A stretch of 64,000 nt of DNA, from the NCBI RefSeq assembly GCF_012317045.1, contig NZ_CP051154.1:868001-932000 (forward strand). The letters run 5' to 3'. Position 1 is the first letter of the stretch. Each line of letters starts with the position of its first letter. A model generated the notes under the pieces. The model was not told the DNA's origin, did not search any database, and was given only the letters and a program-made list of their open reading frames with translations. The position numbers and the translations under genes are program-made. Origin of the DNA: Leifsonia sp. PS1209 (GTDB taxonomy: Bacteria; Actinomycetota; Actinomycetes; Actinomycetales; Microbacteriaceae). Shown in pieces: positions 1 through 64,000 of the stretch.

Positions 1-167
1 TCCGTCATCTCCGTTCCCTCCGGTCGCTATTTGCAGACTCCACTCGCTGCGCTCCCTCCACTTAGCAACCGCTCCCGCCGGGCACTGCGCTGCCTCCACG
101 CGCTCTCGATCTCTCTGCCGGAACGGCAAAAAAACTGATCGGCGGGACAACCACGCAACACCCGCTG

Positions 168-280
168 ATTTGACACAGACCCATAGAAGGTTCGATCAGG
201 AGCAGGACAGCACAACCGCCTCCACCTGGTCACGCCGGCCCGGCAGACCAATTTGACACCGACCCATAGAAGGGTCGATC
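168..280. repeat. Pair of 30-bp direct repeats
   Basis: A 30-base unit at 168-197 recurs at 251-280 with 28 of 30 bases identical; the differences are at unit positions 10 and 24. The start-to-start distance is 83 bp. Each copy begins ATTTGACAC and ends TCGATC. The second copy runs into a perfect 12-bp palindrome (273-284). They could be iteron-like sites, ends of a lost insertion sequence, or duplicated regulatory sites. No gene lies between them. Confidence 0.6.
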
Positions 281-284
281 GACC
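273..284. promoter_or_regulatory. 12-bp perfect palindrome before small ORF
   Basis: GGTCGATCGACC is a perfect inverted repeat that overlaps the end of the second direct repeat and lies just upstream of the ribosome binding site (AGGGGAG, 285-291) of the next gene. An operator or partition-type site is possible; function is inferred only from position. Confidence 0.35.
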
Positions 285-299
285 AGGGGAGTGATCAGG

Positions 300-602
300 A
301 TGCGGGTATTCGTCATCGATACGAGAGACATGGGACCGGAACTGCAGGGCGGACTGATCGGGGTAGTCGGCTCGACAAACCCGACCGCCGCGGAGAAGCA
401 AGAGTGCGTGGACACGGTGAGCCGGTACGCCGTGGACGGGTGGGCGATCGCCGCTGACCCGCGCACACCGATCGGCCGGCTTGCCGCGCTGACGGCCGAG
501 ACAGCGTGTGTGCCGTTCCTGGCCTTCAACCGGGTAGCCCAGCGAGGAGGTCCGGTCGTCGTGCCATCGATGGTCGGCGCTACGACTCGCGGGCTCTCCT
601 GA
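300..602 (+). CDS. Hypothetical protein, about 100 aa
   Basis: I do not recognise this protein. The ATG at 300 is preferred over GTG at 291 because AGGGGAG (285-291) sits eight bases ahead of it. The product begins MRVFVIDTRDMGPELQGG, alternates hydrophobic strands and helices in a way that suggests a small alpha/beta fold, and has no signal peptide or membrane segment. It converges on the ParB-type gene, with a hairpin between them (612-646). The plasmid-like surroundings suggest a maintenance or mobile-element function, but nothing in the sequence shows it. Confidence 0.5.
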   Translation: MRVFVIDTRDMGPELQGGLIGVVGSTNPTAAEKQECVDTVSRYAVDGWAIAADPRTPIGRLAALTAETACVPFLAFNRVAQRGGPVVVPSMVGATTRGLS

Positions 603-611
603 CCGCGCAAA

Positions 612-646
612 ACGGAAGCGGGCTCGGTGCGCGGGTCCGCTTCCGT
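612..646. terminator. Hairpin between convergent genes
   Basis: ACGGAAGCGG (612-621) pairs perfectly with CCGCTTCCGT (637-646) around a 15-base loop. It lies between the stops of two convergent genes and could serve both directions. There is no T tract, so it is a weak or Rho-assisted terminator. Confidence 0.5.
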
Positions 647-655
647 CCAGGGTGA

Positions 656-2059
656 TCAGTCGCCTTCGCCAGGCCGCCCACTGACCTGAGCGGCGTCTGG
701 TTCCGCCTCGGCTGCCGTGTGGGCGGTGACGATCTGTTCGACGTCGCTGAGGCTGTACCCCCAACTGGCGAGCTGGGTGAAGTAGTCGGCGTCGGTGGAC
801 GACGGGTGCCGCCAGGTCTGCTTGCTGGTGACGGATTCGCACGCTCCGAGCACGACCGCGAGAGTCACATGCTGAGCTTTCGCCGGGGTCCGCTCGACCA
901 GCGCGGCCAGCCTGTCGTTCTCGAAGTAGCCGGACGGCTCCAGGCCGAGCAGCTGGTGGGCGAGCTCGTTGCCCTCGCGGGCGGCGGTGCTGACCGCCTG
1001 CCGGTGGATGGTCAGACCCTTCGCGATCACCACCGCTACGTCCTTGGGAAGGGTCTTGCGGGAGAGGAGGTTGGTGAGCCATTCGCGGCGGACGGTCTCG
1101 GCGGATGCCCACGCCTTGTTGTTGGCGATCAGGATGCGCCGCTCGGCCTTCTCGTCGTCGGTCATCGGGCCGGACGTGGACTGGGTGCCGCCGTAGCTGT
1201 GGAACCCAGCCGCTTTCGCATCGTGGAGGAAGTAGCTGATGTTGGCATCACCGTCCGCGTAGACGCGCACGAAGGCTGCTCGCCCCTCCTGGTTCTCGAT
1301 CTGCTCGACGGTGACCCGTTGGTCGTCGGCGGTGAGCAGTTCGCTGATCCGTGTGTACTCGGTGTCGTAGTAACCGGGATCGCTGGCGAGGATCAGGTAG
1401 CCGCGTCCGGCCAGATCGGCTACCGCGTCGGTCTTTGTCTTGGCGCGGGCTTTGTCGTCGCGTGCCCGCTGGGCCGCGTGCGCGAACTGCGCCGGGTCCG
1501 TGGTCGCGACCTGGATGAGGTCGGCGCGGAGCTCGTCGTCGCCGTCGAACTCGATCAGGACGGCCGCCTGATCCAGGGTCAGCGGGTGCTCCTGGATTGC
1601 GCTCGCCGCAGCCTTGTTCTCGACCACGGCTAACGCGGTCCGGACCTCCTTCTGCTTGGTCCCGGTGCGTCGTGCGATTGCGGTGACGCTGAGTCCTTCG
1701 AACGCGAGTTGCTGGAACGCGGCGGCACGGTCGCCGTCGCTGACGGCTTCGCGCTGGTCGTTCTCGACTATCTGCTGCACGATCCGCTCCGCAGCCACCT
1801 CGTCTGCCTCCACCAGGTAGACGGGGATGGTGGCCAGCCCTGCTTCGCGGGCGGCGAACACCCTGCGCTGTCCTGCCCGGACGGTCACCTGGCCGCCGTC
1901 TGTGCGGTGGGCGAGGACGGGGGTGAGCACCCCGTTCTCTTTGATGGACTGCACGAAGGCGGGGGTGATGGGTGCGGAGGGTCGCACGTTGTCCTCGATG
2001 ATGAGGGTGTGCGGGTCGAGGTGTTCGATGGTGCCCGCCGCGGTGGTGGTGTCGCTCAT
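656..2059 (-). CDS. ParB/RepB-type plasmid partition protein
   Basis: A 467-aa ParB N-terminal-domain protein. The N-terminal domain covers roughly residues 10-105, with the characteristic GQRR stretch (63-66) in the place of the GxRR nucleotide-binding motif and ENDQRE at 99-104. A helix-turn-helix follows (about 124-145, LSVTAIARRTGTKQKEVR). The C-terminal 300 residues are not recognisable to me and are longer than in chromosomal ParB. I chose ATG at 2059 because GAAGGG lies about ten bases ahead; an upstream TTG (2077) is possible. Such proteins bind DNA and aid segregation of plasmids or integrative elements. No parA is visible, but it could lie outside the window. Confidence 0.8.
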   Translation of the reverse strand: MSDTTTAAGTIEHLDPHTLIIEDNVRPSAPITPAFVQSIKENGVLTPVLAHRTDGGQVTVRAGQRRVFAAREAGLATIPVYLVEADEVAAERIVQQIVENDQREAVSDGDRAAAFQQLAFEGLSVTAIARRTGTKQKEVRTALAVVENKAAASAIQEHPLTLDQAAVLIEFDGDDELRADLIQVATTDPAQFAHAAQRARDDKARAKTKTDAVADLAGRGYLILASDPGYYDTEYTRISELLTADDQRVTVEQIENQEGRAAFVRVYADGDANISYFLHDAKAAGFHSYGGTQSTSGPMTDDEKAERRILIANNKAWASAETVRREWLTNLLSRKTLPKDVAVVIAKGLTIHRQAVSTAAREGNELAHQLLGLEPSGYFENDRLAALVERTPAKAQHVTLAVVLGACESVTSKQTWRHPSSTDADYFTQLASWGYSLSDVEQIVTAHTAAEAEPDAAQVSGRPGEGD

Positions 2060-2317
2060 TTTTCTGTTTCCCTTCAACTGTTTTTGTTCGCCTGTCTGGC
2101 AAGGGGATCGAGGGTGAGCGGGAGCGGAGCGCAGTGCCGGGTCGTGGAATACCGCAGGGAGCGCAGCGAGTGAGGATATGCCGCGAAAGCCCGGAATGCA
2201 GCTCGCGGCAGCGAACTACGATCGACGGTCAGGCAGACGGGCAACCCGACGACAGCGTGCGCCAATGCCAGCAAAACCTGCGCACGTGGCGTGCTGTCCG
2301 CTGGGAAAGCGATCGCT
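2060..2317. other. Intergenic region with GGAGCGCAGCGAG-type word
   Basis: About 260 bases upstream of the ParB-type gene with no convincing ORF. AGGGAGCGCAGCGAG at 2156-2170 is the exact reverse complement of bases 43-57, so an inverted pair brackets the first two genes. A similar degenerate word lies at 2120-2134. Confidence 0.5.
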
Positions 2318-2464
2318 ATGATCTCCGGAGAACTCGATAAGAAGGAGCAACCGCTGATGGTCGTCCTGGAGGCGCATCCCGCTCGTGCGCTCACAGTGAG
2401 GGGTGCCAGAGTCGATGACATCTCGATGATCTATGTCGCCGAACAGGCCAATGGCGGAATTTGA
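2318..2464 (+). CDS. Possible 48-aa small protein
   Basis: An open frame from ATG (2318) to TGA (2462-2464) begins MISGELDKKEQPLMVVLEAH and ends in EQANGGI. A GGAAAG stretch about eight bases upstream could be its ribosome binding site. The product is charged at the start and has no recognised domain. It may instead be a fragment of a decayed gene, since the DNA that follows (2465-2680) holds no convincing gene and then a pseudogene. Confidence 0.25.
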   Translation: MISGELDKKEQPLMVVLEAHPARALTVRGARVDDISMIYVAEQANGGI

Positions 2465-2680
2465 ACTCGACCGGCTCGAACAGTGGACGCCCGCGCTCGA
2501 TCGGAATCTCGACCTCTGGACCCGGAATTTCGAGCGATCGACTGTGGTCGAGGCCGGAGACGATAGAGCCGGATTCGCTCTCGGGGCGGACGAGGGAGCA
2601 GCGTCGACCCTCATAACCATCCAGGTGCTTCCGGCGTTTCGGAGGGTGGTTGGGAAGAGTGCTCCTCGAGAAGTTCGTGA

Positions 2681-3343
2681 ACGACGCACGGCGCGCTCGG
2701 TGGCGAGGGCGGCTTGGTTCTCGCCGGCGACGAGGGCGATCCCGACCTGCGCAGGCTGCGGGCGTTCGCCGAGCGCAACGGGATTCCCTACCGCACCGTG
2801 CTGCGCGGCGACGGTGCGGCGTGGGGCGCCCTGGCGGCGGGGTGCGAGCTGCCGGAGAACGGTGCATGCGTGGTGACCGGTCGGCAACGCGTCCTCTCGA
2901 GTCCCACCAACCGGAAGTCCGCCGCCGCATTCGGACTCGACCTTAGGGAAGCGCATGGGCTGGAGCGGTGCGGCATGCTCGTCGTCGGGGCTGGACCGGC
3001 TGGTCTGGCAGCCGCGGTGTATGGCGCCTCTGACGGTCTTGACGTGCTGCTTGTCGAAGAGCTTGGCGTTGGTGGCAAAGCGGGGACATCGTCGCGCATC
3101 AAGAACTACTTGGGTTTCCCGCACGGCGTCTCCAGCCGTGAATTGACTCGAGCGGGGACACTGCAAGCTGTGAAGATCGGCGCCCGGATCATCGCCCCGC
3201 GTTCGGCGACCGCGCTGGCCTGGACCTCCGCTGGATTTCGTGTAGGCGTGGACGACGAGACGGATATGTTCGCCCGCGGTGTCGTGATCGCAACGGGCGT
3301 GCAGTATCGGCGGTCGCCGCCGCACCCTGGACTATTTTCTTGA
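2681..3343 (+). pseudogene. Truncated FAD-dependent thioredoxin-reductase-like oxidoreductase
   Basis: This frame matches the large thioredoxin-reductase-like flavoproteins of actinobacteria. A glutaredoxin-like segment (GDEGDPDLRRLRAFAERNGI) is followed by the FAD-binding motif VVGAGPAGLAAAVYGA and by GTSSRIKNYLGFP. The frame stops at 3343 just after IATGVQYRR, so the NADPH domain and the redox-active CxxC part are gone. Upstream, an in-frame TGA (2678-2680) cuts it from any N-terminal domain. Both ends are therefore lost and it cannot be functional. It runs head-on into the truncated TetR gene at 3332. Confidence 0.75.
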
Positions 3344-3541
3344 CCACCGCCCCATCAAGGCCGCCTTGTCGACGAAGTGATGCGAGATCATGCGGGTGCT
3401 GCTGAGGCCCGCGACTTCGCGGATGCGCGCGAAGGATGTCGCAGCGAAGCCGTGCTCAGCGATCACCCCGGATGTAGCGTCGATCATCTGCCGTCGGCGC
3501 TCCTCGGTTGACTGGTAACCGCGGGTGGTCGCGATGGGCAC
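3332..3541 (-). pseudogene. TetR-family regulator, 3' truncated
   Basis: Only the DNA-binding half remains. The segment RGYQSTEERRRQMIDATSGV through SHHFVDKAALMGRWSRK carries the TetR helix-turn-helix (about residues 8-55 from the GTG at 3541) and then ends at 3332, where a full protein would have a further 120-150 residues of ligand-binding domain. The frame is open further upstream to 3658, but that part is not TetR-like. The missing 3' part coincides with the missing 3' part of the oppositely oriented flavoprotein gene, which marks a deletion junction. Confidence 0.65.
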
Positions 3542-3757
3542 GTCTCCATAAGTGATTCGCGCGATGGCTGCCTGCCCGTCGTTGGGCGGTTCGGAGCCGT
3601 TGACCGATTGTGCGATTGAGCAGCGGGAGCGCGACCACCATTCGCTCGGTTCTGTCACACGAGGACCGTGAGCCGTTGCATGGCATGTCTCGCGACGTGC
3701 TTCTATCGGATGGGTGGTCGTCAGGGCGTAGAGGCTGCTTTCCGCGTCTGACGCGGT

Positions 3758-4063
3758 TCAGCCTGCGATTTCTGATCGGTGAGTCCCGCATCGAGGGCAT
3801 CGTGTGTCACGCTCCTCGAGTACTGCACCGCATTCGTTGCACAGTCGATGCAACCAGCAGGACGGATCGCCGACGTCATCCGCTGACTCTTCGAATGGGG
3901 CGGTGAGGGAAGCGCCTCGGTGTCGGCGCTTCCCTCCTGCTCCCGGGCGATCCGTGGACCGATCGCTCTGTTCCGGGGCAGCCCTGGTGGGGTTCGTGTC
4001 GGGGGCGTTGTTCGACGTTGTCGCCTTCCTTGTTGTTGAGGGTGTGGTGGGCGCGTCTGTCAT
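3758..4063 (-). CDS. Small zinc-ribbon protein
   Basis: A 101-aa protein with a disordered, Thr/Ala/Asp-rich first 70 residues and a C-terminal zinc ribbon: two CxxC knuckles in LCNECGAVLEERDTRCPRCG. This suggests a small zinc-binding scaffold or nucleic-acid/protein interaction module; no enzymatic part is present. The ATG at 4063 lacks a clear ribosome binding site. It is divergent from the aquaporin gene, and the shared operator element at 4085-4106 lies just upstream of it, so it may belong to the same regulon. Confidence 0.5.
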   Translation of the reverse strand: MTDAPTTPSTTRKATTSNNAPDTNPTRAAPEQSDRSTDRPGAGGKRRHRGASLTAPFEESADDVGDPSCWLHRLCNECGAVLEERDTRCPRCGTHRSEIAG

Positions 4064-4084
4064 GGGATGACGATACCGTTGCTT

Positions 4085-4106
4085 TTGCGTATTCGCAAAG
4101 GTTGCG
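4085..4106 (+). promoter_or_regulatory. Composite operator, copy A (TTGCG-N4-CGCAA-N3-TTGCG)
   Basis: TTGCG (4085-4089), spacer tatt, CGCAA (4094-4098), spacer agg, TTGCG (4102-4106). It sits between the divergent zinc-ribbon and aquaporin genes. A TATTTT-like -10 begins about 19 bases after the palindrome (4117), so binding would cover the -35 region of the rightward promoter. Confidence 0.7.
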
Positions 4107-4203
4107 CTAGACCTTGTATTTTTCTGAAGGTCGTCCTAGCATTCGATTGCAAAGGACACGCTGGTGGTGCGTGCCCGTACCTGTTCGATGGTGGAGGTGC
4201 GGC

Positions 4204-5241
4204 ATGACTGACGAATCGATCCCGGTCCTGTTCCGAGGTTCCGGACTGAAGCGACGAGGTGGCCTCTGGGGTGAGTGTTTGGCCGAGTTTCTTGGCACGT
4301 TCGTGCTGATCAGCTTTGGTGACGGGGTGGTTGCGATGGCGGTGGCGGCGCTGCCGGGCTCGGGGCGCACGGAAGGGCCGACGACGTTCTTCCTCGGAAC
4401 GGGCGACTGGCTGCTGATCACCTGGGGGTGGGCGTTCGCGGTGGTGTTTGGCGTGTACATCGCCGGCGGTGTCAGCGGGGCCCACCTGAATCCGGCAATC
4501 ACGTTAGCGTTTGCGATCCGGCGGAAGTTCGCCTGGGTGAAAGTGCTGCCCTATATGGCCTCGCAGCTTGTGGGTGCGTTCGTCGGAGCCGCGCTGGTGC
4601 TGCTCGTATACGTCAGTGCGATCAATGCGTTCGACGCGGCGAGCAAGGGAACGAAGGTCAATGGGCATACGTTGGCGTCGTTCTCGATCTTCGCCACTTT
4701 CCCCGCGCCGTATTTTCACGGGAACATGTGGTGGCCGCTGATCGATCAGATCGTTGGCACCATGTTCCTGGTGCTGATTGTGGTCGCGGTGATCGATCTG
4801 AGGAACACGGCGGTGCAGTCGAATCTTGGTCCGCTGATCATCGGGTTCGCCGTGGCGGCGATCGGGATCTCGTTCGGCGCGAACGCCGGGTACGCCATCA
4901 ACCCGGCCCGTGACCTTGGGCCGCGGCTCCTCGCCTGGGCGGCAGGATGGGGGAACCTCGCTGTGCCGGGAGATGGCGACTGGTTCAGCGGCTACATGTG
5001 GGTGCCGATCTTGGGTCCGTTGATCGGCGGCATCGTCGGTGTCCTCGTCTACGACCTGTTCATCGGCGACGTGCTGAACGCCCGCAAGATGCGGCTCGCG
5101 GTAGAGCGGGGTGGCCACCGGGTGGAGCGTGTGACCACAAATGGTCGGCCTCCTGGGCCCGACACGTTGGAGGCTGACGGGTACGGCGCACGCGCTGGGC
5201 GGCCTCCGGGACCGGATACGCCGGAGACGGGCGGCAGATAG
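4204..5241 (+). CDS. MIP-family channel (aquaglyceroporin, GlpF-like)
   Basis: A 345-aa membrane channel for water or small polyols such as glycerol. Both half-helix motifs are intact: HLNPAIT (NPA at 96-98) and INPARDLGPR (NPA at 233-235). The Asp after the second NPA-Arg (D237) is typical of glycerol facilitators rather than strict water channels. Six membrane segments can be followed. The C-terminal tail is unusual, with the phrase RPPGPDT occurring twice about 20 residues apart in a hydrophilic extension. The ATG at 4204 has GGTGGAGG upstream; the frame is open 90 bases further but without a better start. Operator copy A lies in its promoter region. Confidence 0.9.
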   Translation: MTDESIPVLFRGSGLKRRGGLWGECLAEFLGTFVLISFGDGVVAMAVAALPGSGRTEGPTTFFLGTGDWLLITWGWAFAVVFGVYIAGGVSGAHLNPAITLAFAIRRKFAWVKVLPYMASQLVGAFVGAALVLLVYVSAINAFDAASKGTKVNGHTLASFSIFATFPAPYFHGNMWWPLIDQIVGTMFLVLIVVAVIDLRNTAVQSNLGPLIIGFAVAAIGISFGANAGYAINPARDLGPRLLAWAAGWGNLAVPGDGDWFSGYMWVPILGPLIGGIVGVLVYDLFIGDVLNARKMRLAVERGGHRVERVTTNGRPPGPDTLEADGYGARAGRPPGPDTPETGGR

Positions 5242-5328
5242 AGGCACACTCGTGGAATGTGAGCTGCGAGTGGCGGCGACTGGTGCGAGGACACGTTCAC
5301 TCCCGGGTCCTCGCACCAGCACGCTGAC

Positions 5329-6198
5329 ATGACTGGCGATGCCTTTGGACGGGTCCTCGTCACGGGCTCGACCGGACACCTCGGCGGGTGCATCGTGGCG
5401 GAGCTCCGGCGCCGTCGGGTGTGGACGCGGGCTCTCGTCAGGCGGGAGGAGCAACGGACGACCGTGACCGCTGATGACGTGTTCGTCGGGCAAGTCACCG
5501 ACCCGCACTCGCTGCGCCATGTAGCCGACGATGTCGACACGGTCATCTCCACAATCGGCGTTACCCGGCAGCGGGACGGTGTCGGGTATGAGAAGGTCGA
5601 CTACGCCGGGAACCTCGCGCTGCTGCGGGAGGCGGAAGCGGCCGGGGCGCGCCGGTTCGTGTACGTGTCGGTGCTGCGCGGGGAGACCTTGCGCGGTCGT
5701 GTTCGTCTGGTCGCGGCGAAGGAACGATTCGTCGACGAGCTGACAGCGTCGCCGCTGCGGTCGACCGTGATTCGGCCGACCGGGTTCTTCTCCGACATGG
5801 GAGAGTTCCTGCGCATGGCGCAACACGGTCGGGCATTCCTGATCGGTGACGGCCGCAATTTCATCAACCCCATCTCCGGCCCGGACCTCGCCACGGCCTG
5901 TCTCGAAGCCGCCGCCGCCGGTGTCGCCGAGCGGGCGGTGGGCGGCCCGGACGTGTACTCCTACGAGGATGTTGCCAAGCTCGCGTTCTACGTCGCCGAC
6001 CGGCGGCCGCGGATCGTTCACGTTCCGCGTCGTCTCGCGCGAGCAGCAATCGCGGCGGCGTCCGCCGTCACCCCACAGCGAGTGTACGGGCCGGCGCAGT
6101 TTCTGGTCGCGGCGCTGACGGAAAATATGGTGGCGTCCCCGTTCGGCGACGACCACCTGGAGGACTACTTCCGCACCCAACTTCGGCCGCGCGGTTGA
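5329..6198 (+). CDS. NAD(P)H-binding atypical SDR
   Basis: A 289-aa Rossmann-fold protein of the atypical short-chain dehydrogenase / NmrA-like type. The nucleotide-binding loop VTGSTGHLGG lies near residue 11, and YVSVLRGE and VIRPTGFFSDM follow the usual pattern of NAD(P)-binding epimerase-like proteins. A classical YxxxK pair is not obvious, so it may be a regulatory or quinone-reductase-like member rather than a typical dehydrogenase. It converges on the ATP synthase subunit a gene only eight bases away. Substrate unknown. Confidence 0.75.
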   Translation: MTGDAFGRVLVTGSTGHLGGCIVAELRRRRVWTRALVRREEQRTTVTADDVFVGQVTDPHSLRHVADDVDTVISTIGVTRQRDGVGYEKVDYAGNLALLREAEAAGARRFVYVSVLRGETLRGRVRLVAAKERFVDELTASPLRSTVIRPTGFFSDMGEFLRMAQHGRAFLIGDGRNFINPISGPDLATACLEAAAAGVAERAVGGPDVYSYEDVAKLAFYVADRRPRIVHVPRRLARAAIAAASAVTPQRVYGPAQFLVAALTENMVASPFGDDHLEDYFRTQLRPRG

Positions 6199-6206
6199 GG
6201 GTCAGG

Positions 6207-6986
6207 TCAGTGGGTGTCGGCGACCGCGAGCTGGATGTAAACCCCCGTCAGCAAGGTGAAGATGTATGCCTGCAGCACCCCGACGAGGATCTCCATCAGT
6301 GTGAACGCGAATGCGAACACTAGCGTGCCGACACCGAACAGTTTGAACAACCCGGGTGCTTCGAAGATAAACCATTCGGTCCCGGAGAAGAACAGCACCA
6401 GCAGCAGGTGCCCGACGACCATGTTCATCATCAACCGCAGAATGAGCGTCACCGGTCGCACCAGGAACGTTGAGATCAGTTCGATCGGGGTGACGATGAT
6501 GTACAGCGGCCACGGCACGCCCGGTGGGAACAACGCGTTGCGGAAGAAGCCGCCCGGTGAGTGTCGGATGCCAGCGTAGACGAACGTGCCGTAGGTGACG
6601 ATGGCGAGCACTAACGGCACTCCGATTACCGCAGATCCCGCCATGTTCAGTCCGGGGATGATGCTGGTGAGGTTGAAGAAGAGCACCATGAAGAAGATCG
6701 TCGTCAAGAGCGGCAGGAACCGTCTGCCGTCCTTCTTTCCTAACAGGTCCTCAGCGATGTTGACGCGGACGAAGTCCAAGCCGAGTTCGATAACGCTCTG
6801 CCAGCGACCGGGCACGACCTTCAGTCGTCTTGTTCCCAGCCCGAAGACGAGAACGATCGCAAGCGTGGCGATGAGGCGAATGATGGTGACCCTGTTGACT
6901 TCGAACGGGGTCCCTGCGAACAACAGGGCGGGTGGGAAGAAGTCGTTGATGGAGGGCCCGGTGAATCCGGAGTCGGCGAGGAGCAA
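6207..6986 (-). CDS. atpB: F0F1 ATP synthase subunit a, stand-alone copy
   Basis: A 259-aa polytopic protein clearly related to F0 subunit a, the stator half of the proton channel. The essential arginine is present (R184 in LILRLMMNMVVGHLLL), as are the conserved VTPIELIS helix and the C-terminal helix ending GVYIQL. Length is normal. What is odd is the setting: no other ATP synthase subunit gene is near, and the neighbours are stress and redox genes. It is divergent from an SRPBCC gene with operator copy B between them. It could replace the housekeeping subunit under stress or act as a proton leak; both are inferences. Confidence 0.9.
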   Translation of the reverse strand: MLLADSGFTGPSINDFFPPALLFAGTPFEVNRVTIIRLIATLAIVLVFGLGTRRLKVVPGRWQSVIELGLDFVRVNIAEDLLGKKDGRRFLPLLTTIFFMVLFFNLTSIIPGLNMAGSAVIGVPLVLAIVTYGTFVYAGIRHSPGGFFRNALFPPGVPWPLYIIVTPIELISTFLVRPVTLILRLMMNMVVGHLLLVLFFSGTEWFIFEAPGLFKLFGVGTLVFAFAFTLMEILVGVLQAYIFTLLTGVYIQLAVADTH

Positions 6987-7095
6987 AGGGGGCGTCTACT
7001 TTCGGGGCGATCGGGCGCGTAGCCCGCTGGTCGTCGAGGTGGCGGGCCGGCGGCAGTATCCCCACCGCCAACCCATCTCATCGTAGTAGTATTCA

Positions 7096-7117
7096 TTGCG
7101 AAATCGCAACGGTTGCG
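7096..7117 (+). promoter_or_regulatory. Composite operator, copy B
   Basis: TTGCG (7096-7100), spacer aaat, CGCAA (7105-7109), spacer cgg, TTGCG (7113-7117). All three half-sites are perfect. It lies in the divergent region between atpB (start 6986) and the SRPBCC gene (start 7161). Confidence 0.7.
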
Positions 7118-7160
7118 AAGGAGCACGAACTCGTGCTCTCCTGGACGCGAGGAGGTCTTC

Positions 7161-7700
7161 ATGGCCGCGCCAACTGGTCGCCTGATTCGGAGAGACGACG
7201 GTGTCTACGTCGTCCTCGACCGCATCTTCCACGCCTCGATCGAAGAGGTGTGGTCCTATCTGAGCCGGTCCCCGCGACTGGCCAGCTGGGTGGGAGAATT
7301 CACGGGGTCGCCGGCAACCGGGGCGCTCCGCTTCCGGCTGAACGGGGACGACGCCGCCTGGGAGGATGTGTCAGTACTCGAGTGTGAGGCGCCACATCGG
7401 TTCGCTGCCGACATCGGGCGCGCGGGAGACTCGTGGCGGGTCTACTGGCATGTCGTCCAATCCGGTGGCCACACCACGCTCACGTTCGGCCGTCGCCTTG
7501 GTGTGCTGACGGACAGTTCGGAAGGGGCACGCTGGGACTACTACCTCGACCGGCTCGTCGCGGTGCACGACCGGACGGCTCTGCCGAGGTGGGAGGAGTA
7601 CGTCCCAGCAATGAGTCGCTACTATCAGATGCTGGCCACGCTTCCTCTGCAGGAACGGGGAACCAGGCAGAACACTGCCCCTGCTGCCGGGCAGGGCTGA
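7161..7700 (+). CDS. SRPBCC (START-like) family protein
   Basis: A 179-aa protein with the features of the SRPBCC/AHSA1 helix-grip fold: an N-terminal strand, the phrase IFHASIEEVWSYLSRSPRLA typical of these lipid- or ligand-binding cavities, and a Trp-rich core. Members bind hydrophobic ligands or act as small cyclases or chaperones; the ligand here cannot be read from sequence. The ATG at 7161 is set by GGAGG seven bases ahead. Operator copy B lies about 45 bases upstream. Confidence 0.7.
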   Translation: MAAPTGRLIRRDDGVYVVLDRIFHASIEEVWSYLSRSPRLASWVGEFTGSPATGALRFRLNGDDAAWEDVSVLECEAPHRFAADIGRAGDSWRVYWHVVQSGGHTTLTFGRRLGVLTDSSEGARWDYYLDRLVAVHDRTALPRWEEYVPAMSRYYQMLATLPLQERGTRQNTAPAAGQG

Positions 7701-7790
7701 CGTTTCGCCGCACTGTCGTCCAGAGTAGGCAAGGCCCCGTCGGCGTGCACAGTCCGTTCACGCTCGTGCAGCCCTCGACCGAGATGCGCG

Positions 7791-8450
7791 TCATCGCACG
7801 CCGCGGAGTACGGTATCCACAGCAAATTCGAGCTCGAGGCGAGCGTCCGAGACGTCCTGGTCGGCTGCAATCGCCAGCCGCGGATAGCGGGCAGAGACAA
7901 TGTCGGCGAGCCACGGCGTCGGGGTTGCGCGACGCAGGCTCATCTCGAGTGAGGCGTAGGTGCGGACGAGATTGTCCAAGAGAAGCGCTAGCCGCAGCGC
8001 GTCGACGTCGGTCTGATCTGTGATCGCGCCGACGAGGGCGTCGATCCAGGCGTACGCGCGCGGCTGCGTCGGCATCCTCGTCGGCGTGACTTCGCACAGC
8101 CAGGTGTGTTCGGCGTAGCGGTCGGCGAGCTGCGACGCCCACGCCCGGCACCGTTGCTGCCAGTCATCGCCCTGGATCGGAGGGGGGTCGCCGATTGCAG
8201 CATCCACCATCAACTCGACAAGCTCTGCCTTTGAGTCGACGTAGCGGTAGATGGCCGTGGTTGTCATGCCGAGCCGTTCGGCGACTTTCCCGAGCGAGAT
8301 GCCACCAAGACCGACTTCGTCCGCGAGATCGACGGACGCTCCCGCGAGTTCGGCCGCACTCCACCGCGACTTCGGGCCTCGACCCGCAGGGGCGCCGAGA
8401 CCCCAGAGTTGCCGAATCGCGCGATCCTCTTGACTGTGCATGGCGTTCAC
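7791..8450 (-). CDS. TetR/AcrR-family transcriptional regulator
   Basis: A 219-aa regulator. The helix-turn-helix (about residues 45-75) contains ISLGKVAERLGMTTTAIYRY, the classical TetR recognition unit followed by VDSKAEL. The remainder is an all-helical ligand-binding domain. GTG at 8450 and ATG at 8441 are both possible starts, neither with a strong ribosome binding site. The gene is divergent from an SDR gene, and a perfect long palindrome (8461-8487) fills the intergenic space, so it probably represses both itself and the SDR/DUF1772 pair. Confidence 0.85.
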   Translation of the reverse strand: MNAMHSQEDRAIRQLWGLGAPAGRGPKSRWSAAELAGASVDLADEVGLGGISLGKVAERLGMTTTAIYRYVDSKAELVELMVDAAIGDPPPIQGDDWQQRCRAWASQLADRYAEHTWLCEVTPTRMPTQPRAYAWIDALVGAITDQTDVDALRLALLLDNLVRTYASLEMSLRRATPTPWLADIVSARYPRLAIAADQDVSDARLELEFAVDTVLRGVR

Positions 8451-8460
8451 TGTAGCGTCC

Positions 8461-8487
8461 CTATCTGTGAATCACATTCACAGATAG
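8461..8487. promoter_or_regulatory. Probable TetR operator
   Basis: A perfect inverted repeat with 12-bp arms (CTATCTGTGAAT and its complement) around a 3-base centre, placed 10 bases upstream of the SDR start and 10 bases upstream of the tetR start. This is the usual arrangement for a divergently transcribed TetR autorepressor. Confidence 0.75.
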
Positions 8488-8496
8488 GAGCTGTTC

Positions 8497-9330
8497 ATGA
8501 CTACGATTCTGATCACTGGTGCGTCCGCGGGCATCGGCGCTCGCACAGCTCGCCTGCTCGCCGCGGGCGGAGCGACAGTCTTTGGCGCTGCCCGCACGAC
8601 GGGGGCGATCGCCGAGATCCCAGGCGTCACCCCTGTCGCTCTCGACCTCACCCACGAGGAATCGATCCTGGCGGCGGTGGACACGGTAAACCGTCTCGCA
8701 GGCAGTGTGGATGTGCTCATCAACTGCGCCGGATACGGAGAATTCGGCAGCGTCGAAGAAACGCTGCTCGCCGACGCCCGCCGGCAACTCGAGGTCAACG
8801 TCTTAGGGGCGATCGGGCTGATACAAGCCGTCCTGCCAGGGATGCGAGCCGCACGTCGGGGAAGGATCGTCAACGTGTCCTCGCTGGCTGGGGAGTTCGC
8901 TGCCCCAATGGGAGGTTGGTATCACGCCTCCAAGTTCGCACTTGAGGCGTTGTCGGATTCGCTCCGCGGCGAAGTCGCGCAGTTCGGAATCGACGTCACA
9001 GTTGTTCAGCCGAGCTACGTTGCAACGGACTGGCACGACAACGCGATGGAACGCGTGGAGCGGGCTTCCGCGCGCGGACCATACTCGGCGATGGCCTCCG
9101 CGATGCGCACCTATTTCGCCAACCCAGCGCTCACCAGGCAATTCTCAAGCCCCGATGCAGTGGCGGCCATTATCGCTAAAGCGGCATTGACCCGACGGCC
9201 GCGAACTCGCTACCGGATCGGCCCTGGCGCAAACATCGCCGTCGCCCTCGCCACCATCCTTCCGGACCGCACATTCGACGCGCTGACTCGTAAGCAGTTC
9301 GGCTATCCCCAACTCACGCCCCAGCCGTAG
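8497..9330 (+). CDS. Classical short-chain dehydrogenase/reductase
   Basis: A 277-aa SDR with the cofactor motif TGASAGIG (residues 7-14), the NCAG element, the catalytic Ser in NVSSLAGE and the YHASK active-site pair. It oxidises or reduces an unknown carbonyl/hydroxyl substrate with NAD(P)H. GGAG lies just ahead of the ATG. It is followed after 27 bases by a DUF1772 membrane gene and is probably controlled by the divergent TetR repressor. Confidence 0.88.
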   Translation: MTTILITGASAGIGARTARLLAAGGATVFGAARTTGAIAEIPGVTPVALDLTHEESILAAVDTVNRLAGSVDVLINCAGYGEFGSVEETLLADARRQLEVNVLGAIGLIQAVLPGMRAARRGRIVNVSSLAGEFAAPMGGWYHASKFALEALSDSLRGEVAQFGIDVTVVQPSYVATDWHDNAMERVERASARGPYSAMASAMRTYFANPALTRQFSSPDAVAAIIAKAALTRRPRTRYRIGPGANIAVALATILPDRTFDALTRKQFGYPQLTPQP

Positions 9331-9357
9331 ACAGACCCAGCCTAGAAGGGACCCCGC

Positions 9358-9831
9358 ATGGACGTCATCGTTTCGATCACCACCACAGTCGCCATCCTTG
9401 GAGTAGCCGTGATTTTCGGCGCCGACGTGCTCGCCGCGGTCGTACTCCGCCCGGTCTACGCCGGTGTGGATGCGCGCACGCTCGTGCAGGCCGTCGGGCG
9501 CGGTCACCATTTTGGAGACCGTCGCCTCCCGATCGCCGGCATCCTTGGCGTCGTGTTCACCGCGGCCACGGCGATCATCGCCTTCATCGGGCGGATGCCA
9601 GCGCCCGGTTTCCTCGCGGGAGCGGCACTACTGCTGCTGCTTACCTGGCTGGTTCTCTTCACGCGAATCTCGAAGCCGATCAATGCGCGACTCAGCGCCG
9701 CCGCATTGGCGGGTGAGGTGCCGGAAAATGCGCGGGAGCTGCAGGATCGATGGGAATCGATCATCACGCTGCGCGCCGTCATACAAGGCGTGTCCGTATT
9801 GCTGCTCTGCTCGGTACTCATCGTCGCGTGA
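9358..9831 (+). CDS. DUF1772-like membrane protein
   Basis: A 157-aa protein with four likely membrane segments and the loop RISKPINARLSAAAL, which resembles the DUF1772 (anthrone oxygenase-like) family. The biochemical role of bacterial members is not established. AAGGGA precedes the ATG. It follows the SDR gene closely in the same direction and is likely co-transcribed. Confidence 0.65.
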   Translation: MDVIVSITTTVAILGVAVIFGADVLAAVVLRPVYAGVDARTLVQAVGRGHHFGDRRLPIAGILGVVFTAATAIIAFIGRMPAPGFLAGAALLLLLTWLVLFTRISKPINARLSAAALAGEVPENARELQDRWESIITLRAVIQGVSVLLLCSVLIVA

Positions 9832-9908
9832 ACGAGAAGACGAGCTTCCGAACGATCGCCCCGCCTGGCTCAGCTCGTCAACCGCACAAGTAGGGCCTGG
9901 CGGTGGAC

Positions 9909-11258
9909 CTACGGCGCGTGATTCTTCTCCTCCGTCTGCCCGGCGATCGCCCGCTCGAAAGTCCTGCGCGGATGTTGGACGGCGGACGTGGATGTCAGGT
10001 CCCGGATTGCGAGGACGTTTGCGGCCCAGTTCGCCGCGAGTCGTATCCGTCTGGACATGCTGGGAAGAGCTGCACCGTGGTAGGCCTTGTCGATGACCCA
10101 GGCGAGCTGGCCTCGAACCGGCACGCCCTTGACGACGCCGGCGCCGCGCCGTGCGCCGAAGCTCGCGAGGGTGCCGAGCGACGTGTGCCGGTACGCGAAC
10201 GGTTCGGTGCCATCCAGGACGCGGAGGATGTTGTCTGCGACGAGTTGGGCTTGTCGGAGAGCGTGTTGGGCAGTTGGCGGGCAGAATGCGGGTTGTGAGG
10301 GCGCGGTGAGGTTGGGGATTTCGGCGTTGTCGCCGATCGCCCACGCACCAGGTAGTGGTGTGCCGTCGTTGTCGATCACTTGGAGGCGCGCGTTGGCTTG
10401 AACGTGACCTTTGCTACCTCGGGGAGCGTTCGTCCGGTCCAGCTCCGGGTTGGGGGTGACGCCGGCCGCCCACACGATCGTGTCCGCGCCGAGCTGGGTG
10501 CCGTCCGTGAGGTGGACGATACCGTTCTCGCAGGAGCGCATTTCCGTGTTCGTTTTCACGGTGATCCCGCGCCGCCGGAGGAGGCGGAGGGTCCAGTCGG
10601 AGAGCGAAGGGGGTAGCTCCGTAGCGATCCGACCAGCTGCTTCCACAAGAATCCAGTGCTGCGCTGCCTGGTCCAAAGTGGGGTAGCTTGCATGGGCGCG
10701 GCTGGCGAGATCCTGGAGCTCGGCCATCGCTTCAACCCCGGTGTAACCGCCGCCGACGAAGACGAAGGAGAGGGCGCGGTTGCGAACGGCGGCGTCTGTC
10801 GTGCTCGCCGCAGATTGGATGCGGTCCAGGACATGGTTGCGGAGGAACACGGCCTCCTCAAGTGATTCGAATCCGACGGCATGTTCGGCCAGACCGGATA
10901 TTGGCGCTGCTTTCGTGACGGCGCCGAGGGCGAAGACAACGTGGTCGTATCGGGTCGCTCGTTCGGTTCCGTCGAGGGTGCGTATCACGGCGGTCTTCGA
11001 CCGGCAGTCGACGGATTCGATCGTCCCGCCGACGACGGTGGCGAAGGAGAGCGGCCGGGAAAGGTCGACGGTGACATCACGAGGTTGGGTGTGGCCCCCA
11101 GCGACTTCGGGCAGCAGGGGTTTGTATGTCATGTACGGTCGCGGTTCGACCACCGTCACGCGCACGCGTCCGGACAGTGCGGCGCGGCGAAGTCCTCGAG
11201 CAGCGTGGAAGCCTGCATACCCGCCACCGAGAATGAGGATGTGCGGCGCCGCGGTCAC
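9909..11258 (-). CDS. ndh: Type II NADH dehydrogenase (NDH-2)
   Basis: A 449-aa FAD-dependent NADH:quinone oxidoreductase that passes electrons to menaquinone without pumping protons. The FAD motif ILILGGGYAGFHAAR is at the N-terminus and the NAD(P)H motif FVFVGGGYTGVEAMAEL is central; AIGDNAEI closes the FAD domain. The C-terminal helical part is present for peripheral membrane attachment. Its GTG start overlaps the stop of the upstream SDR gene in a GTGA arrangement (11255-11258), so translation is coupled. Confidence 0.88.
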   Translation of the reverse strand: MTAAPHILILGGGYAGFHAARGLRRAALSGRVRVTVVEPRPYMTYKPLLPEVAGGHTQPRDVTVDLSRPLSFATVVGGTIESVDCRSKTAVIRTLDGTERATRYDHVVFALGAVTKAAPISGLAEHAVGFESLEEAVFLRNHVLDRIQSAASTTDAAVRNRALSFVFVGGGYTGVEAMAELQDLASRAHASYPTLDQAAQHWILVEAAGRIATELPPSLSDWTLRLLRRRGITVKTNTEMRSCENGIVHLTDGTQLGADTIVWAAGVTPNPELDRTNAPRGSKGHVQANARLQVIDNDGTPLPGAWAIGDNAEIPNLTAPSQPAFCPPTAQHALRQAQLVADNILRVLDGTEPFAYRHTSLGTLASFGARRGAGVVKGVPVRGQLAWVIDKAYHGAALPSMSRRIRLAANWAANVLAIRDLTSTSAVQHPRRTFERAIAGQTEEKNHAP

Positions 11259-12025
11259 AGCCCGACGCTTCCCTGCATGATCCCACCGTCGACGAAAACG
11301 GTGGTCGCTGTCAGGTAACGGCCCTGGTTGGACGCCACGAAGATCACCGTGTCGGCGATCGCCGACGGATCGGCGACCGTTCGGAGCGGGATGCTTTGCT
11401 CGAGTTTTCGGCGACTGTCCGGGTCGGTCATCGTCGCCGCATTGATCGGAGTGTTCACCGCTCCGGGGGCCACGTTGACGACGCGCACCCCGTGCGGGCC
11501 GAGCTCGACCCCGGCCGTTCGGGTGAGCATCCGCATGGCACCTTTGGAGACGCAGTAGGCGATATTGCCGGGCATCGGCCAGTCCTCATGAACCGAGGAC
11601 ATGTTCACGACCACACCTCCCTCGGGGCCTTGCTGGATGAATTGCTCGGCCGCGAATTTCGTTCCGAAGAACGCACTGCGAACGTTCACCGCGATAACTT
11701 CGTCGAAGGTGTCCTCGTCGATCTCGAGCAGGGACATGCGTTTTTCGATTCCGGCGTTGTTCACGAACACGTCCAGCCGTCCAAACTCGTCGACCGCGGC
11801 TCGGATCAGCTTCTGGATGCCGTCGGGTTGGGAAACATCTGCCTCGACGCCGATTGCTTCGCCTCCGGTGGAAACGATCTGTTGCACGAGGTCGGCAGTG
11901 TCGTCGGGATGGGCGACGTAGTCGATCACGACGCGTGCACCCTCCGCTGCTGCTGCGATCGCGGTGGCGGCACCTATGCCGCTGTTACCGCCGGTGACCA
12001 CGATGGTCTTGCCATCTAATTGCAT
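11255..12025 (-). CDS. SDR family oxidoreductase, glucose-1-dehydrogenase-like
   Basis: A 256-aa classical SDR with TGGNSGIG (11-18), NNAG, the catalytic Ser in NMSSVHEDW and YCVSK. Overall it resembles bacterial glucose 1-dehydrogenase / 3-oxoacyl reductase-type enzymes (inference from motif spacing). ATG at 12025 has GGGGAGA ahead; the frame continues open upstream without a ribosome binding site. The gene ends inside the GTG of ndh, so NADH made by this enzyme could be reoxidised directly by its partner. Operator copy C lies 46 bases upstream. Confidence 0.82.
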   Translation of the reverse strand: MQLDGKTIVVTGGNSGIGAATAIAAAAEGARVVIDYVAHPDDTADLVQQIVSTGGEAIGVEADVSQPDGIQKLIRAAVDEFGRLDVFVNNAGIEKRMSLLEIDEDTFDEVIAVNVRSAFFGTKFAAEQFIQQGPEGGVVVNMSSVHEDWPMPGNIAYCVSKGAMRMLTRTAGVELGPHGVRVVNVAPGAVNTPINAATMTDPDSRRKLEQSIPLRTVADPSAIADTVIFVASNQGRYLTATTVFVDGGIMQGSVGL

Positions 12026-12070
12026 GCGTTCTCCCCTCGGGATGGATTGTCCGCAATTGTAAGCAAGCAA

Positions 12071-12092
12071 TTGCGATGCCGCAATCATTGCG
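12071..12092 (+). promoter_or_regulatory. Composite operator, copy C
   Basis: TTGCG (12071-12075), spacer atgc, CGCAA (12080-12084), spacer tca, TTGCG (12088-12092); all half-sites perfect. It faces the leftward SDR-ndh operon. A further CGCAA half-site lies at 12052-12056. Confidence 0.7.
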
Positions 12093-12209
12093 AATGACCT
12101 CGATATCCAATCAGGGAAGTGGTAGGACTCTCCGGTCGCGTGCCCACGAGCTCGGGTCGATTCCCGGGCAATTCATCGTTAGCAGCATCTTCACTAAGGC
12201 TGGCGTTGG

Positions 12210-12231
12210 TGCAATAATTGCGCTGTAGCAA
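12210..12231 (-). promoter_or_regulatory. Composite operator, copy D (degenerate)
   Basis: Read on the minus strand: TTGCT, spacer acag, CGCAA, spacer tta, TTGCA. The spacing is identical to the other copies, with one mismatch in each outer half-site. It lies 18 bases upstream of the small repeat-protein gene that opens the rightward operon. Confidence 0.5.
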
Positions 12232-12249
12232 CTAATCGAGGTGAGAAGG

Positions 12250-12483
12250 ATGGACAAAGCAAGAGACGAGTTCGCAACCGAACGGGATTCTCTAGAGGGG
12301 CAGTACACCCAGCACGGGGACACCGCGCCACGCACGGTGCACGGTCAATACACCGAGACCGAGGCGGAGGCACCCGACCCGCACGTCGAGGGAGAGTACA
12401 CCGGCGCCTCCCACCACGGTGAAGCACCAGAGGTGACGAGCACGGAGAAGCGTCACGGCAACTACCCGAAGGCGGAGCACTGA
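12250..12483 (+). CDS. Small hydrophilic protein with four GxY repeats
   Basis: A 77-aa, strongly acidic and probably disordered protein. The motif [E/H]-G-x-Y-[T/P] recurs four times: EGQYT (16-20), HGQYT (31-35), EGEYT (47-51) and HGNYP (69-73). No membrane segment or cysteine is present. ATG at 12250 is set by GAGGTG six bases ahead. It is the first gene of a long rightward operon and directly follows operator copy D. The regularly placed Tyr and His could bind metal or act in desiccation or oxidation protection; that is speculation. Confidence 0.7.
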   Translation: MDKARDEFATERDSLEGQYTQHGDTAPRTVHGQYTETEAEAPDPHVEGEYTGASHHGEAPEVTSTEKRHGNYPKAEH

Positions 12484-12484
12484 C

Positions 12485-13315
12485 GTGGCAGGACGCCAAT
12501 TCCGGTTCCTCAACGATCGCACGGTCGGCATGTCCGGCCTCGGCGATCCGATGGCGAACCGGTTGGTCCTGCTGTGCCATCCGACCGCGGGTGCGGCCGG
12601 ATTCGATCCTGACCCGGTTCTGACCTCCACCTGGGGTGTGCATCTGGTGTCCTTCGACCGTCCGGGGTACGGCTCATCCGATCCCTATCCGGACGGCACA
12701 ACTCCGTCCGCGGCGGCATGGGCAGATGACGTGGCCCACTATTTCACCCGGGCCGAAGCCACCGCGTCGTCCGTCGCGCACACCGATTTCGGGCGCATCG
12801 GCGTCATCGGATGGCGAGAGGGCGGCCTGTTCGCTGCGACCCTCGCCGCCCGTCACCCAGACCTCGTCGACCGTTTGGCGCTGGTCGGCTGCCCGGCTTG
12901 GCCGACGCTGGCGGACGCCCGCGAATCTGACGCGGAATCATGGTTCGATCCGAACCGACTGATCCCGCGGTTCTCCGAACGGGACACGAGTTCGTACGAG
13001 CGGCGTGTGAACCGGATGCTCGCCGACGCTCGGCTGCAGGGCAGCGTCGGCGTCGACACCGACGTGGCCTGCTTTGAGGCCGACCCGCCATCGCTCGAAC
13101 GGGTCTCTGCCGACACTCTGATCGCGATCGGCAAACGAGACGACTACGCCACCCCCGTAGACGGGCGCTGGTTCAGCAAGCAACTTCCGCTGTCGCAGAC
13201 TTTCGTGTCCGAGCGCGGCGGCCGCGACCTCATCGCCAGCGCCTGGCAACGCATCCTCGAACACGTCGCACCCGGCCACGGACACGTCGACGCGATCATC
13301 GCTCGCACCCACTGA
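12485..13315 (+). CDS. Alpha/beta-hydrolase fold protein lacking the usual nucleophile
   Basis: A 276-aa alpha/beta-hydrolase fold protein. The oxyanion-side phrase CHPTAGAAGFDPDP and the SFDRPGYGSSDP loop are typical. At the nucleophile elbow, where the family has GxSxG, the sequence reads GWREGG, so the catalytic Ser is replaced by Arg. The enzyme may be inactive as a hydrolase and serve a binding or structural role, or use different chemistry. It starts with GTG one base after the preceding stop, so it belongs to the same operon as the small repeat protein. Confidence 0.75.
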   Translation: MAGRQFRFLNDRTVGMSGLGDPMANRLVLLCHPTAGAAGFDPDPVLTSTWGVHLVSFDRPGYGSSDPYPDGTTPSAAAWADDVAHYFTRAEATASSVAHTDFGRIGVIGWREGGLFAATLAARHPDLVDRLALVGCPAWPTLADARESDAESWFDPNRLIPRFSERDTSSYERRVNRMLADARLQGSVGVDTDVACFEADPPSLERVSADTLIAIGKRDDYATPVDGRWFSKQLPLSQTFVSERGGRDLIASAWQRILEHVAPGHGHVDAIIARTH

Positions 13316-13420
13316 CCGTGCGTTCTGCGATGGCGTACATCCCCCTTCACCCCATCAGCCAACCGGAGTACCAGTGACAACGAGGTCCACTTCCGACGCC
13401 CGCCCGACGAAAGGCCACCG

Positions 13421-13888
13421 ATGACACTTCGTGCCAGCAGAAAATCCGCACGCACAGCGGTGCGCGGCATCGATCGCATGGTGAAGAACGTGGAAACCGG
13501 ACGCTTCGAACGATCCCTGTCCACGCTGACAGCCGTCGGTGCGCTCGTCACCGCGGGCGAGATCTTCTTCGAGCACGACAAGGCCAGTTTCGGCAACAAA
13601 TGGATGTGGGTGCCGGTGGTCCTCGGACCGGTCGGCGCGGCAGCCGGCATCGCTGGCCTGCTCAGTCATCGAATGGCGAAAACCGTCTTGCCCGTAGCGT
13701 CGGCGACGATCATCGCGAATGGGCTCCAGGGCACCTACCTGCACGCCCGCGGCGTCGCCCAGAAACCTGGCGGGTGGCAAAACCTGCGCTACAACCTCGA
13801 AATGGGCCCCCCGCTCCTGGCGCCTCTGTTGGTGACGATGGTCGGCGGGATGGGACTGCTCGCCGCGATCCTGAGGCGCGAGAAATGA
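13421..13888 (+). CDS. Hypothetical membrane protein
   Basis: A 155-aa protein with a basic N-terminus and three to four hydrophobic segments (around residues 33-50, 60-80, 85-100 and 130-150). I do not recognise a family. GAAAGG precedes the ATG at 13421. Its stop overlaps the start of the gluconate-dehydrogenase subunit gene (ATGA), so it is translationally coupled to it and could anchor the oxidoreductase complex to the membrane or pass electrons to it; this is inferred from position only. Confidence 0.65.
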   Translation: MTLRASRKSARTAVRGIDRMVKNVETGRFERSLSTLTAVGALVTAGEIFFEHDKASFGNKWMWVPVVLGPVGAAAGIAGLLSHRMAKTVLPVASATIIANGLQGTYLHARGVAQKPGGWQNLRYNLEMGPPLLAPLLVTMVGGMGLLAAILRREK

Positions 13889-14529
13889 CAACCCTGCCGC
13901 TCTCGCCAAGCAACGGCGGCGACCGTTTCCCCGGCTTCGATGTCCTCAGCCAACGTGAGCACTGGGATGCGGCCACCGAGGCCGTCGTCGAGTCACGGCT
14001 CGGGCTGCTGCCGCAGATGCGATTCTTCGACGTCGTCGAGGAAGCGTGCGCCACCGCACTCTTCGACCAGCTCCTCGATCAGCGCGATGAACCCCGGGTG
14101 CCCGTCACCCGGATGGTGGACTCCCGGCTGGCGGAGAAGGAGACCGACGGGTGGCACTACGACTCGATGCCGGCCGACCCGGACGCCTGGCGGCGTTCGT
14201 TGGCCGCCCTCGACGACGACGCGAACGCCACGTATGGTGCCGTGTTTGCTGACTGCACCTGGAACGACCAGCATGCACTACTAGCCGACATTCAGCGCCT
14301 CGGATCCGCCGACTGGCATGGCATGCCAGCGTCGGCCGTGTGGGGGTTGTGGACCCGGTACGCGTGCACCGCGTTCTATTCACACCCGTCGGCGTGGAAC
14401 GAGATCGGCTTCGCCGGCCCCGCCTACCCGCGCGGCTACAAGAACCTCGGCATCGACCGGCGTGAACCGTTCGAAGTCGCCGACGCGAACCCCGACGACG
14501 ACCCCACCAGGACATCCGATGCCCGATAA
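13885..14529 (+). CDS. Gluconate 2-dehydrogenase subunit 3 family protein
   Basis: A 214-aa protein resembling the small (gamma) subunit of FAD-dependent gluconate 2-dehydrogenases; the stretch AFYSHPSAWNEIGFAGPAYP is typical of the family. Usual members carry a Tat signal peptide, but none is visible here (start MTTLPLSPSNGGDRFPGF), so the complex may be cytoplasmic. The ATG overlaps the previous stop, and the 3' end overlaps the GMC gene by 11 bases, consistent with a two-subunit enzyme. Confidence 0.8.
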   Translation: MTTLPLSPSNGGDRFPGFDVLSQREHWDAATEAVVESRLGLLPQMRFFDVVEEACATALFDQLLDQRDEPRVPVTRMVDSRLAEKETDGWHYDSMPADPDAWRRSLAALDDDANATYGAVFADCTWNDQHALLADIQRLGSADWHGMPASAVWGLWTRYACTAFYSHPSAWNEIGFAGPAYPRGYKNLGIDRREPFEVADANPDDDPTRTSDAR

Positions 14530-16171
14530 GGTGCGGGAACGCAACGAGTCCGCATGGCTGCTCACGCCGAACGGCGCCGCGCCAGAACACCGCCTCCGCG
14601 ACGACATGCGCCGCTTCGACGACAACGACGACGTGGACCTGGTCATCGTCGGGTGTGGTGCAGGCGGATCGACGCTCCTGCAACGGGCTGCGCGATCCGG
14701 CTGGACGGTCGTCGCCTTGGACGCCGGCCCGTTCTGGAACCCCGAAACCGACTGGGTGAGCGACGAAGCCGGCTCCCATCAGCTTTATTGGACAGAACCA
14801 CGCCAGATCGGCGGCGGCGACCCCGTCCCGCTCGGATCCAACAACTCCGGCCGCGGAGTCGGCGGGTCGATGGTGCACTACGCCGGATACACCCCCCGGT
14901 TCCACCCCAGTGACTTCCACACCCGGACGGCGGATGGTGTCGGCGCTGACTGGCCGATCGCTTACGACGACCTCCGTCCCTATTACTCCGCCATCGAGGG
15001 CGAACTGCCGGTGGCGGGGGAGGACTGGCCGTGGGGCGACCCGCACTCGTACCCGCACCGCCCGCATCCCGTCTCCGGGAACGGGGAGGTGTTCCAACGC
15101 GGTGCCCTGGCGTGCGGGATCACGGCGAAGGTAGGACCGGTCGCGATCGCGAACGGCCGGTTCGGCAACCGGCCGCACTGCATCTACCGCGGCTTCTGCC
15201 TGCAGGGCTGCAAGGTCAACGCGAAGGCGTCACCGCTGATCACCCACATCCCGGACGCGCTCGCGCACGGCGCAGAAGTACGCGCGGACAGCATGGTGAC
15301 CTCCATCGGCATCGACCAGCGCACCGGGCTAGCAAACGGCGTGCACTACGTGAAAGACGGCCGGCCACGGTTCCAGCACGCACGAATGGTCGCGATCGCC
15401 GGATACTCCATCGAGACACCCCGCCTGCTGCTGAACTCGACCTCCGCCCGCTTCCCGAATGGGCTCTGCAACGACTTCGACCAGGTCGGCCGCTTCCTGA
15501 TGGTGCAGGGCGCACCGCAAACCGCCGGACGATTCGACGCAGAGATCCGAATGTGGAAAGGACCGCCACCGGAAGTCAGCACCGAACAGTTCTACGAAAC
15601 CGACCCGACCAAACCGTACAAGCGCGGCTTCTCCATCCAGACCGTCTCCCCGCTACCGATCACCTGGGCGGAACACGTCATGGCAGAAGGCCGCTGGGGA
15701 GCGGACCTGCGCAACTACATGTCCGACTACGTGCACTGGGCCTGCTTCGGAGCGCTCTGCGAGTTCCTGCCCCAACCCGATAACCGGGTCACCCTCAGCG
15801 CGGAGAAGGACCGGTACGGGCTGCCGATCGCCCACTTCTCCTACACCCAATGCGACAACGACCGAGCGCTGGCCCATGCGGCGCAAAAGGTGATGGAGCG
15901 AATCCTCACCGCAGCCGGCGCCCGCGAGACCATCACCATCCAACGCTACGCACACCTCGTCGGCGGGGCCAGAATGGCCGCGCGTGAGGAAGACGGCGTG
16001 GTGGACGCTGACTGCCGCAGCTTCGCCGTTCCCAACCTGCTCATCACCGACGGCAGTGTCCTACCGACCCAGGGCAGCGCCAATCCGGCCCTGACCATCA
16101 TGGCGATCGCCGCCCGCGCAGCCGACCGACTGCTGAAACACCCGAACAGAATCGAAAGAGGAATCACATGA
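14519..16171 (+). CDS. GMC-family oxidoreductase (gluconate 2-dehydrogenase large-subunit type)
   Basis: A 550-aa FAD-dependent sugar or polyol dehydrogenase. The FAD motif VIVGCGAGGSTLLQRAA lies near residue 42, SGRGVGGSMVHYAG is the GMC signature region, RYAHLVGGARM holds the C-terminal active-site His, and TDGSVLPTQGSANPAL is the typical C-terminal FAD contact. No Tat signal is seen. It overlaps both the small-subunit gene and the downstream ThDP gene. The cytochrome c subunit that accepts electrons in Gram-negative gluconate dehydrogenases is absent, so the acceptor must differ. Confidence 0.87.
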   Translation: MPDKVRERNESAWLLTPNGAAPEHRLRDDMRRFDDNDDVDLVIVGCGAGGSTLLQRAARSGWTVVALDAGPFWNPETDWVSDEAGSHQLYWTEPRQIGGGDPVPLGSNNSGRGVGGSMVHYAGYTPRFHPSDFHTRTADGVGADWPIAYDDLRPYYSAIEGELPVAGEDWPWGDPHSYPHRPHPVSGNGEVFQRGALACGITAKVGPVAIANGRFGNRPHCIYRGFCLQGCKVNAKASPLITHIPDALAHGAEVRADSMVTSIGIDQRTGLANGVHYVKDGRPRFQHARMVAIAGYSIETPRLLLNSTSARFPNGLCNDFDQVGRFLMVQGAPQTAGRFDAEIRMWKGPPPEVSTEQFYETDPTKPYKRGFSIQTVSPLPITWAEHVMAEGRWGADLRNYMSDYVHWACFGALCEFLPQPDNRVTLSAEKDRYGLPIAHFSYTQCDNDRALAHAAQKVMERILTAAGARETITIQRYAHLVGGARMAAREEDGVVDADCRSFAVPNLLITDGSVLPTQGSANPALTIMAIAARAADRLLKHPNRIERGIT

Positions 16172-18003
16172 CAACGGTCAGCGAGTTTGTGATCGAGCGT
16201 ATCAAAGCGTGGGGAGTCACTCGGGTGTTCGGGTTCCCCGGCGACGGCATCGGCGAGTTCGACGGTGCACTCGGGAAGGCCGAACGGGACGGTGTCGGCG
16301 TCGAATACATCCGACCCACCCACGAAGAGGTCTGCGCACTGATGGCGACAGCGCACGCCAAATTCACCGGCGAAACCGGCGTGTGCACCGCGACCTCGAG
16401 CCCGGGAGCGTTCCACCTGATCAACGGCCTCTACGACGCGAGGATGGACAACCAGCCCGTCGTCGCGATCGTCGGCCAGCAGGGCTTGAACTCCCTCGGA
16501 ACCTTCAATCAGCAGGAGAACAACCTCGAACGGGTGTTCGCCGATGTCGCCTGCTACGTGCAGACCATCGTCTCGCCCGAACAGGCGCAGGCCGTGATCG
16601 ACACCGCGTTCCGCACCGCCCGGGTGCGTCTGCAAGCCGCGGTCGTCATCTTGCCTCACGACGTTCAAGGGATGAAGATGACGCCTCCCTCGCCTGAGAT
16701 GTGGGTGTCACGGTCGAGCGCTGTCGCCCCGTCCACCTCTGTCGTCCCGCCGCGCAGCGAACTCGTGAAGGCGGCCGCGATCATCAACGCCGGGCGTAAA
16801 GTCACCTTCCTTGTCGGGCACGGCGCCAATGGGGCGACCGACGAGGTCCTCGAAGCGGCACGGCTCTCCGGCGCCGGAATCATCACGGCTCTACGCGGCA
16901 AGCAGGTGATCCCGGCCGAGATTCCCTATCACTCACAGCAGCTCGGACTGCTCGGGTCGCTGCCCAGCCTGCACCAGATCAAGGACTGCGACACGCTGGT
17001 GATGCTCGGCACCGACTACCCGTACGGTCAATTCCTGCCCGCTACCGGGCAGGCGCGGGCCATTCAGGTCGATCTCAAGCCTGAACAGCTGGGTTTGCGC
17101 TATCCCACCGAGCTGAACCTCTGGGGTGACGTGAAGGCCACGCTGGCAGAGCTCATCCCGCTCCTTGACGAAACGACCGACCTCGACTGGCAACAGAAGG
17201 TCGCCGACGAGATGGTCGAGTGGGAGTCGGAGATGGAAGCGCAGGCGCTGTTGCACTATGACGACGGTGTGAACCCGCGACGTGTGTATCACGAGCTCAA
17301 CAAACGCCTGCCGCCGCAGGCCATCGTCACCGCCGACGCCGGGACAACAGCCGACTGGTACGGACACCACATCCGGCTGCGTCGCGGGATGCTCGGCGAC
17401 CTCTCCGGTCGGCTCGCGACGATGCTCGCCGCGATGCCGTACGCGGTCGCTGCAAAGTTCGCATACTCGGACAGGACTGTCATCTGCACCATCGGTGACG
17501 GTGCGTTCCAGATGCTCGGCATGAACGAGCTCATCACGGTGAAGAAGTACATTGACCGGTGGGACAACCCGCAACTAATCGTCCTTGTCCTGCACAACAA
17601 CGACCTCACCCAGGTGTCCTGGGAAATGCGGACTGAAGACGCGAACCCCGTGTGGAACACCGCCCAGGTGGTCGAGAGCGTCGACTACGCCGGCTGGGCG
17701 GAACTGCTCGGATTCCGCAGCATCACGGTCACCGATGACGACCAGGTCGTTGCAGCCTGGGACGACGCGTTCGCCCACCGGGGTGTGACGCTCATCGACG
17801 CACACACCAGCAAGAACGTGCCACCTCTGCCCCCGCACATCACTGCCGAATACGCGAAGAATACCGCGACAGCGTTGCTGAAAGGCGACCCGAGCGATAT
17901 GGCGGTGATCCGCGACTCCGCAGCGGCACTGTTCGCCGAAGGGGTCGAGCGTGTCAAAGACCGACTGCACCTCGGTGACACAACTGACGAGAAGAGCGAA
18001 TAG
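16168..18003 (+). CDS. Thiamine pyrophosphate-requiring enzyme (pyruvate oxidase/acetolactate synthase type)
   Basis: A 611-aa ThDP enzyme with the three-domain layout of the pyruvate oxidase / acetolactate synthase family. The activating Glu is E53 in THEEVCALMA. The ThDP-Mg site is IGDGAFQMLGMNEL (about residue 445) ending in the NN pair of LHNNDLTQ. Members decarboxylate pyruvate or another 2-oxo acid to acetate, acetyl phosphate or acyloins; the exact reaction cannot be told from sequence. Start and stop overlap or abut the neighbouring genes (16168-16171 overlap; next ATG at 18004). CO2 released here could be handled by the nearby carbonic anhydrase. Confidence 0.87.
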   Translation: MTTVSEFVIERIKAWGVTRVFGFPGDGIGEFDGALGKAERDGVGVEYIRPTHEEVCALMATAHAKFTGETGVCTATSSPGAFHLINGLYDARMDNQPVVAIVGQQGLNSLGTFNQQENNLERVFADVACYVQTIVSPEQAQAVIDTAFRTARVRLQAAVVILPHDVQGMKMTPPSPEMWVSRSSAVAPSTSVVPPRSELVKAAAIINAGRKVTFLVGHGANGATDEVLEAARLSGAGIITALRGKQVIPAEIPYHSQQLGLLGSLPSLHQIKDCDTLVMLGTDYPYGQFLPATGQARAIQVDLKPEQLGLRYPTELNLWGDVKATLAELIPLLDETTDLDWQQKVADEMVEWESEMEAQALLHYDDGVNPRRVYHELNKRLPPQAIVTADAGTTADWYGHHIRLRRGMLGDLSGRLATMLAAMPYAVAAKFAYSDRTVICTIGDGAFQMLGMNELITVKKYIDRWDNPQLIVLVLHNNDLTQVSWEMRTEDANPVWNTAQVVESVDYAGWAELLGFRSITVTDDDQVVAAWDDAFAHRGVTLIDAHTSKNVPPLPPHITAEYAKNTATALLKGDPSDMAVIRDSAAALFAEGVERVKDRLHLGDTTDEKSE

Positions 18004-19197
18004 ATGCGCTCGGCCGACTGGATCGACCAGCTCACGGTCAGCGCGTACACCGTGCCGACGACGACGGCTGGCGTCCCCCAACAGGAATCGGACGGCACCG
18101 CCGTGTGGGACTCGACCGGCGTGCTCGTCGTCGAGGCGGCGTCGGACGGGTTGGTCGGCCTGGGGTACGCATACACGTCCTCGGCGGCGGTCCGCGTCGT
18201 TCGAGATCAGCTCGCACCGATCGTGCTCGGTTCGAACAGGATGGACATCGAATCGACGTTCTGGTCGATGGCTGAAACCATGCGCAACCTCGGCTGGGAA
18301 GGAGTGTGCGCAAGCGCGATCTCCGCCGTCGACATCGCGATCCATGACCTCCGAGCCAAGCGACTCGACACCGCTCTGGTCCGCCTCCTCGGTCGTGCCA
18401 GATCGAAGGTCATGGCGTACGGAAGCGGCGGATTCACCAGTTACTCTGCCGCTCAGCTTCACGGGCAGTTCAGCGCCTGGGCAGATGACGGCTTTCGCGC
18501 CGTGAAGATGAAGGTCGGATCGTCCCCGGCCGACGATGTGCAACGCGTGGCCGCGGCGCGGGCAGCGATCGGAACGCGAGTCGCCCTGTTCGTCGACGCG
18601 AACGGCGCATACGATCGCAAACAAGCGCTCGGGTTCTCGGAACGATTCCACGAGCAGGACGTCACCTGGTTCGAAGAACCCGTGTCCAGCGACGATCTGG
18701 CGGGACTCCGTTTTCTCCGCGACCGAGGTCCCGCGGGAATGCAGATCGCTGCGGGGGAGTACGGGTACACCCCGGCCTACTTCCTTCGCATGCTCAACGC
18801 CGGCGCCGTCGACACGATCCAGGCCGACGCAACCCGGTGCGGCGGAATCACGGGATTCACCCGAGCAGCTGCCATCGCGCAAGCCGCTGGTGTCCCGATC
18901 AGCGCGCACACGGCGCCGTCCATTCACGCAACCCTCGGCGCTGCCCTCTCCAATGTCGTGCATGTCGAGTATTTTCACGATCACGCGCACATCGAATCGC
19001 TCTTCTTCGACGGGCGTCCGGCGTTGACCGATGGAGACCTCGTACCCGACGCGAGTTCGCCGGGCCACGGTCTCACCCTGCGCAGGTCAGACAGCGAGCC
19101 TTATCTCGTCGACCAGCTGGTCATGACCCTCGACGAAGAGGGCCGGCGCTCGTCGCCTACGATTGCAGCGAAAAGGCGAAACGGCCGTCGTGGATAG
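18004..19197 (+). CDS. Enolase-superfamily enzyme (mandelate racemase/muconate-lactonizing type)
   Basis: A 397-aa enzyme with the N-terminal capping domain and a TIM barrel. The KMKVG motif on strand 2 provides a catalytic Lys; metal ligands are in FVDANGAYD, WFEEP and AGEYG, and SAHTAP carries a possible catalytic His. Members abstract the proton next to a carboxylate, for example in sugar-acid dehydration; in this operon a gluconate- or related sugar-acid dehydratase would fit (inference). It starts directly after the preceding stop, and its last 41 bases overlap the marR gene tail to tail. Confidence 0.83.
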   Translation: MRSADWIDQLTVSAYTVPTTTAGVPQQESDGTAVWDSTGVLVVEAASDGLVGLGYAYTSSAAVRVVRDQLAPIVLGSNRMDIESTFWSMAETMRNLGWEGVCASAISAVDIAIHDLRAKRLDTALVRLLGRARSKVMAYGSGGFTSYSAAQLHGQFSAWADDGFRAVKMKVGSSPADDVQRVAAARAAIGTRVALFVDANGAYDRKQALGFSERFHEQDVTWFEEPVSSDDLAGLRFLRDRGPAGMQIAAGEYGYTPAYFLRMLNAGAVDTIQADATRCGGITGFTRAAAIAQAAGVPISAHTAPSIHATLGAALSNVVHVEYFHDHAHIESLFFDGRPALTDGDLVPDASSPGHGLTLRRSDSEPYLVDQLVMTLDEEGRRSSPTIAAKRRNGRRG

Positions 19198-19639
19198 GCT
19201 CGCCGCCCGCCGCACTGGCGAAGACTTCGAACGCGGCGGCCACTCGCTTCTGTTCCTCATCTGGAAGGCTCTCCAGCACCTGGGTCATGGCAGTGCGGCG
19301 CTGATCCAGAACGTGGTTCACCAGATCAGAGCCGGCGTCGGTCAATTCGAGCCGGATGTAGCGGCGATCGCTCGGGTGGTCTGAGCGAGTGATGTATCCG
19401 GCTTGCACCAATTTCTCGCACGCTCGCGTCGCATTCGAAGGATGGACACCCAACTCGGATGCGACGGCGCCGAGGTTCTGCGGGCCCGTTGCGGCGATCA
19501 TCATCAGCACGCGAAGCTGCGGCGTCGTGACCCGGTCCTCGACCTCGAAGACGGATCGCGCGGCAACGCGCATCATGACATTCGCTGCCGACAGCGCTGC
19601 GTCTACGGCGCGTATAGCCGCCGGTCTCGAACTCGTCAT
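19157..19639 (-). CDS. MarR-family transcriptional regulator
   Basis: A 160-aa winged-helix regulator with a typical MarR core: TPQLRVLMMIAATGPQNLGA, the recognition helix HPSNATRACEKLVQAGYI and the wing SDHPSDRRYIRLELTDAG. Members bind inverted repeats as dimers and respond to oxidants or phenolic ligands. The gene is divergent from carbonic anhydrase, and a perfect copy of the composite operator (copy E) lies 23 bases upstream of its start. It is therefore my candidate for the regulator of all six copies and for autoregulation. No Cys is visible, so thiol-based sensing is unlikely. Confidence 0.88.
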   Translation of the reverse strand: MTSSRPAAIRAVDAALSAANVMMRVAARSVFEVEDRVTTPQLRVLMMIAATGPQNLGAVASELGVHPSNATRACEKLVQAGYITRSDHPSDRRYIRLELTDAGSDLVNHVLDQRRTAMTQVLESLPDEEQKRVAAAFEVFASAAGGEPIHDGRFAFSLQS

Positions 19640-19661
19640 GCTTTAAGTATTGCTCCAATCG

Positions 19662-19683
19662 TTGCGGACACGCAAACCTTGCG
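19662..19683 (+). promoter_or_regulatory. Composite operator, copy E (between marR and carbonic anhydrase)
   Basis: TTGCG (19662-19666), spacer gaca, CGCAA (19671-19675), spacer acc, TTGCG (19679-19683); all half-sites perfect. A TACTGT-like -10 for the rightward promoter starts at 19695, twenty bases after the palindrome. Its place in front of marR supports autoregulation. Confidence 0.75.
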
Positions 19684-19786
19684 CGTTCTGGCGCTACTGT
19701 GGAAGAGGCTCGGGTGCACGGGACCCAGGGGAGATCCGCCACCGCTCAGGCCGAATTGTTTCCAATCGTCCCGCCGAGGAGAGACT

Positions 19787-20431
19787 GTGACCCAATCTGC
19801 AACCGTCCTTCGAGAACTGCTTGTCGGCAACGCCCGATTCGTGGCCGGTACGCCACTGCATCCGCATCAGGACGTCGACCGGCGTGCGCACCTGTCGGCA
19901 TCGCAGGCGCCGATTGTCGCGATCTTCGGGTGTTCGGATTCACGTCTCGCCGCAGAGATCATCTTCGACCTCGGGCTCGGCGACGCGTTCGTGATCCGCA
20001 ACGCAGGACAGGTCGTCTCCGAATCGGTTCTCGGTTCGCTGGAATACGCGGTCGCAGTCCTGCACGTCCCTCTCGTCGTCGTCCTCGGTCACGACTCCTG
20101 CGGAGCGGTCGCTGCGGCTATCGACGCCCAGTCCGCTCACCCGCCGCTTCTGCCTGACCACATCAGGACGCTGATTGCTCCGATCGGCAGCGCTGTGCGC
20201 AGGGTCGCCGCGTCGACCGTCGACATCGATCCCGCCGAGGTCGGACGAGAGCACCTCCGCGACACCGTCACCGAGATCATCGAACGTTCCACCGTGATCC
20301 AGGCTGCTGTGGGCGCAGGCGAGCTCGCCGTGGTCGGCGCCAATTACAAGCTCGCCGAAGGCGCAGTTGCGCCCGATCGGGTCGTCGGACTGCTGGACGT
20401 CGACGCGCCACGGAACCACGGAGCGGCATGA
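19787..20431 (+). CDS. Beta-class carbonic anhydrase
   Basis: A 214-aa enzyme interconverting CO2 and bicarbonate. The zinc ligands are C49, H102 and C105, with the D51-R53 dyad in GCSDSR and the GHDSCGA motif. Length is normal for a bacterial beta-CA. GTG at 19787 has GAGGAGA ahead. It is followed by overlapping flavin-reductase and DUF488 genes. Operator copy E lies about 100 bases upstream, so it should respond together with marR. It could recycle CO2 formed by the ThDP enzyme or buffer cytoplasmic pH. Confidence 0.92.
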   Translation: MTQSATVLRELLVGNARFVAGTPLHPHQDVDRRAHLSASQAPIVAIFGCSDSRLAAEIIFDLGLGDAFVIRNAGQVVSESVLGSLEYAVAVLHVPLVVVLGHDSCGAVAAAIDAQSAHPPLLPDHIRTLIAPIGSAVRRVAASTVDIDPAEVGREHLRDTVTEIIERSTVIQAAVGAGELAVVGANYKLAEGAVAPDRVVGLLDVDAPRNHGAA

Positions 20432-21129
20432 AGGCCGTCCGGCCTCTGGCCGAGGAGCGCTTGTCTCCGGCGAACGGCGTGACGCATGTGGCCGTGCGAC
20501 CGAAGGTGCTGTACACGGGTACGCCCGTATTCCTCGTCGCGACCGAGAACGATGAGGGCACGTTCAATCTCGCGCCCGCATCCTCCTATTGGGCACTCGG
20601 TCAGATGATGGTCCTCGGGATCGAGAGCGACGGTCAGACGATCGAGAACCTGACGCGCCGCGCAGACCTTACCGTCAATTTCGCATCACCGGAACTCTGG
20701 TCTGCCGTGGAGGTGCTGGCTGAGGTCACAGGGCGCAACGTCGTCCCCGATGCGAAAGCGGACCGCTACCGGTATGTGCGCGACAAGTTCGCTCTCGCCG
20801 GCCTGCATCCAGAAGCCTCGGACCTCGTCGTGCCACCGCGCGTTGCCGAATGCGCTCTCCAGCTCGAAGCGCGGGCCCGGCGGCTGACCACCGGTATCGA
20901 ACCCGGCTACGTCATCGTCGAGGCGGAGGTCGTGCGCGTTCACGCCGACCCGCGCCTTCTCGTCGACGGCACCGATCGGATCGACCCGCAGCAGTGGAAT
21001 CCGATCATCTTCAGCTTTCGGCAGTACTTTCAGCTCGGAGCGTCGCTCGGGGCGCGCGGGTCGGGCGAGGTGGACACGGTCGAGTCGGACGGCCCGGAAG
21101 CCGCGACGACGCCTGGGGGAGCGCAGTGA
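20428..21129 (+). CDS. Flavin reductase-like FMN-binding protein
   Basis: A 233-aa protein whose first part (PVFLVATENDEGTFNLAPAS through MMVLGIE and LTVNFASPELW) matches the split-barrel flavin reductase-like family that binds FMN. The tail is acidic and disordered (from about residue 205). Members reduce flavins or act as NAD(P)H:FMN oxidoreductases or flavoredoxins. Its ATG overlaps the carbonic anhydrase stop, and the DUF488 GTG overlaps its own stop, so the three genes form a coupled unit. Confidence 0.75.
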   Translation: MKAVRPLAEERLSPANGVTHVAVRPKVLYTGTPVFLVATENDEGTFNLAPASSYWALGQMMVLGIESDGQTIENLTRRADLTVNFASPELWSAVEVLAEVTGRNVVPDAKADRYRYVRDKFALAGLHPEASDLVVPPRVAECALQLEARARRLTTGIEPGYVIVEAEVVRVHADPRLLVDGTDRIDPQQWNPIIFSFRQYFQLGASLGARGSGEVDTVESDGPEAATTPGGAQ

Positions 21130-21689
21130 GCGGCACCCGGATCTTCACGATCGGCCACTCCACGCACCCGCTTCTGGATTTCGTGGGGATGGTGAGAGCG
21201 CACGGCGTGGAGACGATCGTTGATGTGCGGAGCATCCCGAAATCGCGACACAACCCACAGTACGGAATCAGCGTGCTGCCCCAGGAGCTCGCCGCGACCG
21301 ACCTCGGATACCATCTCATTGAGAAACTCGGTGGTCTCCGCCATGGCAATCGCACGGACCTGAACGGCGGGTGGCGCAACGCATCGTTCCGGGCGTACGC
21401 CGACTACATGCAATCGCCTGCCTTCTCGGCAGGCCTGGACGAACTCATCTCCATCGCCGCCGACACAGTCGTCGCGATAATGTGCGCCGAGGCGGTTCCT
21501 TGGCGGTGTCACCGCTCACTGATCGCGGATGCGCTGCTCATCCGCCGCTTCGACATCATCGACATCTTCTCCAGAACCAATGCGAAACCGCACGGGCTCA
21601 CCTCCTTCGCTCGCGTCGACGGGGAACGGATCACATACCCCGGCGATGACGCGGATCAGCCTGACCAACGCGCCCATCATCGCGGTTGA
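21126..21689 (+). CDS. DUF488 domain-containing protein
   Basis: A 187-aa member of the DUF488 family: FTIGHSTHPLLDFV at the start, VDVRSIPKSRHNPQ, and the Cys/His-bearing phrase CAEAVPWRCHRSLIAD. The family's biochemical function is not known, though the conserved Cys and His suggest a metal or thiol site. GTG at 21126 overlaps the upstream stop. Its last 59 bases overlap the convergent GH15 gene. Confidence 0.8.
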   Translation: MSGTRIFTIGHSTHPLLDFVGMVRAHGVETIVDVRSIPKSRHNPQYGISVLPQELAATDLGYHLIEKLGGLRHGNRTDLNGGWRNASFRAYADYMQSPAFSAGLDELISIAADTVVAIMCAEAVPWRCHRSLIADALLIRRFDIIDIFSRTNAKPHGLTSFARVDGERITYPGDDADQPDQRAHHRG

Positions 21690-23481
21690 TGGGAATGCGA
21701 TCCTCTGTGGTGCTCGCACCGCCGGCCAACAGATGGAACGCGCTCCGCACGAGAGCGGTGTGACTGTACGCCTGCGGCGTGTTGCCCAGTTGACGGTGCG
21801 AGTGCGGGTCCCACTCCTCGCTCAATAGCCCGACGTCGTTGCGAAGCTCGAGGAGACGACCGAAGAGTTTGGCCGCCTCGGCAGAACGACCGGCGCCGTT
21901 CAAAGCGTCGACAAGCCAGAATGAGCACGCGATGAAGACGCCCTCCGTGCCGGGCAGCCCATCGTCGCTTTGTTCGGGGCGGTATCGCAGGACGAGTCCG
22001 TCCTCGGTCAGGTCTTTCCGAATAGCGTCGATCGTTCCGACCACCCGAGGGTCGTCGCCCGGCAGGAACCCGACCCGCGGGATGAGTAACAGGGATGCAT
22101 CGAGTTCATTGCTTCCGTATGCCTGCACGAACGTGTTGCGTGATCGGTCGAAACCGTGCTCGAGAATGTCACGCCGAATCTCGGCTCGCATCTGCTCCCA
22201 CTGTCGAACAGGGCCAGGCAGATCGAATCGGCGGGCGCCGTGGATCATCCTGTCGGCGGCCACCCAGCTCATGACCTTCGAGTATGTGAAGTGCTGCCGC
22301 GGACCGCGCATCTCCCACAGACCGTTGTCCGGGTCGCGCCAGGTACCCGCCACGTGTTCGAGGAGCGCGCATTGAAGGTCCCATGCGTCCTTTTCGTCGG
22401 CGCCGATCGACGTTCGAGCAAGCGCGAGGCCGCCCAGTACCTCTCCCCAGACATCGAGTTGGAACTGATCGGCGGCCGCATTTCCGATGCGTACTGGCGC
22501 CGAATCGGCGAAACCGGTCAGCCAGTCCAGTCTCTCCTCCGGGAATCGGCGGCGACCATCCAGCCCGTACATGATCTGCAACTCCGCAGGGTCCCCGGCA
22601 ACTGCCCGGAGAAGCCAATCTCGCCAGGAGCGGGCTTCGTCCGTGTATCCGGCGGTGAGCAGCGCCTGAAGAGTGAATGTGGCGTCGCGCAACCAGCAGA
22701 ATCGGTAGTCCCAGTTGCGTGGCCCACCGAGTTGTTCTGGCAATGACGTGGTCGCCGCGGCGACGATACCGCCGGTGGGTGCATACGTGAGCGCTTTCAG
22801 GGTGATGAGGGACCGTTGGATAGCGTCTCTGTTCGGTCCGGAGGCGGTGCTCAGCGCGCTCCACGTTCTCCAATACCCCTCGGTCGCTGCGAGCGCAGCG
22901 TCAGGGTCGGCGGGTTGAGGTCGAGGCAGGTGGCTAGGAGTCCACGTAAGCGAGAAGCGTACTCGGTCGCCGGCGCTCACGGTGAATTCTGCTGCCGTGC
23001 GCATATCGCGACCGGTGAGCGGAATGTCGGAGGTGATCTGGACGGAGTCAGGTCCTGCGACGGCGAGGATTCCCCGGTCGGTGCGCGTCACCCAAGGAAC
23101 CACATGGCCGTAGTCGAAGCGCAGTACGAGTTCCAGCTGCATCGGCACGGAGCCGGAGAGGCCTTCGACGATCCGCACCAATTCAGCGCTCTCGCCTCGG
23201 AGGGGCATGAAATCGGTTACTCTCACATGACCATCGCTGGTCTCCCATTCTGTGTCGAGAATGAGCGTATCGCCGCGGTAGCTACGGCGCGTGCAGCGAG
23301 ATGAGCCAGCGGGTGTCACGATCCAGCGTCCAGCAGATTCCTCATCCAGCAGGGCTGCGAAACACGCCGGAGAGTCGAAACGCGGCAGGCAGAGCCAATC
23401 GATCGAGCCGTCAGCGGCCACCAGCGCGGCGGTGTGGAGGTCGCCGATAATCGCGTGGTCCTCGATACGTGATCCATTCAC
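21631..23481 (-). CDS. Glycoside hydrolase family 15 (trehalase/glucoamylase-type)
   Basis: A 616-aa GH15 enzyme. The N-terminal phrase IEDHAIIGDLHTAALVAADG and the (alpha/alpha)6 catalytic domain are typical: RNWDYRFCWLRDATFTL, the acid Glu in DNGLWEMRGP and the base Glu in GLLSEEWDP. Actinobacterial members of this form act on trehalose or alpha-glucans; no signal peptide is seen, so cytoplasmic trehalose or glycogen-like substrates are likely. GTG at 23481 overlaps the stop of a 28-codon ORF in GTGA form, so its translation is probably coupled. The 3' end overlaps DUF488 by 59 bases. Operator copy F lies upstream. Confidence 0.88.
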   Translation of the reverse strand: MNGSRIEDHAIIGDLHTAALVAADGSIDWLCLPRFDSPACFAALLDEESAGRWIVTPAGSSRCTRRSYRGDTLILDTEWETSDGHVRVTDFMPLRGESAELVRIVEGLSGSVPMQLELVLRFDYGHVVPWVTRTDRGILAVAGPDSVQITSDIPLTGRDMRTAAEFTVSAGDRVRFSLTWTPSHLPRPQPADPDAALAATEGYWRTWSALSTASGPNRDAIQRSLITLKALTYAPTGGIVAAATTSLPEQLGGPRNWDYRFCWLRDATFTLQALLTAGYTDEARSWRDWLLRAVAGDPAELQIMYGLDGRRRFPEERLDWLTGFADSAPVRIGNAAADQFQLDVWGEVLGGLALARTSIGADEKDAWDLQCALLEHVAGTWRDPDNGLWEMRGPRQHFTYSKVMSWVAADRMIHGARRFDLPGPVRQWEQMRAEIRRDILEHGFDRSRNTFVQAYGSNELDASLLLIPRVGFLPGDDPRVVGTIDAIRKDLTEDGLVLRYRPEQSDDGLPGTEGVFIACSFWLVDALNGAGRSAEAAKLFGRLLELRNDVGLLSEEWDPHSHRQLGNTPQAYSHTALVRSAFHLLAGGASTTEDRIPINRDDGRVGQADPRHRRGM

Positions 23482-23564
23482 CGGTCGGCACTGCCATGCG
23501 TGACGCGTGCGACGCCACGGAGGATGCCGCCGGGGACTACCGCGGAGTTCTCGTACATATCCAT
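23478..23564 (-). CDS. Short leader ORF coupled to the GH15 gene
   Basis: ATG at 23564, preceded by AAAGGTG at good spacing, opens a 28-codon frame (MDMYENSAVVPGG to GSADR) whose TGA overlaps the GTG of the GH15 gene. The GH15 start itself has no ribosome binding site, so ribosomes probably reach it through this ORF. It may be a regulatory leader or the displaced N-terminus of a longer ancestral protein. Confidence 0.5.
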   Translation of the reverse strand: MDMYENSAVVPGGILRGVARVTHGSADR

Positions 23565-23607
23565 TGCGACACCTTTCGTCAGAACTGCGATCCATGCAAC
23601 CACATAC

Positions 23608-23629
23608 TTGCGCAAATGCAATAGTTGCC
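23608..23629 (+). promoter_or_regulatory. Composite operator, copy F (two mismatches)
   Basis: TTGCG (23608-23612), spacer caaa, TGCAA (23617-23621), spacer tag, TTGCC (23625-23629); same spacing as the perfect copies. It lies between the GH15 leader and the CaCA exchanger. ATGCAA (23616-23621) and TATGCT (23639-23644) could be the -35 and -10 of the rightward promoter with a 17-base spacer, so the element would cover the -35. Confidence 0.6.
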
Positions 23630-23697
23630 CTTACGCGGGTATGCTCGACGAGTGAGACGCGCGCATAGGTTCGCGCGCCAGAGAGGACGGTGCAGGC

Positions 23698-24765
23698 ATG
23701 GGAGCTCTTCCGCTGTGGCTCCTTGTCCTGATCTTCGTCGGTGGAGCAGCAGTGATCTGGGTCGCCGGGATTCAGCTGTCCAAGACCACCGACGTACTGG
23801 ACACCCGGCTGCATCTCGGAGACGCGCTCGGTGGCTTGATCGTGCTGGCGGCCGCTACGAACCTTCCGGAAATCGCGATCACGGTCAGCGCCGCGCTCTC
23901 CGGCTCGATCGATGTCGCGGTGGGGAACATCCTCGGCGGCATCGCGATCCAGACGGTGGTGATCGTCGTCCTCGACACCTTCGGCAAGCGCGGTAAAGAC
24001 GTGAAACCGATCACCTATCGCGCGGCTTCGCTCGGCCTCGTTCTGGAAGCGGTCGTAGTGATCGCCGTCCTCGCTGTTGTCATCGCGGGTAGTCAGCTTC
24101 CGCCCGGCCTGCTCTTTGCTCGCGTCACACCTGACGTGTTGTTGATCGCGGCGATCTGGGTCATCGGACTGTTCCTCGTGCACCGGGCAGGGAAGGGCCT
24201 GCCATGGCACCAAAACGGCGCCGCGCCGGACACGACCACGCCGCATCCGAGCGGACACCGCACTCGAACGAGGAAGAACTCGACACAGATGAGCACGGCA
24301 CGCGCGGCCGTGATCTTCGGCGTGTCGGCCGTCGCAACCCTTATCGCCGGAGTCGCGCTCGAACAGGCCGGCGATGCAGCCGCGAGCAGAATCGGTCTCT
24401 CTGGTGTGCTGTTCGGGGCGACTTGGCTCGCGCTGGCCACGAGCCTTCCCGAGATCTCCACGGGTTTGCAAGCCGTAAAACAGGGCGACGACAACCTCGC
24501 CATCAGCGACATCTTCGGCGGGAACGCGTTCCTGCCCGTCCTCTTTCTCGTCGCCTCGCTCATCAGTGGCAAAGCGGTTCTTCCGCAAGCCCACTCGAGC
24601 GACATCTACCTGACAGCGCTCGCGGCGCTCCTGACCGTCGTCTATGCGATCGGACTGGTGTTCCGGCCCCGCAGACATGTCGCCGGGATGGGTCTCGATT
24701 CCCTCATCGTCCTATTGCTTTACATCATCGGAATCGGTGGCCTCGTTGCCATCACGATCAGCTGA
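23698..24765 (+). CDS. CaCA-family sodium/calcium (cation/proton) exchanger
   Basis: A 355-aa antiporter with two inverted halves of about five membrane segments and a hydrophilic loop (about residues 165-205) between them. The alpha-repeat signatures are present in both halves: AATNLPEIAITVSAAL and ATSLPEISTGLQAV, each followed by a GN-containing helix (GNILGGIA, GNAFLP). Members exchange Ca2+ or other cations for Na+ or H+. It is rightward from the divergent region with operator copy F, so ion homeostasis may be part of the same regulon. Confidence 0.85.
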   Translation: MGALPLWLLVLIFVGGAAVIWVAGIQLSKTTDVLDTRLHLGDALGGLIVLAAATNLPEIAITVSAALSGSIDVAVGNILGGIAIQTVVIVVLDTFGKRGKDVKPITYRAASLGLVLEAVVVIAVLAVVIAGSQLPPGLLFARVTPDVLLIAAIWVIGLFLVHRAGKGLPWHQNGAAPDTTTPHPSGHRTRTRKNSTQMSTARAAVIFGVSAVATLIAGVALEQAGDAAASRIGLSGVLFGATWLALATSLPEISTGLQAVKQGDDNLAISDIFGGNAFLPVLFLVASLISGKAVLPQAHSSDIYLTALAALLTVVYAIGLVFRPRRHVAGMGLDSLIVLLLYIIGIGGLVAITIS

Positions 24766-25711
24766 TGTCCGATCGAGTACCGTTCATCGCTGCTCTCGAT
24801 GCCGAGGCTGTGGTCGACGGCCGCTGCCGGAGACCCTGGCCCCGCATCCCCTCGATCCACTTCGCGCGTTGTTCCGCGATTGCGAAGATGGTCCAGGGGC
24901 GCAATCCACGACCTGCGCCGCGCCGCATCCACGGAAGGCGGCGGCGCCTCCGCCCTCGACGTCGAATCCCACGCGCCGCGCCAAACAAGAGACGTCGATC
25001 CGGTGGCCGACGTCGGCTCCCGCGCTCACGTCGACGCTGGCTGCTGCGCGGCGCAGGTCGTGGACGGTCGCAGGTCGAGCTCGGTGCTGCGAGCGTGCCC
25101 CGATTGCGCCGGTCTCCCCGTCGTAACTACGGGCCTAGACGGTTCGTGCTGCGGTGTCGACGCTATACAGGCCGGCGACTAGGCGATGAAGGCAACGTCG
25201 CCCTAATCCCGGCTCCCTTCGTGGCTTCTCGCGAGGTGTAGACGTCGGCCGACCGCTTAGAACCATCTCACCGGACAACCGTCGTTCCTGGTTTGACCGT
25301 TGCGGAAGGGCGGGAGGCATGGACGAAAGCGGCGTCAGATTCGCGTGCGGAAATGGCTCCAGTTCTCGAACGGGTCGGCGAGAGCGGAACTGATGTCGCG
25401 GGCGCTGGCGCGAGGTCCTTGAGCCCGTGCCGGAACTAGTTCCTTCCACCATAGCGTCGGCGTCTGAGGCACGACTGCTGGATGAATGTGATTCATCGGC
25501 AGGGGAGTGAGACTCGTGAGCCCCATGCGCGTGTTGCACCACCATTTGAGTGCGTTCGCCGTTGGCAGCTCACGGATCAGCGTTCGTGACAACATTTTGA
25601 CAACACTCGGGTGAAACAGAGGAGCATCGCGTGATAGCGAGGAACGTCTCACCTGCCCGATATTCCGCGGATGTCCGCTAGGTGTCTGAGGTGAGCTGGG
25701 ACCGCGCTAGA
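24766..25711. other. No confident gene; possible decayed sequence
   Basis: About 950 bases without a convincing coding region. A rightward frame (24799-25182, starting MPRLWSTAAAGDPGPASPRS) has a GC-rich third position in its middle part, but no ribosome binding site or recognised domain. Another frame starts at 24765, overlapping the exchanger stop, and soon becomes Arg-rich and unlike a protein. From 25200 base composition drifts lower in GC. I read it as decayed DNA between two mobile segments. Confidence 0.4.
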
Positions 25712-25737
25712 GTTCGAATCCCACGCCCTCCTCCGCA
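25712..25737 (+). other. tRNA 3'-end-like fragment, probable old attachment site
   Basis: The 26 bases contain a T-loop (TTCGAAT) preceded by G and followed by CCCAC and an acceptor-like 3' strand ending CTCCGCA. The 5' strand of the T-stem is not complementary (TAGAG in front), so only the 3' part of a tRNA is present. Integrases that use tRNA 3' ends leave such duplications at the distal element boundary. Confidence 0.5.
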
Positions 25738-25766
25738 ATGGCGCCACCGTCCGCGTGGCCCGGTAC

Positions 25767-26753
25767 TCAGCCGGTGGGCTTGTCGTTTGAGGGACGGCGG
25801 TAACGGGCCTCGTACGCGTCGTCGCCCTGCACCAGCATGTCCAGCACCTCATTCAGCCTCCGTTCCTCATAGGAATTCCGCGGGGCTGGGAGGTGGAGCT
25901 GCTCGTAGAGTTTGAATCTGTTGAGGTAGAGCCACGCCTCGAATGCTTGACCGTATGCGTGCGCGGCGGACAAGGCGCCGCGATAGGAGATCCACGCCGC
26001 CGCGAATGGCAGCACGGCGAGCAGAAGCCAGAGGCCGTGCGGCCAGAGGGCAATTGTCGAGACCATGGCGCAGAAAAGGCTGACCGCTGTCATCCGCACA
26101 GCCAAGTCCATCTCCTGCCGCTGGTCTTGGACATAGGCGGTGTGGCCAGGATCGGCGACCATACCGATGTACGTGGCCCAGTCCAGAATGGGCAGATCGA
26201 TCGCCTTGCCGCCGCGCGTCTCGTAGCGGCGAAGTACATTGCCCAGGCGGGTCGGGAGGATGTGGTCTGGGTTGGCCGGATAGGAGCCGATGACCGTTGT
26301 GCTCGCAGTGAACGTGAGGGCTCGCATCAGGGTTGACCACGGGTGGCCGCGTCGATCTGTCGGAGGGATCGCCGCGAGCGCCTGCTCCTGAAGCGCCACT
26401 GACGTCTCACGGCGCCTTGCCTGCGTCAGAGCTCGTCTGTATGCGAGCGCCAGGCCGACGTGACTCGATCCCCAGTACCCTTCCATGGCCTGGGTGATGA
26501 TGAACTGGATCGGGTGCGTGACGACGGCGATCGTGATCGCCACCGCGATGAGCGCCAGGCCCTGAAGGGGTTGGGCGATCGGGTTGTTCGTGGCGAGCGC
26601 GGACCAGTCGAGGGGCGATTGCCAGGGACGGAGCACGAAGAGCAGATACAACCACGTGGTACCGATCAGCGAGGGGACGGTCGAGACGACGCCGAAATAC
26701 CTGCCGATGGTCGATGTCGTCCCGAGGCTTGGATCGGAGGTGAGGTCAGCCAT
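25767..26753 (-). CDS. Hypothetical membrane protein, 328 aa
   Basis: I do not recognise the family. The protein has two hydrophobic segments in the first 90 residues (about 25-45 and 66-90) and a hydrophobic pair near 222-255; between them is a soluble stretch of 130 residues. The C-terminal 70 residues are charged. The ATG at 26753 lies seven bases after the stop of a small zinc-ribbon-like gene, so the two form an operon. It sits just inside the tRNA-like fragment at 25712, next to other accessory genes. Confidence 0.65.
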   Translation of the reverse strand: MADLTSDPSLGTTSTIGRYFGVVSTVPSLIGTTWLYLLFVLRPWQSPLDWSALATNNPIAQPLQGLALIAVAITIAVVTHPIQFIITQAMEGYWGSSHVGLALAYRRALTQARRRETSVALQEQALAAIPPTDRRGHPWSTLMRALTFTASTTVIGSYPANPDHILPTRLGNVLRRYETRGGKAIDLPILDWATYIGMVADPGHTAYVQDQRQEMDLAVRMTAVSLFCAMVSTIALWPHGLWLLLAVLPFAAAWISYRGALSAAHAYGQAFEAWLYLNRFKLYEQLHLPAPRNSYEERRLNEVLDMLVQGDDAYEARYRRPSNDKPTG

Positions 26754-26759
26754 TTCTGC

Positions 26760-26915
26760 CTAGGAGCGGTCGGTCCAGTGCCCAGCGACGCAACACTGCC
26801 TCGACTTACGGACATTCACGATCGGCTTCCCGCAGAGCGGGCACACGGCGCCTCCAAGCCCTTCCCGCAGCGGCCCCTGACCGGGCGGGGTGTGCGGAGC
26901 ACTATTGTTGCCCAT
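26760..26915 (-). CDS. 51-aa cysteine-rich small protein
   Basis: ATG at 26915 is preceded by GGAGG with a five-base spacer, a strong start. The product has a flexible first 23 residues and then CPLCGKPIVNVRKSRQCCV followed by GHW, which gives a CxxC knuckle, a CC pair and a His: enough for one zinc site. It directly precedes the 328-aa membrane protein gene and probably works with it. No named family is recognised. Confidence 0.6.
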   Translation of the reverse strand: MGNNSAPHTPPGQGPLREGLGGAVCPLCGKPIVNVRKSRQCCVAGHWTDRS

Positions 26916-27022
26916 GGCTTCCTCCGATCCACCCTGCGCCTAGCCTACTCCGCGCAGTATTTCAAGTGAATGCCCCGGTGTGTCACCTCTCCGAACGATG
27001 GGCCGCCTGCGAGGATGCTCGC

Positions 27023-27724
27023 ATGACGGGAGAGAACGCTCCCTCCGAGGGCGAACAGTCGTCACTGAGTGAAGCTGCCGCGCCGGCATCAGGCGTGGTG
27101 GCCGAGACTGCGGCTCCTCCCGAGAAGGCCCCTCCGCTCGGCAAGTGGCTGTGGGTGTTGCCTCCCGTACTGACGGCGCTGCTCGCGTTCGGGGTCGCCA
27201 TCTGGGGCCCCGGCTTCGGTGCCGGTGCGATCGCGGCGCTCGGGGCGTGGATCGTCTGGGCGATCGCACGCGAGGCAGGCACGCGCCGGGCGCCTGTCTT
27301 CGCGCTCGCGTTGGGTGCCGCCGCGGGCGTCCTGCTCTTTCTGCTCTGCACCCAACAGAGCGCCCATGTCTTCGGGTCGCCGGCTCCCGCGGTGGCCTCC
27401 CATGCTGCTACGCCGACGCCGACGCCGACGCCGACTTCGACGCAGGGCGCCAGCGCGATCACCTGCAGCGCCGAGATCGAGCGGAGTGCCTCGGACGCCT
27501 CGACTGTCTCGGTGACCGGGAGCGTCGCGCAGCTGCCTGACGCCGCGAAGGCGACCACGGTCGCGACGTCCGACGGTCGCGTGCTGGCCACCGAGGACTC
27601 CTACCCTGACGACAAGGGCGTCGCGACGATCCGGCTCTCGTTGACATCGGCGCCGGGCGAGGCCGTGCAAATCCGCACGGAGGTCCGTGTCGGCGCTCAG
27701 ATTCTGCAGTCGTGCGGGTGGTGA
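27023..27724 (+). CDS. Membrane protein with extracytoplasmic C-terminal domain
   Basis: A 233-aa protein. Residues 1-45 are acidic and disordered, followed by three hydrophobic segments (about 48-105), a TPTPTPTPTS linker and a 90-residue C-terminal domain with two Cys (CSAEIERS and the final SCGW), which could form a disulfide outside the cell. ATG at 27023 is set by GAGGA seven bases ahead. I do not recognise the C-terminal domain. It is divergent from the small zinc-ribbon operon. Confidence 0.6.
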   Translation: MTGENAPSEGEQSSLSEAAAPASGVVAETAAPPEKAPPLGKWLWVLPPVLTALLAFGVAIWGPGFGAGAIAALGAWIVWAIAREAGTRRAPVFALALGAAAGVLLFLLCTQQSAHVFGSPAPAVASHAATPTPTPTPTSTQGASAITCSAEIERSASDASTVSVTGSVAQLPDAAKATTVATSDGRVLATEDSYPDDKGVATIRLSLTSAPGEAVQIRTEVRVGAQILQSCGW

Positions 27725-27812
27725 ATTCGGGATGTTTGGCGCTTCATCATCGCGCAAGTCCCTTGCGAGCCATTGAGAATCTCGCTCGTTTGTTGGATCG
27801 TGTGATGCGACG

Positions 27813-27980
27813 TCAATCAGCCATCCAACGCCGGGGTCGAGGGAGTTCGCCTATATCGGAAATGACATTGCATTCCGCGATCTGCTCCGTGCTGAGACCA
27901 ACGTCGACGGCAGCGACGCGCTCAATGGTCACACCCTGGAGGCTCGCGCCCGCGAACATGATCGAGCCTTTTGTGCCCAT
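27813..27980 (-). CDS. Possible 55-aa ORF downstream of truncated gene
   Basis: An open frame from ATG (27980) to TGA (27813-27815) encodes MGTKGSIMFAGASLQGVTIE and ends PRPRRWMAD. It is in the same reading frame as the upstream pseudogene, separated by one stop and eight codons, so it may be the tail of that gene or a separate small gene. No ribosome binding site is visible. Confidence 0.3.
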   Translation of the reverse strand: MGTKGSIMFAGASLQGVTIERVAAVDVGLSTEQIAECNVISDIGELPRPRRWMAD

Positions 27981-28001
27981 GCGAGTCGCGCGTACTCGTG
28001 G

Positions 28002-28676
28002 CTAGGAAGTAAAGGACCATCCGGTCCTGCGGATCGGTAACTTTTCCCTTCGGAATTCCTCGTTCCCGCTCCGGTTGGCGATGAGGTTCAAATGCGTGAC
28101 CCGGGCGAGCATCGCAGCATCGAGTGCCATTGCAGTCACCGAAGGTTTCGTCGTCAGCCAGGCACGGTTGTCGCCGTCGGATGCGATCTTTTCGACGTCG
28201 CTCGCATAGAGCATCCTCCTGAATGATGAGTGGCTTAGACCGCTGAGAAACCCCCAAGCGCCCCGCGCGGCGCTTGCTCCAGGGCCCAAGGTCGGGCCGA
28301 TGTCGCTAAGGATGGGGCCGAAGCCAGGGTGACCGGACGAAATCTCGTCGAACGCGATGCCGGGCGCCTCACCCACTTCGCGAACCGAGTGTTTCTTCGG
28401 TATCTCGGCGCGCACAAAGGCCCGCAGTTTTCGCTGCTTTGCGATCGTCTCCGCCTTCCCGTCGGGGGTTTCAGCATTCGTGAAGACGCGGACAAGCCTG
28501 CCATCTTCTTTCAGGTCAGAAATTCTGACCTGAAGTACCCGCTTGACACGCTCACGACGCTCCTCGGGTGCGACGGCCCAGACGCCGAGAGAGGCCGACT
28601 CGATCGCTGTTCGGAGGACGGGGTAGTGAGCTGCGAGCGGTAACTGGATGCGGCCGTCCTTTGGCGCTGTAAGCAT
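28002..28676 (-). pseudogene. 5'-truncated hypothetical protein
   Basis: The protein frame (MLTAPKDGRIQLPLAAHYPV to RRTGWSFTS, about 224 residues) is coherent but not a family I can name. Upstream of 28676 the frame runs straight into the tRNA-like fragment at 28691-28716, giving the false peptide ARWDSNPRA that marks translation of a tRNA 3' end. The natural N-terminus therefore seems to have been cut off by integration. It could still be expressed from the internal ATG at 28676, but no ribosome binding site is visible. Confidence 0.5.
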
Positions 28677-28690
28677 CTTGCGCGCAGCTC

Positions 28691-28716
28691 GTGGGTTCGA
28701 GTCCCATCGCGCAGCC
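28691..28716 (+). other. tRNA 3'-end-like fragment, second probable attachment site
   Basis: GTGGG, T-loop TTCGAGT, CCCAT form a complete T-arm (one G-T pair), followed by CGCGCAG as an acceptor-like 3' strand. No D-arm or anticodon arm lies upstream. It differs from the fragment at 25712 and from tRNA-Ser at 31429, so a different tRNA was the target. Confidence 0.5.
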
Positions 28717-29069
28717 TCGTTATACGACCGCCCGCTATGCCGCCGTGGGCAACTACTCGCGAACACACTTCGACGCGACCCGGACTTCCGTGATCCTGGT
28801 CACTCGTTACACCGACCCGTAGTGAAACGAAGTCGAGACATGCCCGACTTCGAACACTGACTTGGTGCTCGCGTTCCTCGGAGTGATTCGACCAAAACCG
28901 GCGGCTGCGGGGGCGCAGCCGACTGGAAGTCGTAGACCTCCCTGATCTACACCCGCAAATACGGCGATGATCGGGCGCCATGTCTCGATGCTAGATGGCG
29001 CGTTAAGGGGTGATCCGGCCGCAGTGAGGCGCAGCATGACTTGCCGCTCGCTTCGGGCAAGATGCAACT

Positions 29070-30008
29070 ATGACTGATCTGCGCGCGAGTTCACCCGACT
29101 ACCACCCGCGGGTGTTCGTCTCTTACGCCTCCGAGCCAGCAATTGACACGTGGGTCTTGCAGCTCTGCACACGCCTTATGGCTAATGGCGTAGATGTCAT
29201 CTACGACCGTTGGGATGTGGCGGCGGGCGATGACCTTCCGCACTTCATGGAGTCTGGCCTCCGTGATTCGGACCGAGTCCTTCTAATCAGCTCGGACGAG
29301 TACATCCGAAAGGCAAATGCGGGTCGAAACGGTGCCGGGTACGAGAAGAAGATCATGACCGCAGCGATGATGACTGATCCCATTTCGAATCGCATTGTTC
29401 CCGTCATTCGAAACGCAGCTGTTGAGCCCCCGGTGCCGACCTTTCTAAGCGGGAGCAGGTACGTGGACTTTCGCGAGGATCAAGCGTTCGAGTCGAAATA
29501 CGTAGAGCTGATCCACGAGCTTTACGGTCGACGAATCGTTTCCAGACCGCCTCTAGGACCGAATCCGTTTGCAGAGGCAAGCGAAACGTTGGCTGCAATC
29601 CAAATCGGCCACGATCCGCTCGAGTACCGCACCGATGCGCTTGTTGGCGAGATCGAGTTTCCGTACGAAAACAACAACGGCCGCTTCACGATCGGCACTG
29701 GAGCTCAACAATTCACTGTCGCCACGTCGGGCGCAGGGTCCGGGTCGGCGTATTTCTATAGCGATCCCGCAGATATTCATTCGATTGCGATCGCGCCGGA
29801 GACACCGCTGTCCGAAGTTGGGCCGATCGCCGCATACGACTTTTCGTCGCGCAGTAGGCATGCTCGCGTGGGAGATGCGGTGATTTTGATCAACACGTCG
29901 GGTCGAGTGGCCGCGTTGGAAGTCAAACGCGTGACCATTCGTGAAACTTCGCCAGACAGAGTTCCGCGTCTTTCGTTCAAGTTTGTGGTTCTGGCGGAGC
30001 CGGAATGA
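29070..30008 (+). CDS. TIR/SEFIR-domain protein, possible defence gene
   Basis: A 312-aa protein. Residues 14-150 form a TIR/SEFIR domain: RVFVSYASEP, DVIYDRWDVAAGDDLPHFME, and RVLLISSDEYIRKANAGRNG follow the family order. Such domains in bacteria occur in NAD-degrading or signalling antiphage proteins. The C-terminal 150 residues look strand-rich and are not recognised; they could be the sensing part. The gene stands alone, has lower GC than its neighbours and lies 165 bases before the integrase gene, a common location for defence cargo. A defence role is inferred. Confidence 0.75.
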   Translation: MTDLRASSPDYHPRVFVSYASEPAIDTWVLQLCTRLMANGVDVIYDRWDVAAGDDLPHFMESGLRDSDRVLLISSDEYIRKANAGRNGAGYEKKIMTAAMMTDPISNRIVPVIRNAAVEPPVPTFLSGSRYVDFREDQAFESKYVELIHELYGRRIVSRPPLGPNPFAEASETLAAIQIGHDPLEYRTDALVGEIEFPYENNNGRFTIGTGAQQFTVATSGAGSGSAYFYSDPADIHSIAIAPETPLSEVGPIAAYDFSSRSRHARVGDAVILINTSGRVAALEVKRVTIRETSPDRVPRLSFKFVVLAEPE

Positions 30009-30172
30009 CGCTACAGGCGGTCAGCCTCGGGCGGTACGGGGCGCGCTTGTGATCGGTACCGGTGGCCACCCGTCAATGCAATTCTTTGAAGATTTCTCCC
30101 GCTGAGAGCTCTTCCGCGAGCGTGCGCGCCGATCCAAGGCGAACTCCGGAACGTGTACGTGAGGAGGTCGTC

Positions 30173-31360
30173 ATGGGAACGGTTACTCCATACGAGACAA
30201 GCGCTGGTCGTCGTTGGCGCGTCAGATATCGCACACCAGAACATCGCCAAACGGACAAGCGCGGCTTTCGGACCAAGCGCGACGCAGAGCTCTATTTGGC
30301 GAATGTGGAAGTGTCCAAGGCAGCCGGCTCGTTCGTAGACCCGCAGGCATCGAGGGTGACGGTCGGCGAGCTGGCTTCAGCCTGGCTCGCAAACAAGCGT
30401 CAGGCGATGAAGCCCTCGAGCTTCCATTCCATCGAGACGTCGTGGCGCGTATACGTCCAGCCGCGGTGGGCTACCACGGCTGTCGGTGCAATTCGGCCGA
30501 GTGCCGTTGCGCAATGGATCCGTGAGCTGGGAGAGGGGTCGGCCGCCTCGAACCCACGCGCAGCATGGACCGCCGACGCGTCAAGGCCGCGTTCGGCGAC
30601 GGTCGTATTGCGCGCGCTCGGGGTTCTGGCCGGCATCCTCGATGTAGCGCTGAAGGACGGCCGTATCCCCAAGAACGTTGCCCGCGGGGCCGATGGTGTG
30701 CCACGCAAGCACTCAAGCAAGGCGCGCAGATACCTGAGTCACGAGGAGGTCATTCTTTTCGCCGAAGCGGCTGAAACTGACATGCAGGCGACGCTCCTGA
30801 TGGTTCTCGCCTACTGTGGACTCCGCTGGGCCGAAGCCACCGGACTTCGCGTCCGAGACGTCTCCATGAGGCGGCGCCGATTGGAGATTAACCACACCGC
30901 CACCGAGGTCGACGGCAACGTGGTCGAGGGCGTTCCCAAGTCGTGGGAGCGACGATCCGTCCCGTTTCCGGACTTCCTGAAGGAACCGCTTACTCGTCTC
31001 TGTGCCGGGAAGGGCCTTGATGATCTGGTGTTCGCCGATCGGTTCGGCGGCTTCCTCCGCCGCCCGAGCGCCAGCAAGAACAAGCGGTCCTGGTTCCTGA
31101 CCGCGCTCGCCGGAGCCGGCCTCGAGCGGCTCACGCCGCACGACCTCCGACACACGGCCGCAAGCCTGGCGGTCAGCTCGGGGGCCAATGTCAAAGCCGT
31201 CCAGCGGATGCTCGGGCACAAGTCGGCTGCGATGACCCTCGACACCTACGCCGACCTCTTCGACGACGACCTCGATGAGGTCGCGATGCGCCTGAATGAG
31301 GGGGGTCATCAGAAAAATGTGGGCAAAGTGTGGGCACGGAGAGCCGAATCGGCCGAGTGA
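30173..31360 (+). CDS. Tyrosine recombinase/phage-type integrase
   Basis: A 395-aa site-specific recombinase. An N-terminal AP2-like arm-binding part (residues 5-45) precedes a core-binding domain and the catalytic domain with Arg in YCGLRWAEATGL, HDLRHTAAS (HxxR), GHKSAAMT and the nucleophile in LDTYADL. All catalytic residues are present. ATG at 30173 has GGAGG ahead, although the frame is open 111 bases further upstream. It ends 68 bases from the 3' end of tRNA-Ser(GGA), so this tRNA is the probable attachment site. Confidence 0.92.
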   Translation: MGTVTPYETSAGRRWRVRYRTPEHRQTDKRGFRTKRDAELYLANVEVSKAAGSFVDPQASRVTVGELASAWLANKRQAMKPSSFHSIETSWRVYVQPRWATTAVGAIRPSAVAQWIRELGEGSAASNPRAAWTADASRPRSATVVLRALGVLAGILDVALKDGRIPKNVARGADGVPRKHSSKARRYLSHEEVILFAEAAETDMQATLLMVLAYCGLRWAEATGLRVRDVSMRRRRLEINHTATEVDGNVVEGVPKSWERRSVPFPDFLKEPLTRLCAGKGLDDLVFADRFGGFLRRPSASKNKRSWFLTALAGAGLERLTPHDLRHTAASLAVSSGANVKAVQRMLGHKSAAMTLDTYADLFDDDLDEVAMRLNEGGHQKNVGKVWARRAESAE

Positions 31361-31370
31361 GGAAAGGGCA

Positions 31371-31412
31371 AAGGCCCCGACTTCCGCGTAATCACGCGGA
31401 TCTCGGGGCCTT
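31371..31412 (+). terminator. Strong hairpin after the integrase gene
   Basis: AAGGCCCCGA (31371-31380) pairs with TCGGGGCCTT (31403-31412), and an inner CCGCG/CGCGG pair extends the stem. It lies between the integrase stop and the 3' end of the convergent tRNA-Ser gene and could end transcription from both sides. Confidence 0.75.
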
Positions 31413-31428
31413 CAATCACTTGGAGAAA

Positions 31429-31516
31429 TGGCGGAGAATGGGGGATTCGAACCCCCGAGGGCTTGCACCCAACACGCTTTCCAAGCGTGCGCCATAGGCC
31501 ACTAGGCGAATTCTCC
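31429..31516 (-). tRNA. tRNA-Ser (anticodon GGA)
   Basis: The minus strand folds as a class II tRNA: acceptor GGAGAAT/ATTCTCC, anticodon arm CGCTTGGAAAGCG with anticodon GGA, a long variable arm (TTGGGTGCAAGCCCTC), T-arm GGGGGTTCGAATCCCCC, discriminator G and an encoded CCA. The 3' end faces the integrase gene. The first base is at 31516. Confidence 0.93.
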
Positions 31517-31623
31517 TGAGGCGGTGTTACTCCCGGAGGAGCAACGGCCACGAAGTATCCTACCGGGTCCGCGGGGGTGCTCGGTGCCAACACCTCTCAG
31601 TCTGACCCGCTACACTGGTTCCC

Positions 31624-31711
31624 GGCTCCTCACGTGGCGCCATCCAGGCCAACTCCCCCAGGGCGGAAACGCAGCAAGGGTAACCGGGCTCTGGCGGGTG
31701 CGTGAGGGGTC
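31624..31711 (+). ncRNA. ffs: Signal recognition particle RNA (small bacterial type)
   Basis: The conserved SRP Alu-less hairpin loop is clear: CCAGGGCGGAAACGCAGCAA, with the GGAA tetraloop and the asymmetric loop that binds Ffh. Outer strands CTCCTCACG and CGTGAGGGG pair, followed by TCTTTTTCTTT as terminator. It partners with Ffh and FtsY in co-translational membrane targeting. Ends are set from the pairing and may be off by several bases. Confidence 0.88.
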
Positions 31712-31764
31712 TTTTTCTTTGCCGTCGGTCAGGTTGTTCCGCGTACAGTTGAGCAGAGCACAGG

Positions 31765-31791
31765 CGCTCTTCTACACTCTGTAGAAGAGCG
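31765..31791. promoter_or_regulatory. 27-bp perfect inverted repeat upstream of DUF1254 gene
   Basis: Arms of 12 bp (CGCTCTTCTACA and its complement) flank a 3-base centre. It lies 32 bases before the DUF1254 start. No T tract follows, so an operator is more likely than a terminator. No regulator gene is adjacent. Confidence 0.6.
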
Positions 31792-31822
31792 GTCGAGATC
31801 CGCCGATTGAGTGAGGTGCTGG

Positions 31823-33157
31823 ATGACCGGGCCATTGAGCGAGTTGGCGTCCGAAGCGTATGTCTTCGGTTTTCCGCTGGTCTTCAACGGGGAGCAGATC
31901 CTCCGCCTCACGACCACGGGGATCGGATCGCTTCCCCCAGCGTCGTTCAACTCGTTCAGTCACGCGCGTTCGCTGGCGGATCCGCGTGACACCTTCGTCT
32001 CCATCAACAACGACACCGTCTACTCGATCGCCCCCGTCGATCTAAGTGTCGGGCCGATCCTGCTGAGCGTTCCGGATGCGGGCGACCGCTACTACGTGCT
32101 GCAGTTCGTGGATGCGTGGACCAACAACTTCGCATACCTCGGCACCAGGGCGACCGGCAACGGCCGGGGCGACTTCCTGCTCGTGCCGCCGGAGTGGGAG
32201 GGCGGCCCGGAGGGCGACGGCGTCACCGTCATCCGCTTCCCGACCCGCATCGCCACGATCGTCGGCCGCTGGGCCTGCGACGGCGAGGAAGACCTGGCGG
32301 CCGTCGAGGAGTTGCAGAACTCGCTCGCGCTGACGCCCATCCGGAAGTCGCTCACGCCTCCGCAGGGCATGCCGGTCGTGGCCGGTGGTCTGGGGGAGGC
32401 GCTCGACTTCTTCGAGCGGTTCCGGACCTGGGCCATCGCCTTCCCGCCCGCCGAGCGCGACAGGACGGCTCTGGATTCGTACAGCGTGCTCGGTCTCACC
32501 AGCGCGTACACCCTGGCGGAAGCGCCGGAGGAGGTGCGCCAGGCGTTGGAGGCCGGGTACGCCGCCGGCAAGCAGGCCCTCGAGATGGCCGTGCGGACCG
32601 GGGACGGTCCCGTCGTCAACAACTGGCAGGTCAACCTGCACATCTTCGACTACAACATCGACTTCTTCGAGGTCGGGGCGCTCGACGATCCTGCCTGGAA
32701 GCACACGGATGCGAAGACCAGGTATGCGACGCGGGCCGCAGCAGCGCTCGGCGGGCTCTGGGGCAACCACGGCTACGAGGCCGCGTACTTCTTCACCTAT
32801 CTCGATGCAGCAGGGGATGCGCTCACCGGAGAGCACACGTACACCCTGCGCCTGCATCCGACGCCGCCGGTGCGCGCGTTCTGGTCCATCACCATGTACG
32901 ACCTCCCGAACTTCTACCTCGTCGAGAACGAGGCGGCGCGGTATTCGATCGGGGACAGGACGCGAGGGATCGTGTACGACGACGACGGAGGCTTGACCAT
33001 CACCATGAGCACGACCAGACCCACCGACCCGACGGCAGCCGCCAACTGGCTGCCGACGCCGCAGGGCGCGTTCCGGCCCATCATGCGCCTCTACGCGCCC
33101 GAGCAGATCCTGCTCGACGGCGGATACGAGGTCCCGGCGATCGAGCGGGTCGACTGA
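31823..33157 (+). CDS. DUF1254/DUF1214 domain-containing protein
   Basis: A 444-aa protein. The N-terminal DUF1254 region has INNDTVYSIAPVDLS and YYVLQFVDAWTNNFAYLGTR; the C-terminal DUF1214 region has RAFWSITMYDLPNFYLVEN and later LPTPQGAFRPIMRLYAP. The family is widespread and of unknown function. No signal peptide is visible, unlike many Gram-negative members. ATG at 31823 is set by GAGGT. The palindrome at 31765-31791 may control it. The pta gene starts three bases after its stop, so it could be co-transcribed with pta-ackA. Confidence 0.85.
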   Translation: MTGPLSELASEAYVFGFPLVFNGEQILRLTTTGIGSLPPASFNSFSHARSLADPRDTFVSINNDTVYSIAPVDLSVGPILLSVPDAGDRYYVLQFVDAWTNNFAYLGTRATGNGRGDFLLVPPEWEGGPEGDGVTVIRFPTRIATIVGRWACDGEEDLAAVEELQNSLALTPIRKSLTPPQGMPVVAGGLGEALDFFERFRTWAIAFPPAERDRTALDSYSVLGLTSAYTLAEAPEEVRQALEAGYAAGKQALEMAVRTGDGPVVNNWQVNLHIFDYNIDFFEVGALDDPAWKHTDAKTRYATRAAAALGGLWGNHGYEAAYFFTYLDAAGDALTGEHTYTLRLHPTPPVRAFWSITMYDLPNFYLVENEAARYSIGDRTRGIVYDDDGGLTITMSTTRPTDPTAAANWLPTPQGAFRPIMRLYAPEQILLDGGYEVPAIERVD

Positions 33158-33160
33158 GTC

Positions 33161-35284
33161 GTGGCGCGTTCCCTCTACATCACCTCCGCCGAAGGTCACA
33201 CCGGCAAGTCCACCGTCGCCCTCGGCGTGCTCGAAGCGCTCCGCCGTGCCGTCGGCAGGGTGGGCGTCTTCCGTCCGATCGCGCGCTCGACCTCCGAGCG
33301 CGACTACGTGCTCGAACTGCTGCTGCAGCGGGAGACGGCCGACATCGACTACGAGGAGGCCATCGGCGTCACCTACGACGATGTGCACCTGGATGCGGAT
33401 GCCGCTCTCTCCGAGATCGTCCGCCGGTTCCGGGCGGTCGAGTCCCGCTGCGACACGGTCGTCATCCTGGGCTCCGACTACACCGACGTCGGCAGCCCGA
33501 CCGAGCTGCGCTACAACGCGCGCATCGCCGCCAACCTGGGCGCTCCCGTGCTGCTGGTCCTCGGCGGGCGCATCGGACAGGGGCTGGGCGAGCGGCTCGG
33601 CCAGGCGGAGCCGCGCACCGCGGAAGACCTCAAGCAGCTCACCGAACTGGCGGTCGCCGAGCTGAGGGACGAGCACGTCGCGCTCCTCGGCGTCATCGCC
33701 AACCGCGCAGACCCGGACGACCTCGACGCGGTCGTCCACGCCGTGCAGTCGGCCGTCGGTGAGACGCCGAACGGCGATACGGCCCCGGTCTGGGCGATCC
33801 CGGAGGACCCGTTCCTCGTCGCCCCGAGCATGCGCTCGATCATGGAGGCGACCGGATCCACCCTCATCGCGGGCGACGAGTCGCTGCTCGCGCGCGAGGC
33901 GCTCGGCGTGGTCGTGGCCGGGATGTCGATGAACAACGTGCTCCCTCGCCTGATCGAGGGGGCAGTGGTGGTCGTGCCCGCCGACCGGACGGAGGTGCTG
34001 CTCGCGGTGCTGATGGCGAACGCATCCGGCACGTTCCCGTCCATCGCCGGCATCGTCCTCAACGGAGGGTTCGAGCTGCCGGAGCCGATCGAGCGGCTGC
34101 TGGCCGGCCTGCGCTCCCCGCTGCCGATCGTGGAGACCGACCTCGGCACCTACGACACGGTCGTCCGGATCACGCACGCCCGCGGCAGGCTCGCCGCAGA
34201 CTCGCAGCGCAAGTACGACACCGCGCAGGCACTGTTCGAGCGCCACGTCGACGCGGACGCCCTGCTCAAGCGGCTCGACGTCAGCCCACGGGATGTGGTC
34301 ACCCCGCTGATGTTCGAGTACGACCTGCTGGAGCGCGCCCGAGCGGCGGACAAGCACATCGTGCTTCCGGAGGGAGAGGACGACCGCATCCTGCGTGCTG
34401 CGGCGACGCTGCTCGCCCGCGGGGTCGCACGCCTCACCATCCTCGGGGAGCCGTTCGAGGTGCGCGCGAGGGCGATCGAGCTCGGCGTCGACATCTCCGG
34501 TGCGGAGGTGCTCAGCCCGTTCGACGACGTGCTGCGCCTGCGGTTCGCGACGGAGTACGCGCGGCTCAGGGCGCACAAGGGCATCACCGTCGAACAGGCC
34601 TCTGACACGGTCACCGATCCGTCGTACTTCGGCACGATGATGGTGCACCTCGGCCTCGCGGACGGGATGGTGTCCGGTGCGGCGCACACGACGGCGCACA
34701 CGATCCGCCCGGCGTTCGAGATCATCAAGACCCGCCCGGAGGTGTCCGTGGTGTCGAGCGTCTTCCTGATGGCGCTCGCCGACCGGGTGCTCGTCTACGG
34801 CGACTGCGCGGTGATCCCGGATCCGACGGCCGAGCAGCTGGCGGACATCGCGATCTCGTCCGCGGAGACGGCGGAGCAGTTCGGCATCGAGCCGCGCGTC
34901 GCGATGCTGTCGTACTCGACCGGGGAGTCCGGTTCCGGCGTCGACGTGGACAAGGTGCGCGCCGCCACGACGCTCGTGCACGAGCGGGCTCCCGAGCTCG
35001 CCGTGGACGGCCCCATCCAGTACGACGCCGCCGCCGATGCGGCGGTCGGCGCGGCGAAACTGCCGGGCTCGGCCGTGGCGGGACGGGCGACCGTGTTCAT
35101 CTTCCCCGACCTCAACACGGGCAACAACACCTACAAGGCGGTGCAGCGGAGCGCGGGCGCCGTGGCGATCGGGCCGGTGCTGCAGGGCCTCAGGAAGCCG
35201 ATCAACGACCTCTCCCGCGGCGCGCTCGTCGACGACATCGTCAACACCGTCGCCATCACCGCGATCCAGGCGGGTCTCTCGTGA
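33161..35284 (+). CDS. pta: Phosphate acetyltransferase (long form)
   Basis: A 707-aa enzyme converting acetyl-CoA and phosphate to acetyl phosphate. The N-terminal third is a dethiobiotin-synthetase-like P-loop domain (SAEGHTGKSTVALGVLEA), then a DRTGG-like middle domain, then the PTA catalytic domain with ADGMVSGAAHTTAHTIRPA and FPDLNTGNNTYKAVQ. Length fits the long regulatory form. It starts with GTG and overlaps ackA by four bases (GTGA). Confidence 0.95.
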   Translation: MARSLYITSAEGHTGKSTVALGVLEALRRAVGRVGVFRPIARSTSERDYVLELLLQRETADIDYEEAIGVTYDDVHLDADAALSEIVRRFRAVESRCDTVVILGSDYTDVGSPTELRYNARIAANLGAPVLLVLGGRIGQGLGERLGQAEPRTAEDLKQLTELAVAELRDEHVALLGVIANRADPDDLDAVVHAVQSAVGETPNGDTAPVWAIPEDPFLVAPSMRSIMEATGSTLIAGDESLLAREALGVVVAGMSMNNVLPRLIEGAVVVVPADRTEVLLAVLMANASGTFPSIAGIVLNGGFELPEPIERLLAGLRSPLPIVETDLGTYDTVVRITHARGRLAADSQRKYDTAQALFERHVDADALLKRLDVSPRDVVTPLMFEYDLLERARAADKHIVLPEGEDDRILRAAATLLARGVARLTILGEPFEVRARAIELGVDISGAEVLSPFDDVLRLRFATEYARLRAHKGITVEQASDTVTDPSYFGTMMVHLGLADGMVSGAAHTTAHTIRPAFEIIKTRPEVSVVSSVFLMALADRVLVYGDCAVIPDPTAEQLADIAISSAETAEQFGIEPRVAMLSYSTGESGSGVDVDKVRAATTLVHERAPELAVDGPIQYDAAADAAVGAAKLPGSAVAGRATVFIFPDLNTGNNTYKAVQRSAGAVAIGPVLQGLRKPINDLSRGALVDDIVNTVAITAIQAGLS

Positions 35285-36498
35285 GCGCCGTCCTTGTCGT
35301 CAACAGCGGCTCGTCGTCGTTCAAGTACCAGCTGATCGACCTCGACACCGAGCGTCCTCTCGCGAGCGGGCTGGTGGAGCGGATCGGCGAACGGTCCGGC
35401 CACACCATCCATCGCGGCCCGAACGGGACGAGCGAGCGGAGCCTGGAGATCCCGGATCACACCGCCGGGTTCCAGGCGATGATCGACGCGTTCGAGGCCG
35501 ACGGCCCGAGCCTCGCCGAGCATCCACCTGTCGCGGTCGGCCACCGCGTGGTGCACGGAGGGAAGCGGTTCTTCGAGCCGACCATCGTCACCCCGCTGGT
35601 CGAGATCAACATCGAAGACCTCGCCGACCTCGCGCCGCTGCACAACCCGGCCAACCTGCAGGGCATCCGCGCTGCGGAGAAGGCCTTCCCGGATGTGCCG
35701 CACGTTGCCGTCTTCGACACCGCCTTCCACCAGACGCTGCCGCCGGAGGCGTACACATACGCCATCGACGCCGCGCTCGCCGAGCGGCACCGCGTTCGCA
35801 GGTACGGCTTCCACGGCACCTCCCACAAGTACGTGTCGGAGGCCGCCGCGGAGTTCCTCGGGCGTCCGCTCGCCGACCTGAAGCAGATCGTCCTGCACCT
35901 CGGCAACGGGGCATCCGCCTGCGCGATCGACGGCGGACGCTCGGTCGACACGTCGATGGGGCTCACGCCGCTGGAAGGCCTGGTGATGGGAACACGCTCC
36001 GGCGACCTCGACCCGGCCGTCCTCATCCATCTGGCCAGGAGGGCGAACCTCGACATCGACGGCCTCGACGAGCTGCTGAACCGCAAGAGCGGTCTGCTCG
36101 GGCTGTCCGGCACCGGCGACATGCGGGATGTGCGGCGCGCGGCGAACGACGGAGACGAGGCGGCGCAGCTCGCCCTCGCGACCACCGTGCACCGGCTGAA
36201 GCACTACATCGGCGCGTACACCGCGCTGCTCGGCGGGCTCGACGTCCTGACCTTCACCGCAGGCATCGGCGAGAACGATGCAGCGCTCCGGGCGGATGCG
36301 CTGGCCGGGCTCAAGGGGCTGGGCATCGTGCTCGATCCAGAGCGCAACGCCAGCCCGTCGTCGGAGGCGCGGGTCATCTCGGCGGACGGCTCTCCGGTGA
36401 CCGTGCTGGTCGTGCCGACGGACGAAGAGCTGGAGATCGCCCGCCAGACCGTGCAGGCGATCGGGCAGAGCGCGGCGGGGGCCTCCGCCGCCGGGTGA
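35281..36498 (+). CDS. ackA: Acetate kinase
   Basis: A 405-aa ASKHA-fold kinase that makes acetate and ATP from acetyl phosphate. Motifs: VLVVNSGSSSFKYQL at the N-terminus, GHRVVHGG, the catalytic-region FHGTSHKYV, and GIGENDAALR near the C-terminus. Its GTG overlaps the pta stop, the usual coupled pair for overflow metabolism and substrate-level phosphorylation. Confidence 0.96.
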   Translation: MSAVLVVNSGSSSFKYQLIDLDTERPLASGLVERIGERSGHTIHRGPNGTSERSLEIPDHTAGFQAMIDAFEADGPSLAEHPPVAVGHRVVHGGKRFFEPTIVTPLVEINIEDLADLAPLHNPANLQGIRAAEKAFPDVPHVAVFDTAFHQTLPPEAYTYAIDAALAERHRVRRYGFHGTSHKYVSEAAAEFLGRPLADLKQIVLHLGNGASACAIDGGRSVDTSMGLTPLEGLVMGTRSGDLDPAVLIHLARRANLDIDGLDELLNRKSGLLGLSGTGDMRDVRRAANDGDEAAQLALATTVHRLKHYIGAYTALLGGLDVLTFTAGIGENDAALRADALAGLKGLGIVLDPERNASPSSEARVISADGSPVTVLVVPTDEELEIARQTVQAIGQSAAGASAAG

Positions 36499-36522
36499 CC
36501 GGCGACCGGTTGCGGTGGTGAC

Positions 36523-37878
36523 ATGCGCGCGCGGAACGGCACGGGGCGGCGATGGTTCGCCGCCCGCCGCTCCGCTGTGTTCGCCGCCGTGTGCTCGGTG
36601 CTGCTCGCGGCGACAGCGCTCACCGGATGCACGTCGACGGTCGTCCAGGGAGGGCCGCGCTTCGTCACGCCTCCGCTCATCCGGTACACGTCGGTCCTCT
36701 GGCCGGTTCCGCTCGAACTCGTCGGGGCCGAGCCGGGGAGCCGCCTGCGGCTGGAGGCGAGGATGAGCACACCGCGTGGGCTCTGGAACTCGTCGGCGAC
36801 ATACACGGTCCCCGCCTCCGGCACGCTCGACCTCGCCGCGGCGCGGCCCCAGCTCTCCCGGTTCGCCGAGCCGGACTCCGCCGGGCTGTTCTGGTCGCTA
36901 CGCGGCCCGCAGCTGGGCGAGGAGGCGCTCGCCGAACAGTGGATGCGCGAGACGTCCCCCGTCACGGTCACCGCGTTCGACGGCAGCAGGCCGATCGCCG
37001 CCCGCACCTTCCGCCTGCAGGGGATCGGGGCGGGCATCCGCACCAGTGGCGTCTTCACCAGGGACCTGCTCGCGGCGACGGCGGCCAGGGAGGGCGGAAC
37101 GGCACCGCGCATCCCGCAGCAGACGCACGAGGATGTGCAGGTGGGCACGTTCTACAGCGCGCGGTCGATCGAGCGGCCGCGCACCCCGGCCGTCGTGGTG
37201 TTCGACGACCAGGCGCCCGGCGCATCCGGGGACTTCGTCGGCCCGCTGCTGACGCTGTTCGGCGCATCGGTGTTCGTGGTCCCCGTCACACGGTCGGCCG
37301 ACGGCGTGCGCCTGACCTCGATCGTCGATGCAGACACCGTCGGGGCCGTGCTCGACTGGCTCGACCAACGGCAGGACGTGGACGGGCGGCAGGTGTTCGT
37401 CTACGGCACCGGCCCGTCGGAGCAGCTGGCGCTGTGGACGGCCGCGCGGTTCTCCTGGCGGCTCGCCGGAGTGTTCGCCTCCGGGGGAGCGACGGCGCTG
37501 CTCTGCCTGCCGTCGAGCGCGGTCGGCCCGGTGTTCGAGAACGGCAGGCCGGCCGGCTGCCGCGTGGACCCGTCCGTCATCGACGCGCAGGCGGTGCCCG
37601 CTCTCTCGCTCGTCCGCGGGCCGCTGGTGCTCGGCTGCTCGGAGCGCGACGAGACGCTCCGGTCGTCCTGCGCCTGGCTCGACGCCGCGATGGCCACCAG
37701 GGGCACGCGGGCGGGTGACGTCGTCCTCCGCGAGAGTACGGCGTCGCACGCGACGATGGTGCCTCCCGGGCTGCCGATCGCCATCCCGGACGGCCCGAGC
37801 GGGCAGCAGACCGAGCGCGCCAGGATCGCGTTCTGGAACGCCGTGCTGAACGCGCTGCTGAGGGCGGGTCGCTCGTGA
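36523..37878 (+). CDS. BAAT/acyl-CoA thioester hydrolase-like lipoprotein, copy 1 (nucleophile lost)
   Basis: A 451-aa secreted lipoprotein: basic N-terminus, hydrophobic core and lipobox LTGC near residue 34. The N-terminal beta domain and C-terminal alpha/beta-hydrolase domain match the bile acid-CoA:amino acid N-acyltransferase / acyl-CoA thioesterase family. Where the third paralogue has FGTSRGAQLALW, this one reads YGTGPSEQLALW, so Gly replaces the Ser nucleophile (codon 37411-37413). The C-terminal His (TASHATMVPP) remains. First of three tandem paralogues; its stop overlaps the next start (GTGA). Confidence 0.8.
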   Translation: MRARNGTGRRWFAARRSAVFAAVCSVLLAATALTGCTSTVVQGGPRFVTPPLIRYTSVLWPVPLELVGAEPGSRLRLEARMSTPRGLWNSSATYTVPASGTLDLAAARPQLSRFAEPDSAGLFWSLRGPQLGEEALAEQWMRETSPVTVTAFDGSRPIAARTFRLQGIGAGIRTSGVFTRDLLAATAAREGGTAPRIPQQTHEDVQVGTFYSARSIERPRTPAVVVFDDQAPGASGDFVGPLLTLFGASVFVVPVTRSADGVRLTSIVDADTVGAVLDWLDQRQDVDGRQVFVYGTGPSEQLALWTAARFSWRLAGVFASGGATALLCLPSSAVGPVFENGRPAGCRVDPSVIDAQAVPALSLVRGPLVLGCSERDETLRSSCAWLDAAMATRGTRAGDVVLRESTASHATMVPPGLPIAIPDGPSGQQTERARIAFWNAVLNALLRAGRS

Positions 37879-39170
37879 GAGGCCGTCGATGGTCGCGCGC
37901 CGCCGCGCTGGTCGCCGCCCTGCTGGTCGCCGCCGTGCTGACCGGATGCGGTGGGGCGCCGCGCTCGCTCGGCCCGCGATTCGAGGTCGACCAGCTACAT
38001 CGGGGGGTCACCGACCCCGTCCTCGTCTCGCTGGTCGGACTGCGGCCGGGAGGGGATGCGGTGCTCGCGGCGACGGCGCACACCGGATCCGGCACCTGGA
38101 CGTCGCGGGCGGTCTACGTCGTTCCGCCGAACGGCGTGATCGCGCTCTGGCGGGCGAAGCCGATCCTCGCGCCGTACCCTGCACCGGATCCCGCCGCCCT
38201 GTTCTGGAGCATGACCGGCCCTCCCGTGAGCCAGAGCGAGCTGGAGCAGACCTGGGCGGGGAACGACATCGACATCACGCTCGCGGCCGACCAGGACGGC
38301 AGGGAGGTCGCCTCCACGATCCTGCACCGCACCGGCTTCAACACCGCGACGGCGCCGCGCGACGTGTTCGCACGAGACCTCCTGAGCCCGAGCGAACGGG
38401 ACGAAGCCGGCGCGGACTTCGACAGGAGGATCGGGACCTTCGTGACGCCGCTCCCCGACCCGACGCAGCCCCGCCCGGCCGTGATCGTCGTGGACGGCGA
38501 CGACGGAGGCGGCTCAGGGAGGTTCGTCGCCGGGCAGCTCGCGGCGAACGGGTTCCCCGCCTTCATCCTCCCGTCGTTCGGCCCGACGGGGCAGATCCCC
38601 GGGTCGTCGGCGCTCAGCGTCGAGTCGTTCGACGCCGCGCGGGCCTGGCTGGCTGAGCAGCCGGAGGTCGATCCGTCCCGCATCTTCGTCTGGGGCAGCT
38701 GGCGGGCGGCCCCGCTCGCCCTCTGGTTCGCGGCGAACGAGCCGTACGCGGTCTACGGCGCCATCGCGGCGAGCGGTCCGACCGCTCTGCTCTGCACGGC
38801 CGCCGGGGGAGCGTCGCCGCTGACCAGCGGGGGAGATCCTGTGCCGTGCGAGAGCCAGGTGCGGACGATCGCGGACACTCCGTCCCTGCGGCTGGACCGC
38901 ATCCCTGGACCGGTGGTGCTCGCCTGCGGCACGGCGGACGAGATCCTGTCGAACGCGTGCGAGTGGCTGACGGCGGCGGAGCAGGCGCGGGGCGAGCGGA
39001 CGGGCGACGTCCTGCTGCGCGCCGTCGGGGCAGGGCACGCGATCAGCACGCCGCCGCTCGTGCCCGTCGGGCTGTCGGAGTCGTCTCCCGCGCTCGCGCA
39101 GGCGACCGAGCAGGCGCGGGCCGCTTTCTGGCGGGATGCGCTGGCGACGCTGGAGAGGGCGGTGCGGTGA
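37875..39170 (+). CDS. BAAT-like lipoprotein, copy 2 (nucleophile lost)
   Basis: A 431-aa lipoprotein with lipobox LTGC near residue 24. It aligns along its whole length with its two neighbours: the GPRF start of the mature domain, an ALFWSMTGPP segment, and GSGRFVAGQLAANGFPAFIL. At the nucleophile elbow it reads WGSWRAAPLALW, so Trp replaces Ser (codon 38700-38702). The His of GAGHAISTPP is kept. GTG at 37875 overlaps the stop of copy 1, and its own TGA overlaps the ATG of copy 3. Confidence 0.8.
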   Translation: MRGRRWSRAAALVAALLVAAVLTGCGGAPRSLGPRFEVDQLHRGVTDPVLVSLVGLRPGGDAVLAATAHTGSGTWTSRAVYVVPPNGVIALWRAKPILAPYPAPDPAALFWSMTGPPVSQSELEQTWAGNDIDITLAADQDGREVASTILHRTGFNTATAPRDVFARDLLSPSERDEAGADFDRRIGTFVTPLPDPTQPRPAVIVVDGDDGGGSGRFVAGQLAANGFPAFILPSFGPTGQIPGSSALSVESFDAARAWLAEQPEVDPSRIFVWGSWRAAPLALWFAANEPYAVYGAIAASGPTALLCTAAGGASPLTSGGDPVPCESQVRTIADTPSLRLDRIPGPVVLACGTADEILSNACEWLTAAEQARGERTGDVLLRAVGAGHAISTPPLVPVGLSESSPALAQATEQARAAFWRDALATLERAVR

Positions 39171-40462
39171 TGGTCGGGGGAGTGTTTCGGAGGGCCGAGT
39201 CGGGCGGGTTCGGCCGGAGGATCGCCGCTGTCGTGGCCGTGCTCGCCGCCGTCGCCGTCGTGCTCACCGGATGCGCCCAACCCGACGCCGGTGCGGGACG
39301 CGAAGGTCCGCGGTTCGTCCTGAACAGGAATCCAAGCCCAGTCTGGCAACCCATCGGCATCCGGCTGACCGCCCTCCCTCCCGGCCAGCGCGTGACCATC
39401 ACGGCGACGGTCCGCGACGGCGCGCTCTGGTCGTCGCACGCCGACTATCTCGTGCCAGCGAGCGGCACCGTCGACCTCGACGGGCAGGCGCCGGTCGACG
39501 CACCCTTCGCCGGGGCGGACGGGATGGGGCTGTTCTGGTCGCTGCGCAGCGCGTCCGGGGCGCCGGCATCGTCGAGCGAGACCTGGGGTGCAACCACGCA
39601 GCGAGTGGTACTGGCGGCGGCGGTCGGCGGACGCAGGGTCGCCCAGACCTCGGTGGAGCGGATCGGCCTCGCGTCCGGGGCGGTGTCGCACGCGGTCTTC
39701 GACGACGGCATCTCGGGAGACTACTTCGAGCCGACGGCGGGCGATTCCGCGCTGCGCCCGGCCATCATCGTCTTCGATGGGACGGACAACGGCACCCCGA
39801 CGGGCGTCCTCGCGGCGTCACAGCTCGCGGCGAACGGCTACCCGGCGCTCGCACTGTCCACCTTCGGCTCCGCCGGGCAGCTCGATCCGTCGCACACGTT
39901 CCCGGCGGAGCGCTTCCTGTCCGCGCTCGCCTGGCTGCGCTCCCAGCCGGGGGTCGACCGGCAGCGGATCTTCACGTTCGGAACCTCCCGGGGCGCGCAG
40001 CTCGCGCTCTGGACGGCGGTGGCGTATCCCGGCCTGGTCTACGGCGCCATCGCCCCGGGAGGCACGACCGGCCTGATCTGCAACTCTCCCGTGCCCAACC
40101 CGGCGGTGACGGTCGGCGGCAGCTGGGTGCCGTGCGCATCCGGTACGCGGGACACCAGCAGCGCGAACGTGCTGAACCTGTCCCGCATCCCCGGCCCGAT
40201 CGTGCTCGGCTGCGCCGGCCGCGACGAACAGCTCGACAACGGATGCGCGTGGATGAACGCGGGGATCACCGCCAGGGGCGACAGGATCGGCGACGTCTAC
40301 GTGCGCGCTCCGGATGCGACGCACCTCTTCTATGCGCCGCCGTACACCCCGCTGTACCTGCCGGCCGCTCCGTACGCGCAGCCGACGGAGAACGCCAGGG
40401 TGCGGCTCTGGAACGGCATCCTGGAGGCGCTCTCCGAGCCGTCGAGCGTGCCGGGGAGGTGA
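39170..40462 (+). CDS. BAAT-like lipoprotein, copy 3 (intact nucleophile motif)
   Basis: A 430-aa lipoprotein (lipobox LTGC near residue 29) of the same family. Here the nucleophile elbow is canonical, FGTSRGAQLALW (Ser codon 39986-39988), and the His is in DATHLFYAPP, so this copy may be an active acyltransferase or thioesterase outside the membrane. ATG at 39170 overlaps the copy 2 stop in TGATG form. It is followed by dnaX, which has its own leaderless promoter. Confidence 0.82.
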   Translation: MVGGVFRRAESGGFGRRIAAVVAVLAAVAVVLTGCAQPDAGAGREGPRFVLNRNPSPVWQPIGIRLTALPPGQRVTITATVRDGALWSSHADYLVPASGTVDLDGQAPVDAPFAGADGMGLFWSLRSASGAPASSSETWGATTQRVVLAAAVGGRRVAQTSVERIGLASGAVSHAVFDDGISGDYFEPTAGDSALRPAIIVFDGTDNGTPTGVLAASQLAANGYPALALSTFGSAGQLDPSHTFPAERFLSALAWLRSQPGVDRQRIFTFGTSRGAQLALWTAVAYPGLVYGAIAPGGTTGLICNSPVPNPAVTVGGSWVPCASGTRDTSSANVLNLSRIPGPIVLGCAGRDEQLDNGCAWMNAGITARGDRIGDVYVRAPDATHLFYAPPYTPLYLPAAPYAQPTENARVRLWNGILEALSEPSSVPGR

Positions 40463-40520
40463 TCGCACCACCGGCATGATCCCGCTGCGATCCTCCGGTC
40501 CGAATGTCAGCGGCGGCAAG

Positions 40521-40532
40521 TACCATGATGGG
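40521..40532 (+). promoter_or_regulatory. -10 element of leaderless dnaX mRNA
   Basis: TACCAT (40521-40526) lies exactly six bases before the GTG at 40533. The same -10-N6-start geometry is seen at mqo, tdk, DUF4012 and the radical SAM gene, so transcription should begin at the start codon. Confidence 0.55.
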
Positions 40533-43100
40533 GTGGTTACCGCACTGTATCGCCGCTATCGGCCAGACACCTTCGCCGAGATGATCGGGCAGTCGCAGGT
40601 GACCGAACCGCTGATGACGGCGCTGCGCACCAACCGGGTCAATCACGCATACCTGTTCAGCGGTCCGCGCGGCTGCGGCAAGACAACGTCGGCGCGCATC
40701 CTGGCCAGGTGCCTCAACTGCGCGGAGGGTCCGACGGACACCCCGTGCGGCAAGTGCTCGAGCTGCATCGAGCTGAGCCGCGACGGCGGAGGTTCGCTCG
40801 ATGTGGTCGAGATCGACGCCGCGAGCCACAACGGCGTCGACGACGCGCGCGACATCCGGGAGCGCGCCATCTTCGCTCCCGCCCGCGACCGCTACAAGAT
40901 CTTCATCCTCGACGAGGCGCACATGGTCACCCCGCAGGGTTTCAACGCTCTGCTGAAGATCGTCGAGGAGCCGCCGGAGCACGTGAAGTTCATCTTCGCG
41001 ACCACCGAGCCGGAGAAGGTGATCGGCACCATCCGGTCGCGCACCCACCACTACCCGTTCCGGCTCGTGCCGCCCGCGCAGATGCTCGACTATGTGCAGA
41101 GCCTGTGCGACAGCGAGGGCGTGCAGGTCGCACCCGGCGTGCTCCCGCTCGTCGTGCGCGCCGGCGGCGGTTCGCCGCGCGACACCCTCTCCCTGCTCGA
41201 CCAGCTGATGGCGGGCTCCGACGAGAAGTCGGTCGAGTACGAGCGCGCCGTCGCCCTGCTCGGCTACACGCACGCCGCCCTGCTCGACGAGGTTGTCGAC
41301 GCCATCGCAGCACGGGATGCCGCCGGCGCGTTCGGCGCCATCGACCGCGTCGTGCAGACCGGCCAAGACCCACGCCGCTTCGTCGAAGACCTCCTCGAAC
41401 GCCTCCGCGACCTCATCGTCGTCTCCGCGACCAGCGCGGAAGGCGCGGCCGCCGTGCTGCGCGGCATCCCGCAGGACGAACTCGACCGGATGGCGGTCCA
41501 GGCGATGAAGTTCGGCGCGGCAGAGCTCTCGCGCTCGGCCGACATCGTCAACGCCGCCCTCACCGAGATGACCGGCGCGACCTCGCCGCGCCTGCACCTG
41601 GAACTGATGATCGCCCGCGTGCTCGTCCCGTCGAGCGACGAGAGCGAGCGCGGCGCGCTCGCCCGCGTCGAGCGGCTGGAGCGCAGGGTCGGCGTGAGCG
41701 ACGCGACTGGTGGTGCGGCTGGGGCTCCGGCGGCGTACGAGCCTGCGGCGGTGCCGCGGGTTGCGCCTGCTGCCGCTCCGGTTGCGGCGGCGCCTGCTGC
41801 TGCCGCACCCGCACCTGCGCCTGCTGCTGCACCCGTGCCTGCTGCGGCGGCCTCTGCGTCCGCGGGCGAGACGCCTGCGGCGGCTGCGAAGCCTGCATCG
41901 GTGGATGCGCCTGTCGCTGCGGGCGGTGCCGGCGCTGACTCGGCGCCCGCCGCTTCGGTCACCGCGCCTGCCGCCGAAAAGGTCGCCCCATCCACTGCAC
42001 CCACCGCCCCCGCCGCACCTGCCGCGCCCCGCGCCGCTGCTCCGGTCGGTCCGGTCACGACCCAGCAGGTCAAGGACGCGTGGCCGCAGATCCTCGACGC
42101 CGTGCAGCGCGCGAAGCGCAGCGCGTGGATGGTCGTGTTTACCGCGCAGGTCCGTTCTCTCAACGACGACGTCCTCACCCTGTCGTTCCCGAGCGACAAC
42201 GACGTGGCGAGCTTCAAGCAGCAGCAGGGCACGGACACGAAGGGCGTGAGCGAGTACCTCCGCCAGGCCATCGTCGACATCCTCGGAATCCGGGTGAAGT
42301 TCATCGCCAGGGCCGACGGCGCCCAGAGCGGCGGCCCCGGCCCCTCCGGCGGAACCCGCCCCACCCCCGGCACCCCAGCGCCCGGCGGCGGAGCGCCGTC
42401 AGCCGCCGCGCCGGCCGCTCCTGCCTCCGCGCCAGCAGCCTCCCCGTCTTCCGCCGGCGCTGGCTCCGCGCCCGCGTCTGGCCAGGGCGGTGCGGCGTCC
42501 GCCCCCGCTGCCAACTCCCCCTCGACCGCCCCGGCTGCCTCCACCTCCACCTCCGCAGCCACCACCACGTCCACCGCCACCTCCACTGCCACCACGCCCG
42601 CCGCAGTGACGACGGAGTGGGCGGTCGTAAGCATCCCCGGCGGAAGCTCGGCACCGGCAGACACCACCTCGGCCCCCACCCCCGCCGCCCGCGCAGCCTC
42701 CGCGCCCGCCGCATCCGCCGTCGCGACGCTCGAACGCGACGACTACCCGCACGACGACGTGCCCCCGCCGGAGACCGAGCCGCCGTTCGAGCCGCCCGTC
42801 CCCGACGAGCCGGAGGGCGAGTGGGCGGTCAGCGCACCCGACGACGAGCCCATCGAGCGAGCAGCACCAGCCGCACCGACAGCAGCGTCCGCACCAGCAG
42901 CGCCCGGCGCATCCACCCCCACCCAGCAGCCCGCATCCGCCGGCCGCGTGGAGGAGCGCCCCGCGCGAACTGCACCGGCGTCCGGCGCGCGCACCCCCAC
43001 ATTCCAGCAGCCGCAGCGGTACGGCGAGGCGGTGGTGCGCGAGATCCTCGGCGCCACCTTCATCGAAGAGCAGGCAGCACCGCCTGCCGGGTCGAGGTAA
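40533..43100 (+). CDS. dnaX: DNA polymerase III subunits gamma/tau
   Basis: An 855-aa clamp-loader ATPase. Walker A is SGPRGCGKTT (43-52), the zinc module is C63-x8-C72-x2-C75-x2-C78, and Walker B is FILDEAHMV. The AAA+ and lid domains end near residue 380. Two very long Ala/Pro-rich, disordered stretches (about 390-515 and 610-720) flank the tau-type domain III/IV region (TTQQVKDAWPQILDAVQRAK). The C-terminus YGEAVVREILGATFIEE is conserved. No clear frameshift slip site is visible. GTG 40533 is chosen from the leaderless promoter and family N-terminus VTALYRRYRPDTF. Confidence 0.95.
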   Translation: MVTALYRRYRPDTFAEMIGQSQVTEPLMTALRTNRVNHAYLFSGPRGCGKTTSARILARCLNCAEGPTDTPCGKCSSCIELSRDGGGSLDVVEIDAASHNGVDDARDIRERAIFAPARDRYKIFILDEAHMVTPQGFNALLKIVEEPPEHVKFIFATTEPEKVIGTIRSRTHHYPFRLVPPAQMLDYVQSLCDSEGVQVAPGVLPLVVRAGGGSPRDTLSLLDQLMAGSDEKSVEYERAVALLGYTHAALLDEVVDAIAARDAAGAFGAIDRVVQTGQDPRRFVEDLLERLRDLIVVSATSAEGAAAVLRGIPQDELDRMAVQAMKFGAAELSRSADIVNAALTEMTGATSPRLHLELMIARVLVPSSDESERGALARVERLERRVGVSDATGGAAGAPAAYEPAAVPRVAPAAAPVAAAPAAAAPAPAPAAAPVPAAAASASAGETPAAAAKPASVDAPVAAGGAGADSAPAASVTAPAAEKVAPSTAPTAPAAPAAPRAAAPVGPVTTQQVKDAWPQILDAVQRAKRSAWMVVFTAQVRSLNDDVLTLSFPSDNDVASFKQQQGTDTKGVSEYLRQAIVDILGIRVKFIARADGAQSGGPGPSGGTRPTPGTPAPGGGAPSAAAPAAPASAPAASPSSAGAGSAPASGQGGAASAPAANSPSTAPAASTSTSAATTTSTATSTATTPAAVTTEWAVVSIPGGSSAPADTTSAPTPAARAASAPAASAVATLERDDYPHDDVPPPETEPPFEPPVPDEPEGEWAVSAPDDEPIERAAPAAPTAASAPAAPGASTPTQQPASAGRVEERPARTAPASGARTPTFQQPQRYGEAVVREILGATFIEEQAAPPAGSR

Positions 43101-43103
43101 GGC

Positions 43104-43700
43104 GTGTACGAAGGAATCGTCCAGGAGCTGATCGACGAACTCGGGCGGCTTCCCGGCATCGGGCCGAAGTCGGCGCAGCGCATCGCGTTCCACATCCTGC
43201 AGACCGAGACGTTCGACGTGACCAGGCTCGCGGAAGTGCTGCTCGAAGTGCGTGACAAGGTGCGCTTCTGCGAGATCTGCGGCAACGTCTCCGAGCAGGA
43301 GACCTGTTCCATCTGCCGCGATCCGCGCCGCAGCCCGGAGCTGATCTGTGTCGTCGAGGAGGCGAAAGACGTCGTCGCCATCGAGCGCACCAGGGAGTTC
43401 CGCGGCCTCTACCATGTGCTCGGTGGGGCGATCAGCCCGATCGACGGCGTCGGACCGGACGACCTGCGCATCCGGCAGCTGATGCAGCGCCTCGCCGACG
43501 GCACCGTGCAGGAGGTCATCATCGCCACCGACCCCAACCTGGAGGGCGAGGCGACCGCCACCTACCTCAGCCGCCTGCTCACCACCATGGAGATCCGCGT
43601 GACCAGGCTCGCCTCCGGCCTGCCCGTCGGAGGCGACCTCGAGTACGCGGACGAGGTCACTCTCGGCCGTGCGTTCGAGGGCAGACGCCTCATCTCCTGA
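43104..43700 (+). CDS. recR: Recombination mediator protein RecR
   Basis: A 198-aa protein that helps load RecA at gaps with RecF/RecO. It has the helix-hairpin-helix start ([20 protein letters not shown]), the zinc finger [18 protein letters not shown], and the Toprim domain ([27 protein letters not shown]). Length is standard. The GTG start is three bases after the dnaX stop, the common dnaX-recR pairing. Confidence 0.96.
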
Positions 43701-43809
43701 GCCCCGCCGACCACCCATCGCGGCGCCCTCGGACCGGCGGCGTCATATGGGATTCGGCGTATGTGATCGCCGGTAGGATGGGGGTTCCGGCTTATCCCCA
43801 GGAGTATCA

Positions 43810-46264
<2,455 letters not shown>

Positions 46265-46323
46265 AACGACCTCGTCGGCGGCACGCTGAGCGGCTCCCGG
46301 ACAAAGCCGGGCGCCGGGCACCG

Positions 46324-46335
46324 TAGGATTGTCTG
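46324..46335 (+). promoter_or_regulatory. -10 element of leaderless mqo mRNA
   Basis: TAGGAT (46324-46329) stands six bases before the GTG start (46336), and no ribosome binding site is present between them. Confidence 0.6.
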
Positions 46336-47811
46336 GTGAGCAATTCTCCCATCGACGTCGTCCTCATCGGCGGTGGCATCATGAGTGCCACGCTCGGAGC
46401 CCTCATCCAGAGGGTGCAGCCGGATTGGACCATCCGGCTCTACGAGAACCTGGGCGAGGTGGCGCAGGAAAGTTCCAACCCGTGGAACAACGCGGGCACC
46501 GGCCACGCGGCCCTCTGCGAGCTCAACTACATGCCGGAGGCCGCAGACGGCAGCGTCGACCCGGCCAAGGCCATCGCGATCAACGAGCAGTTCCAGCTCA
46601 GCCGCCAGTTCTGGGCGAGCCTGGTGAAGTCCGGCGACCTTCCGGAGCCGTCGACGTTCATCAACTCCACCCCGCACATGACGTTCGTGCACGGCCGGGA
46701 CAACGTCACCTATCTGCGCAAGCGCTACGAGGCGCTGAAAGACCAGCCGCTCTTCGCCGGTATGGAGTACACGGAAGACCCGGCTGTGCTCGCCGAGTGG
46801 ACCCCTCTGCTCACCAAGAAGCGCAACCCCAAGCAGCGCGTCGCCGCCACCCGGGTTCCCGCCGGCACCGACGTCGACTTCGGCGCGCTCACCAAGGCGC
46901 TCGTGAACGACCTCGCCGACCGCGGGGCGGACATCGCCCTCAACCACAAGGTGCGCAGCATCAAGCGCACCAAGGACGGGCTGTGGAAGCTCAAGGTGCG
47001 CCACCAGGTCGGCCACACCCCGCACGAGGTCACGGCACGGTTCGTGTTCGTCGGAGCCGGCGGAGGCGCCCTGCACCTGCTGCAGAAGTCCGGCATCCCC
47101 GAGATCAACGGCTTCGGCGGGTTCCCGATCTCCGGCCAGTTCCTGCGCACCAGCGACCCGAAAATCGTCGCCCAGCACCAGGCGAAGGTCTACGGCAAGG
47201 CCGCCGTCGGCGCACCGCCCATGTCGGTGCCGCACCTCGACACGCGCGTGGTCGACGGACAGGCGTCGCTCCTGTTCGGGCCGTACGCCGGGTTCAGCCC
47301 CAAGTTCCTCAAGACCGGCACGTGGTGGGACCTCCCCGGTTCGATCCGCGCTGGCAACCTCATCCCGATGCTCGCCGTGGCGAAGGACAACTTCGACCTC
47401 ATCAAGTACCTCGTCGGCGAACTGCTCGCCAACCGGGCCAAGAAGATGAAGGCGCTGCAGGAGTTCATGCCCACCGCCAAGAGCGAGGACTGGGAGCTGA
47501 TCACCGCCGGCCAGCGCGTGCAGGTGATGAAGAAGGACGCGAAGAAGGGCGGCGTGCTGCAGTTCGGCACAGAGGTCATCGCGTCGGAGGACGGCTCGAT
47601 CGCCGGTCTTCTCGGGGCGTCGCCCGGCGCATCCACTGCGGTGCCGATCATGCTCGACGTGCTCAAGCGGTGCTTCCCCGACCGGTACGACGCCTGGCTG
47701 CCCACGCTCACGGAACTCGTGCCCACCATCGGGACGACGCTGAACGACAAGCCCGCCGAGGCGGAGCGCGTGGTCGCCGAAACGGCAGAGGTGCTGCACA
47801 TCTCGCGCTGA
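46336..47811 (+). CDS. mqo: Malate:quinone oxidoreductase
   Basis: A 491-aa FAD-dependent peripheral membrane enzyme oxidising malate to oxaloacetate with transfer of electrons to the quinone pool. [17 protein letters not shown] is the FAD motif, and [20 protein letters not shown] and [10 protein letters not shown] are family signatures. Length is standard. It runs from a leaderless promoter. Confidence 0.95.
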
Positions 47812-47827
47812 GCCTTTCGGAAAGCGC

Positions 47828-48049
47828 TGGACATTTTGGCGACGACGTTGGTAGAGTCGTCGGCGCTATGAAGTAGGAATCTCCTTATCGTCCCGCGCCT
47901 GAGGCTTTCGCCCACGCGATGCAGTGCATCGTGGCGCCGTCGACATAGCCAGATGACCAGGTCATCGCTTTTCAGCGCTCCGGCGCGGCTGTCGACGGGA
48001 ACACCCGGCGGGAAACGGCTCCTCGGAGCGCTCGACAAGGCGGTTTCCC
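47828..48049 (+). promoter_or_regulatory. Promoter and long structured leader of the ABC-F gene
   Basis: TGGACA (47828-47833) and TAGAGT (47852-47857) with an 18-base spacer form a candidate promoter. A very short upstream ORF (ATG AAG TAG, 47868-47876) begins near the predicted start of transcription. The roughly 180-base leader holds a hairpin at GATGCA-G-TGCATC and another at 47952-47966 (GATGACC-A-GGTCATC) followed by GCTTTT, which resembles a weak intrinsic terminator. Such leaders regulate antibiotic-resistance ABC-F genes by attenuation; here it is inferred. Confidence 0.5.
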
Positions 48050-49732
48050 ATGCCAGTGCATTTTCCAACAATCATTCCCGTCGCGGCGGTCGCCGACCAC
48101 CTCAAGGCCGACGGCATCTCGCAGAGCTACGGCGATCGGCGCGTGCTCACCGACGTCTCGCTGACCGTCGCACCGGGCTCCCGGCTCGGCCTGATCGGCG
48201 AGAACGGGGTCGGCAAGTCGACGCTGCTGCGCATCCTGGGCGGCGCCGAGGCCCCGGACGGCGGCGCGCTCGTGCGTCCGGCGCGCACCGGCATCCTCTG
48301 GCAGGAGGTGCGCTTCACGCCCGAGGACACCCTCACCGCGCTCATGGAGAGCGCTCTGGTGGAGGTGCGGGCGATCGAGCGCGAGCTGGAGGCTTCGGCG
48401 TCCGCGCTCGCCGGTGACGACCCGGATGCGGACGCGGCTGCCGGAGCGGCAGCGGCTTCCCGCTATGCCGCGGCGCTCGACGCGGCGGAGCGTGCCGACA
48501 TCTGGAGCGTGGGTGCGCGGCGCGACGAACTCCTCGACGGTCTCGGTGTCGGGTCCATCCCGTTGCACAGACGGCTGTCCGAGGTGTCCGGCGGCCAGCG
48601 CAGCAGGTTCGCCCTGGCGGCTCTCCTACTGTCCCGGCCCGACGCGCTCCTCCTCGACGAGCCCACCAACCACCTCGACGACGACGCTGCGCTCTTCCTG
48701 GAGCGCCAGCTGATCGCCTGGCGTGGTCCGGTGGTGTTCGCGAGCCACGACCGCGCCTTCCTGGATGCGGTCGCGACCAGCCTGCTCGATCTCGACCCTT
48801 CGCGCTCCGGCACGACGGTGTTCGGCGGCAACTACAGCGCATACCTGGCCGCGAAAGCGGACGAGCGGGAGCGCTGGGAGCGGCAGTTCGCCGACGAGCA
48901 GGACGAGCTGAAGGCGCTGAAGTTCGCTGTGGACGTGACGGCGCGCGGCATCGCCTGGTCGGGCAAGGTGCGCGACAACGACAAGTTCGCCAAGTCGTTC
49001 AAGGGCGGTGCGCTGGACAAGCAGATCAGCCGCCGCATCAAGAACGCGTCCGGCCGGCTCGACGACCTCTCGGAGAACCAGGTGCGCAAGCCGCCGGCGA
49101 TCCTCAGCTTCGCGGGCATCCCGACCGGGTCGCAGGCGCTGAACGAGGAGGCTGGCACGCTGGTGCAGGTGTCGGATGCGCGCATCCCGGACCGCCTCGA
49201 TGTCGTGTCGTTCCGGGTGGAGCCGCAGTCGCGCATCCTGATCACCGGTCACAACGGGGCGGGCAAGTCGACGCTCCTGTCGGCGCTGGCCGGACGGCAG
49301 CCGGTGGACTCCGGTGCGGTGACGAGGAGGAAGGGCCTGCGGGTCGGCCTCCTCGAACAGGACGTGCGCTTCGCCGACCCTGCCGCGAGCCCGCGGAGGA
49401 TCTACGAGGAGCGGCTGGGCGAACGGCGCGCGGAGGCTGTGCCGCTGACCGGTCTCGGCCTGGTCGCGCCGCGCGACGTCGACCGCCCGGTCGGCACCCT
49501 GTCGATCGGCCAGCAGCGCAGGCTCGCCCTCGCGCTGATCCTCGCCAAACCGCCGCACGTCTTCCTGCTCGACGAACCGACCAACCACCTCTCCCTGTCG
49601 CTCGCGACGGAACTGGAGGAGGCGCTCGGCGCGTATCCGGGGGCGGTGGTGGTGGCGAGCCACGACCGCTGGCTGCGCGGAGCGTGGACGGGCGAGCGGG
49701 TCGAGATGGCCGGAGGCCGCATCGTGGCCTGA
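48050..49732 (+). CDS. ABC-F family ATPase (antibiotic-resistance / ribosome-protection type)
   Basis: A 560-aa protein with two ABC domains and no membrane segments. First domain: Walker A GENGVGKST, signature VSGGQRSR, Walker B ALLLDEPTNHLD. Second: GHNGAGKST, LSIGQQRRLA, VFLLDEPTNHLS. The interdomain linker (about residues 265-350) would reach the ribosomal exit or peptidyl-transferase site. It resembles macrolide-resistance members of actinobacteria more than the housekeeping EttA (inference from motif wording). The long structured leader upstream supports drug-responsive expression. Confidence 0.85.
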   Translation: MPVHFPTIIPVAAVADHLKADGISQSYGDRRVLTDVSLTVAPGSRLGLIGENGVGKSTLLRILGGAEAPDGGALVRPARTGILWQEVRFTPEDTLTALMESALVEVRAIERELEASASALAGDDPDADAAAGAAAASRYAAALDAAERADIWSVGARRDELLDGLGVGSIPLHRRLSEVSGGQRSRFALAALLLSRPDALLLDEPTNHLDDDAALFLERQLIAWRGPVVFASHDRAFLDAVATSLLDLDPSRSGTTVFGGNYSAYLAAKADERERWERQFADEQDELKALKFAVDVTARGIAWSGKVRDNDKFAKSFKGGALDKQISRRIKNASGRLDDLSENQVRKPPAILSFAGIPTGSQALNEEAGTLVQVSDARIPDRLDVVSFRVEPQSRILITGHNGAGKSTLLSALAGRQPVDSGAVTRRKGLRVGLLEQDVRFADPAASPRRIYEERLGERRAEAVPLTGLGLVAPRDVDRPVGTLSIGQQRRLALALILAKPPHVFLLDEPTNHLSLSLATELEEALGAYPGAVVVASHDRWLRGAWTGERVEMAGGRIVA

Positions 49733-49748
49733 ACGCGCTTGCTTAACT

Positions 49749-49766
49749 TTCGAACATATGTTCGAA
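49749..49766. promoter_or_regulatory. SOS (LexA) box
   Basis: TTCGAACATATGTTCGAA is a perfect 18-bp palindrome and contains the actinobacterial/Bacillus SOS consensus CGAAC-N4-GTTCG. It ends eight bases before the ATG of the radical SAM gene and overlaps a possible -10 (TCGAAT, 49762-49767), so LexA binding would block transcription directly. Confidence 0.85.
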
Positions 49767-49773
49767 TGAATCC

Positions 49774-50910
49774 ATGAGATGGAGCGGGCAAGAACTCACG
49801 GCCGAAGAGCCGTCGACGCTGCCGGGGCTGGCGCGGCTCAACAACCTGGTGCGGTCGGTGCGCACACCCGACTTCGCGGGCATCACGTTTCACGAGGTGC
49901 TCGCGAAGTCGGCGCTCAACAAGATCCCCGGTGGCGGAGGGCCGATGCCGTTCGGCTGGACCATCAACCCATACCGTGGATGCTCGCACGCGTGCGTCTA
50001 CTGCTTCGCCCGGCCGACGCACTCCTATCTCGAGCTCGACGGCGGCAAAGACTTCGACCAGGAGATCATCGTCAAGGTCAACGTGGCCGATGTGCTCCGC
50101 AAAGAGTTGAGCCGACCGAGCTGGGGGCACCACCCGGTGGCACTCGGCACCAACACCGACCCGTACCAGCGGGCGGAGGGCAGGTACGCGCTGATGCCGG
50201 GGATCATCGACGCACTGGCAGACACGGGCACGCCGTTCAGCATCCTCACCAAGGGGTCCCTGCTGCGGCGCGACCTCGACCAGCTGGCAGACGCCGCCCG
50301 GCGGGTGCCCGTCGACCTCGCAATGTCGATCGCGGTCTACGACGACGAGCTGCAGCAGTCGGTCGAGCCCGGAACGCCCACCACCAAGGCGCGGCTGGCG
50401 ACGGTCACGGCGGTGCGGGAGCACGGACTCGACTGCGCGGTGTTCCTCATGCCGATCCTGCCCTACCTCACCGACACCAGGGCGCACCTCGACGAAGCGC
50501 TCCGGCAGGCGAAGGAGGCGGGAGCGACGTCGGTGCTCTACACGGCCCTCCATCTCAAGCCGGGCGTGAAGGAGTGGTACTACCTGTGGCTCGGGAGGGA
50601 GTATCCCGAGCTGCTGCCGCAGTACCGCCGCATGTATGGCGGAGGGGCGCACGCTCCGAAGGAGTATCGCAAATGGCTGGCGGCCAAGATCAAGCCGCTG
50701 ATCAGTACGCACGGGCTGCAGCGCGGAGAAGAGGACCCCCTGACAGGCGGGGTGAGGTCGACTGCGCTCGGGATGCTGCGCGACGGCGAGGGGGAGCGGC
50801 AGGTGGTGTCCGCCGCAGCGGGAGCGCGCCGCATCAGGGTGATCCCGGAGGAGGTGGATGCGGAGAGCAACGGACTCACGATGCTGGGCGTGCAGCCGAC
50901 GCTGTTCTGA
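49774..50910 (+). CDS. Radical SAM protein (Rv2578c/SplB-like)
   Basis: A 378-aa radical SAM enzyme. The 4Fe-4S motif CSHACVYC (CxxxCxxC) lies near residue 72 within YRGCSHACVYCFARPTH, typical of the SplB-like COG1533 group and of the mycobacterial Rv2578c family. It has no intein. The reaction is unknown, but the SOS box directly at its start suggests a role in DNA damage repair. The ATG lies six bases after TCGAAT, so the transcript is probably leaderless. Confidence 0.85.
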   Translation: MRWSGQELTAEEPSTLPGLARLNNLVRSVRTPDFAGITFHEVLAKSALNKIPGGGGPMPFGWTINPYRGCSHACVYCFARPTHSYLELDGGKDFDQEIIVKVNVADVLRKELSRPSWGHHPVALGTNTDPYQRAEGRYALMPGIIDALADTGTPFSILTKGSLLRRDLDQLADAARRVPVDLAMSIAVYDDELQQSVEPGTPTTKARLATVTAVREHGLDCAVFLMPILPYLTDTRAHLDEALRQAKEAGATSVLYTALHLKPGVKEWYYLWLGREYPELLPQYRRMYGGGAHAPKEYRKWLAAKIKPLISTHGLQRGEEDPLTGGVRSTALGMLRDGEGERQVVSAAAGARRIRVIPEEVDAESNGLTMLGVQPTLF

Positions 50911-50921
50911 GGGTTGCGTGC

Positions 50922-50975
50922 GGGGTACATCGTTTGGACATTGGGGTACACACGGGATGGCGGAGGTGACATAAT
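50922..50975 (+). promoter_or_regulatory. Direct repeat and promoter of the sensor-kinase operon
   Basis: GGGGTACA occurs at 50922-50929 and 50943-50950, exactly 21 bp apart (two helical turns), just upstream of a CATAAT -10 (50970-50975). Tandem same-face sites fit binding of a response regulator, perhaps the one encoded in this operon. A second direct repeat, GAGGCTCAGG, lies in the leader at 50982 and 50994. Confidence 0.5.
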
Positions 50976-51019
50976 CCCCCTGAGGCTCAGGCGGAGGCTC
51001 AGGACACGAGGGGGTGGAG

Positions 51020-52378
51020 ATGTCGCTCGGGCTACCGAGTCATCTCGCGCGGGTCGCCAACTCGCGGGCGCTCGCCACTGCTGCGCGCTGGGCGGGACTG
51101 GTGTGCCTGGCGTCCGCGTTCGTGAACGTGACCGTCGCCGGGTTCGGGGCGGCCGGAGCGTTCTCGTGGGTCGGCCTGCTGGTGCTGCTGCCGATGGTGG
51201 GGCTGCTGGTGCTGCTGGCGCGGGGGAGGACGCTCGCGCTGACCGTCGCCTACCTCGTGGTCGGGGCGCTGTCCACGTACGTCTACGTGCTGATCCTCCT
51301 GACGACCACGCCCAGCTACACGGACACCAACTTGTTCGTGGTGGCACTGCCGGTGATCGCGATGACGCTGGTCGGCGGAGCGGGCACAGGGTCGCTCACA
51401 GGGATCCTGTGGTCGACGGTGGGGTTCGCGCTCGCCGAAGTGGCCGTGATGCTGGCCGCGTCCAACGCGGGACGGGTGTTCCGGCCGGACGCGATCTCGC
51501 TCGGCGCGTACCTGCTGTTCGTCGGGGTACTGGCCTTCGACGGGATCACCCGCGGCACGCGCAGCCGCACCCAGTCCGCGATCCACCGGTCCGTCCGGGA
51601 TGCGCGGCTCATCGACCTGCGCCGCGACGTGATCGCCGAGTACGCGGCCGACCTCCACGACACGGTTCTCAGCGAGCTGCTCGCCGTGGCCGCCGCGACG
51701 CCGGGACCGCTGGCGCCGCGGCTCCGGGCGCGCATCGAAGCCGATCTCGCGTCGCTCGGCGGCGCGGTGCCGGGGGTGCCGAGGGCGGCGGGAGCGGCGG
51801 GGGCGGCTGCTCGCGACGTGGAGGGCGGTCCCGAGGCAGGGGAGCGTGGCGACGGCGCGAGCGACACGAGCGGCGCAGGTAGCGCGAGCCAGGGAGGCGA
51901 CTCGCTCGCGGGCGGGGGTGGCCTCGAGGCGCATCACGCGCATCCACGGGGTGACGGCACGACCGGGGACGTGTGGCTCGGCAGCGAGTTGCACCGGGCG
52001 GTCGAGTCCGCCCGCGACGAAGGGCTGGCGGTGAGCATCTCCGGCGACCGGGATGTGATCGGCCGGCTGTCGGAGGAGCGCAGGCGGGCCGTCGGGCTGG
52101 CCGTCCGGCAGTGCCTCGTCAACGTGGTGCGGCACTCCGGGAGCGCGACCGCCGAGGTGACGCTGTCGTCGTCGGGCGACTCGGTTTCCGTCATGGTGGT
52201 GGACGAGGGGCATGGATTCGTGCCGTCGGCTGCCGCGGCGGACAGACTCGGGTTGCGGCAGTCCGTGCACGACCGGATCGGACGCGTCGGCGGCGCCGTG
52301 ACCATCTACTCGAGCGAGGACGTCGGCACCACCGTGCTCATCGTCGTCCCAGCCGGCGACGAGGAGGCGGCGGGATGA
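51020..52378 (+). CDS. Sensor histidine kinase (NarL-system type)
   Basis: A 452-aa kinase with about five to six membrane helices in residues 18-175, a HisKA_3-like phosphoacceptor (H213 in YAADLHDTVLSELLA), a long Gly/Ala/Ser-rich insertion (about 250-315) and a HATPase domain with N-box CLVNVVRHSG and DEGHGF. The insertion between dimerisation and ATPase parts is unusual. ATG at 51020 is preferred over GTG at 51014 because of GAGGGGG spacing. Its stop overlaps the next ATG. Confidence 0.85.
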   Translation: MSLGLPSHLARVANSRALATAARWAGLVCLASAFVNVTVAGFGAAGAFSWVGLLVLLPMVGLLVLLARGRTLALTVAYLVVGALSTYVYVLILLTTTPSYTDTNLFVVALPVIAMTLVGGAGTGSLTGILWSTVGFALAEVAVMLAASNAGRVFRPDAISLGAYLLFVGVLAFDGITRGTRSRTQSAIHRSVRDARLIDLRRDVIAEYAADLHDTVLSELLAVAAATPGPLAPRLRARIEADLASLGGAVPGVPRAAGAAGAAARDVEGGPEAGERGDGASDTSGAGSASQGGDSLAGGGGLEAHHAHPRGDGTTGDVWLGSELHRAVESARDEGLAVSISGDRDVIGRLSEERRRAVGLAVRQCLVNVVRHSGSATAEVTLSSSGDSVSVMVVDEGHGFVPSAAAADRLGLRQSVHDRIGRVGGAVTIYSSEDVGTTVLIVVPAGDEEAAG

Positions 52379-53589
52379 CCGCGCTCGACGACGCCACCAT
52401 CGTGCGGCTGCGATCCGGGTCGTTCGAACGCACCCCGCAGCGGCTCGACCCGCTCGGCGTGCAATCGGCGTGGATGCTCGTCCCGCTGCTCTGCGTGGTG
52501 GCCGTCGGGTACGCCGTCTACTCCACCGTCCAGCACGCCCACCAGCTGCGCGACCCCGCGCTCGCGTACTCCGCCATCGTGCTGCTCGTCCTCGCCGGCA
52601 TCGCGTTCTCCGTGCGCGCGCATCCGGCCCTCGCTCCGTTCGGACGCGGCGCGAACCTCTCCGTGATGGCGGTGACGCTGATCGCAGCCCTCGCGTTCAC
52701 GGCGGCGTCGTGGGGACGCAACCTGCGCATCCAGGACGACTGGGGGCAGATCGCCGTCGCCCTGTTCCTGATCGCGATGCCGTTGTACCGGCCGATCTCC
52801 GAGGTGATGGGGGTCGCCGTCGTCTCCGCGTTCGCACTCGGGCTCTCCTCGGCGCTGCAAGGGCCCTCGCTCGCGCTGGTCACGAGTCCCGTCGTGTACT
52901 TCACCGTGTCCGCGACGCCGATCGTCGCGCTCGCGTTGGGAGGGTGCGGGTACGCCTGGACGATGACGGGCGAGACGCTGGCCTGGCGGCAGGTCGCCAA
53001 GCGCGGGCAGGCCGAGCTCGACACCGAGCTGCGCGAAACCGCCAGGCGCATGGTGGGGCAGGAGCAGATGTCCACGCTGAACGAGTCGACCGTGCCGTTC
53101 CTCGCCGACCTGCTGCGGCGTGGCGAGATCACGCAGGCGGACACCGCGGAGGCACGCGAGCTCGCCGTCCGGTTGCGCGACGGGACCGTCACCGCCGTCG
53201 ACCGCACCTGGCTCGCCGAACGCCTCTCCCACGCGCTCGCCCAGCGCGGACTCGACCAGCGCACGACGCGCACCCTCCGGATGGTCGACGACCCTGAACG
53301 GCTCGACAGGGTGCTCAGTGACGAGCAGCGGGCGATCGTCGGCGCCATCATCGCGACCGTCGCGGCGCTGCCGGGGCTCGACCCGGCGTCCGTGCGCATC
53401 GTCGCGAGCAACCCGGAGCATCCGGCGTTCGAGCTGACCGCGGCGGCCGGGCAGATCCCGCGCGACCAGCGGAGGGCACTCTCCGCACTGCTCAGCTCCC
53501 TGCGCTCGGTGGCGATGGATGCGTCCATGCGCAGCCACGGCCAGCACATCACGATCCGTTTCGCCGACCCGGAAGGGGAGAACAGGTGA
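52375..53589 (+). CDS. Membrane protein, degenerate partner of the sensor kinase
   Basis: A 404-aa protein with about six membrane helices (residues 32-205) and a soluble C-terminal part that contains no recognisable HATPase N- or G-boxes and no phosphoacceptor His motif. In layout it looks like a histidine kinase that has lost its catalytic elements and might form a heterodimer with the upstream kinase. It is sandwiched by 4-base overlaps between kinase and response regulator genes, which argues for a shared pathway. Confidence 0.7.
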   Translation: MTALDDATIVRLRSGSFERTPQRLDPLGVQSAWMLVPLLCVVAVGYAVYSTVQHAHQLRDPALAYSAIVLLVLAGIAFSVRAHPALAPFGRGANLSVMAVTLIAALAFTAASWGRNLRIQDDWGQIAVALFLIAMPLYRPISEVMGVAVVSAFALGLSSALQGPSLALVTSPVVYFTVSATPIVALALGGCGYAWTMTGETLAWRQVAKRGQAELDTELRETARRMVGQEQMSTLNESTVPFLADLLRRGEITQADTAEARELAVRLRDGTVTAVDRTWLAERLSHALAQRGLDQRTTRTLRMVDDPERLDRVLSDEQRAIVGAIIATVAALPGLDPASVRIVASNPEHPAFELTAAAGQIPRDQRRALSALLSSLRSVAMDASMRSHGQHITIRFADPEGENR

Positions 53590-54260
53590 CCAGTGCATCC
53601 GCTCCACCACCGCCGATCCGCCTGGCGCTGCTCGACGACCACGAGCTGCTGCTCGACAGCCTCTCCTCGTGGATCGAAAAGAACGCCCCCGACCTCGACC
53701 TGGTGCTGCGGGCCAGCAGCTGGCTCGAACTCGTGCACAGCGACCAATTCCCCACCGATCTGGTCATCATGGACCTGCAGCTGCGGGAGACCATCTCCAT
53801 CGGCGCACGCGTGCGCACCTGCCGGGCGGCGGGGGCGAAGGTGATCGTGCTCAGCGCCGTCGACACCGCCGAAGATCGGGATGCGGCGCTCGCCGCCGGC
53901 GCCGTCGCCTACCTGAGCAAGACCCAGCCGATGTCCGAGGTGCTCGAGGCCGCCCTCAGTGCGATGGGCCGTGGCACGGACGACACGCAGAAGACCGCAC
54001 AGCATGAACCGGCGTGGCGGCCGAAGCCGAGCATCCCGGAGTCCGCGCGACCGCGGCTCAGCGACGGAGAGCGGCAGGCGCTCACGCTCTATGCCGACGG
54101 CAGGACCACCTCCGAGGTCGCCAAGGCGATGAACGTGCAATACGAGACCGCGAAGACCTACCTGCGCAGGGTGAGGGAGAAGTACGGCAAGGCGGGGAGG
54201 CCCACCAGTTCCCGCGCCGATCTGATCCGGCGCGCCGCCGAGGACGGCTACCTGACCTGA
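53586..54260 (+). CDS. Response regulator, NarL/LuxR type
   Basis: A 224-aa regulator. The receiver domain has acidic residues D17/D18, phosphoacceptor D63 in VIMDLQL and K112 in YLSKT. The C-terminal helix-turn-helix (about 157-200) reads LSDGERQALTLYADGRTTSE and TAKTYLRRVREKYGKA. GTG at 53586 overlaps the upstream stop. It completes a three-gene operon with the kinase and membrane partner. Confidence 0.88.
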   Translation: MTSASAPPPPIRLALLDDHELLLDSLSSWIEKNAPDLDLVLRASSWLELVHSDQFPTDLVIMDLQLRETISIGARVRTCRAAGAKVIVLSAVDTAEDRDAALAAGAVAYLSKTQPMSEVLEAALSAMGRGTDDTQKTAQHEPAWRPKPSIPESARPRLSDGERQALTLYADGRTTSEVAKAMNVQYETAKTYLRRVREKYGKAGRPTSSRADLIRRAAEDGYLT

Positions 54261-54278
54261 CGTTCGGGCGGCACCCCC

Positions 54279-54290
54279 TAGGATCGGTGC
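54279..54290 (+). promoter_or_regulatory. -10 element of leaderless tdk mRNA
   Basis: TAGGAT (54279-54284) lies exactly six bases ahead of the GTG start at 54291, with no ribosome binding site. Confidence 0.6.
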
Positions 54291-54962
54291 GTGGCAAAAC
54301 TGTATTTCCGCTACGGCGCGATGAACAGCGGTAAGAGCACGGCGATGCTCCAAGCGGCCTACAACTACGAGGAGCGCGGTCATCGCGTGCTGCTCACGAA
54401 GCCGTCGATCGACACCAAGGGCGACATGGGCATCCTGTCGCGACTCGGGGTGACCCGCGACGTCGACTACCTGCTGGCGCCGGAGTCCGACGCGTACGGC
54501 AAGTTCCAGCAGCACAGGGAGCGCACGATCAAGCGGTTCGACCGCGATGTGAGCGCCCTCCTCGTCGACGAGGCGCAGTTCCTGACGGAGGCGCAGATCG
54601 ACGACCTGCTCCGGATCGCGCTGCTCGAGAACATCCCGGTGCTGGCGTACGGCATCCGCACCGACTTCCAGACCGTCGCCTTCCCCGGCAGCAGGCGCCT
54701 CCTCGAGATCGCGCACACCCTCGAAGAGCTCAAGACGATCTGCCGCTGCGGCAGGAAAGCCATCTTCAACGCGCGCAAGATCGACGGGATCTTCGTCTTC
54801 GACGGCGACCAGGTCGCGATCGACGGCGCATCCGTCAGCTACGAGTCGCTCTGCGGAGCCTGCTACCTGCAGGAGAGCCAGGGCGTGCTCAACAACGGCC
54901 GCAGGCACTGGCCACTCGACGCCGCCGCGTACACTGACGAGCCCGACCCCGACTTCACCTGA
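54291..54962 (+). CDS. tdk: Thymidine kinase
   Basis: A 223-aa type II thymidine kinase of the salvage pathway. Walker A is GAMNSGKST (9-17), Walker B ALLVDEAQFL, and the zinc site uses CRC in TICRCGRKA and CGAC in SLCGACYL. The GTG start follows a leaderless promoter. Length is typical. Confidence 0.94.
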   Translation: MAKLYFRYGAMNSGKSTAMLQAAYNYEERGHRVLLTKPSIDTKGDMGILSRLGVTRDVDYLLAPESDAYGKFQQHRERTIKRFDRDVSALLVDEAQFLTEAQIDDLLRIALLENIPVLAYGIRTDFQTVAFPGSRRLLEIAHTLEELKTICRCGRKAIFNARKIDGIFVFDGDQVAIDGASVSYESLCGACYLQESQGVLNNGRRHWPLDAAAYTDEPDPDFT

Positions 54963-55001
54963 TCGTCCGAGCACCCGCTCCCCGGAAGAAACGACTTCAG
55001 C

Positions 55002-56309
55002 ATGAGAATCTCCGTGATCGGCTGCGGCTATCTCGGTGCGGTGCACGCCGCCTCCATGGCACACCTCGGCCACGAGGTCGTCGGCATCGACGTCGACGAA
55101 CGCAAGATCGCCCTGCTGTCCTCCGGCCAGGCGCCGTTCTTCGAGCCCGGCCTGCCCGACGTGCTCGCCTCCTCGATCGCATCCGGCCGACTGCGGTTCA
55201 CCACCGACTTCGCGGCTGCGGCGGACGCCGACGTGCACTTCGTCGCGGTCGGCACCCCGCAGGTGGCCGACGGAGACGCCGCGGACATGCGCTACGTGGA
55301 TGCGGCGTTCAGCACCCTGCTGAAGCACGCGAAGCCCGGGGATGTCCTCGTCGGCAAGAGCACCGTGCCCGTCGGGACGGCGGCGAGGCTGGCCGAGCAG
55401 GTCGAGTCGACCGTGCCGGGCGCGACGCTCGCGTGGAACCCGGAGTTCCTGCGAGAAGGCTTCGCCGTGAAGGACACGATCGCCCCCGACCGGCTCGTCT
55501 ACGGCGTCCCGGCCGGCGAGGCGGGGGAGCGCGCAGCGCGCATCCTGGACGAGGTCTACGCCTCGGCGGTCGCCACCGGCACGCCGGTGATCGTCACCGA
55601 CTACGCCACGGCCGAGCTCGTGAAGGTTTCGGCGAACGCGTTCCTGGCCACCAAGATCAGCTTCATCAACGCGATGGCGGAGATCGCGGAGGCCACAGGA
55701 GCGGACGTGACCCAGCTGGCCGACGCGATCGGCCACGACGCGCGGATCGGCCGTCGCTTCCTGAACGCCGGCGTCGGCTTCGGCGGCGGCTGCCTGCCCA
55801 AGGACATCCGGGCGTTCAGCGCCCGGGCGCGGGAGCTCGGCAAGGGGGAGGCGCTGGCCTTCCTCACCGAGGTGGACAAGATCAACCTGCGACGCCGCGA
55901 CCGCGTGGTCGAGCTGGTGCGCGAGGAGGTGGGCGACCTCGAGGGAGCCCGCGTCGCGATGCTCGGGCTCGCCTTCAAGCCGCACTCGGACGACATCCGG
56001 GACTCCCCGGCGCTCGACGTGGCGATGCGGCTCGCGGAGGCGGGGGCCGTCGTGACGGCCACCGATCCTGAGGCGCTGGAGAGCGCGGCGGGCAAGGCCC
56101 CGCAACTGACGTACGCCGCGTCCGCCGAGGAGGCGGCGCGCGACGCCGACGTGGTGGTGCTGCTCACCGAGTGGCCGCAGTTCACCGGCCTCGACCCCGC
56201 TGCGATCGGCGAGCTGGTCGCGCGTCGCAGCATCATCGACGGCAGGAACTGCCTCGACCCCGCAGCCTGGCGGGACGCCGGATGGACGTACCGCGGACTC
56301 GGTCGCTGA
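55002..56309 (+). CDS. ugd: UDP-glucose 6-dehydrogenase
   Basis: A 435-aa NAD-dependent enzyme oxidising UDP-glucose to UDP-glucuronate for surface polysaccharide synthesis. VIGCGYLGAVHAASMAH is the NAD motif, and C264 in GFGGGCLPKDIRAF is the catalytic Cys. GGTP-like residues VGTPQ and the C-terminal UDP-binding domain are present. The product could feed the polysaccharide machinery suggested by the adjacent DUF4012 gene. Confidence 0.92.
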   Translation: MRISVIGCGYLGAVHAASMAHLGHEVVGIDVDERKIALLSSGQAPFFEPGLPDVLASSIASGRLRFTTDFAAAADADVHFVAVGTPQVADGDAADMRYVDAAFSTLLKHAKPGDVLVGKSTVPVGTAARLAEQVESTVPGATLAWNPEFLREGFAVKDTIAPDRLVYGVPAGEAGERAARILDEVYASAVATGTPVIVTDYATAELVKVSANAFLATKISFINAMAEIAEATGADVTQLADAIGHDARIGRRFLNAGVGFGGGCLPKDIRAFSARARELGKGEALAFLTEVDKINLRRRDRVVELVREEVGDLEGARVAMLGLAFKPHSDDIRDSPALDVAMRLAEAGAVVTATDPEALESAAGKAPQLTYAASAEEAARDADVVVLLTEWPQFTGLDPAAIGELVARRSIIDGRNCLDPAAWRDAGWTYRGLGR

Positions 56310-56373
56310 CCGCATCCGGAAATACCCCCGGTTCTGGGTGGGAAGAAACCCTCCGCAAAAAGTGAGGAATTGT

Positions 56374-56385
56374 TAGATTAGTCGT
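56374..56385 (+). promoter_or_regulatory. -10 element of leaderless DUF4012 mRNA
   Basis: TAGATT (56374-56379) is six bases before the ATG at 56386; no ribosome binding site lies between. Confidence 0.5.
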
Positions 56386-58242
56386 ATGGCGACGTCTGGC
56401 AGCACCCCGTACACCCCGGCCGGGGCTCCGCCGCGCCCGCAGAAGAACCCCGCGAGGCGCAGGATGATCCTCTGGATCGTGGCCGCCGTCGTGTTCGTGC
56501 TGCTGCTCGTCGGCGCATGGGTGAGCATCCGGGGGCTGCTGGCGAAGAACGAGTTGGAGTCGGCGCTTCCCGCGGCCAAGCAGGTGCAGACCGCTGTGGT
56601 CGCCGGCGACATCGCCACGGCCAAGACCGCGGCGAAGACCCTGCGCACGCACGCGGCGGAGGCGGCCTCCCTGACCGGCGACCCCGTCTGGCGCGTCGCG
56701 GAGCTGGTGCCGCTGCTCGGCTCGAACCTCACGGCTGTGCGCGTCTCCGCCGCCTCCACCGACCAGCTCGCCTCCGAGGTGATCGACCCGCTGGTCGGGA
56801 TCGCGAACCAGGTCGACCCCCGCGCGATCAAGCCGGTGGACAAGAAGATCGACCTCGCGCCGATCGCCGCAGCCAGGCCGGTGGTGGTGAAGGCGCAGCT
56901 CGCCTTCCATCACGCCAAGACCGAGGTGGACGGCATCGACACCGAGGGGACCATCCCGCAGGTGACCAGCGCGGTCGACCGGCTGCGCACCCAGCTCGGC
57001 AAGGCGGCGGCCGTCGTGGACGCGGTGGGCAACAGTGCCCGCCTGCTGCCCCCGATGCTCGGCGCGGACGGGCCGCGCACCTACCTCGTGCTCGTGCAGA
57101 ACCCGGCGGAGCTGCGCGCGACCGGCGGTCTCGTCGGCGCGCTCGCCCTCATCAAGGCCGATAACGGCGCGATCTCGCTCGAGGCGCAGTCCTCCGGAAC
57201 GAGCATCGGCCCGTGGCCGGCTCCGGTGTCCGCGATCCCGGCGTCCACCCAGGGGCTGTACGGCCCGCTGCTCGCCCGGTTCATCCAGGATGTGAACCTC
57301 ACGCCGCACTTCCCGCTCGCGGCCACCACGGCGGCCACGATGTGGAAGGAGACCCACGGCGGGGCGGTGGACGGCGTGCTCACGATCGATCCCGTCGTGC
57401 TCACCGGGCTGCTCAAGGCGACGGGACCGGTCGCGCTGCCGACGGGCGACATGCTCACCGCGGCGGACGCCATCCCGCTGCTGCTGAGCGAGAGCTACAA
57501 GAAGTTCGCGCTGCCCGAGCAGCAGGATGCGTACTTCGCCTCGGCCGCGACCGCCGTCTTCGACAGCGTCGCCTCCGGCAAGGCGGACGGCGGCGAGCTG
57601 GTGAAGGCGCTCGCGAACGCCGGAGCGCAGCGGCGTCTGCTGGTGTGGAGCGCGCATCCGGAGGAGCAGAAGGTGCTGGCACCGACGACGCTGTCCGGCG
57701 CGCTTCCCGCATCCGACGCATCGACCGCCGGTCTCGGCGTGTACTTCAACGACGCCACCGGCGCCAAGATGGACTACTACCTCACCGCCAAGGTCGAGGC
57801 GGGCACGGCGATCTGCCGGGTGGACGGCAAGCCGACGAGCAGGGTCACCGTCACGCTCACCAACAAGGCCCCGGCCGACGCAGGCACGACGCTGCCCGAC
57901 TACGTCACCGGCGCAGGGACGTACGGGGTGCCGCCCGGCAACATCCGCACGCGTGTCGCCGTGTACGGAGCGACGGACGGCCTGCTCGTCTCGACCACCA
58001 GCGACGGGGCTCCGTACGCGACCATCTCCGGCACGGACGAGAAGCGGCCGGTGAGCGTCTTCACGGTCGAGCTGGCTCCCGGGGAGTCGAAGACGGTCAG
58101 CGTCGACCTGCTGAATGTGAAGCAGACGGAGCCCGGAATGGATGTGGAAGTCACACCGACGCTGCCGCGGACGTCCCCCGATGTGGGGGCATCCGGAAAG
58201 GTGTCGGTCGTTGCCCTGGACTGCGGCACGACGGTAAAGTGA
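56386..58242 (+). CDS. DUF4012 domain-containing protein
   Basis: A 618-aa protein with a short cytoplasmic tail, one membrane helix (about residues 27-48) and a large extracytoplasmic part. PRTYLVLVQNPAELRATGGLVGAL is the DUF4012 signature. Family members occur near exopolysaccharide genes of actinobacteria, function unknown. The upstream ugd gene fits a cell-surface glycan role. The following gene encodes an LAxTG surface protein. Confidence 0.85.
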   Translation: MATSGSTPYTPAGAPPRPQKNPARRRMILWIVAAVVFVLLLVGAWVSIRGLLAKNELESALPAAKQVQTAVVAGDIATAKTAAKTLRTHAAEAASLTGDPVWRVAELVPLLGSNLTAVRVSAASTDQLASEVIDPLVGIANQVDPRAIKPVDKKIDLAPIAAARPVVVKAQLAFHHAKTEVDGIDTEGTIPQVTSAVDRLRTQLGKAAAVVDAVGNSARLLPPMLGADGPRTYLVLVQNPAELRATGGLVGALALIKADNGAISLEAQSSGTSIGPWPAPVSAIPASTQGLYGPLLARFIQDVNLTPHFPLAATTAATMWKETHGGAVDGVLTIDPVVLTGLLKATGPVALPTGDMLTAADAIPLLLSESYKKFALPEQQDAYFASAATAVFDSVASGKADGGELVKALANAGAQRRLLVWSAHPEEQKVLAPTTLSGALPASDASTAGLGVYFNDATGAKMDYYLTAKVEAGTAICRVDGKPTSRVTVTLTNKAPADAGTTLPDYVTGAGTYGVPPGNIRTRVAVYGATDGLLVSTTSDGAPYATISGTDEKRPVSVFTVELAPGESKTVSVDLLNVKQTEPGMDVEVTPTLPRTSPDVGASGKVSVVALDCGTTVK

Positions 58243-58300
58243 GGAAACGTCAAGTTTGACGTACCCGTGCACTGATAGGCCTCCCCGAAAGGCTCCCCGA

Positions 58301-58834
58301 ATGTTCAAGAAAGTTCTGGCAGCGCTGATCATCGGCGCTGCGATCGCCCTCGCGGCACCAGCCGCCGCCAACGCCGTCCCGTACACCCACGGCGGCGACT
58401 GCAGCATCAGCCCCACCACCGTCGCAGCCGGTGGCACGAGCACGATGACCTGCGCGCCCGGTACGTTCAAGCCGTCCGAGGGCGTCCAGTACGTCGTCTC
58501 CGGCAAGGACGCGTCCCAGGCCACCCTCAGCTCGGACCCCACGGCCACCCCCCAGGGCGGCTCGCAGGTCGAGGTCACCGTCCCGCAGGATGCGAGCGGC
58601 GCGTACACCGTCACGGCGACCGGCTCAACGAGCCAGGCCGCCTCCGCAGTGACCGTCACGGTGCTCCCCGCCGACGCTCCCGCATCCACCACGAGCTCCA
58701 GCTCGACCGGTCTCGCCTCCACGGGCTCGACCATCGGCTGGTACTTCGCCTGGATCGGCGGAGCACTGGTGGTCGTCGGCCTGATCGTGCTCTCGCTCAT
58801 CGCGGCGGCACGCCGCAGGGCGAGCCAGTCCTGA
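58301..58834 (+). CDS. LAxTG-type cell-wall-anchored surface protein
   Basis: A 177-aa secreted protein. A signal peptide (MFKKVLAALIIGAAIALAAP, cleaved near AANA) is followed by an Ig-like domain of about 90 residues with two Cys (CSIS and MTCAPG) that could form a disulfide, a Ser/Thr linker, and a C-terminal sorting signal LASTG, hydrophobic helix and RRR tail. LAxTG is the class E sortase motif of high-GC actinobacteria. ATG at 58301 has GAAAGG upstream. Confidence 0.8.
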   Translation: MFKKVLAALIIGAAIALAAPAAANAVPYTHGGDCSISPTTVAAGGTSTMTCAPGTFKPSEGVQYVVSGKDASQATLSSDPTATPQGGSQVEVTVPQDASGAYTVTATGSTSQAASAVTVTVLPADAPASTTSSSSTGLASTGSTIGWYFAWIGGALVVVGLIVLSLIAAARRRASQS

Positions 58835-58846
58835 TCGCAGCGGAAC

Positions 58847-58884
58847 GGGTGCGGCTCACAACGAGGTGAGCCGCACCCTTTCTC
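58847..58884 (+). terminator. Intrinsic terminator after the LAxTG gene
   Basis: GGGTGCGGCTCAC (58847-58859) pairs perfectly with GTGAGCCGCACCC (58866-58878), loop of six, followed by TTTCTCT. Confidence 0.88.
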
Positions 58885-58944
58885 TCGAACGGGAAACTTC
58901 CCGCCTGGGGGAATCGCAGCACCGCGGCGGCGGTTGACTTCCAC

Positions 58945-59982
58945 GTGACCACGCCAAGCCCTGCACCAGCACCCGTCCCGCTCAACGTCCTCGATCTGGC
59001 CAACCGGCCGTACGGGGGCACGAACGCGGACGCCGTGGCGGGCAGCGTCCGGCTCGCGCAGGCCGCGGAGGAGCTGGGCTACCAGCGCTTCTGGGTGGCC
59101 GAGCACCACGGGATGCCGGCCATCGCCTCCAGCGCGCCCGCCGTGCTCATCGCGGGGATCGCGGCCGCGACCTCGCGCATCCGGGTCGGCAGCGGCGGCG
59201 TGATGCTGCCGAACCACGCGCCGCTCGTCGTCGCCGAACAGTTCGGGACGCTCCGCGCGCTCTACGGCGACCGGATCGACCTCGGCATCGGCCGCGCGCC
59301 GGGAACGGACGGGGCGACGGCGATGGCCCTCCGCCGCAGCACAGAAGGGCTCGGCGTCGACGACTTCCCGCAGCAGCTGCTCGACCTGATCGGCTTCTTC
59401 ACCGGCGGCATGAGCGACGCGAACCCGCTGCACAGCATCATCGCGGTGCCCGGCCTCGGCGACGCCCCGCAGATCTGGCTGCTCGGATCGAGCGGCTTCA
59501 GCGCGCAGGTCGCCGCCGCCCTCGGGCTGCCGTTCGCGTTCGCGCACCACTTCGCCGGCGACCACACCGAGGAGGCGCTCGACCTCTACCGCTCGCGGTT
59601 CGAGCCGAGCGAATCGCTCCGGGAGCCGCACACGATGATCGCCGTCAACGTGGTCTCCGACGACGACCCCGAGGTGGTGCGCGCCCTGTCGCTCCCCGGC
59701 CAGCTGTCCTTCCTCCGGATGCGCATGGGAGCCAAGCCGCAGCCGGTCAGCGTCGAGGAGGCGCTGGCCTACGAGTTCAGCCCGCTCGAAGAGGAGTTCA
59801 TCGCCGCCAGGAACGCCAGGCAGGCGGTCGGCACCCCGCAGGAGGTCAAGACTCGGCTCGAAGCGCTGCTCGCCTCCACCGGGGCCGACGAGCTGACGAT
59901 CGCGTCGGGCGCTGCGACCGTGGATGGGCGCATCCGGTCGCTGGAGATCGTGCGGGACGTGCTCGGAGGCTCGGCAGGGTAG
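58945..59982 (+). CDS. LLM-class flavin-dependent oxidoreductase
   Basis: A 345-aa luciferase-like TIM-barrel monooxygenase of the MsnO8/YhbW-like group. [39 protein letters not shown] and [21 protein letters not shown] are family hallmarks; [14 protein letters not shown] completes the flavin pocket. It uses reduced FMN supplied by another enzyme; substrate unknown. The GTG start at 58945 lacks a good ribosome binding site. It is monocistronic between a terminator and the transporter operon. Confidence 0.87.
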
Positions 59983-60125
59983 CGCTCCTCTGCGGCGCTG
60001 CGCCAGCACATGTCGACGAATGACACAGTGTTGCGCTATCCGTCGCACCGGTTGCTGCGCATCCTGAACGGCTTCTCTAGCGTGGTCGGACATCACCCGT
60101 CCGTGCACCCCCGAGGAGTCCCCCC

Positions 60126-61763
60126 ATGCGTTCGCGCACCCTCCGCACCGCCATCGCAGCCACCGCTCTCGCGCTCTCCAGCGCCCTGGCGCTGACCGCA
60201 TGCGCCGGTTCGTCCACAGCCTCCACCGGTGAGAAGGTCACCGGCGGCACCATCGTCTACGCCCACCAGCAGGAGCCGGCGTGCGTGTTCGGCGGCTGGA
60301 TCGAGCAGGCATACCTCTCGTACCAGGTGCTCGACAACCTCACCTCGCTGGATGCGGACCACAAGGTCGTCCCCTGGCTCGCCACCGCCTGGAAGCAGTC
60401 GGACGACGGCCTCACCTGGACCTTCACGCTCAAGAAGGGCGTGACGTTCACCGACGGCACCCCGGTGACCGCCGCCGCCGTCGCGTACAACTTCGACTAC
60501 TGGGTCAAGGGCGGCAACAGCACGGCCAAGGTCTGGCTGAACGGCTACTACTCGTCCGCGAAGGCGGTCGACGACCAGACCCTGCAGGTGAACCTCTCGA
60601 AGCCGTACCCGCGGCTGGCGGACAACCTCAGCCAGGGCTACTTCGGCATCCAGTCGCAGCACGCGCTGGAGACCCGCACCAAGGAGCAGAACTGCGAGGC
60701 GCCGATCGGCTCCGGCGCGTTCGTGGTGAAGAAGTGGAACCGCGGGCAGGACATCGTCCTCACCCGCAACGCGAACTACACGTCCTGGCCGGCCAACGCG
60801 AAGCACACGGGCCCGGCCTACGTCGACGAGGTCGACTGGAAGTTCGTGGCAGACCCGACGACGCGCGTCGCCGCGCTGCAGAGCGGGCAGGTCGACGCGA
60901 TCTACGACGTGCCGGCCATCCAGTGGAAGACGCTCAAGGAGGGCGGATACCAGCTGGAGAAGTACGTCACCCCCGGCCGCCCGCAGCAGATCTCGTTCAA
61001 CACGCAGAAGGGCCCGTTCACCGACGAGAAGGTGCGCCAGGCGTTCGCGTACAGCCTCGACCGCAAGCAGATCGTCGACACCATCGGCCAGGGCGTCATC
61101 CCGGTCGAGGGCAACGGCGGCGTGAGCCAGGCGACCCCGGGATACAGCGAGAAGGCCGCGAACTGGTACCACCAGGACACCGCGAAGGCGAACGCGCTGC
61201 TGGATGCGGCCGGCTGGTCGCAGAAGAACAGCAAGGGCGTGCGCGTCAAGGACGGCACGGCGCTCAGCGTGATCCTGCCGTACGGCGCAGGCTCGATCAT
61301 CAACTCCGACGGCGCTGCCATCCTGCAGGGCGTGAAGGAGCAGGCGTCGAAGGTCGGCTTCGACGTGCAGCTCATCCCCGTGCCGCAGAGCGAGTTCTTC
61401 GCCGGGAAGTACTCGACGCCCGACGACCACGACCTGAGCGTCGGCTACTGGACCGCCGTGACCGCGGGCATCCTCTACATCAACTGGCGCCCGTCCACCG
61501 CCGACGACCCCAACTACGCCAACTCCGCCTTCTACAACGACCAGACGCTCGCGCAGTACATCCTCGACGGCAACTCCGCACCGACCGTGGATGCGCAGAA
61601 CGCGTCGTACGAGAAGGCGCAGGACTACATCGCAGAGCACGCGCTCTCCATCGGCGTCTACGACAGGCTCAGCACCCTCGCCGTCTCGACGAAGCTCAAG
61701 GGCGTCTGGCAGGAGCACGCACAGGGAGGACCGACGTTCTATGACGCATACCTCACCAAGTAG
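60126..61763 (+). CDS. ABC transporter substrate-binding lipoprotein (peptide/nickel family)
   Basis: A 545-aa SBP family 5 lipoprotein with lipobox LTAC near residue 25. QVLDNLTSLDADHKVVPWLA, WTFTLKKGVTFTDGTPVTA and RQAFAYSLDRKQIV are the usual signatures. It binds oligopeptides, nickel chelates or related ligands outside the cell and delivers them to the permeases encoded downstream. GAGGAG lies ahead of the ATG. Its 3' end overlaps the first permease gene by 23 bases. Confidence 0.92.
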   Translation: MRSRTLRTAIAATALALSSALALTACAGSSTASTGEKVTGGTIVYAHQQEPACVFGGWIEQAYLSYQVLDNLTSLDADHKVVPWLATAWKQSDDGLTWTFTLKKGVTFTDGTPVTAAAVAYNFDYWVKGGNSTAKVWLNGYYSSAKAVDDQTLQVNLSKPYPRLADNLSQGYFGIQSQHALETRTKEQNCEAPIGSGAFVVKKWNRGQDIVLTRNANYTSWPANAKHTGPAYVDEVDWKFVADPTTRVAALQSGQVDAIYDVPAIQWKTLKEGGYQLEKYVTPGRPQQISFNTQKGPFTDEKVRQAFAYSLDRKQIVDTIGQGVIPVEGNGGVSQATPGYSEKAANWYHQDTAKANALLDAAGWSQKNSKGVRVKDGTALSVILPYGAGSIINSDGAAILQGVKEQASKVGFDVQLIPVPQSEFFAGKYSTPDDHDLSVGYWTAVTAGILYINWRPSTADDPNYANSAFYNDQTLAQYILDGNSAPTVDAQNASYEKAQDYIAEHALSIGVYDRLSTLAVSTKLKGVWQEHAQGGPTFYDAYLTK

Positions 61764-62781
61764 CGAGACCGTCCAGGTCTCGCCGGCCGTCGCGGCCTCC
61801 TCCCCGATCGGGGAGGAGCCGCGGCGACCGCGCCGCACCAGGCGCGTGTTGTTCACGGTCGGCCGCAAGGTCGTGTCCGCCGTCGTGGTGCTCTGGGGCG
61901 CCGCCACGGTCGCGTTCTTCGCCCAGCTCGCCCTCCCCGGCGACAGGGCCACGGCCATCCTGAACATCCGGGCCGGTCAGGCGCAGCAGCGCACCCCGGC
62001 GGAGCTGGCGCAGATCAACGAGCAGTACGGCCTGCACCGTCCGGTGATCGTGCAGTACCTCGACTACCTGCGCGGCCTGCTGGCCGGTGACTTCGGCTCG
62101 TCGTACCAGCAGTACCGCCCTGTCACCGCGATCATCGGCGAACAGCTGGGCGCCACCGTGACCCTGTCGCTGACAGCGATCGTCTTCGCCTGGGTGCTGA
62201 TGATCGTGTGGGTGACCGTCACCGCCGGTCGCGGCCCCCGCGTCGGCGCGCTCGGCGCCACTGTCGACGTGGTCGCGGCCGGGCTCCCCGCATACTGGCT
62301 CGGCATCATCCTGCTGCTGGTGTTCGGTCTCGGCCTGCGCTGGTTCCCGATCATCGGCGGCACCGGCGTGAACGGGCTGATCCTGCCCGCGCTGACCCTC
62401 GCCATCCCGCTCGCCGGGTTCATGGCGCAGAGCACGAGGGCCGAGTTCGAACGGGCGCTCGAACAGCCGTTCGTGCTGTCGGCCAGGATGCGCGGGATGG
62501 GCGAGTGGGGCATCCGGTTGCGGCACGTTCTGCGGCACGCGGTCATCCCCGCGATCACGCTCTCCGGCTGGGCGCTCGGTGCGACGCTGTCCGGCGCCGT
62601 CATCGTCGAGTCGATCTTCTCCCGGCCGGGCATCGGCTCGGTGCTCGTCGGGGCCGTGAACAACCAGGACCTGCCCGTCGTGGTCGGCATCGTCACGCTC
62701 GTGGCCGTCGTCTACGTCGTGGCGAACCTGCTCGTGGACATCGTCTACACCATCATCGACCCCCGGATGGACCTGTCATGA
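61741..62781 (+). CDS. ABC transporter permease, DppB/OppB type
   Basis: A 346-aa permease with six membrane helices. A long polar N-terminus (about 35 residues) precedes the first helix. The sequence PGDRATAILNIRAGQAQQ and the EAA-like loop (QPFVLSARMRGMGEWGIRLR) are typical of the DppB family. ATG at 61741 lies within the end of the SBP gene. It overlaps the second permease by four bases. Confidence 0.9.
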   Translation: MTHTSPSSETVQVSPAVAASSPIGEEPRRPRRTRRVLFTVGRKVVSAVVVLWGAATVAFFAQLALPGDRATAILNIRAGQAQQRTPAELAQINEQYGLHRPVIVQYLDYLRGLLAGDFGSSYQQYRPVTAIIGEQLGATVTLSLTAIVFAWVLMIVWVTVTAGRGPRVGALGATVDVVAAGLPAYWLGIILLLVFGLGLRWFPIIGGTGVNGLILPALTLAIPLAGFMAQSTRAEFERALEQPFVLSARMRGMGEWGIRLRHVLRHAVIPAITLSGWALGATLSGAVIVESIFSRPGIGSVLVGAVNNQDLPVVVGIVTLVAVVYVVANLLVDIVYTIIDPRMDLS

Positions 62782-63659
62782 CAGCACTCGGTACCCCTTC
62801 CGTCGGCAGCGGAGACCGCGCATCCCGTGTCGGAGCGGCGGCCTCGGCCATCGCACGGCGCCCGTGGGGGCTCTATGTCGCGGTCGCCTTCGCGCTGCTC
62901 CTCGCCGTCGCCGCCTTCGCCCCGCAAGCGCTCACGGTGCACGCGCCGACCGCCATCGACTACGCATCAGCGCTCAAGCCGCCGTCGTTCGCGCACTGGT
63001 TCGGCACGGACGAGTCCGGCCGCGACCTCTACACACGCGTGGTCTGGGGCGCCAGGGAGTCGCTGCTGATCGGCCTGGGGGCCGCGGCGGTCGGCGTCGT
63101 CACCGCACTGATCCTCGGCTCGATCGCCGCGCTCGGCCCGAAGCTGGCCGCGGTCGTGGTCGACCGGTTCGTGGAGGTCATGTTCGCCTTCCCCGCCCTG
63201 CTGCTCGCGCTCCTGCTCATCGCCATCGCCGGACCGTCCGCCGCCACCGAGATCTTCGCGGTCGGCCTCGGCACGGCGCCCGGATACGCGCGCATGATCC
63301 GCGGGCAGATCCTCGGCGCCAGGAACTCCGGCTACGTCGAGGCGGCGACCGCCCTCGGGCACTCGCGCTGGCGCATCATCCGCGCGCACATCCTGCCGAA
63401 CGCGCTGCGCCCGCTGGTCGCGGTGTTCGCCCTCTCCGTCGGCCAGTCGATCGTCTGGGCGTCCAGCCTGTCGTTCCTCGGCCTCGGCGTCGCCCCTCCG
63501 TCGTCGGAGTGGGGCGCCCTGCTCGACGCCGGCCGCGCGTACATCACCCAGGCCTGGTGGCTCGTGGTGGTCCCCGGGCTGGTCATCGTCGCCGTGGCGC
63601 TCGCCGCCACCACGATCGGCCGCCACCTGCAACTCCGTCTCGAGAAGGGAGAGCGCTGA
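62778..63659 (+). CDS. ABC transporter permease, DppC/OppC type
   Basis: A 293-aa permease. FGTDESGRDLYTRVVWGARE is the hallmark of the DppC family, and the EAA loop is SGYVEAATALGHSRWRIIRA. About six helices. Starts in an ATGA overlap with DppB-like permease and ends in a TGATG overlap with the ATPase gene. Confidence 0.92.
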   Translation: MTALGTPSVGSGDRASRVGAAASAIARRPWGLYVAVAFALLLAVAAFAPQALTVHAPTAIDYASALKPPSFAHWFGTDESGRDLYTRVVWGARESLLIGLGAAAVGVVTALILGSIAALGPKLAAVVVDRFVEVMFAFPALLLALLLIAIAGPSAATEIFAVGLGTAPGYARMIRGQILGARNSGYVEAATALGHSRWRIIRAHILPNALRPLVAVFALSVGQSIVWASSLSFLGLGVAPPSSEWGALLDAGRAYITQAWWLVVVPGLVIVAVALAATTIGRHLQLRLEKGER

Positions 63660-64000
63660 TGAGCGTCACCCAGGAGAGCCCGGCGACCGCGGACAGCGTG
63701 GTCGACGAACTGGACTGGCCGGCCACCAGGCTCCGCGTCCAGAACCTCAGCACCGCGTTCCGCATCGACGGCGCCGTTCGCCAGGTCGTGTCCGGCGTCT
63801 CGTTCGACCTGCTGCCCGGCCAGTGCGTCGCGATCGTCGGCGAGTCCGGCTCCGGCAAGAGCGTCACCGCGCGGTCGATCGTCGGTCTCGCCGGCCGCAA
63901 CGCGCTCGTCGACGCCGACGTGCTCGAGATCCACCACGAGGACGTGCGGTCGTTCACCCCGCGCCAGTGGAGGCGCATCCGGGGCAGGGACATCGGCTTC
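63659..64000 (+). CDS. ABC transporter ATP-binding protein (DppD type), partial
   Basis: The first 114 codons of an ATPase that runs off the window. LRVQNLSTAFRIDGAVRQVV is the usual start, and Walker A is GESGSGKSVTA, as in oligopeptide/dipeptide ATPases. The remaining domain and a probable second ATPase lie beyond 64000. It overlaps the preceding stop. Confidence 0.9.
   Translation, partial: MSVTQESPATADSVVDELDWPATRLRVQNLSTAFRIDGAVRQVVSGVSFDLLPGQCVAIVGESGSGKSVTARSIVGLAGRNALVDADVLEIHHEDVRSFTPRQWRRIRGRDIGF

Follow-up and report, generated by a model that had tools for sequence, protein, structure and literature searches.

Six copies of a probable MarR operator in an integrative island of Leifsonia sp. 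PS1209

The window analyzed here, by which we mean the whole stretch of 64,000 nt, spans positions 868,001-932,000 of the forward strand of contig NZ_CP051154.1 (assembly GCF_012317045.1). It contains part of a 65.6 kb island, bounded by a tRNA-Ser repeat, which extends from genome position 833835 to 899424. In the island part left of the window, the Pfam scan took in 10 of the 36 ORFs listed. The features of the window considered below are as follows (window coordinates, strand, description).

3758..4063, minus: 101-aa ORF with a CxxC...CxxC zinc-ribbon-like tail at its end, predicted leaderless target
4070..4075, minus: predicted -10, TATCGT, 17 bp from TTGCGA; ATG 6 nt later (leaderless)
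4085..4106, plus: operator 1, exact, three half-sites, between the 101-aa ORF (minus) and the aquaporin gene (plus)
4204..5241, plus: aquaporin (MIP, Pfam PF00230), likely target
6207..6986, minus: second atpB copy (ATP synthase a subunit, PF00119), likely target
7080..7085, minus: predicted -10, TACGAT, towards atpB, 18 bp from TTGCGA
7096..7117, plus: operator 2, exact, between the atpB paralog (minus) and the SRPBCC gene (plus)
7161..7700, plus: SRPBCC/AHSA1 protein (PF08327; 7164-7700 scanned), possible target
11255..12025, minus: SDR oxidoreductase (PF13561), likely target; a pyridine-nucleotide oxidoreductase gene comes after this first gene
12056..12061, minus: predicted -10, TACAAT, towards the SDR gene, 17 bp from TTGCGG
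12071..12092, plus: operator 3, exact, between the SDR gene (minus) and the 77-aa gene (plus)
12201..12231, no strand assigned: operator 4, a pair of 14-bp palindromes at a 17-bp distance with four half-sites in all, ahead of the 77-aa gene
12250..12483, plus: likely target, hydrophilic protein of 77 aa without a Pfam family
19157..19639, minus: MarR-family regulator (PF01047), proposed repressor
19646..19651, minus: predicted marR -10, AATACT, 18 bp from TTGCGT; ATG 6 nt later (leaderless)
19662..19683, plus: operator 5, exact, between marR (minus) and the carbonic anhydrase gene (plus)
19787..20431, plus: carbonic anhydrase (PF00484, found in frame 19403-20431), possible target
21631..23406, minus: GH15 trehalase-like hydrolase (PF00723, PF19291; the coordinates are those of the piece scanned, not of a precise start)
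23608..23629, plus: operator 6, two mismatches, between the GH15 gene (minus) and the CaCA gene (plus)
23698..24765, plus: CaCA Na+/Ca2+ exchanger family protein (PF01699), likely target
30062..31360, plus: tyrosine integrase of the island (PF00589)
31424..31456, plus: att-like 33-bp direct repeat at the end of tRNA-Ser(GGA); the left copy occupies genome 833835-833867

A preliminary description of this DNA had reported six copies of a 22-bp element of three half-sites at fixed spacing, TTGCG-N4-CGCAA-N3-TTGCG, in five intergenic regions of the island, with none in the core half of the window. All six were found at those positions with that spacing. The window scan returned four exact matches, all on the plus strand (operators 1, 2, 3 and 5), and two copies with two mismatches each, at 12210-12231 (minus) and 23608-23629 (plus), just as described; the copies at 12071 and 12210 share one intergenic region. 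When up to 3 mismatches were allowed, the window held 14 matches, several of them one element reread on the opposite strand or in a shifted register, compared to 2.95 ± 1.78 (maximum 7) in 100 dinucleotide shuffles. The genome-wide scan that had been proposed as a check (4,091,164 b) found the exact 22-mer four times, every time inside the window and in the island, and the absence from the core half extends, for exact copies, to the remaining chromosome. The next-best match in the genome, a single 1-mismatch copy at 635621, falls outside the island. With as many as 2 mismatches allowed, the genome had 13 matches versus 9 for the reversed control; genome-wide, therefore, only the exact class is informative.

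Anatomy of the operator

The core of the element is a 14-bp palindrome, TTGCG-N4-CGCAA. Across 34 loci, the two halves were separated by a 4-bp gap 59 times, while other gap lengths between 0 and 11 bp were each seen 0-2 times, and the reversed control gave 0. To describe the flanks we pooled 89 exact palindromes (90 minus one near-identical), picked without regard to the third half-site; four loci judged to be duplicates (L116, L117, L122 and L151, of G090, G103, G191 and G125) were dropped before the pooled counts and before the MarR-locus and genus counts given below. The pooled counts are not independent events, most loci having been selected for encoding the MarR and many belonging to related strains. 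An exact TTGCG stood at +3 in 25 of 178 palindrome flanks, and at each of 39 other offsets 0-2 times. The extra half-site at constant distance, claimed earlier from the six copies, is thus real by offset tests independent of that claim. With at most 1 mismatch it was present in 50 of the 89 palindromes and absent from 39. Among orthologs of the 77-aa gene, the palindrome lacked it in 11 of 15 cases.

A second palindrome (partner at ≤2 mismatches) was found most often at a distance of 17 bp (19 pairs). Other distances from 5 to 60 had at most 3 pairs, save for 6 pairs at distance 6, a peak that we left out of account as the product of TTGCG/CGCAA cores overlapping themselves. The 17-bp peak suggests a second dimer. 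At the offset expected for a fourth half-site, 25 of 92 flanks had at least 3 of 5 matches; the next best offset reached 20/92, another 17, and the rest 1-14. We rejected a fully conserved fourth half-site, as columns 26-30 were near background and the offset peak was weak. Together, the second-palindrome peak and the weak fourth half-site point, only indirectly, to cooperative binding. The minus-strand copy at 12210 makes better sense within an element of four half-sites that spans 12201-12231 (TGGCG-N4-TGCAA-N3-TTGCG-N4-AGCAA) and stands immediately before the small gene at 12250.

Promoter layout

Among the 178 flanks of the pooled set, -10-like hexamers were found 28 and 21 times at spacers of 17 and 18 bp, and 0-12 times at 30 other spacers. 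The first half-site thus reads as a -35 box, as a -10-like hexamer often lies 17-18 bp away from it, that is, 9-10 bases past the palindrome. Each of the four exact copies in the window has a hexamer at this distance of 17-18 bp on its minus-strand side, and in three orthologous atpB promoters, judged by eye, TAGGAT or TAGCAT is found at a spacing identical to that of atpB here. The earlier proposal that the element covers the -35 was therefore borne out; the -10 start it had placed 18-20 bases past the palindrome was not the prevailing one, as hexamers started there in 12, 7 and 6 of 178 flanks. Several of the messages are predicted to be leaderless.

The same spacing might be taken to mean that the elements are core-promoter parts, with TTGCGN merely a -35 and the third TTGCG the -35 of another promoter. 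With the third TTGCG taken as a -35 of its own, -10-like hexamers formed no peak (3/52 and 2/52 at spacers 17 and 18; 0-4 at others), and we rejected it in that role. Core-promoter parts also leave unexplained the inverted CGCAA at its fixed 4-bp gap, the fixed +3 spacing on either side of the -35, and the nearness to one MarR clade described below; we give this explanation almost no credence.

The position of the third half-site relative to the promoter varies: it lies either upstream of the -35, as in 16 of 52 promoters where it is just upstream (plus 3 readable either way), or within the spacer. The upstream arrangement would suit activation by the MarR at some promoters, where the third half-site would set it beside sigma. 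The palindrome in those promoters overlaps the -35, which holds by construction of the test and fits repression, and activation seems very improbable to us.

A further alternative is that one MarR dimer binds the palindrome alone, and that the third half-site is left over from an ancestral tandem repeat and has no effect on affinity. The 39 palindromes that lack it and the near loss of the fourth half agree with this idea. Yet at least one site with the third half-site at exact spacing (≤1 mismatch) was found in each of the 13 groups tabulated (ten named genera, the window and two further genus labels). Such retention, on either side of the -35, is not expected of a neutral relic, and we regard this explanation as unlikely.

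The MarR regulator and its orthologs

The protein encoded at 19157-19639 matched the MarR family domain PF01047 with 56.5 bits (cut-off 24.6). Its AF2 monomer model (pLDDT 85.5) had the helices and wing of the winged helix-turn-helix fold, and the best Foldseek matches of the model were MarR-type regulators. A palindrome lies 36 bp upstream of its own gene, and the layout of operator 5 ahead of the MarR gene recurs in Sinomonas, Raineyella and Aestuariimicrobium. We counted upstream palindromes (≤1 mismatch, within 250 bp) at one MarR locus per family-panel genome, leaving out second copies in G028, G267 and G226. Close MarR loci (≥50% identity) had one in 40 of 45 cases, mostly about 40-180 bp upstream, and 5 had none; more distant loci had one in only 8 of 48. 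Below 50% identity the helix was no clean predictor of the site, as 2 of 5 proteins with the SNATR helix lacked the site and 5 of 43 without the helix had it. A class-wide search for the MarR (37 of 345 genomes) added 29 loci, of which 3 had a palindrome (≤1 mismatch) within 300 bp upstream.

The scan of relatives with the 22-bp pattern, suggested in the preliminary description, found exact matches in 2 of 298 other genomes of the family panel and 3 of 395 others of the order panel, the two panels overlapping. All five of these genomes encode a homolog of the MarR, with 48-61% identity, and no more than 15 kb separates it from six of the seven matches. The remaining match, in G191, is 133 kb from the MarR and upstream of an aquaporin gene whose product is 91% identical to that of the window. 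At 1e-15, no such MarR was found in six hand-picked congeners of the order-panel genomes with a match; these congeners lack the pattern. In 11 genomes with a close MarR, 30 of 47 exact palindromes were within 20 kb of it by hand count; in G055, neither of the 2 exact palindromes was near the MarR, and 1-mismatch palindromes were present. The case rests on the location of the matches and not on their number, since raw counts hardly exceed the reversed control: exact matches outside the own genome were 4 for the pattern and 3 for its reverse in the family panel and 3 and 0 in the order panel, ten MarR-bearing genomes had 89 versus 90 matches at ≤2 mismatches, and the eleven genomes had 47 exact palindromes versus 82 reversed. 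Overall, the signal or its core palindrome was found near the MarR gene in ten actinobacterial genera, which we take to fall in the Microbacteriaceae, Micrococcaceae and Propionibacteriaceae, and parts of the gene set recur there.

Another regulator might bind these sites, with the MarR a mere neighbor: a CRP/FNR-type protein, or the TetR, the weak XRE-like HTH or one of the two GAF-ANTAR proteins of the island. The 5-4-5 spacing of FNR boxes resembles the geometry of the palindrome, and CRP-type HTH matches exist in the genome. None of the 23 such matches (PF13545, 1 over the cut-off) falls in 833835-899424, and on this ground we rejected a CRP/FNR regulator; the island TetR was rejected as the binder because it had no homolog at 1e-8 in 14 neighborhoods of relatives. 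ANTAR proteins bind RNA. Also against another regulator are the position of the palindrome ahead of the MarR gene in most close orthologs and three genomes of another family in which the MarR lies within 4 kb of the exact 22-mer. We consider another regulator improbable, and the earlier reading of the copies as a hidden regulon under the MarR gains support from the co-occurrence and proximity of MarR and pattern and from the sites ahead of the orthologs' own genes.

Target genes

Targets were counted by tblastn with the proteins of the window as queries, and targets absent from the window fall outside these counts. The 77-aa gene, a likely target, had an exact palindrome just before it in all 15 orthologs seen. 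In 4 of 7 SDR orthologs a palindrome with 1 mismatch stood some 40-60 bp ahead of the gene, and CaCA orthologs had a palindrome within 350 bp upstream in 3/4, 1/1 and 0/1 cases in three separate sets. For the carbonic anhydrase no palindrome was found directly upstream in the 2 orthologs from neighborhoods of relatives, and in relatives' loci the GMC, TPP, enolase-family and NDH-like genes seldom had one. The 101-aa ORF had no homologs at 1e-8 in 14 neighborhoods of relatives; its GC3 is 0.63, which makes it less certain as a gene. The conserved target set likely comprises the 77-aa protein, the second atpB (the genome's other copy is at 1386644, G000:C1:1386644), the SDR, the CaCA exchanger, the aquaporin and the flavin reductase. 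As ten genera carry the signal or its core palindrome near the same regulator gene, this conserved stress gene set is likely under the joint control of a single MarR-type repressor predicted to recognize the signal.

Proposed mechanism and comparison with known systems

Judging from sequence comparisons, the six copies are probably operators of the MarR at 19157-19639, which would repress its own gene and the conserved stress genes by covering the -35. Members of the MarR family bind DNA as dimers, a binding that ligands or oxidation relieve. A first dimer would occupy the palindrome and block contact of sigma with the -35. The third half-site would anchor a second dimer, whose outer half is weakly specified, and so raise occupancy cooperatively. 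Some signal, possibly ion or pH stress judging by the gene set, would release both dimers.

The nearest solved relative of the MarR, by sequence and fold, is Rv1404 of Mycobacterium tuberculosis (PDB 2nyx), which, according to papers citing Healy et al. 2016 (PMC5526998, PMC6536590), coordinates acid-stress adaptation. The window MarR does not qualify as an Rv1404 ortholog with the same helix and operator. Its recognition-helix region reads VHPSNATR, compared to VQPSATGR in Rv1404, and three loci with an Rv1404-type helix (L175, L176, L179), from which the operator was judged, had a palindrome with at best 2-4 mismatches within 250 bp upstream (0/3 at ≤1). CrtR of Corynebacterium and Micrococcales is, in the excerpts of its two reports (PMC6739363, PMC7432914), a MarR-type repressor of its own and another promoter, as proposed here; in one strain its footprint covers 52 bp, which the authors read as suggesting multiple sites. 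Its 15-bp motif has a central TTAA in these excerpts, unlike the window operator with its TTGCG-N4-CGCAA core; they describe no three-half-site layout, and CrtR governs carotenoid genes, unlike the gene set here. QacR-type TetR operators are elongated and bind two dimers on opposite DNA faces, according to an excerpt of PMC6018408; QacR belongs to another protein family, and in the window it is mainly one half of the second site that persists, and occupancy by two dimers is inferred. In the literature searched, which took in few subscription papers, we found no description of a three-half-site TTGCG/CGCAA operator.

Since the regulator and its targets lie in one integrative island, the regulon could move as a unit. 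Tentatively, and with somewhat more doubt than belief, we propose a portable operator grammar: one half-site of the repressor would double as the -35, and the repression strength of each promoter would be set by a second MarR dimer, which a single additional half-site, either upstream of the -35 or in the spacer, would fix at a distance of exactly 17 bp, while regulator, operators and spare ATP-synthase a subunit would travel together in the island.

This analysis proposes a regulator and targets for a gene set of which parts are found again next to the MarR in ten actinobacterial genera. It also offers a starting point for asking why a second atpB copy would stay under stress control. Should a second dimer be recruited by the third half-site, the occurrence of this half-site upstream, in the spacer, not at all or completed to four offers a natural series for relating operator layout to repression by one MarR. 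The 22-mer itself provides a search string for further members of the regulon.

Recurrence of the element and its third half-site

The preliminary description proposed a regulon marked by a 22-mer, TTGCG-N4-CGCAA-N3-TTGCG, that is, a 14-bp palindrome followed at +3 by a third half-site. A pattern scan of the window found the 22-mer at all six positions named there (4085, 7096, 12071, 12210 on the minus strand, 19662 and 23608), four of them exact and two with two mismatches each. The minus-strand copy at 12210 is present, though not as a separate element: it belongs to an array of four half-sites spanning 12201-12231. When up to 3 mismatches were allowed, the window had 14 matches, versus a mean of 2.95 in shuffled sequence. 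The exact 22-mer occurs four times in the complete 4.09-Mb genome, each time in the window and all inside a stretch of 15.6 kb.

Exact copies and predicted -10 hexamers (minus strand)
4085, between the 101-aa ORF and aquaporin; TATCGT, 101-aa ORF
7096, between atpB and SRPBCC; TACGAT, atpB
12071, between SDR and the 77-aa gene; TACAAT, SDR
19662, between marR and carbonic anhydrase; AATACT, marR

The third half-site was evaluated on sites picked by the palindrome alone: 89 unique exact palindromes in 49 loci (964,639 b), giving 178 flanks. An exact TTGCG stood at +3 in 25 flanks, and one with at most 1 mismatch in 52; at each of 39 other offsets the counts were 0–2 and 0–9, respectively. With 50 of the 89 palindromes carrying it at up to 1 mismatch, the third half-site is common, not universal, and it was seen in each of the 13 groups tabulated (ranging from 4/4 in the window down to 9/29 in other Leifsonia). 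A second palindrome (up to 2 mismatches) lay at a distance of 17 bp 19 times, reciprocal pairs being counted twice; no other distance between 5 and 60 bp gave more than 3, save 6 at distance 6, which we put down to self-overlap. The outer, fourth half was weak, and its count at the place predicted by the palindrome was the highest of 38 offsets. This pattern fits a putative second MarR dimer held mostly via one half.

Promoter layout

When the first half-site was read as a -35 (TTGCGN), a [TGA]A...T hexamer peaked at spacers of 17 (28/178) and 18 bp (21/178), the 30 other spacers giving 0–12 of 178. All four exact window copies have such a hexamer with a 17–18 bp spacer on the minus strand. 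The predicted -10 stands about 6 nt ahead of a start codon at marR of the window and at marR in Sinomonas, Raineyella, Aestuariimicrobium and one Arthrobacter locus; leaderless messages are therefore predicted there. Relative to the -35, the 52 third half-sites lay upstream in 16 cases, in the spacer in 11 and in both readings in 3, while 22 had no such -10. Since its distance is fixed to the palindrome and not to the promoter, the third half-site looks like a feature bound by protein, not like part of a promoter. At the 77-aa gene, inspection by eye showed another layout: the palindrome follows a -10-like hexamer (AATAAT, GATAAT or similar) and precedes the ribosome-binding site, and the third half-site was absent in 11 of 15 orthologs.

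Association with a MarR clade

Close orthologs (at least 55% identity) of the proposed repressor, the MarR-family protein of 19157-19639 (minus), were found in 11 of 299 family-panel genomes, our own included. Comparing one fetched stretch of about 3.4 kb per genome, we found the 22-mer with no more than 2 mismatches in 11/11 close MarR loci versus 2/19 loci of more distant MarRs. In number the palindrome did not exceed a control with the motif reversed: the 11 genomes had 47 exact palindromes versus 82 reversed patterns. What differs is where they lie, 30 of the 47 being less than 20 kb from MarR (hand count). In each of four genomes whose only MarR is a distant one, 1–2 palindromes were found.

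Raw counts of the 22-mer outside our own genome are little above the reversed control (4 versus 3 in the family panel, own genome left out; 3 versus 0 in the order panel). The exact 22-mer occurred in 2 of 298 other family-panel and 3 of 395 other order-panel genomes. All five encode MarR, and 6 of the 7 matches lie less than 15 kb from it; in the three 22-mer genomes of another family the distance is 1.7–3.7 kb. Six hand-picked congeners of these three, themselves lacking the 22-mer, gave no MarR match at 1e-15. A seventh congener (G346), chosen since its MarR had already turned up in an earlier search, encodes one of 38% identity with an HPSNATR helix (locus L191); upstream lie an exact palindrome and a TTGCA third half-site, which suggests that helix and operator were inherited together.

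A MarR-alignment scan of named genomes yielded 38 loci in ten genera (Leifsonia, Subtercola, Diaminobutyricibacter, Lacisediminihabitans, Arthrobacter, Paenarthrobacter, Pseudarthrobacter, Sinomonas, Raineyella and Aestuariimicrobium). In its 34 new loci TTGCG and CGCAA were separated by 4 bp 59 times, whereas every other spacing between 0 and 11 bp was seen 0–2 times. The regulon reading was borne out in essentials: judged from sequence, the pattern is real and conserved among relatives. Three genomes carry two MarR copies, each with its own palindromes (G226, L113 and L114; G267, L111 and L112; G028, L102 and L103), where cross-talk or subfunctionalisation is possible.

The recognition helix, predicted as (V/I)H(P/A)SNATR, does not vary at H, S, N, A, T and R across a 14-protein alignment. 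We looked at the 250 bp ahead of the MarR-matching stretch in 93 loci: palindromes with at most 1 mismatch were present in 40/45 at 50% identity or more versus 8/48 below. Below 50%, they accompanied 3/5 MarRs with the SNATR helix and 5/43 without. The helix is therefore a good, not strict, predictor of the palindrome.

Likely targets and possible signal

Palindrome (0–1 mismatch) within 350 bp upstream of orthologs
77-aa gene: 15/15
atpB: 4/4
Flavin reductase: 2/2
SDR: 4/7
CaCA: 3/4, 1/1 and 0/1 (three sets)
Aquaporin: 1/1; second set 1/3 (exact palindromes only)
Carbonic anhydrase: 0/2

The palindrome also stands within that distance ahead of a GH15 relative (28–31%), in several loci of Sinomonas, Raineyella, Aestuariimicrobium and the Arthrobacter group. 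The atpB at 6207-6986 is a stand-alone second gene for the ATP synthase a subunit (other copy at genome 1386644); it has a predicted operator upstream, and the same promoter layout precedes the same gene in three relatives. For the 77-aa protein 9 homologs were obtained at 1e-3; the two with an organism name are Leifsonia hypothetical proteins. The ORF at 3758-4063 (minus) encodes 101 aa with a C-terminus resembling a zinc ribbon and is predicted to be leaderless; it had no homolog in 14 neighbourhoods of relatives. GMC oxidoreductase, TPP enzyme (NF006129) and enolase-superfamily genes occupy 14318-19197; such genes adjoin MarR in many relatives' loci, with the palindrome seldom directly upstream.

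The nearest solved structure to the island MarR is Rv1404, which is reported to be an acid-stress regulator (PMC5526998, PMC6536590). From this and the gene set, our guess is that the inducing signal may be ion, pH or energy stress.

Island context

30062-31360, integrase, adjoining tRNA-Ser(GGA)
31424-31456, att-like 33-bp piece of the tRNA-Ser(GGA) end
31429-31516, tRNA-Ser(GGA)

The 33-bp piece has a second copy at genome 833835-833867, and the pair delimits an island of about 65.6 kb; all exact predicted operators lie inside this island. A Pfam scan of 10 of the 36 printed ORFs in the island part left of the window gave a weak XRE-like HTH match and two GAF-ANTAR proteins, together with weak EccE/PrgI-like and HerA-like matches that suggest conjugation genes in the island.
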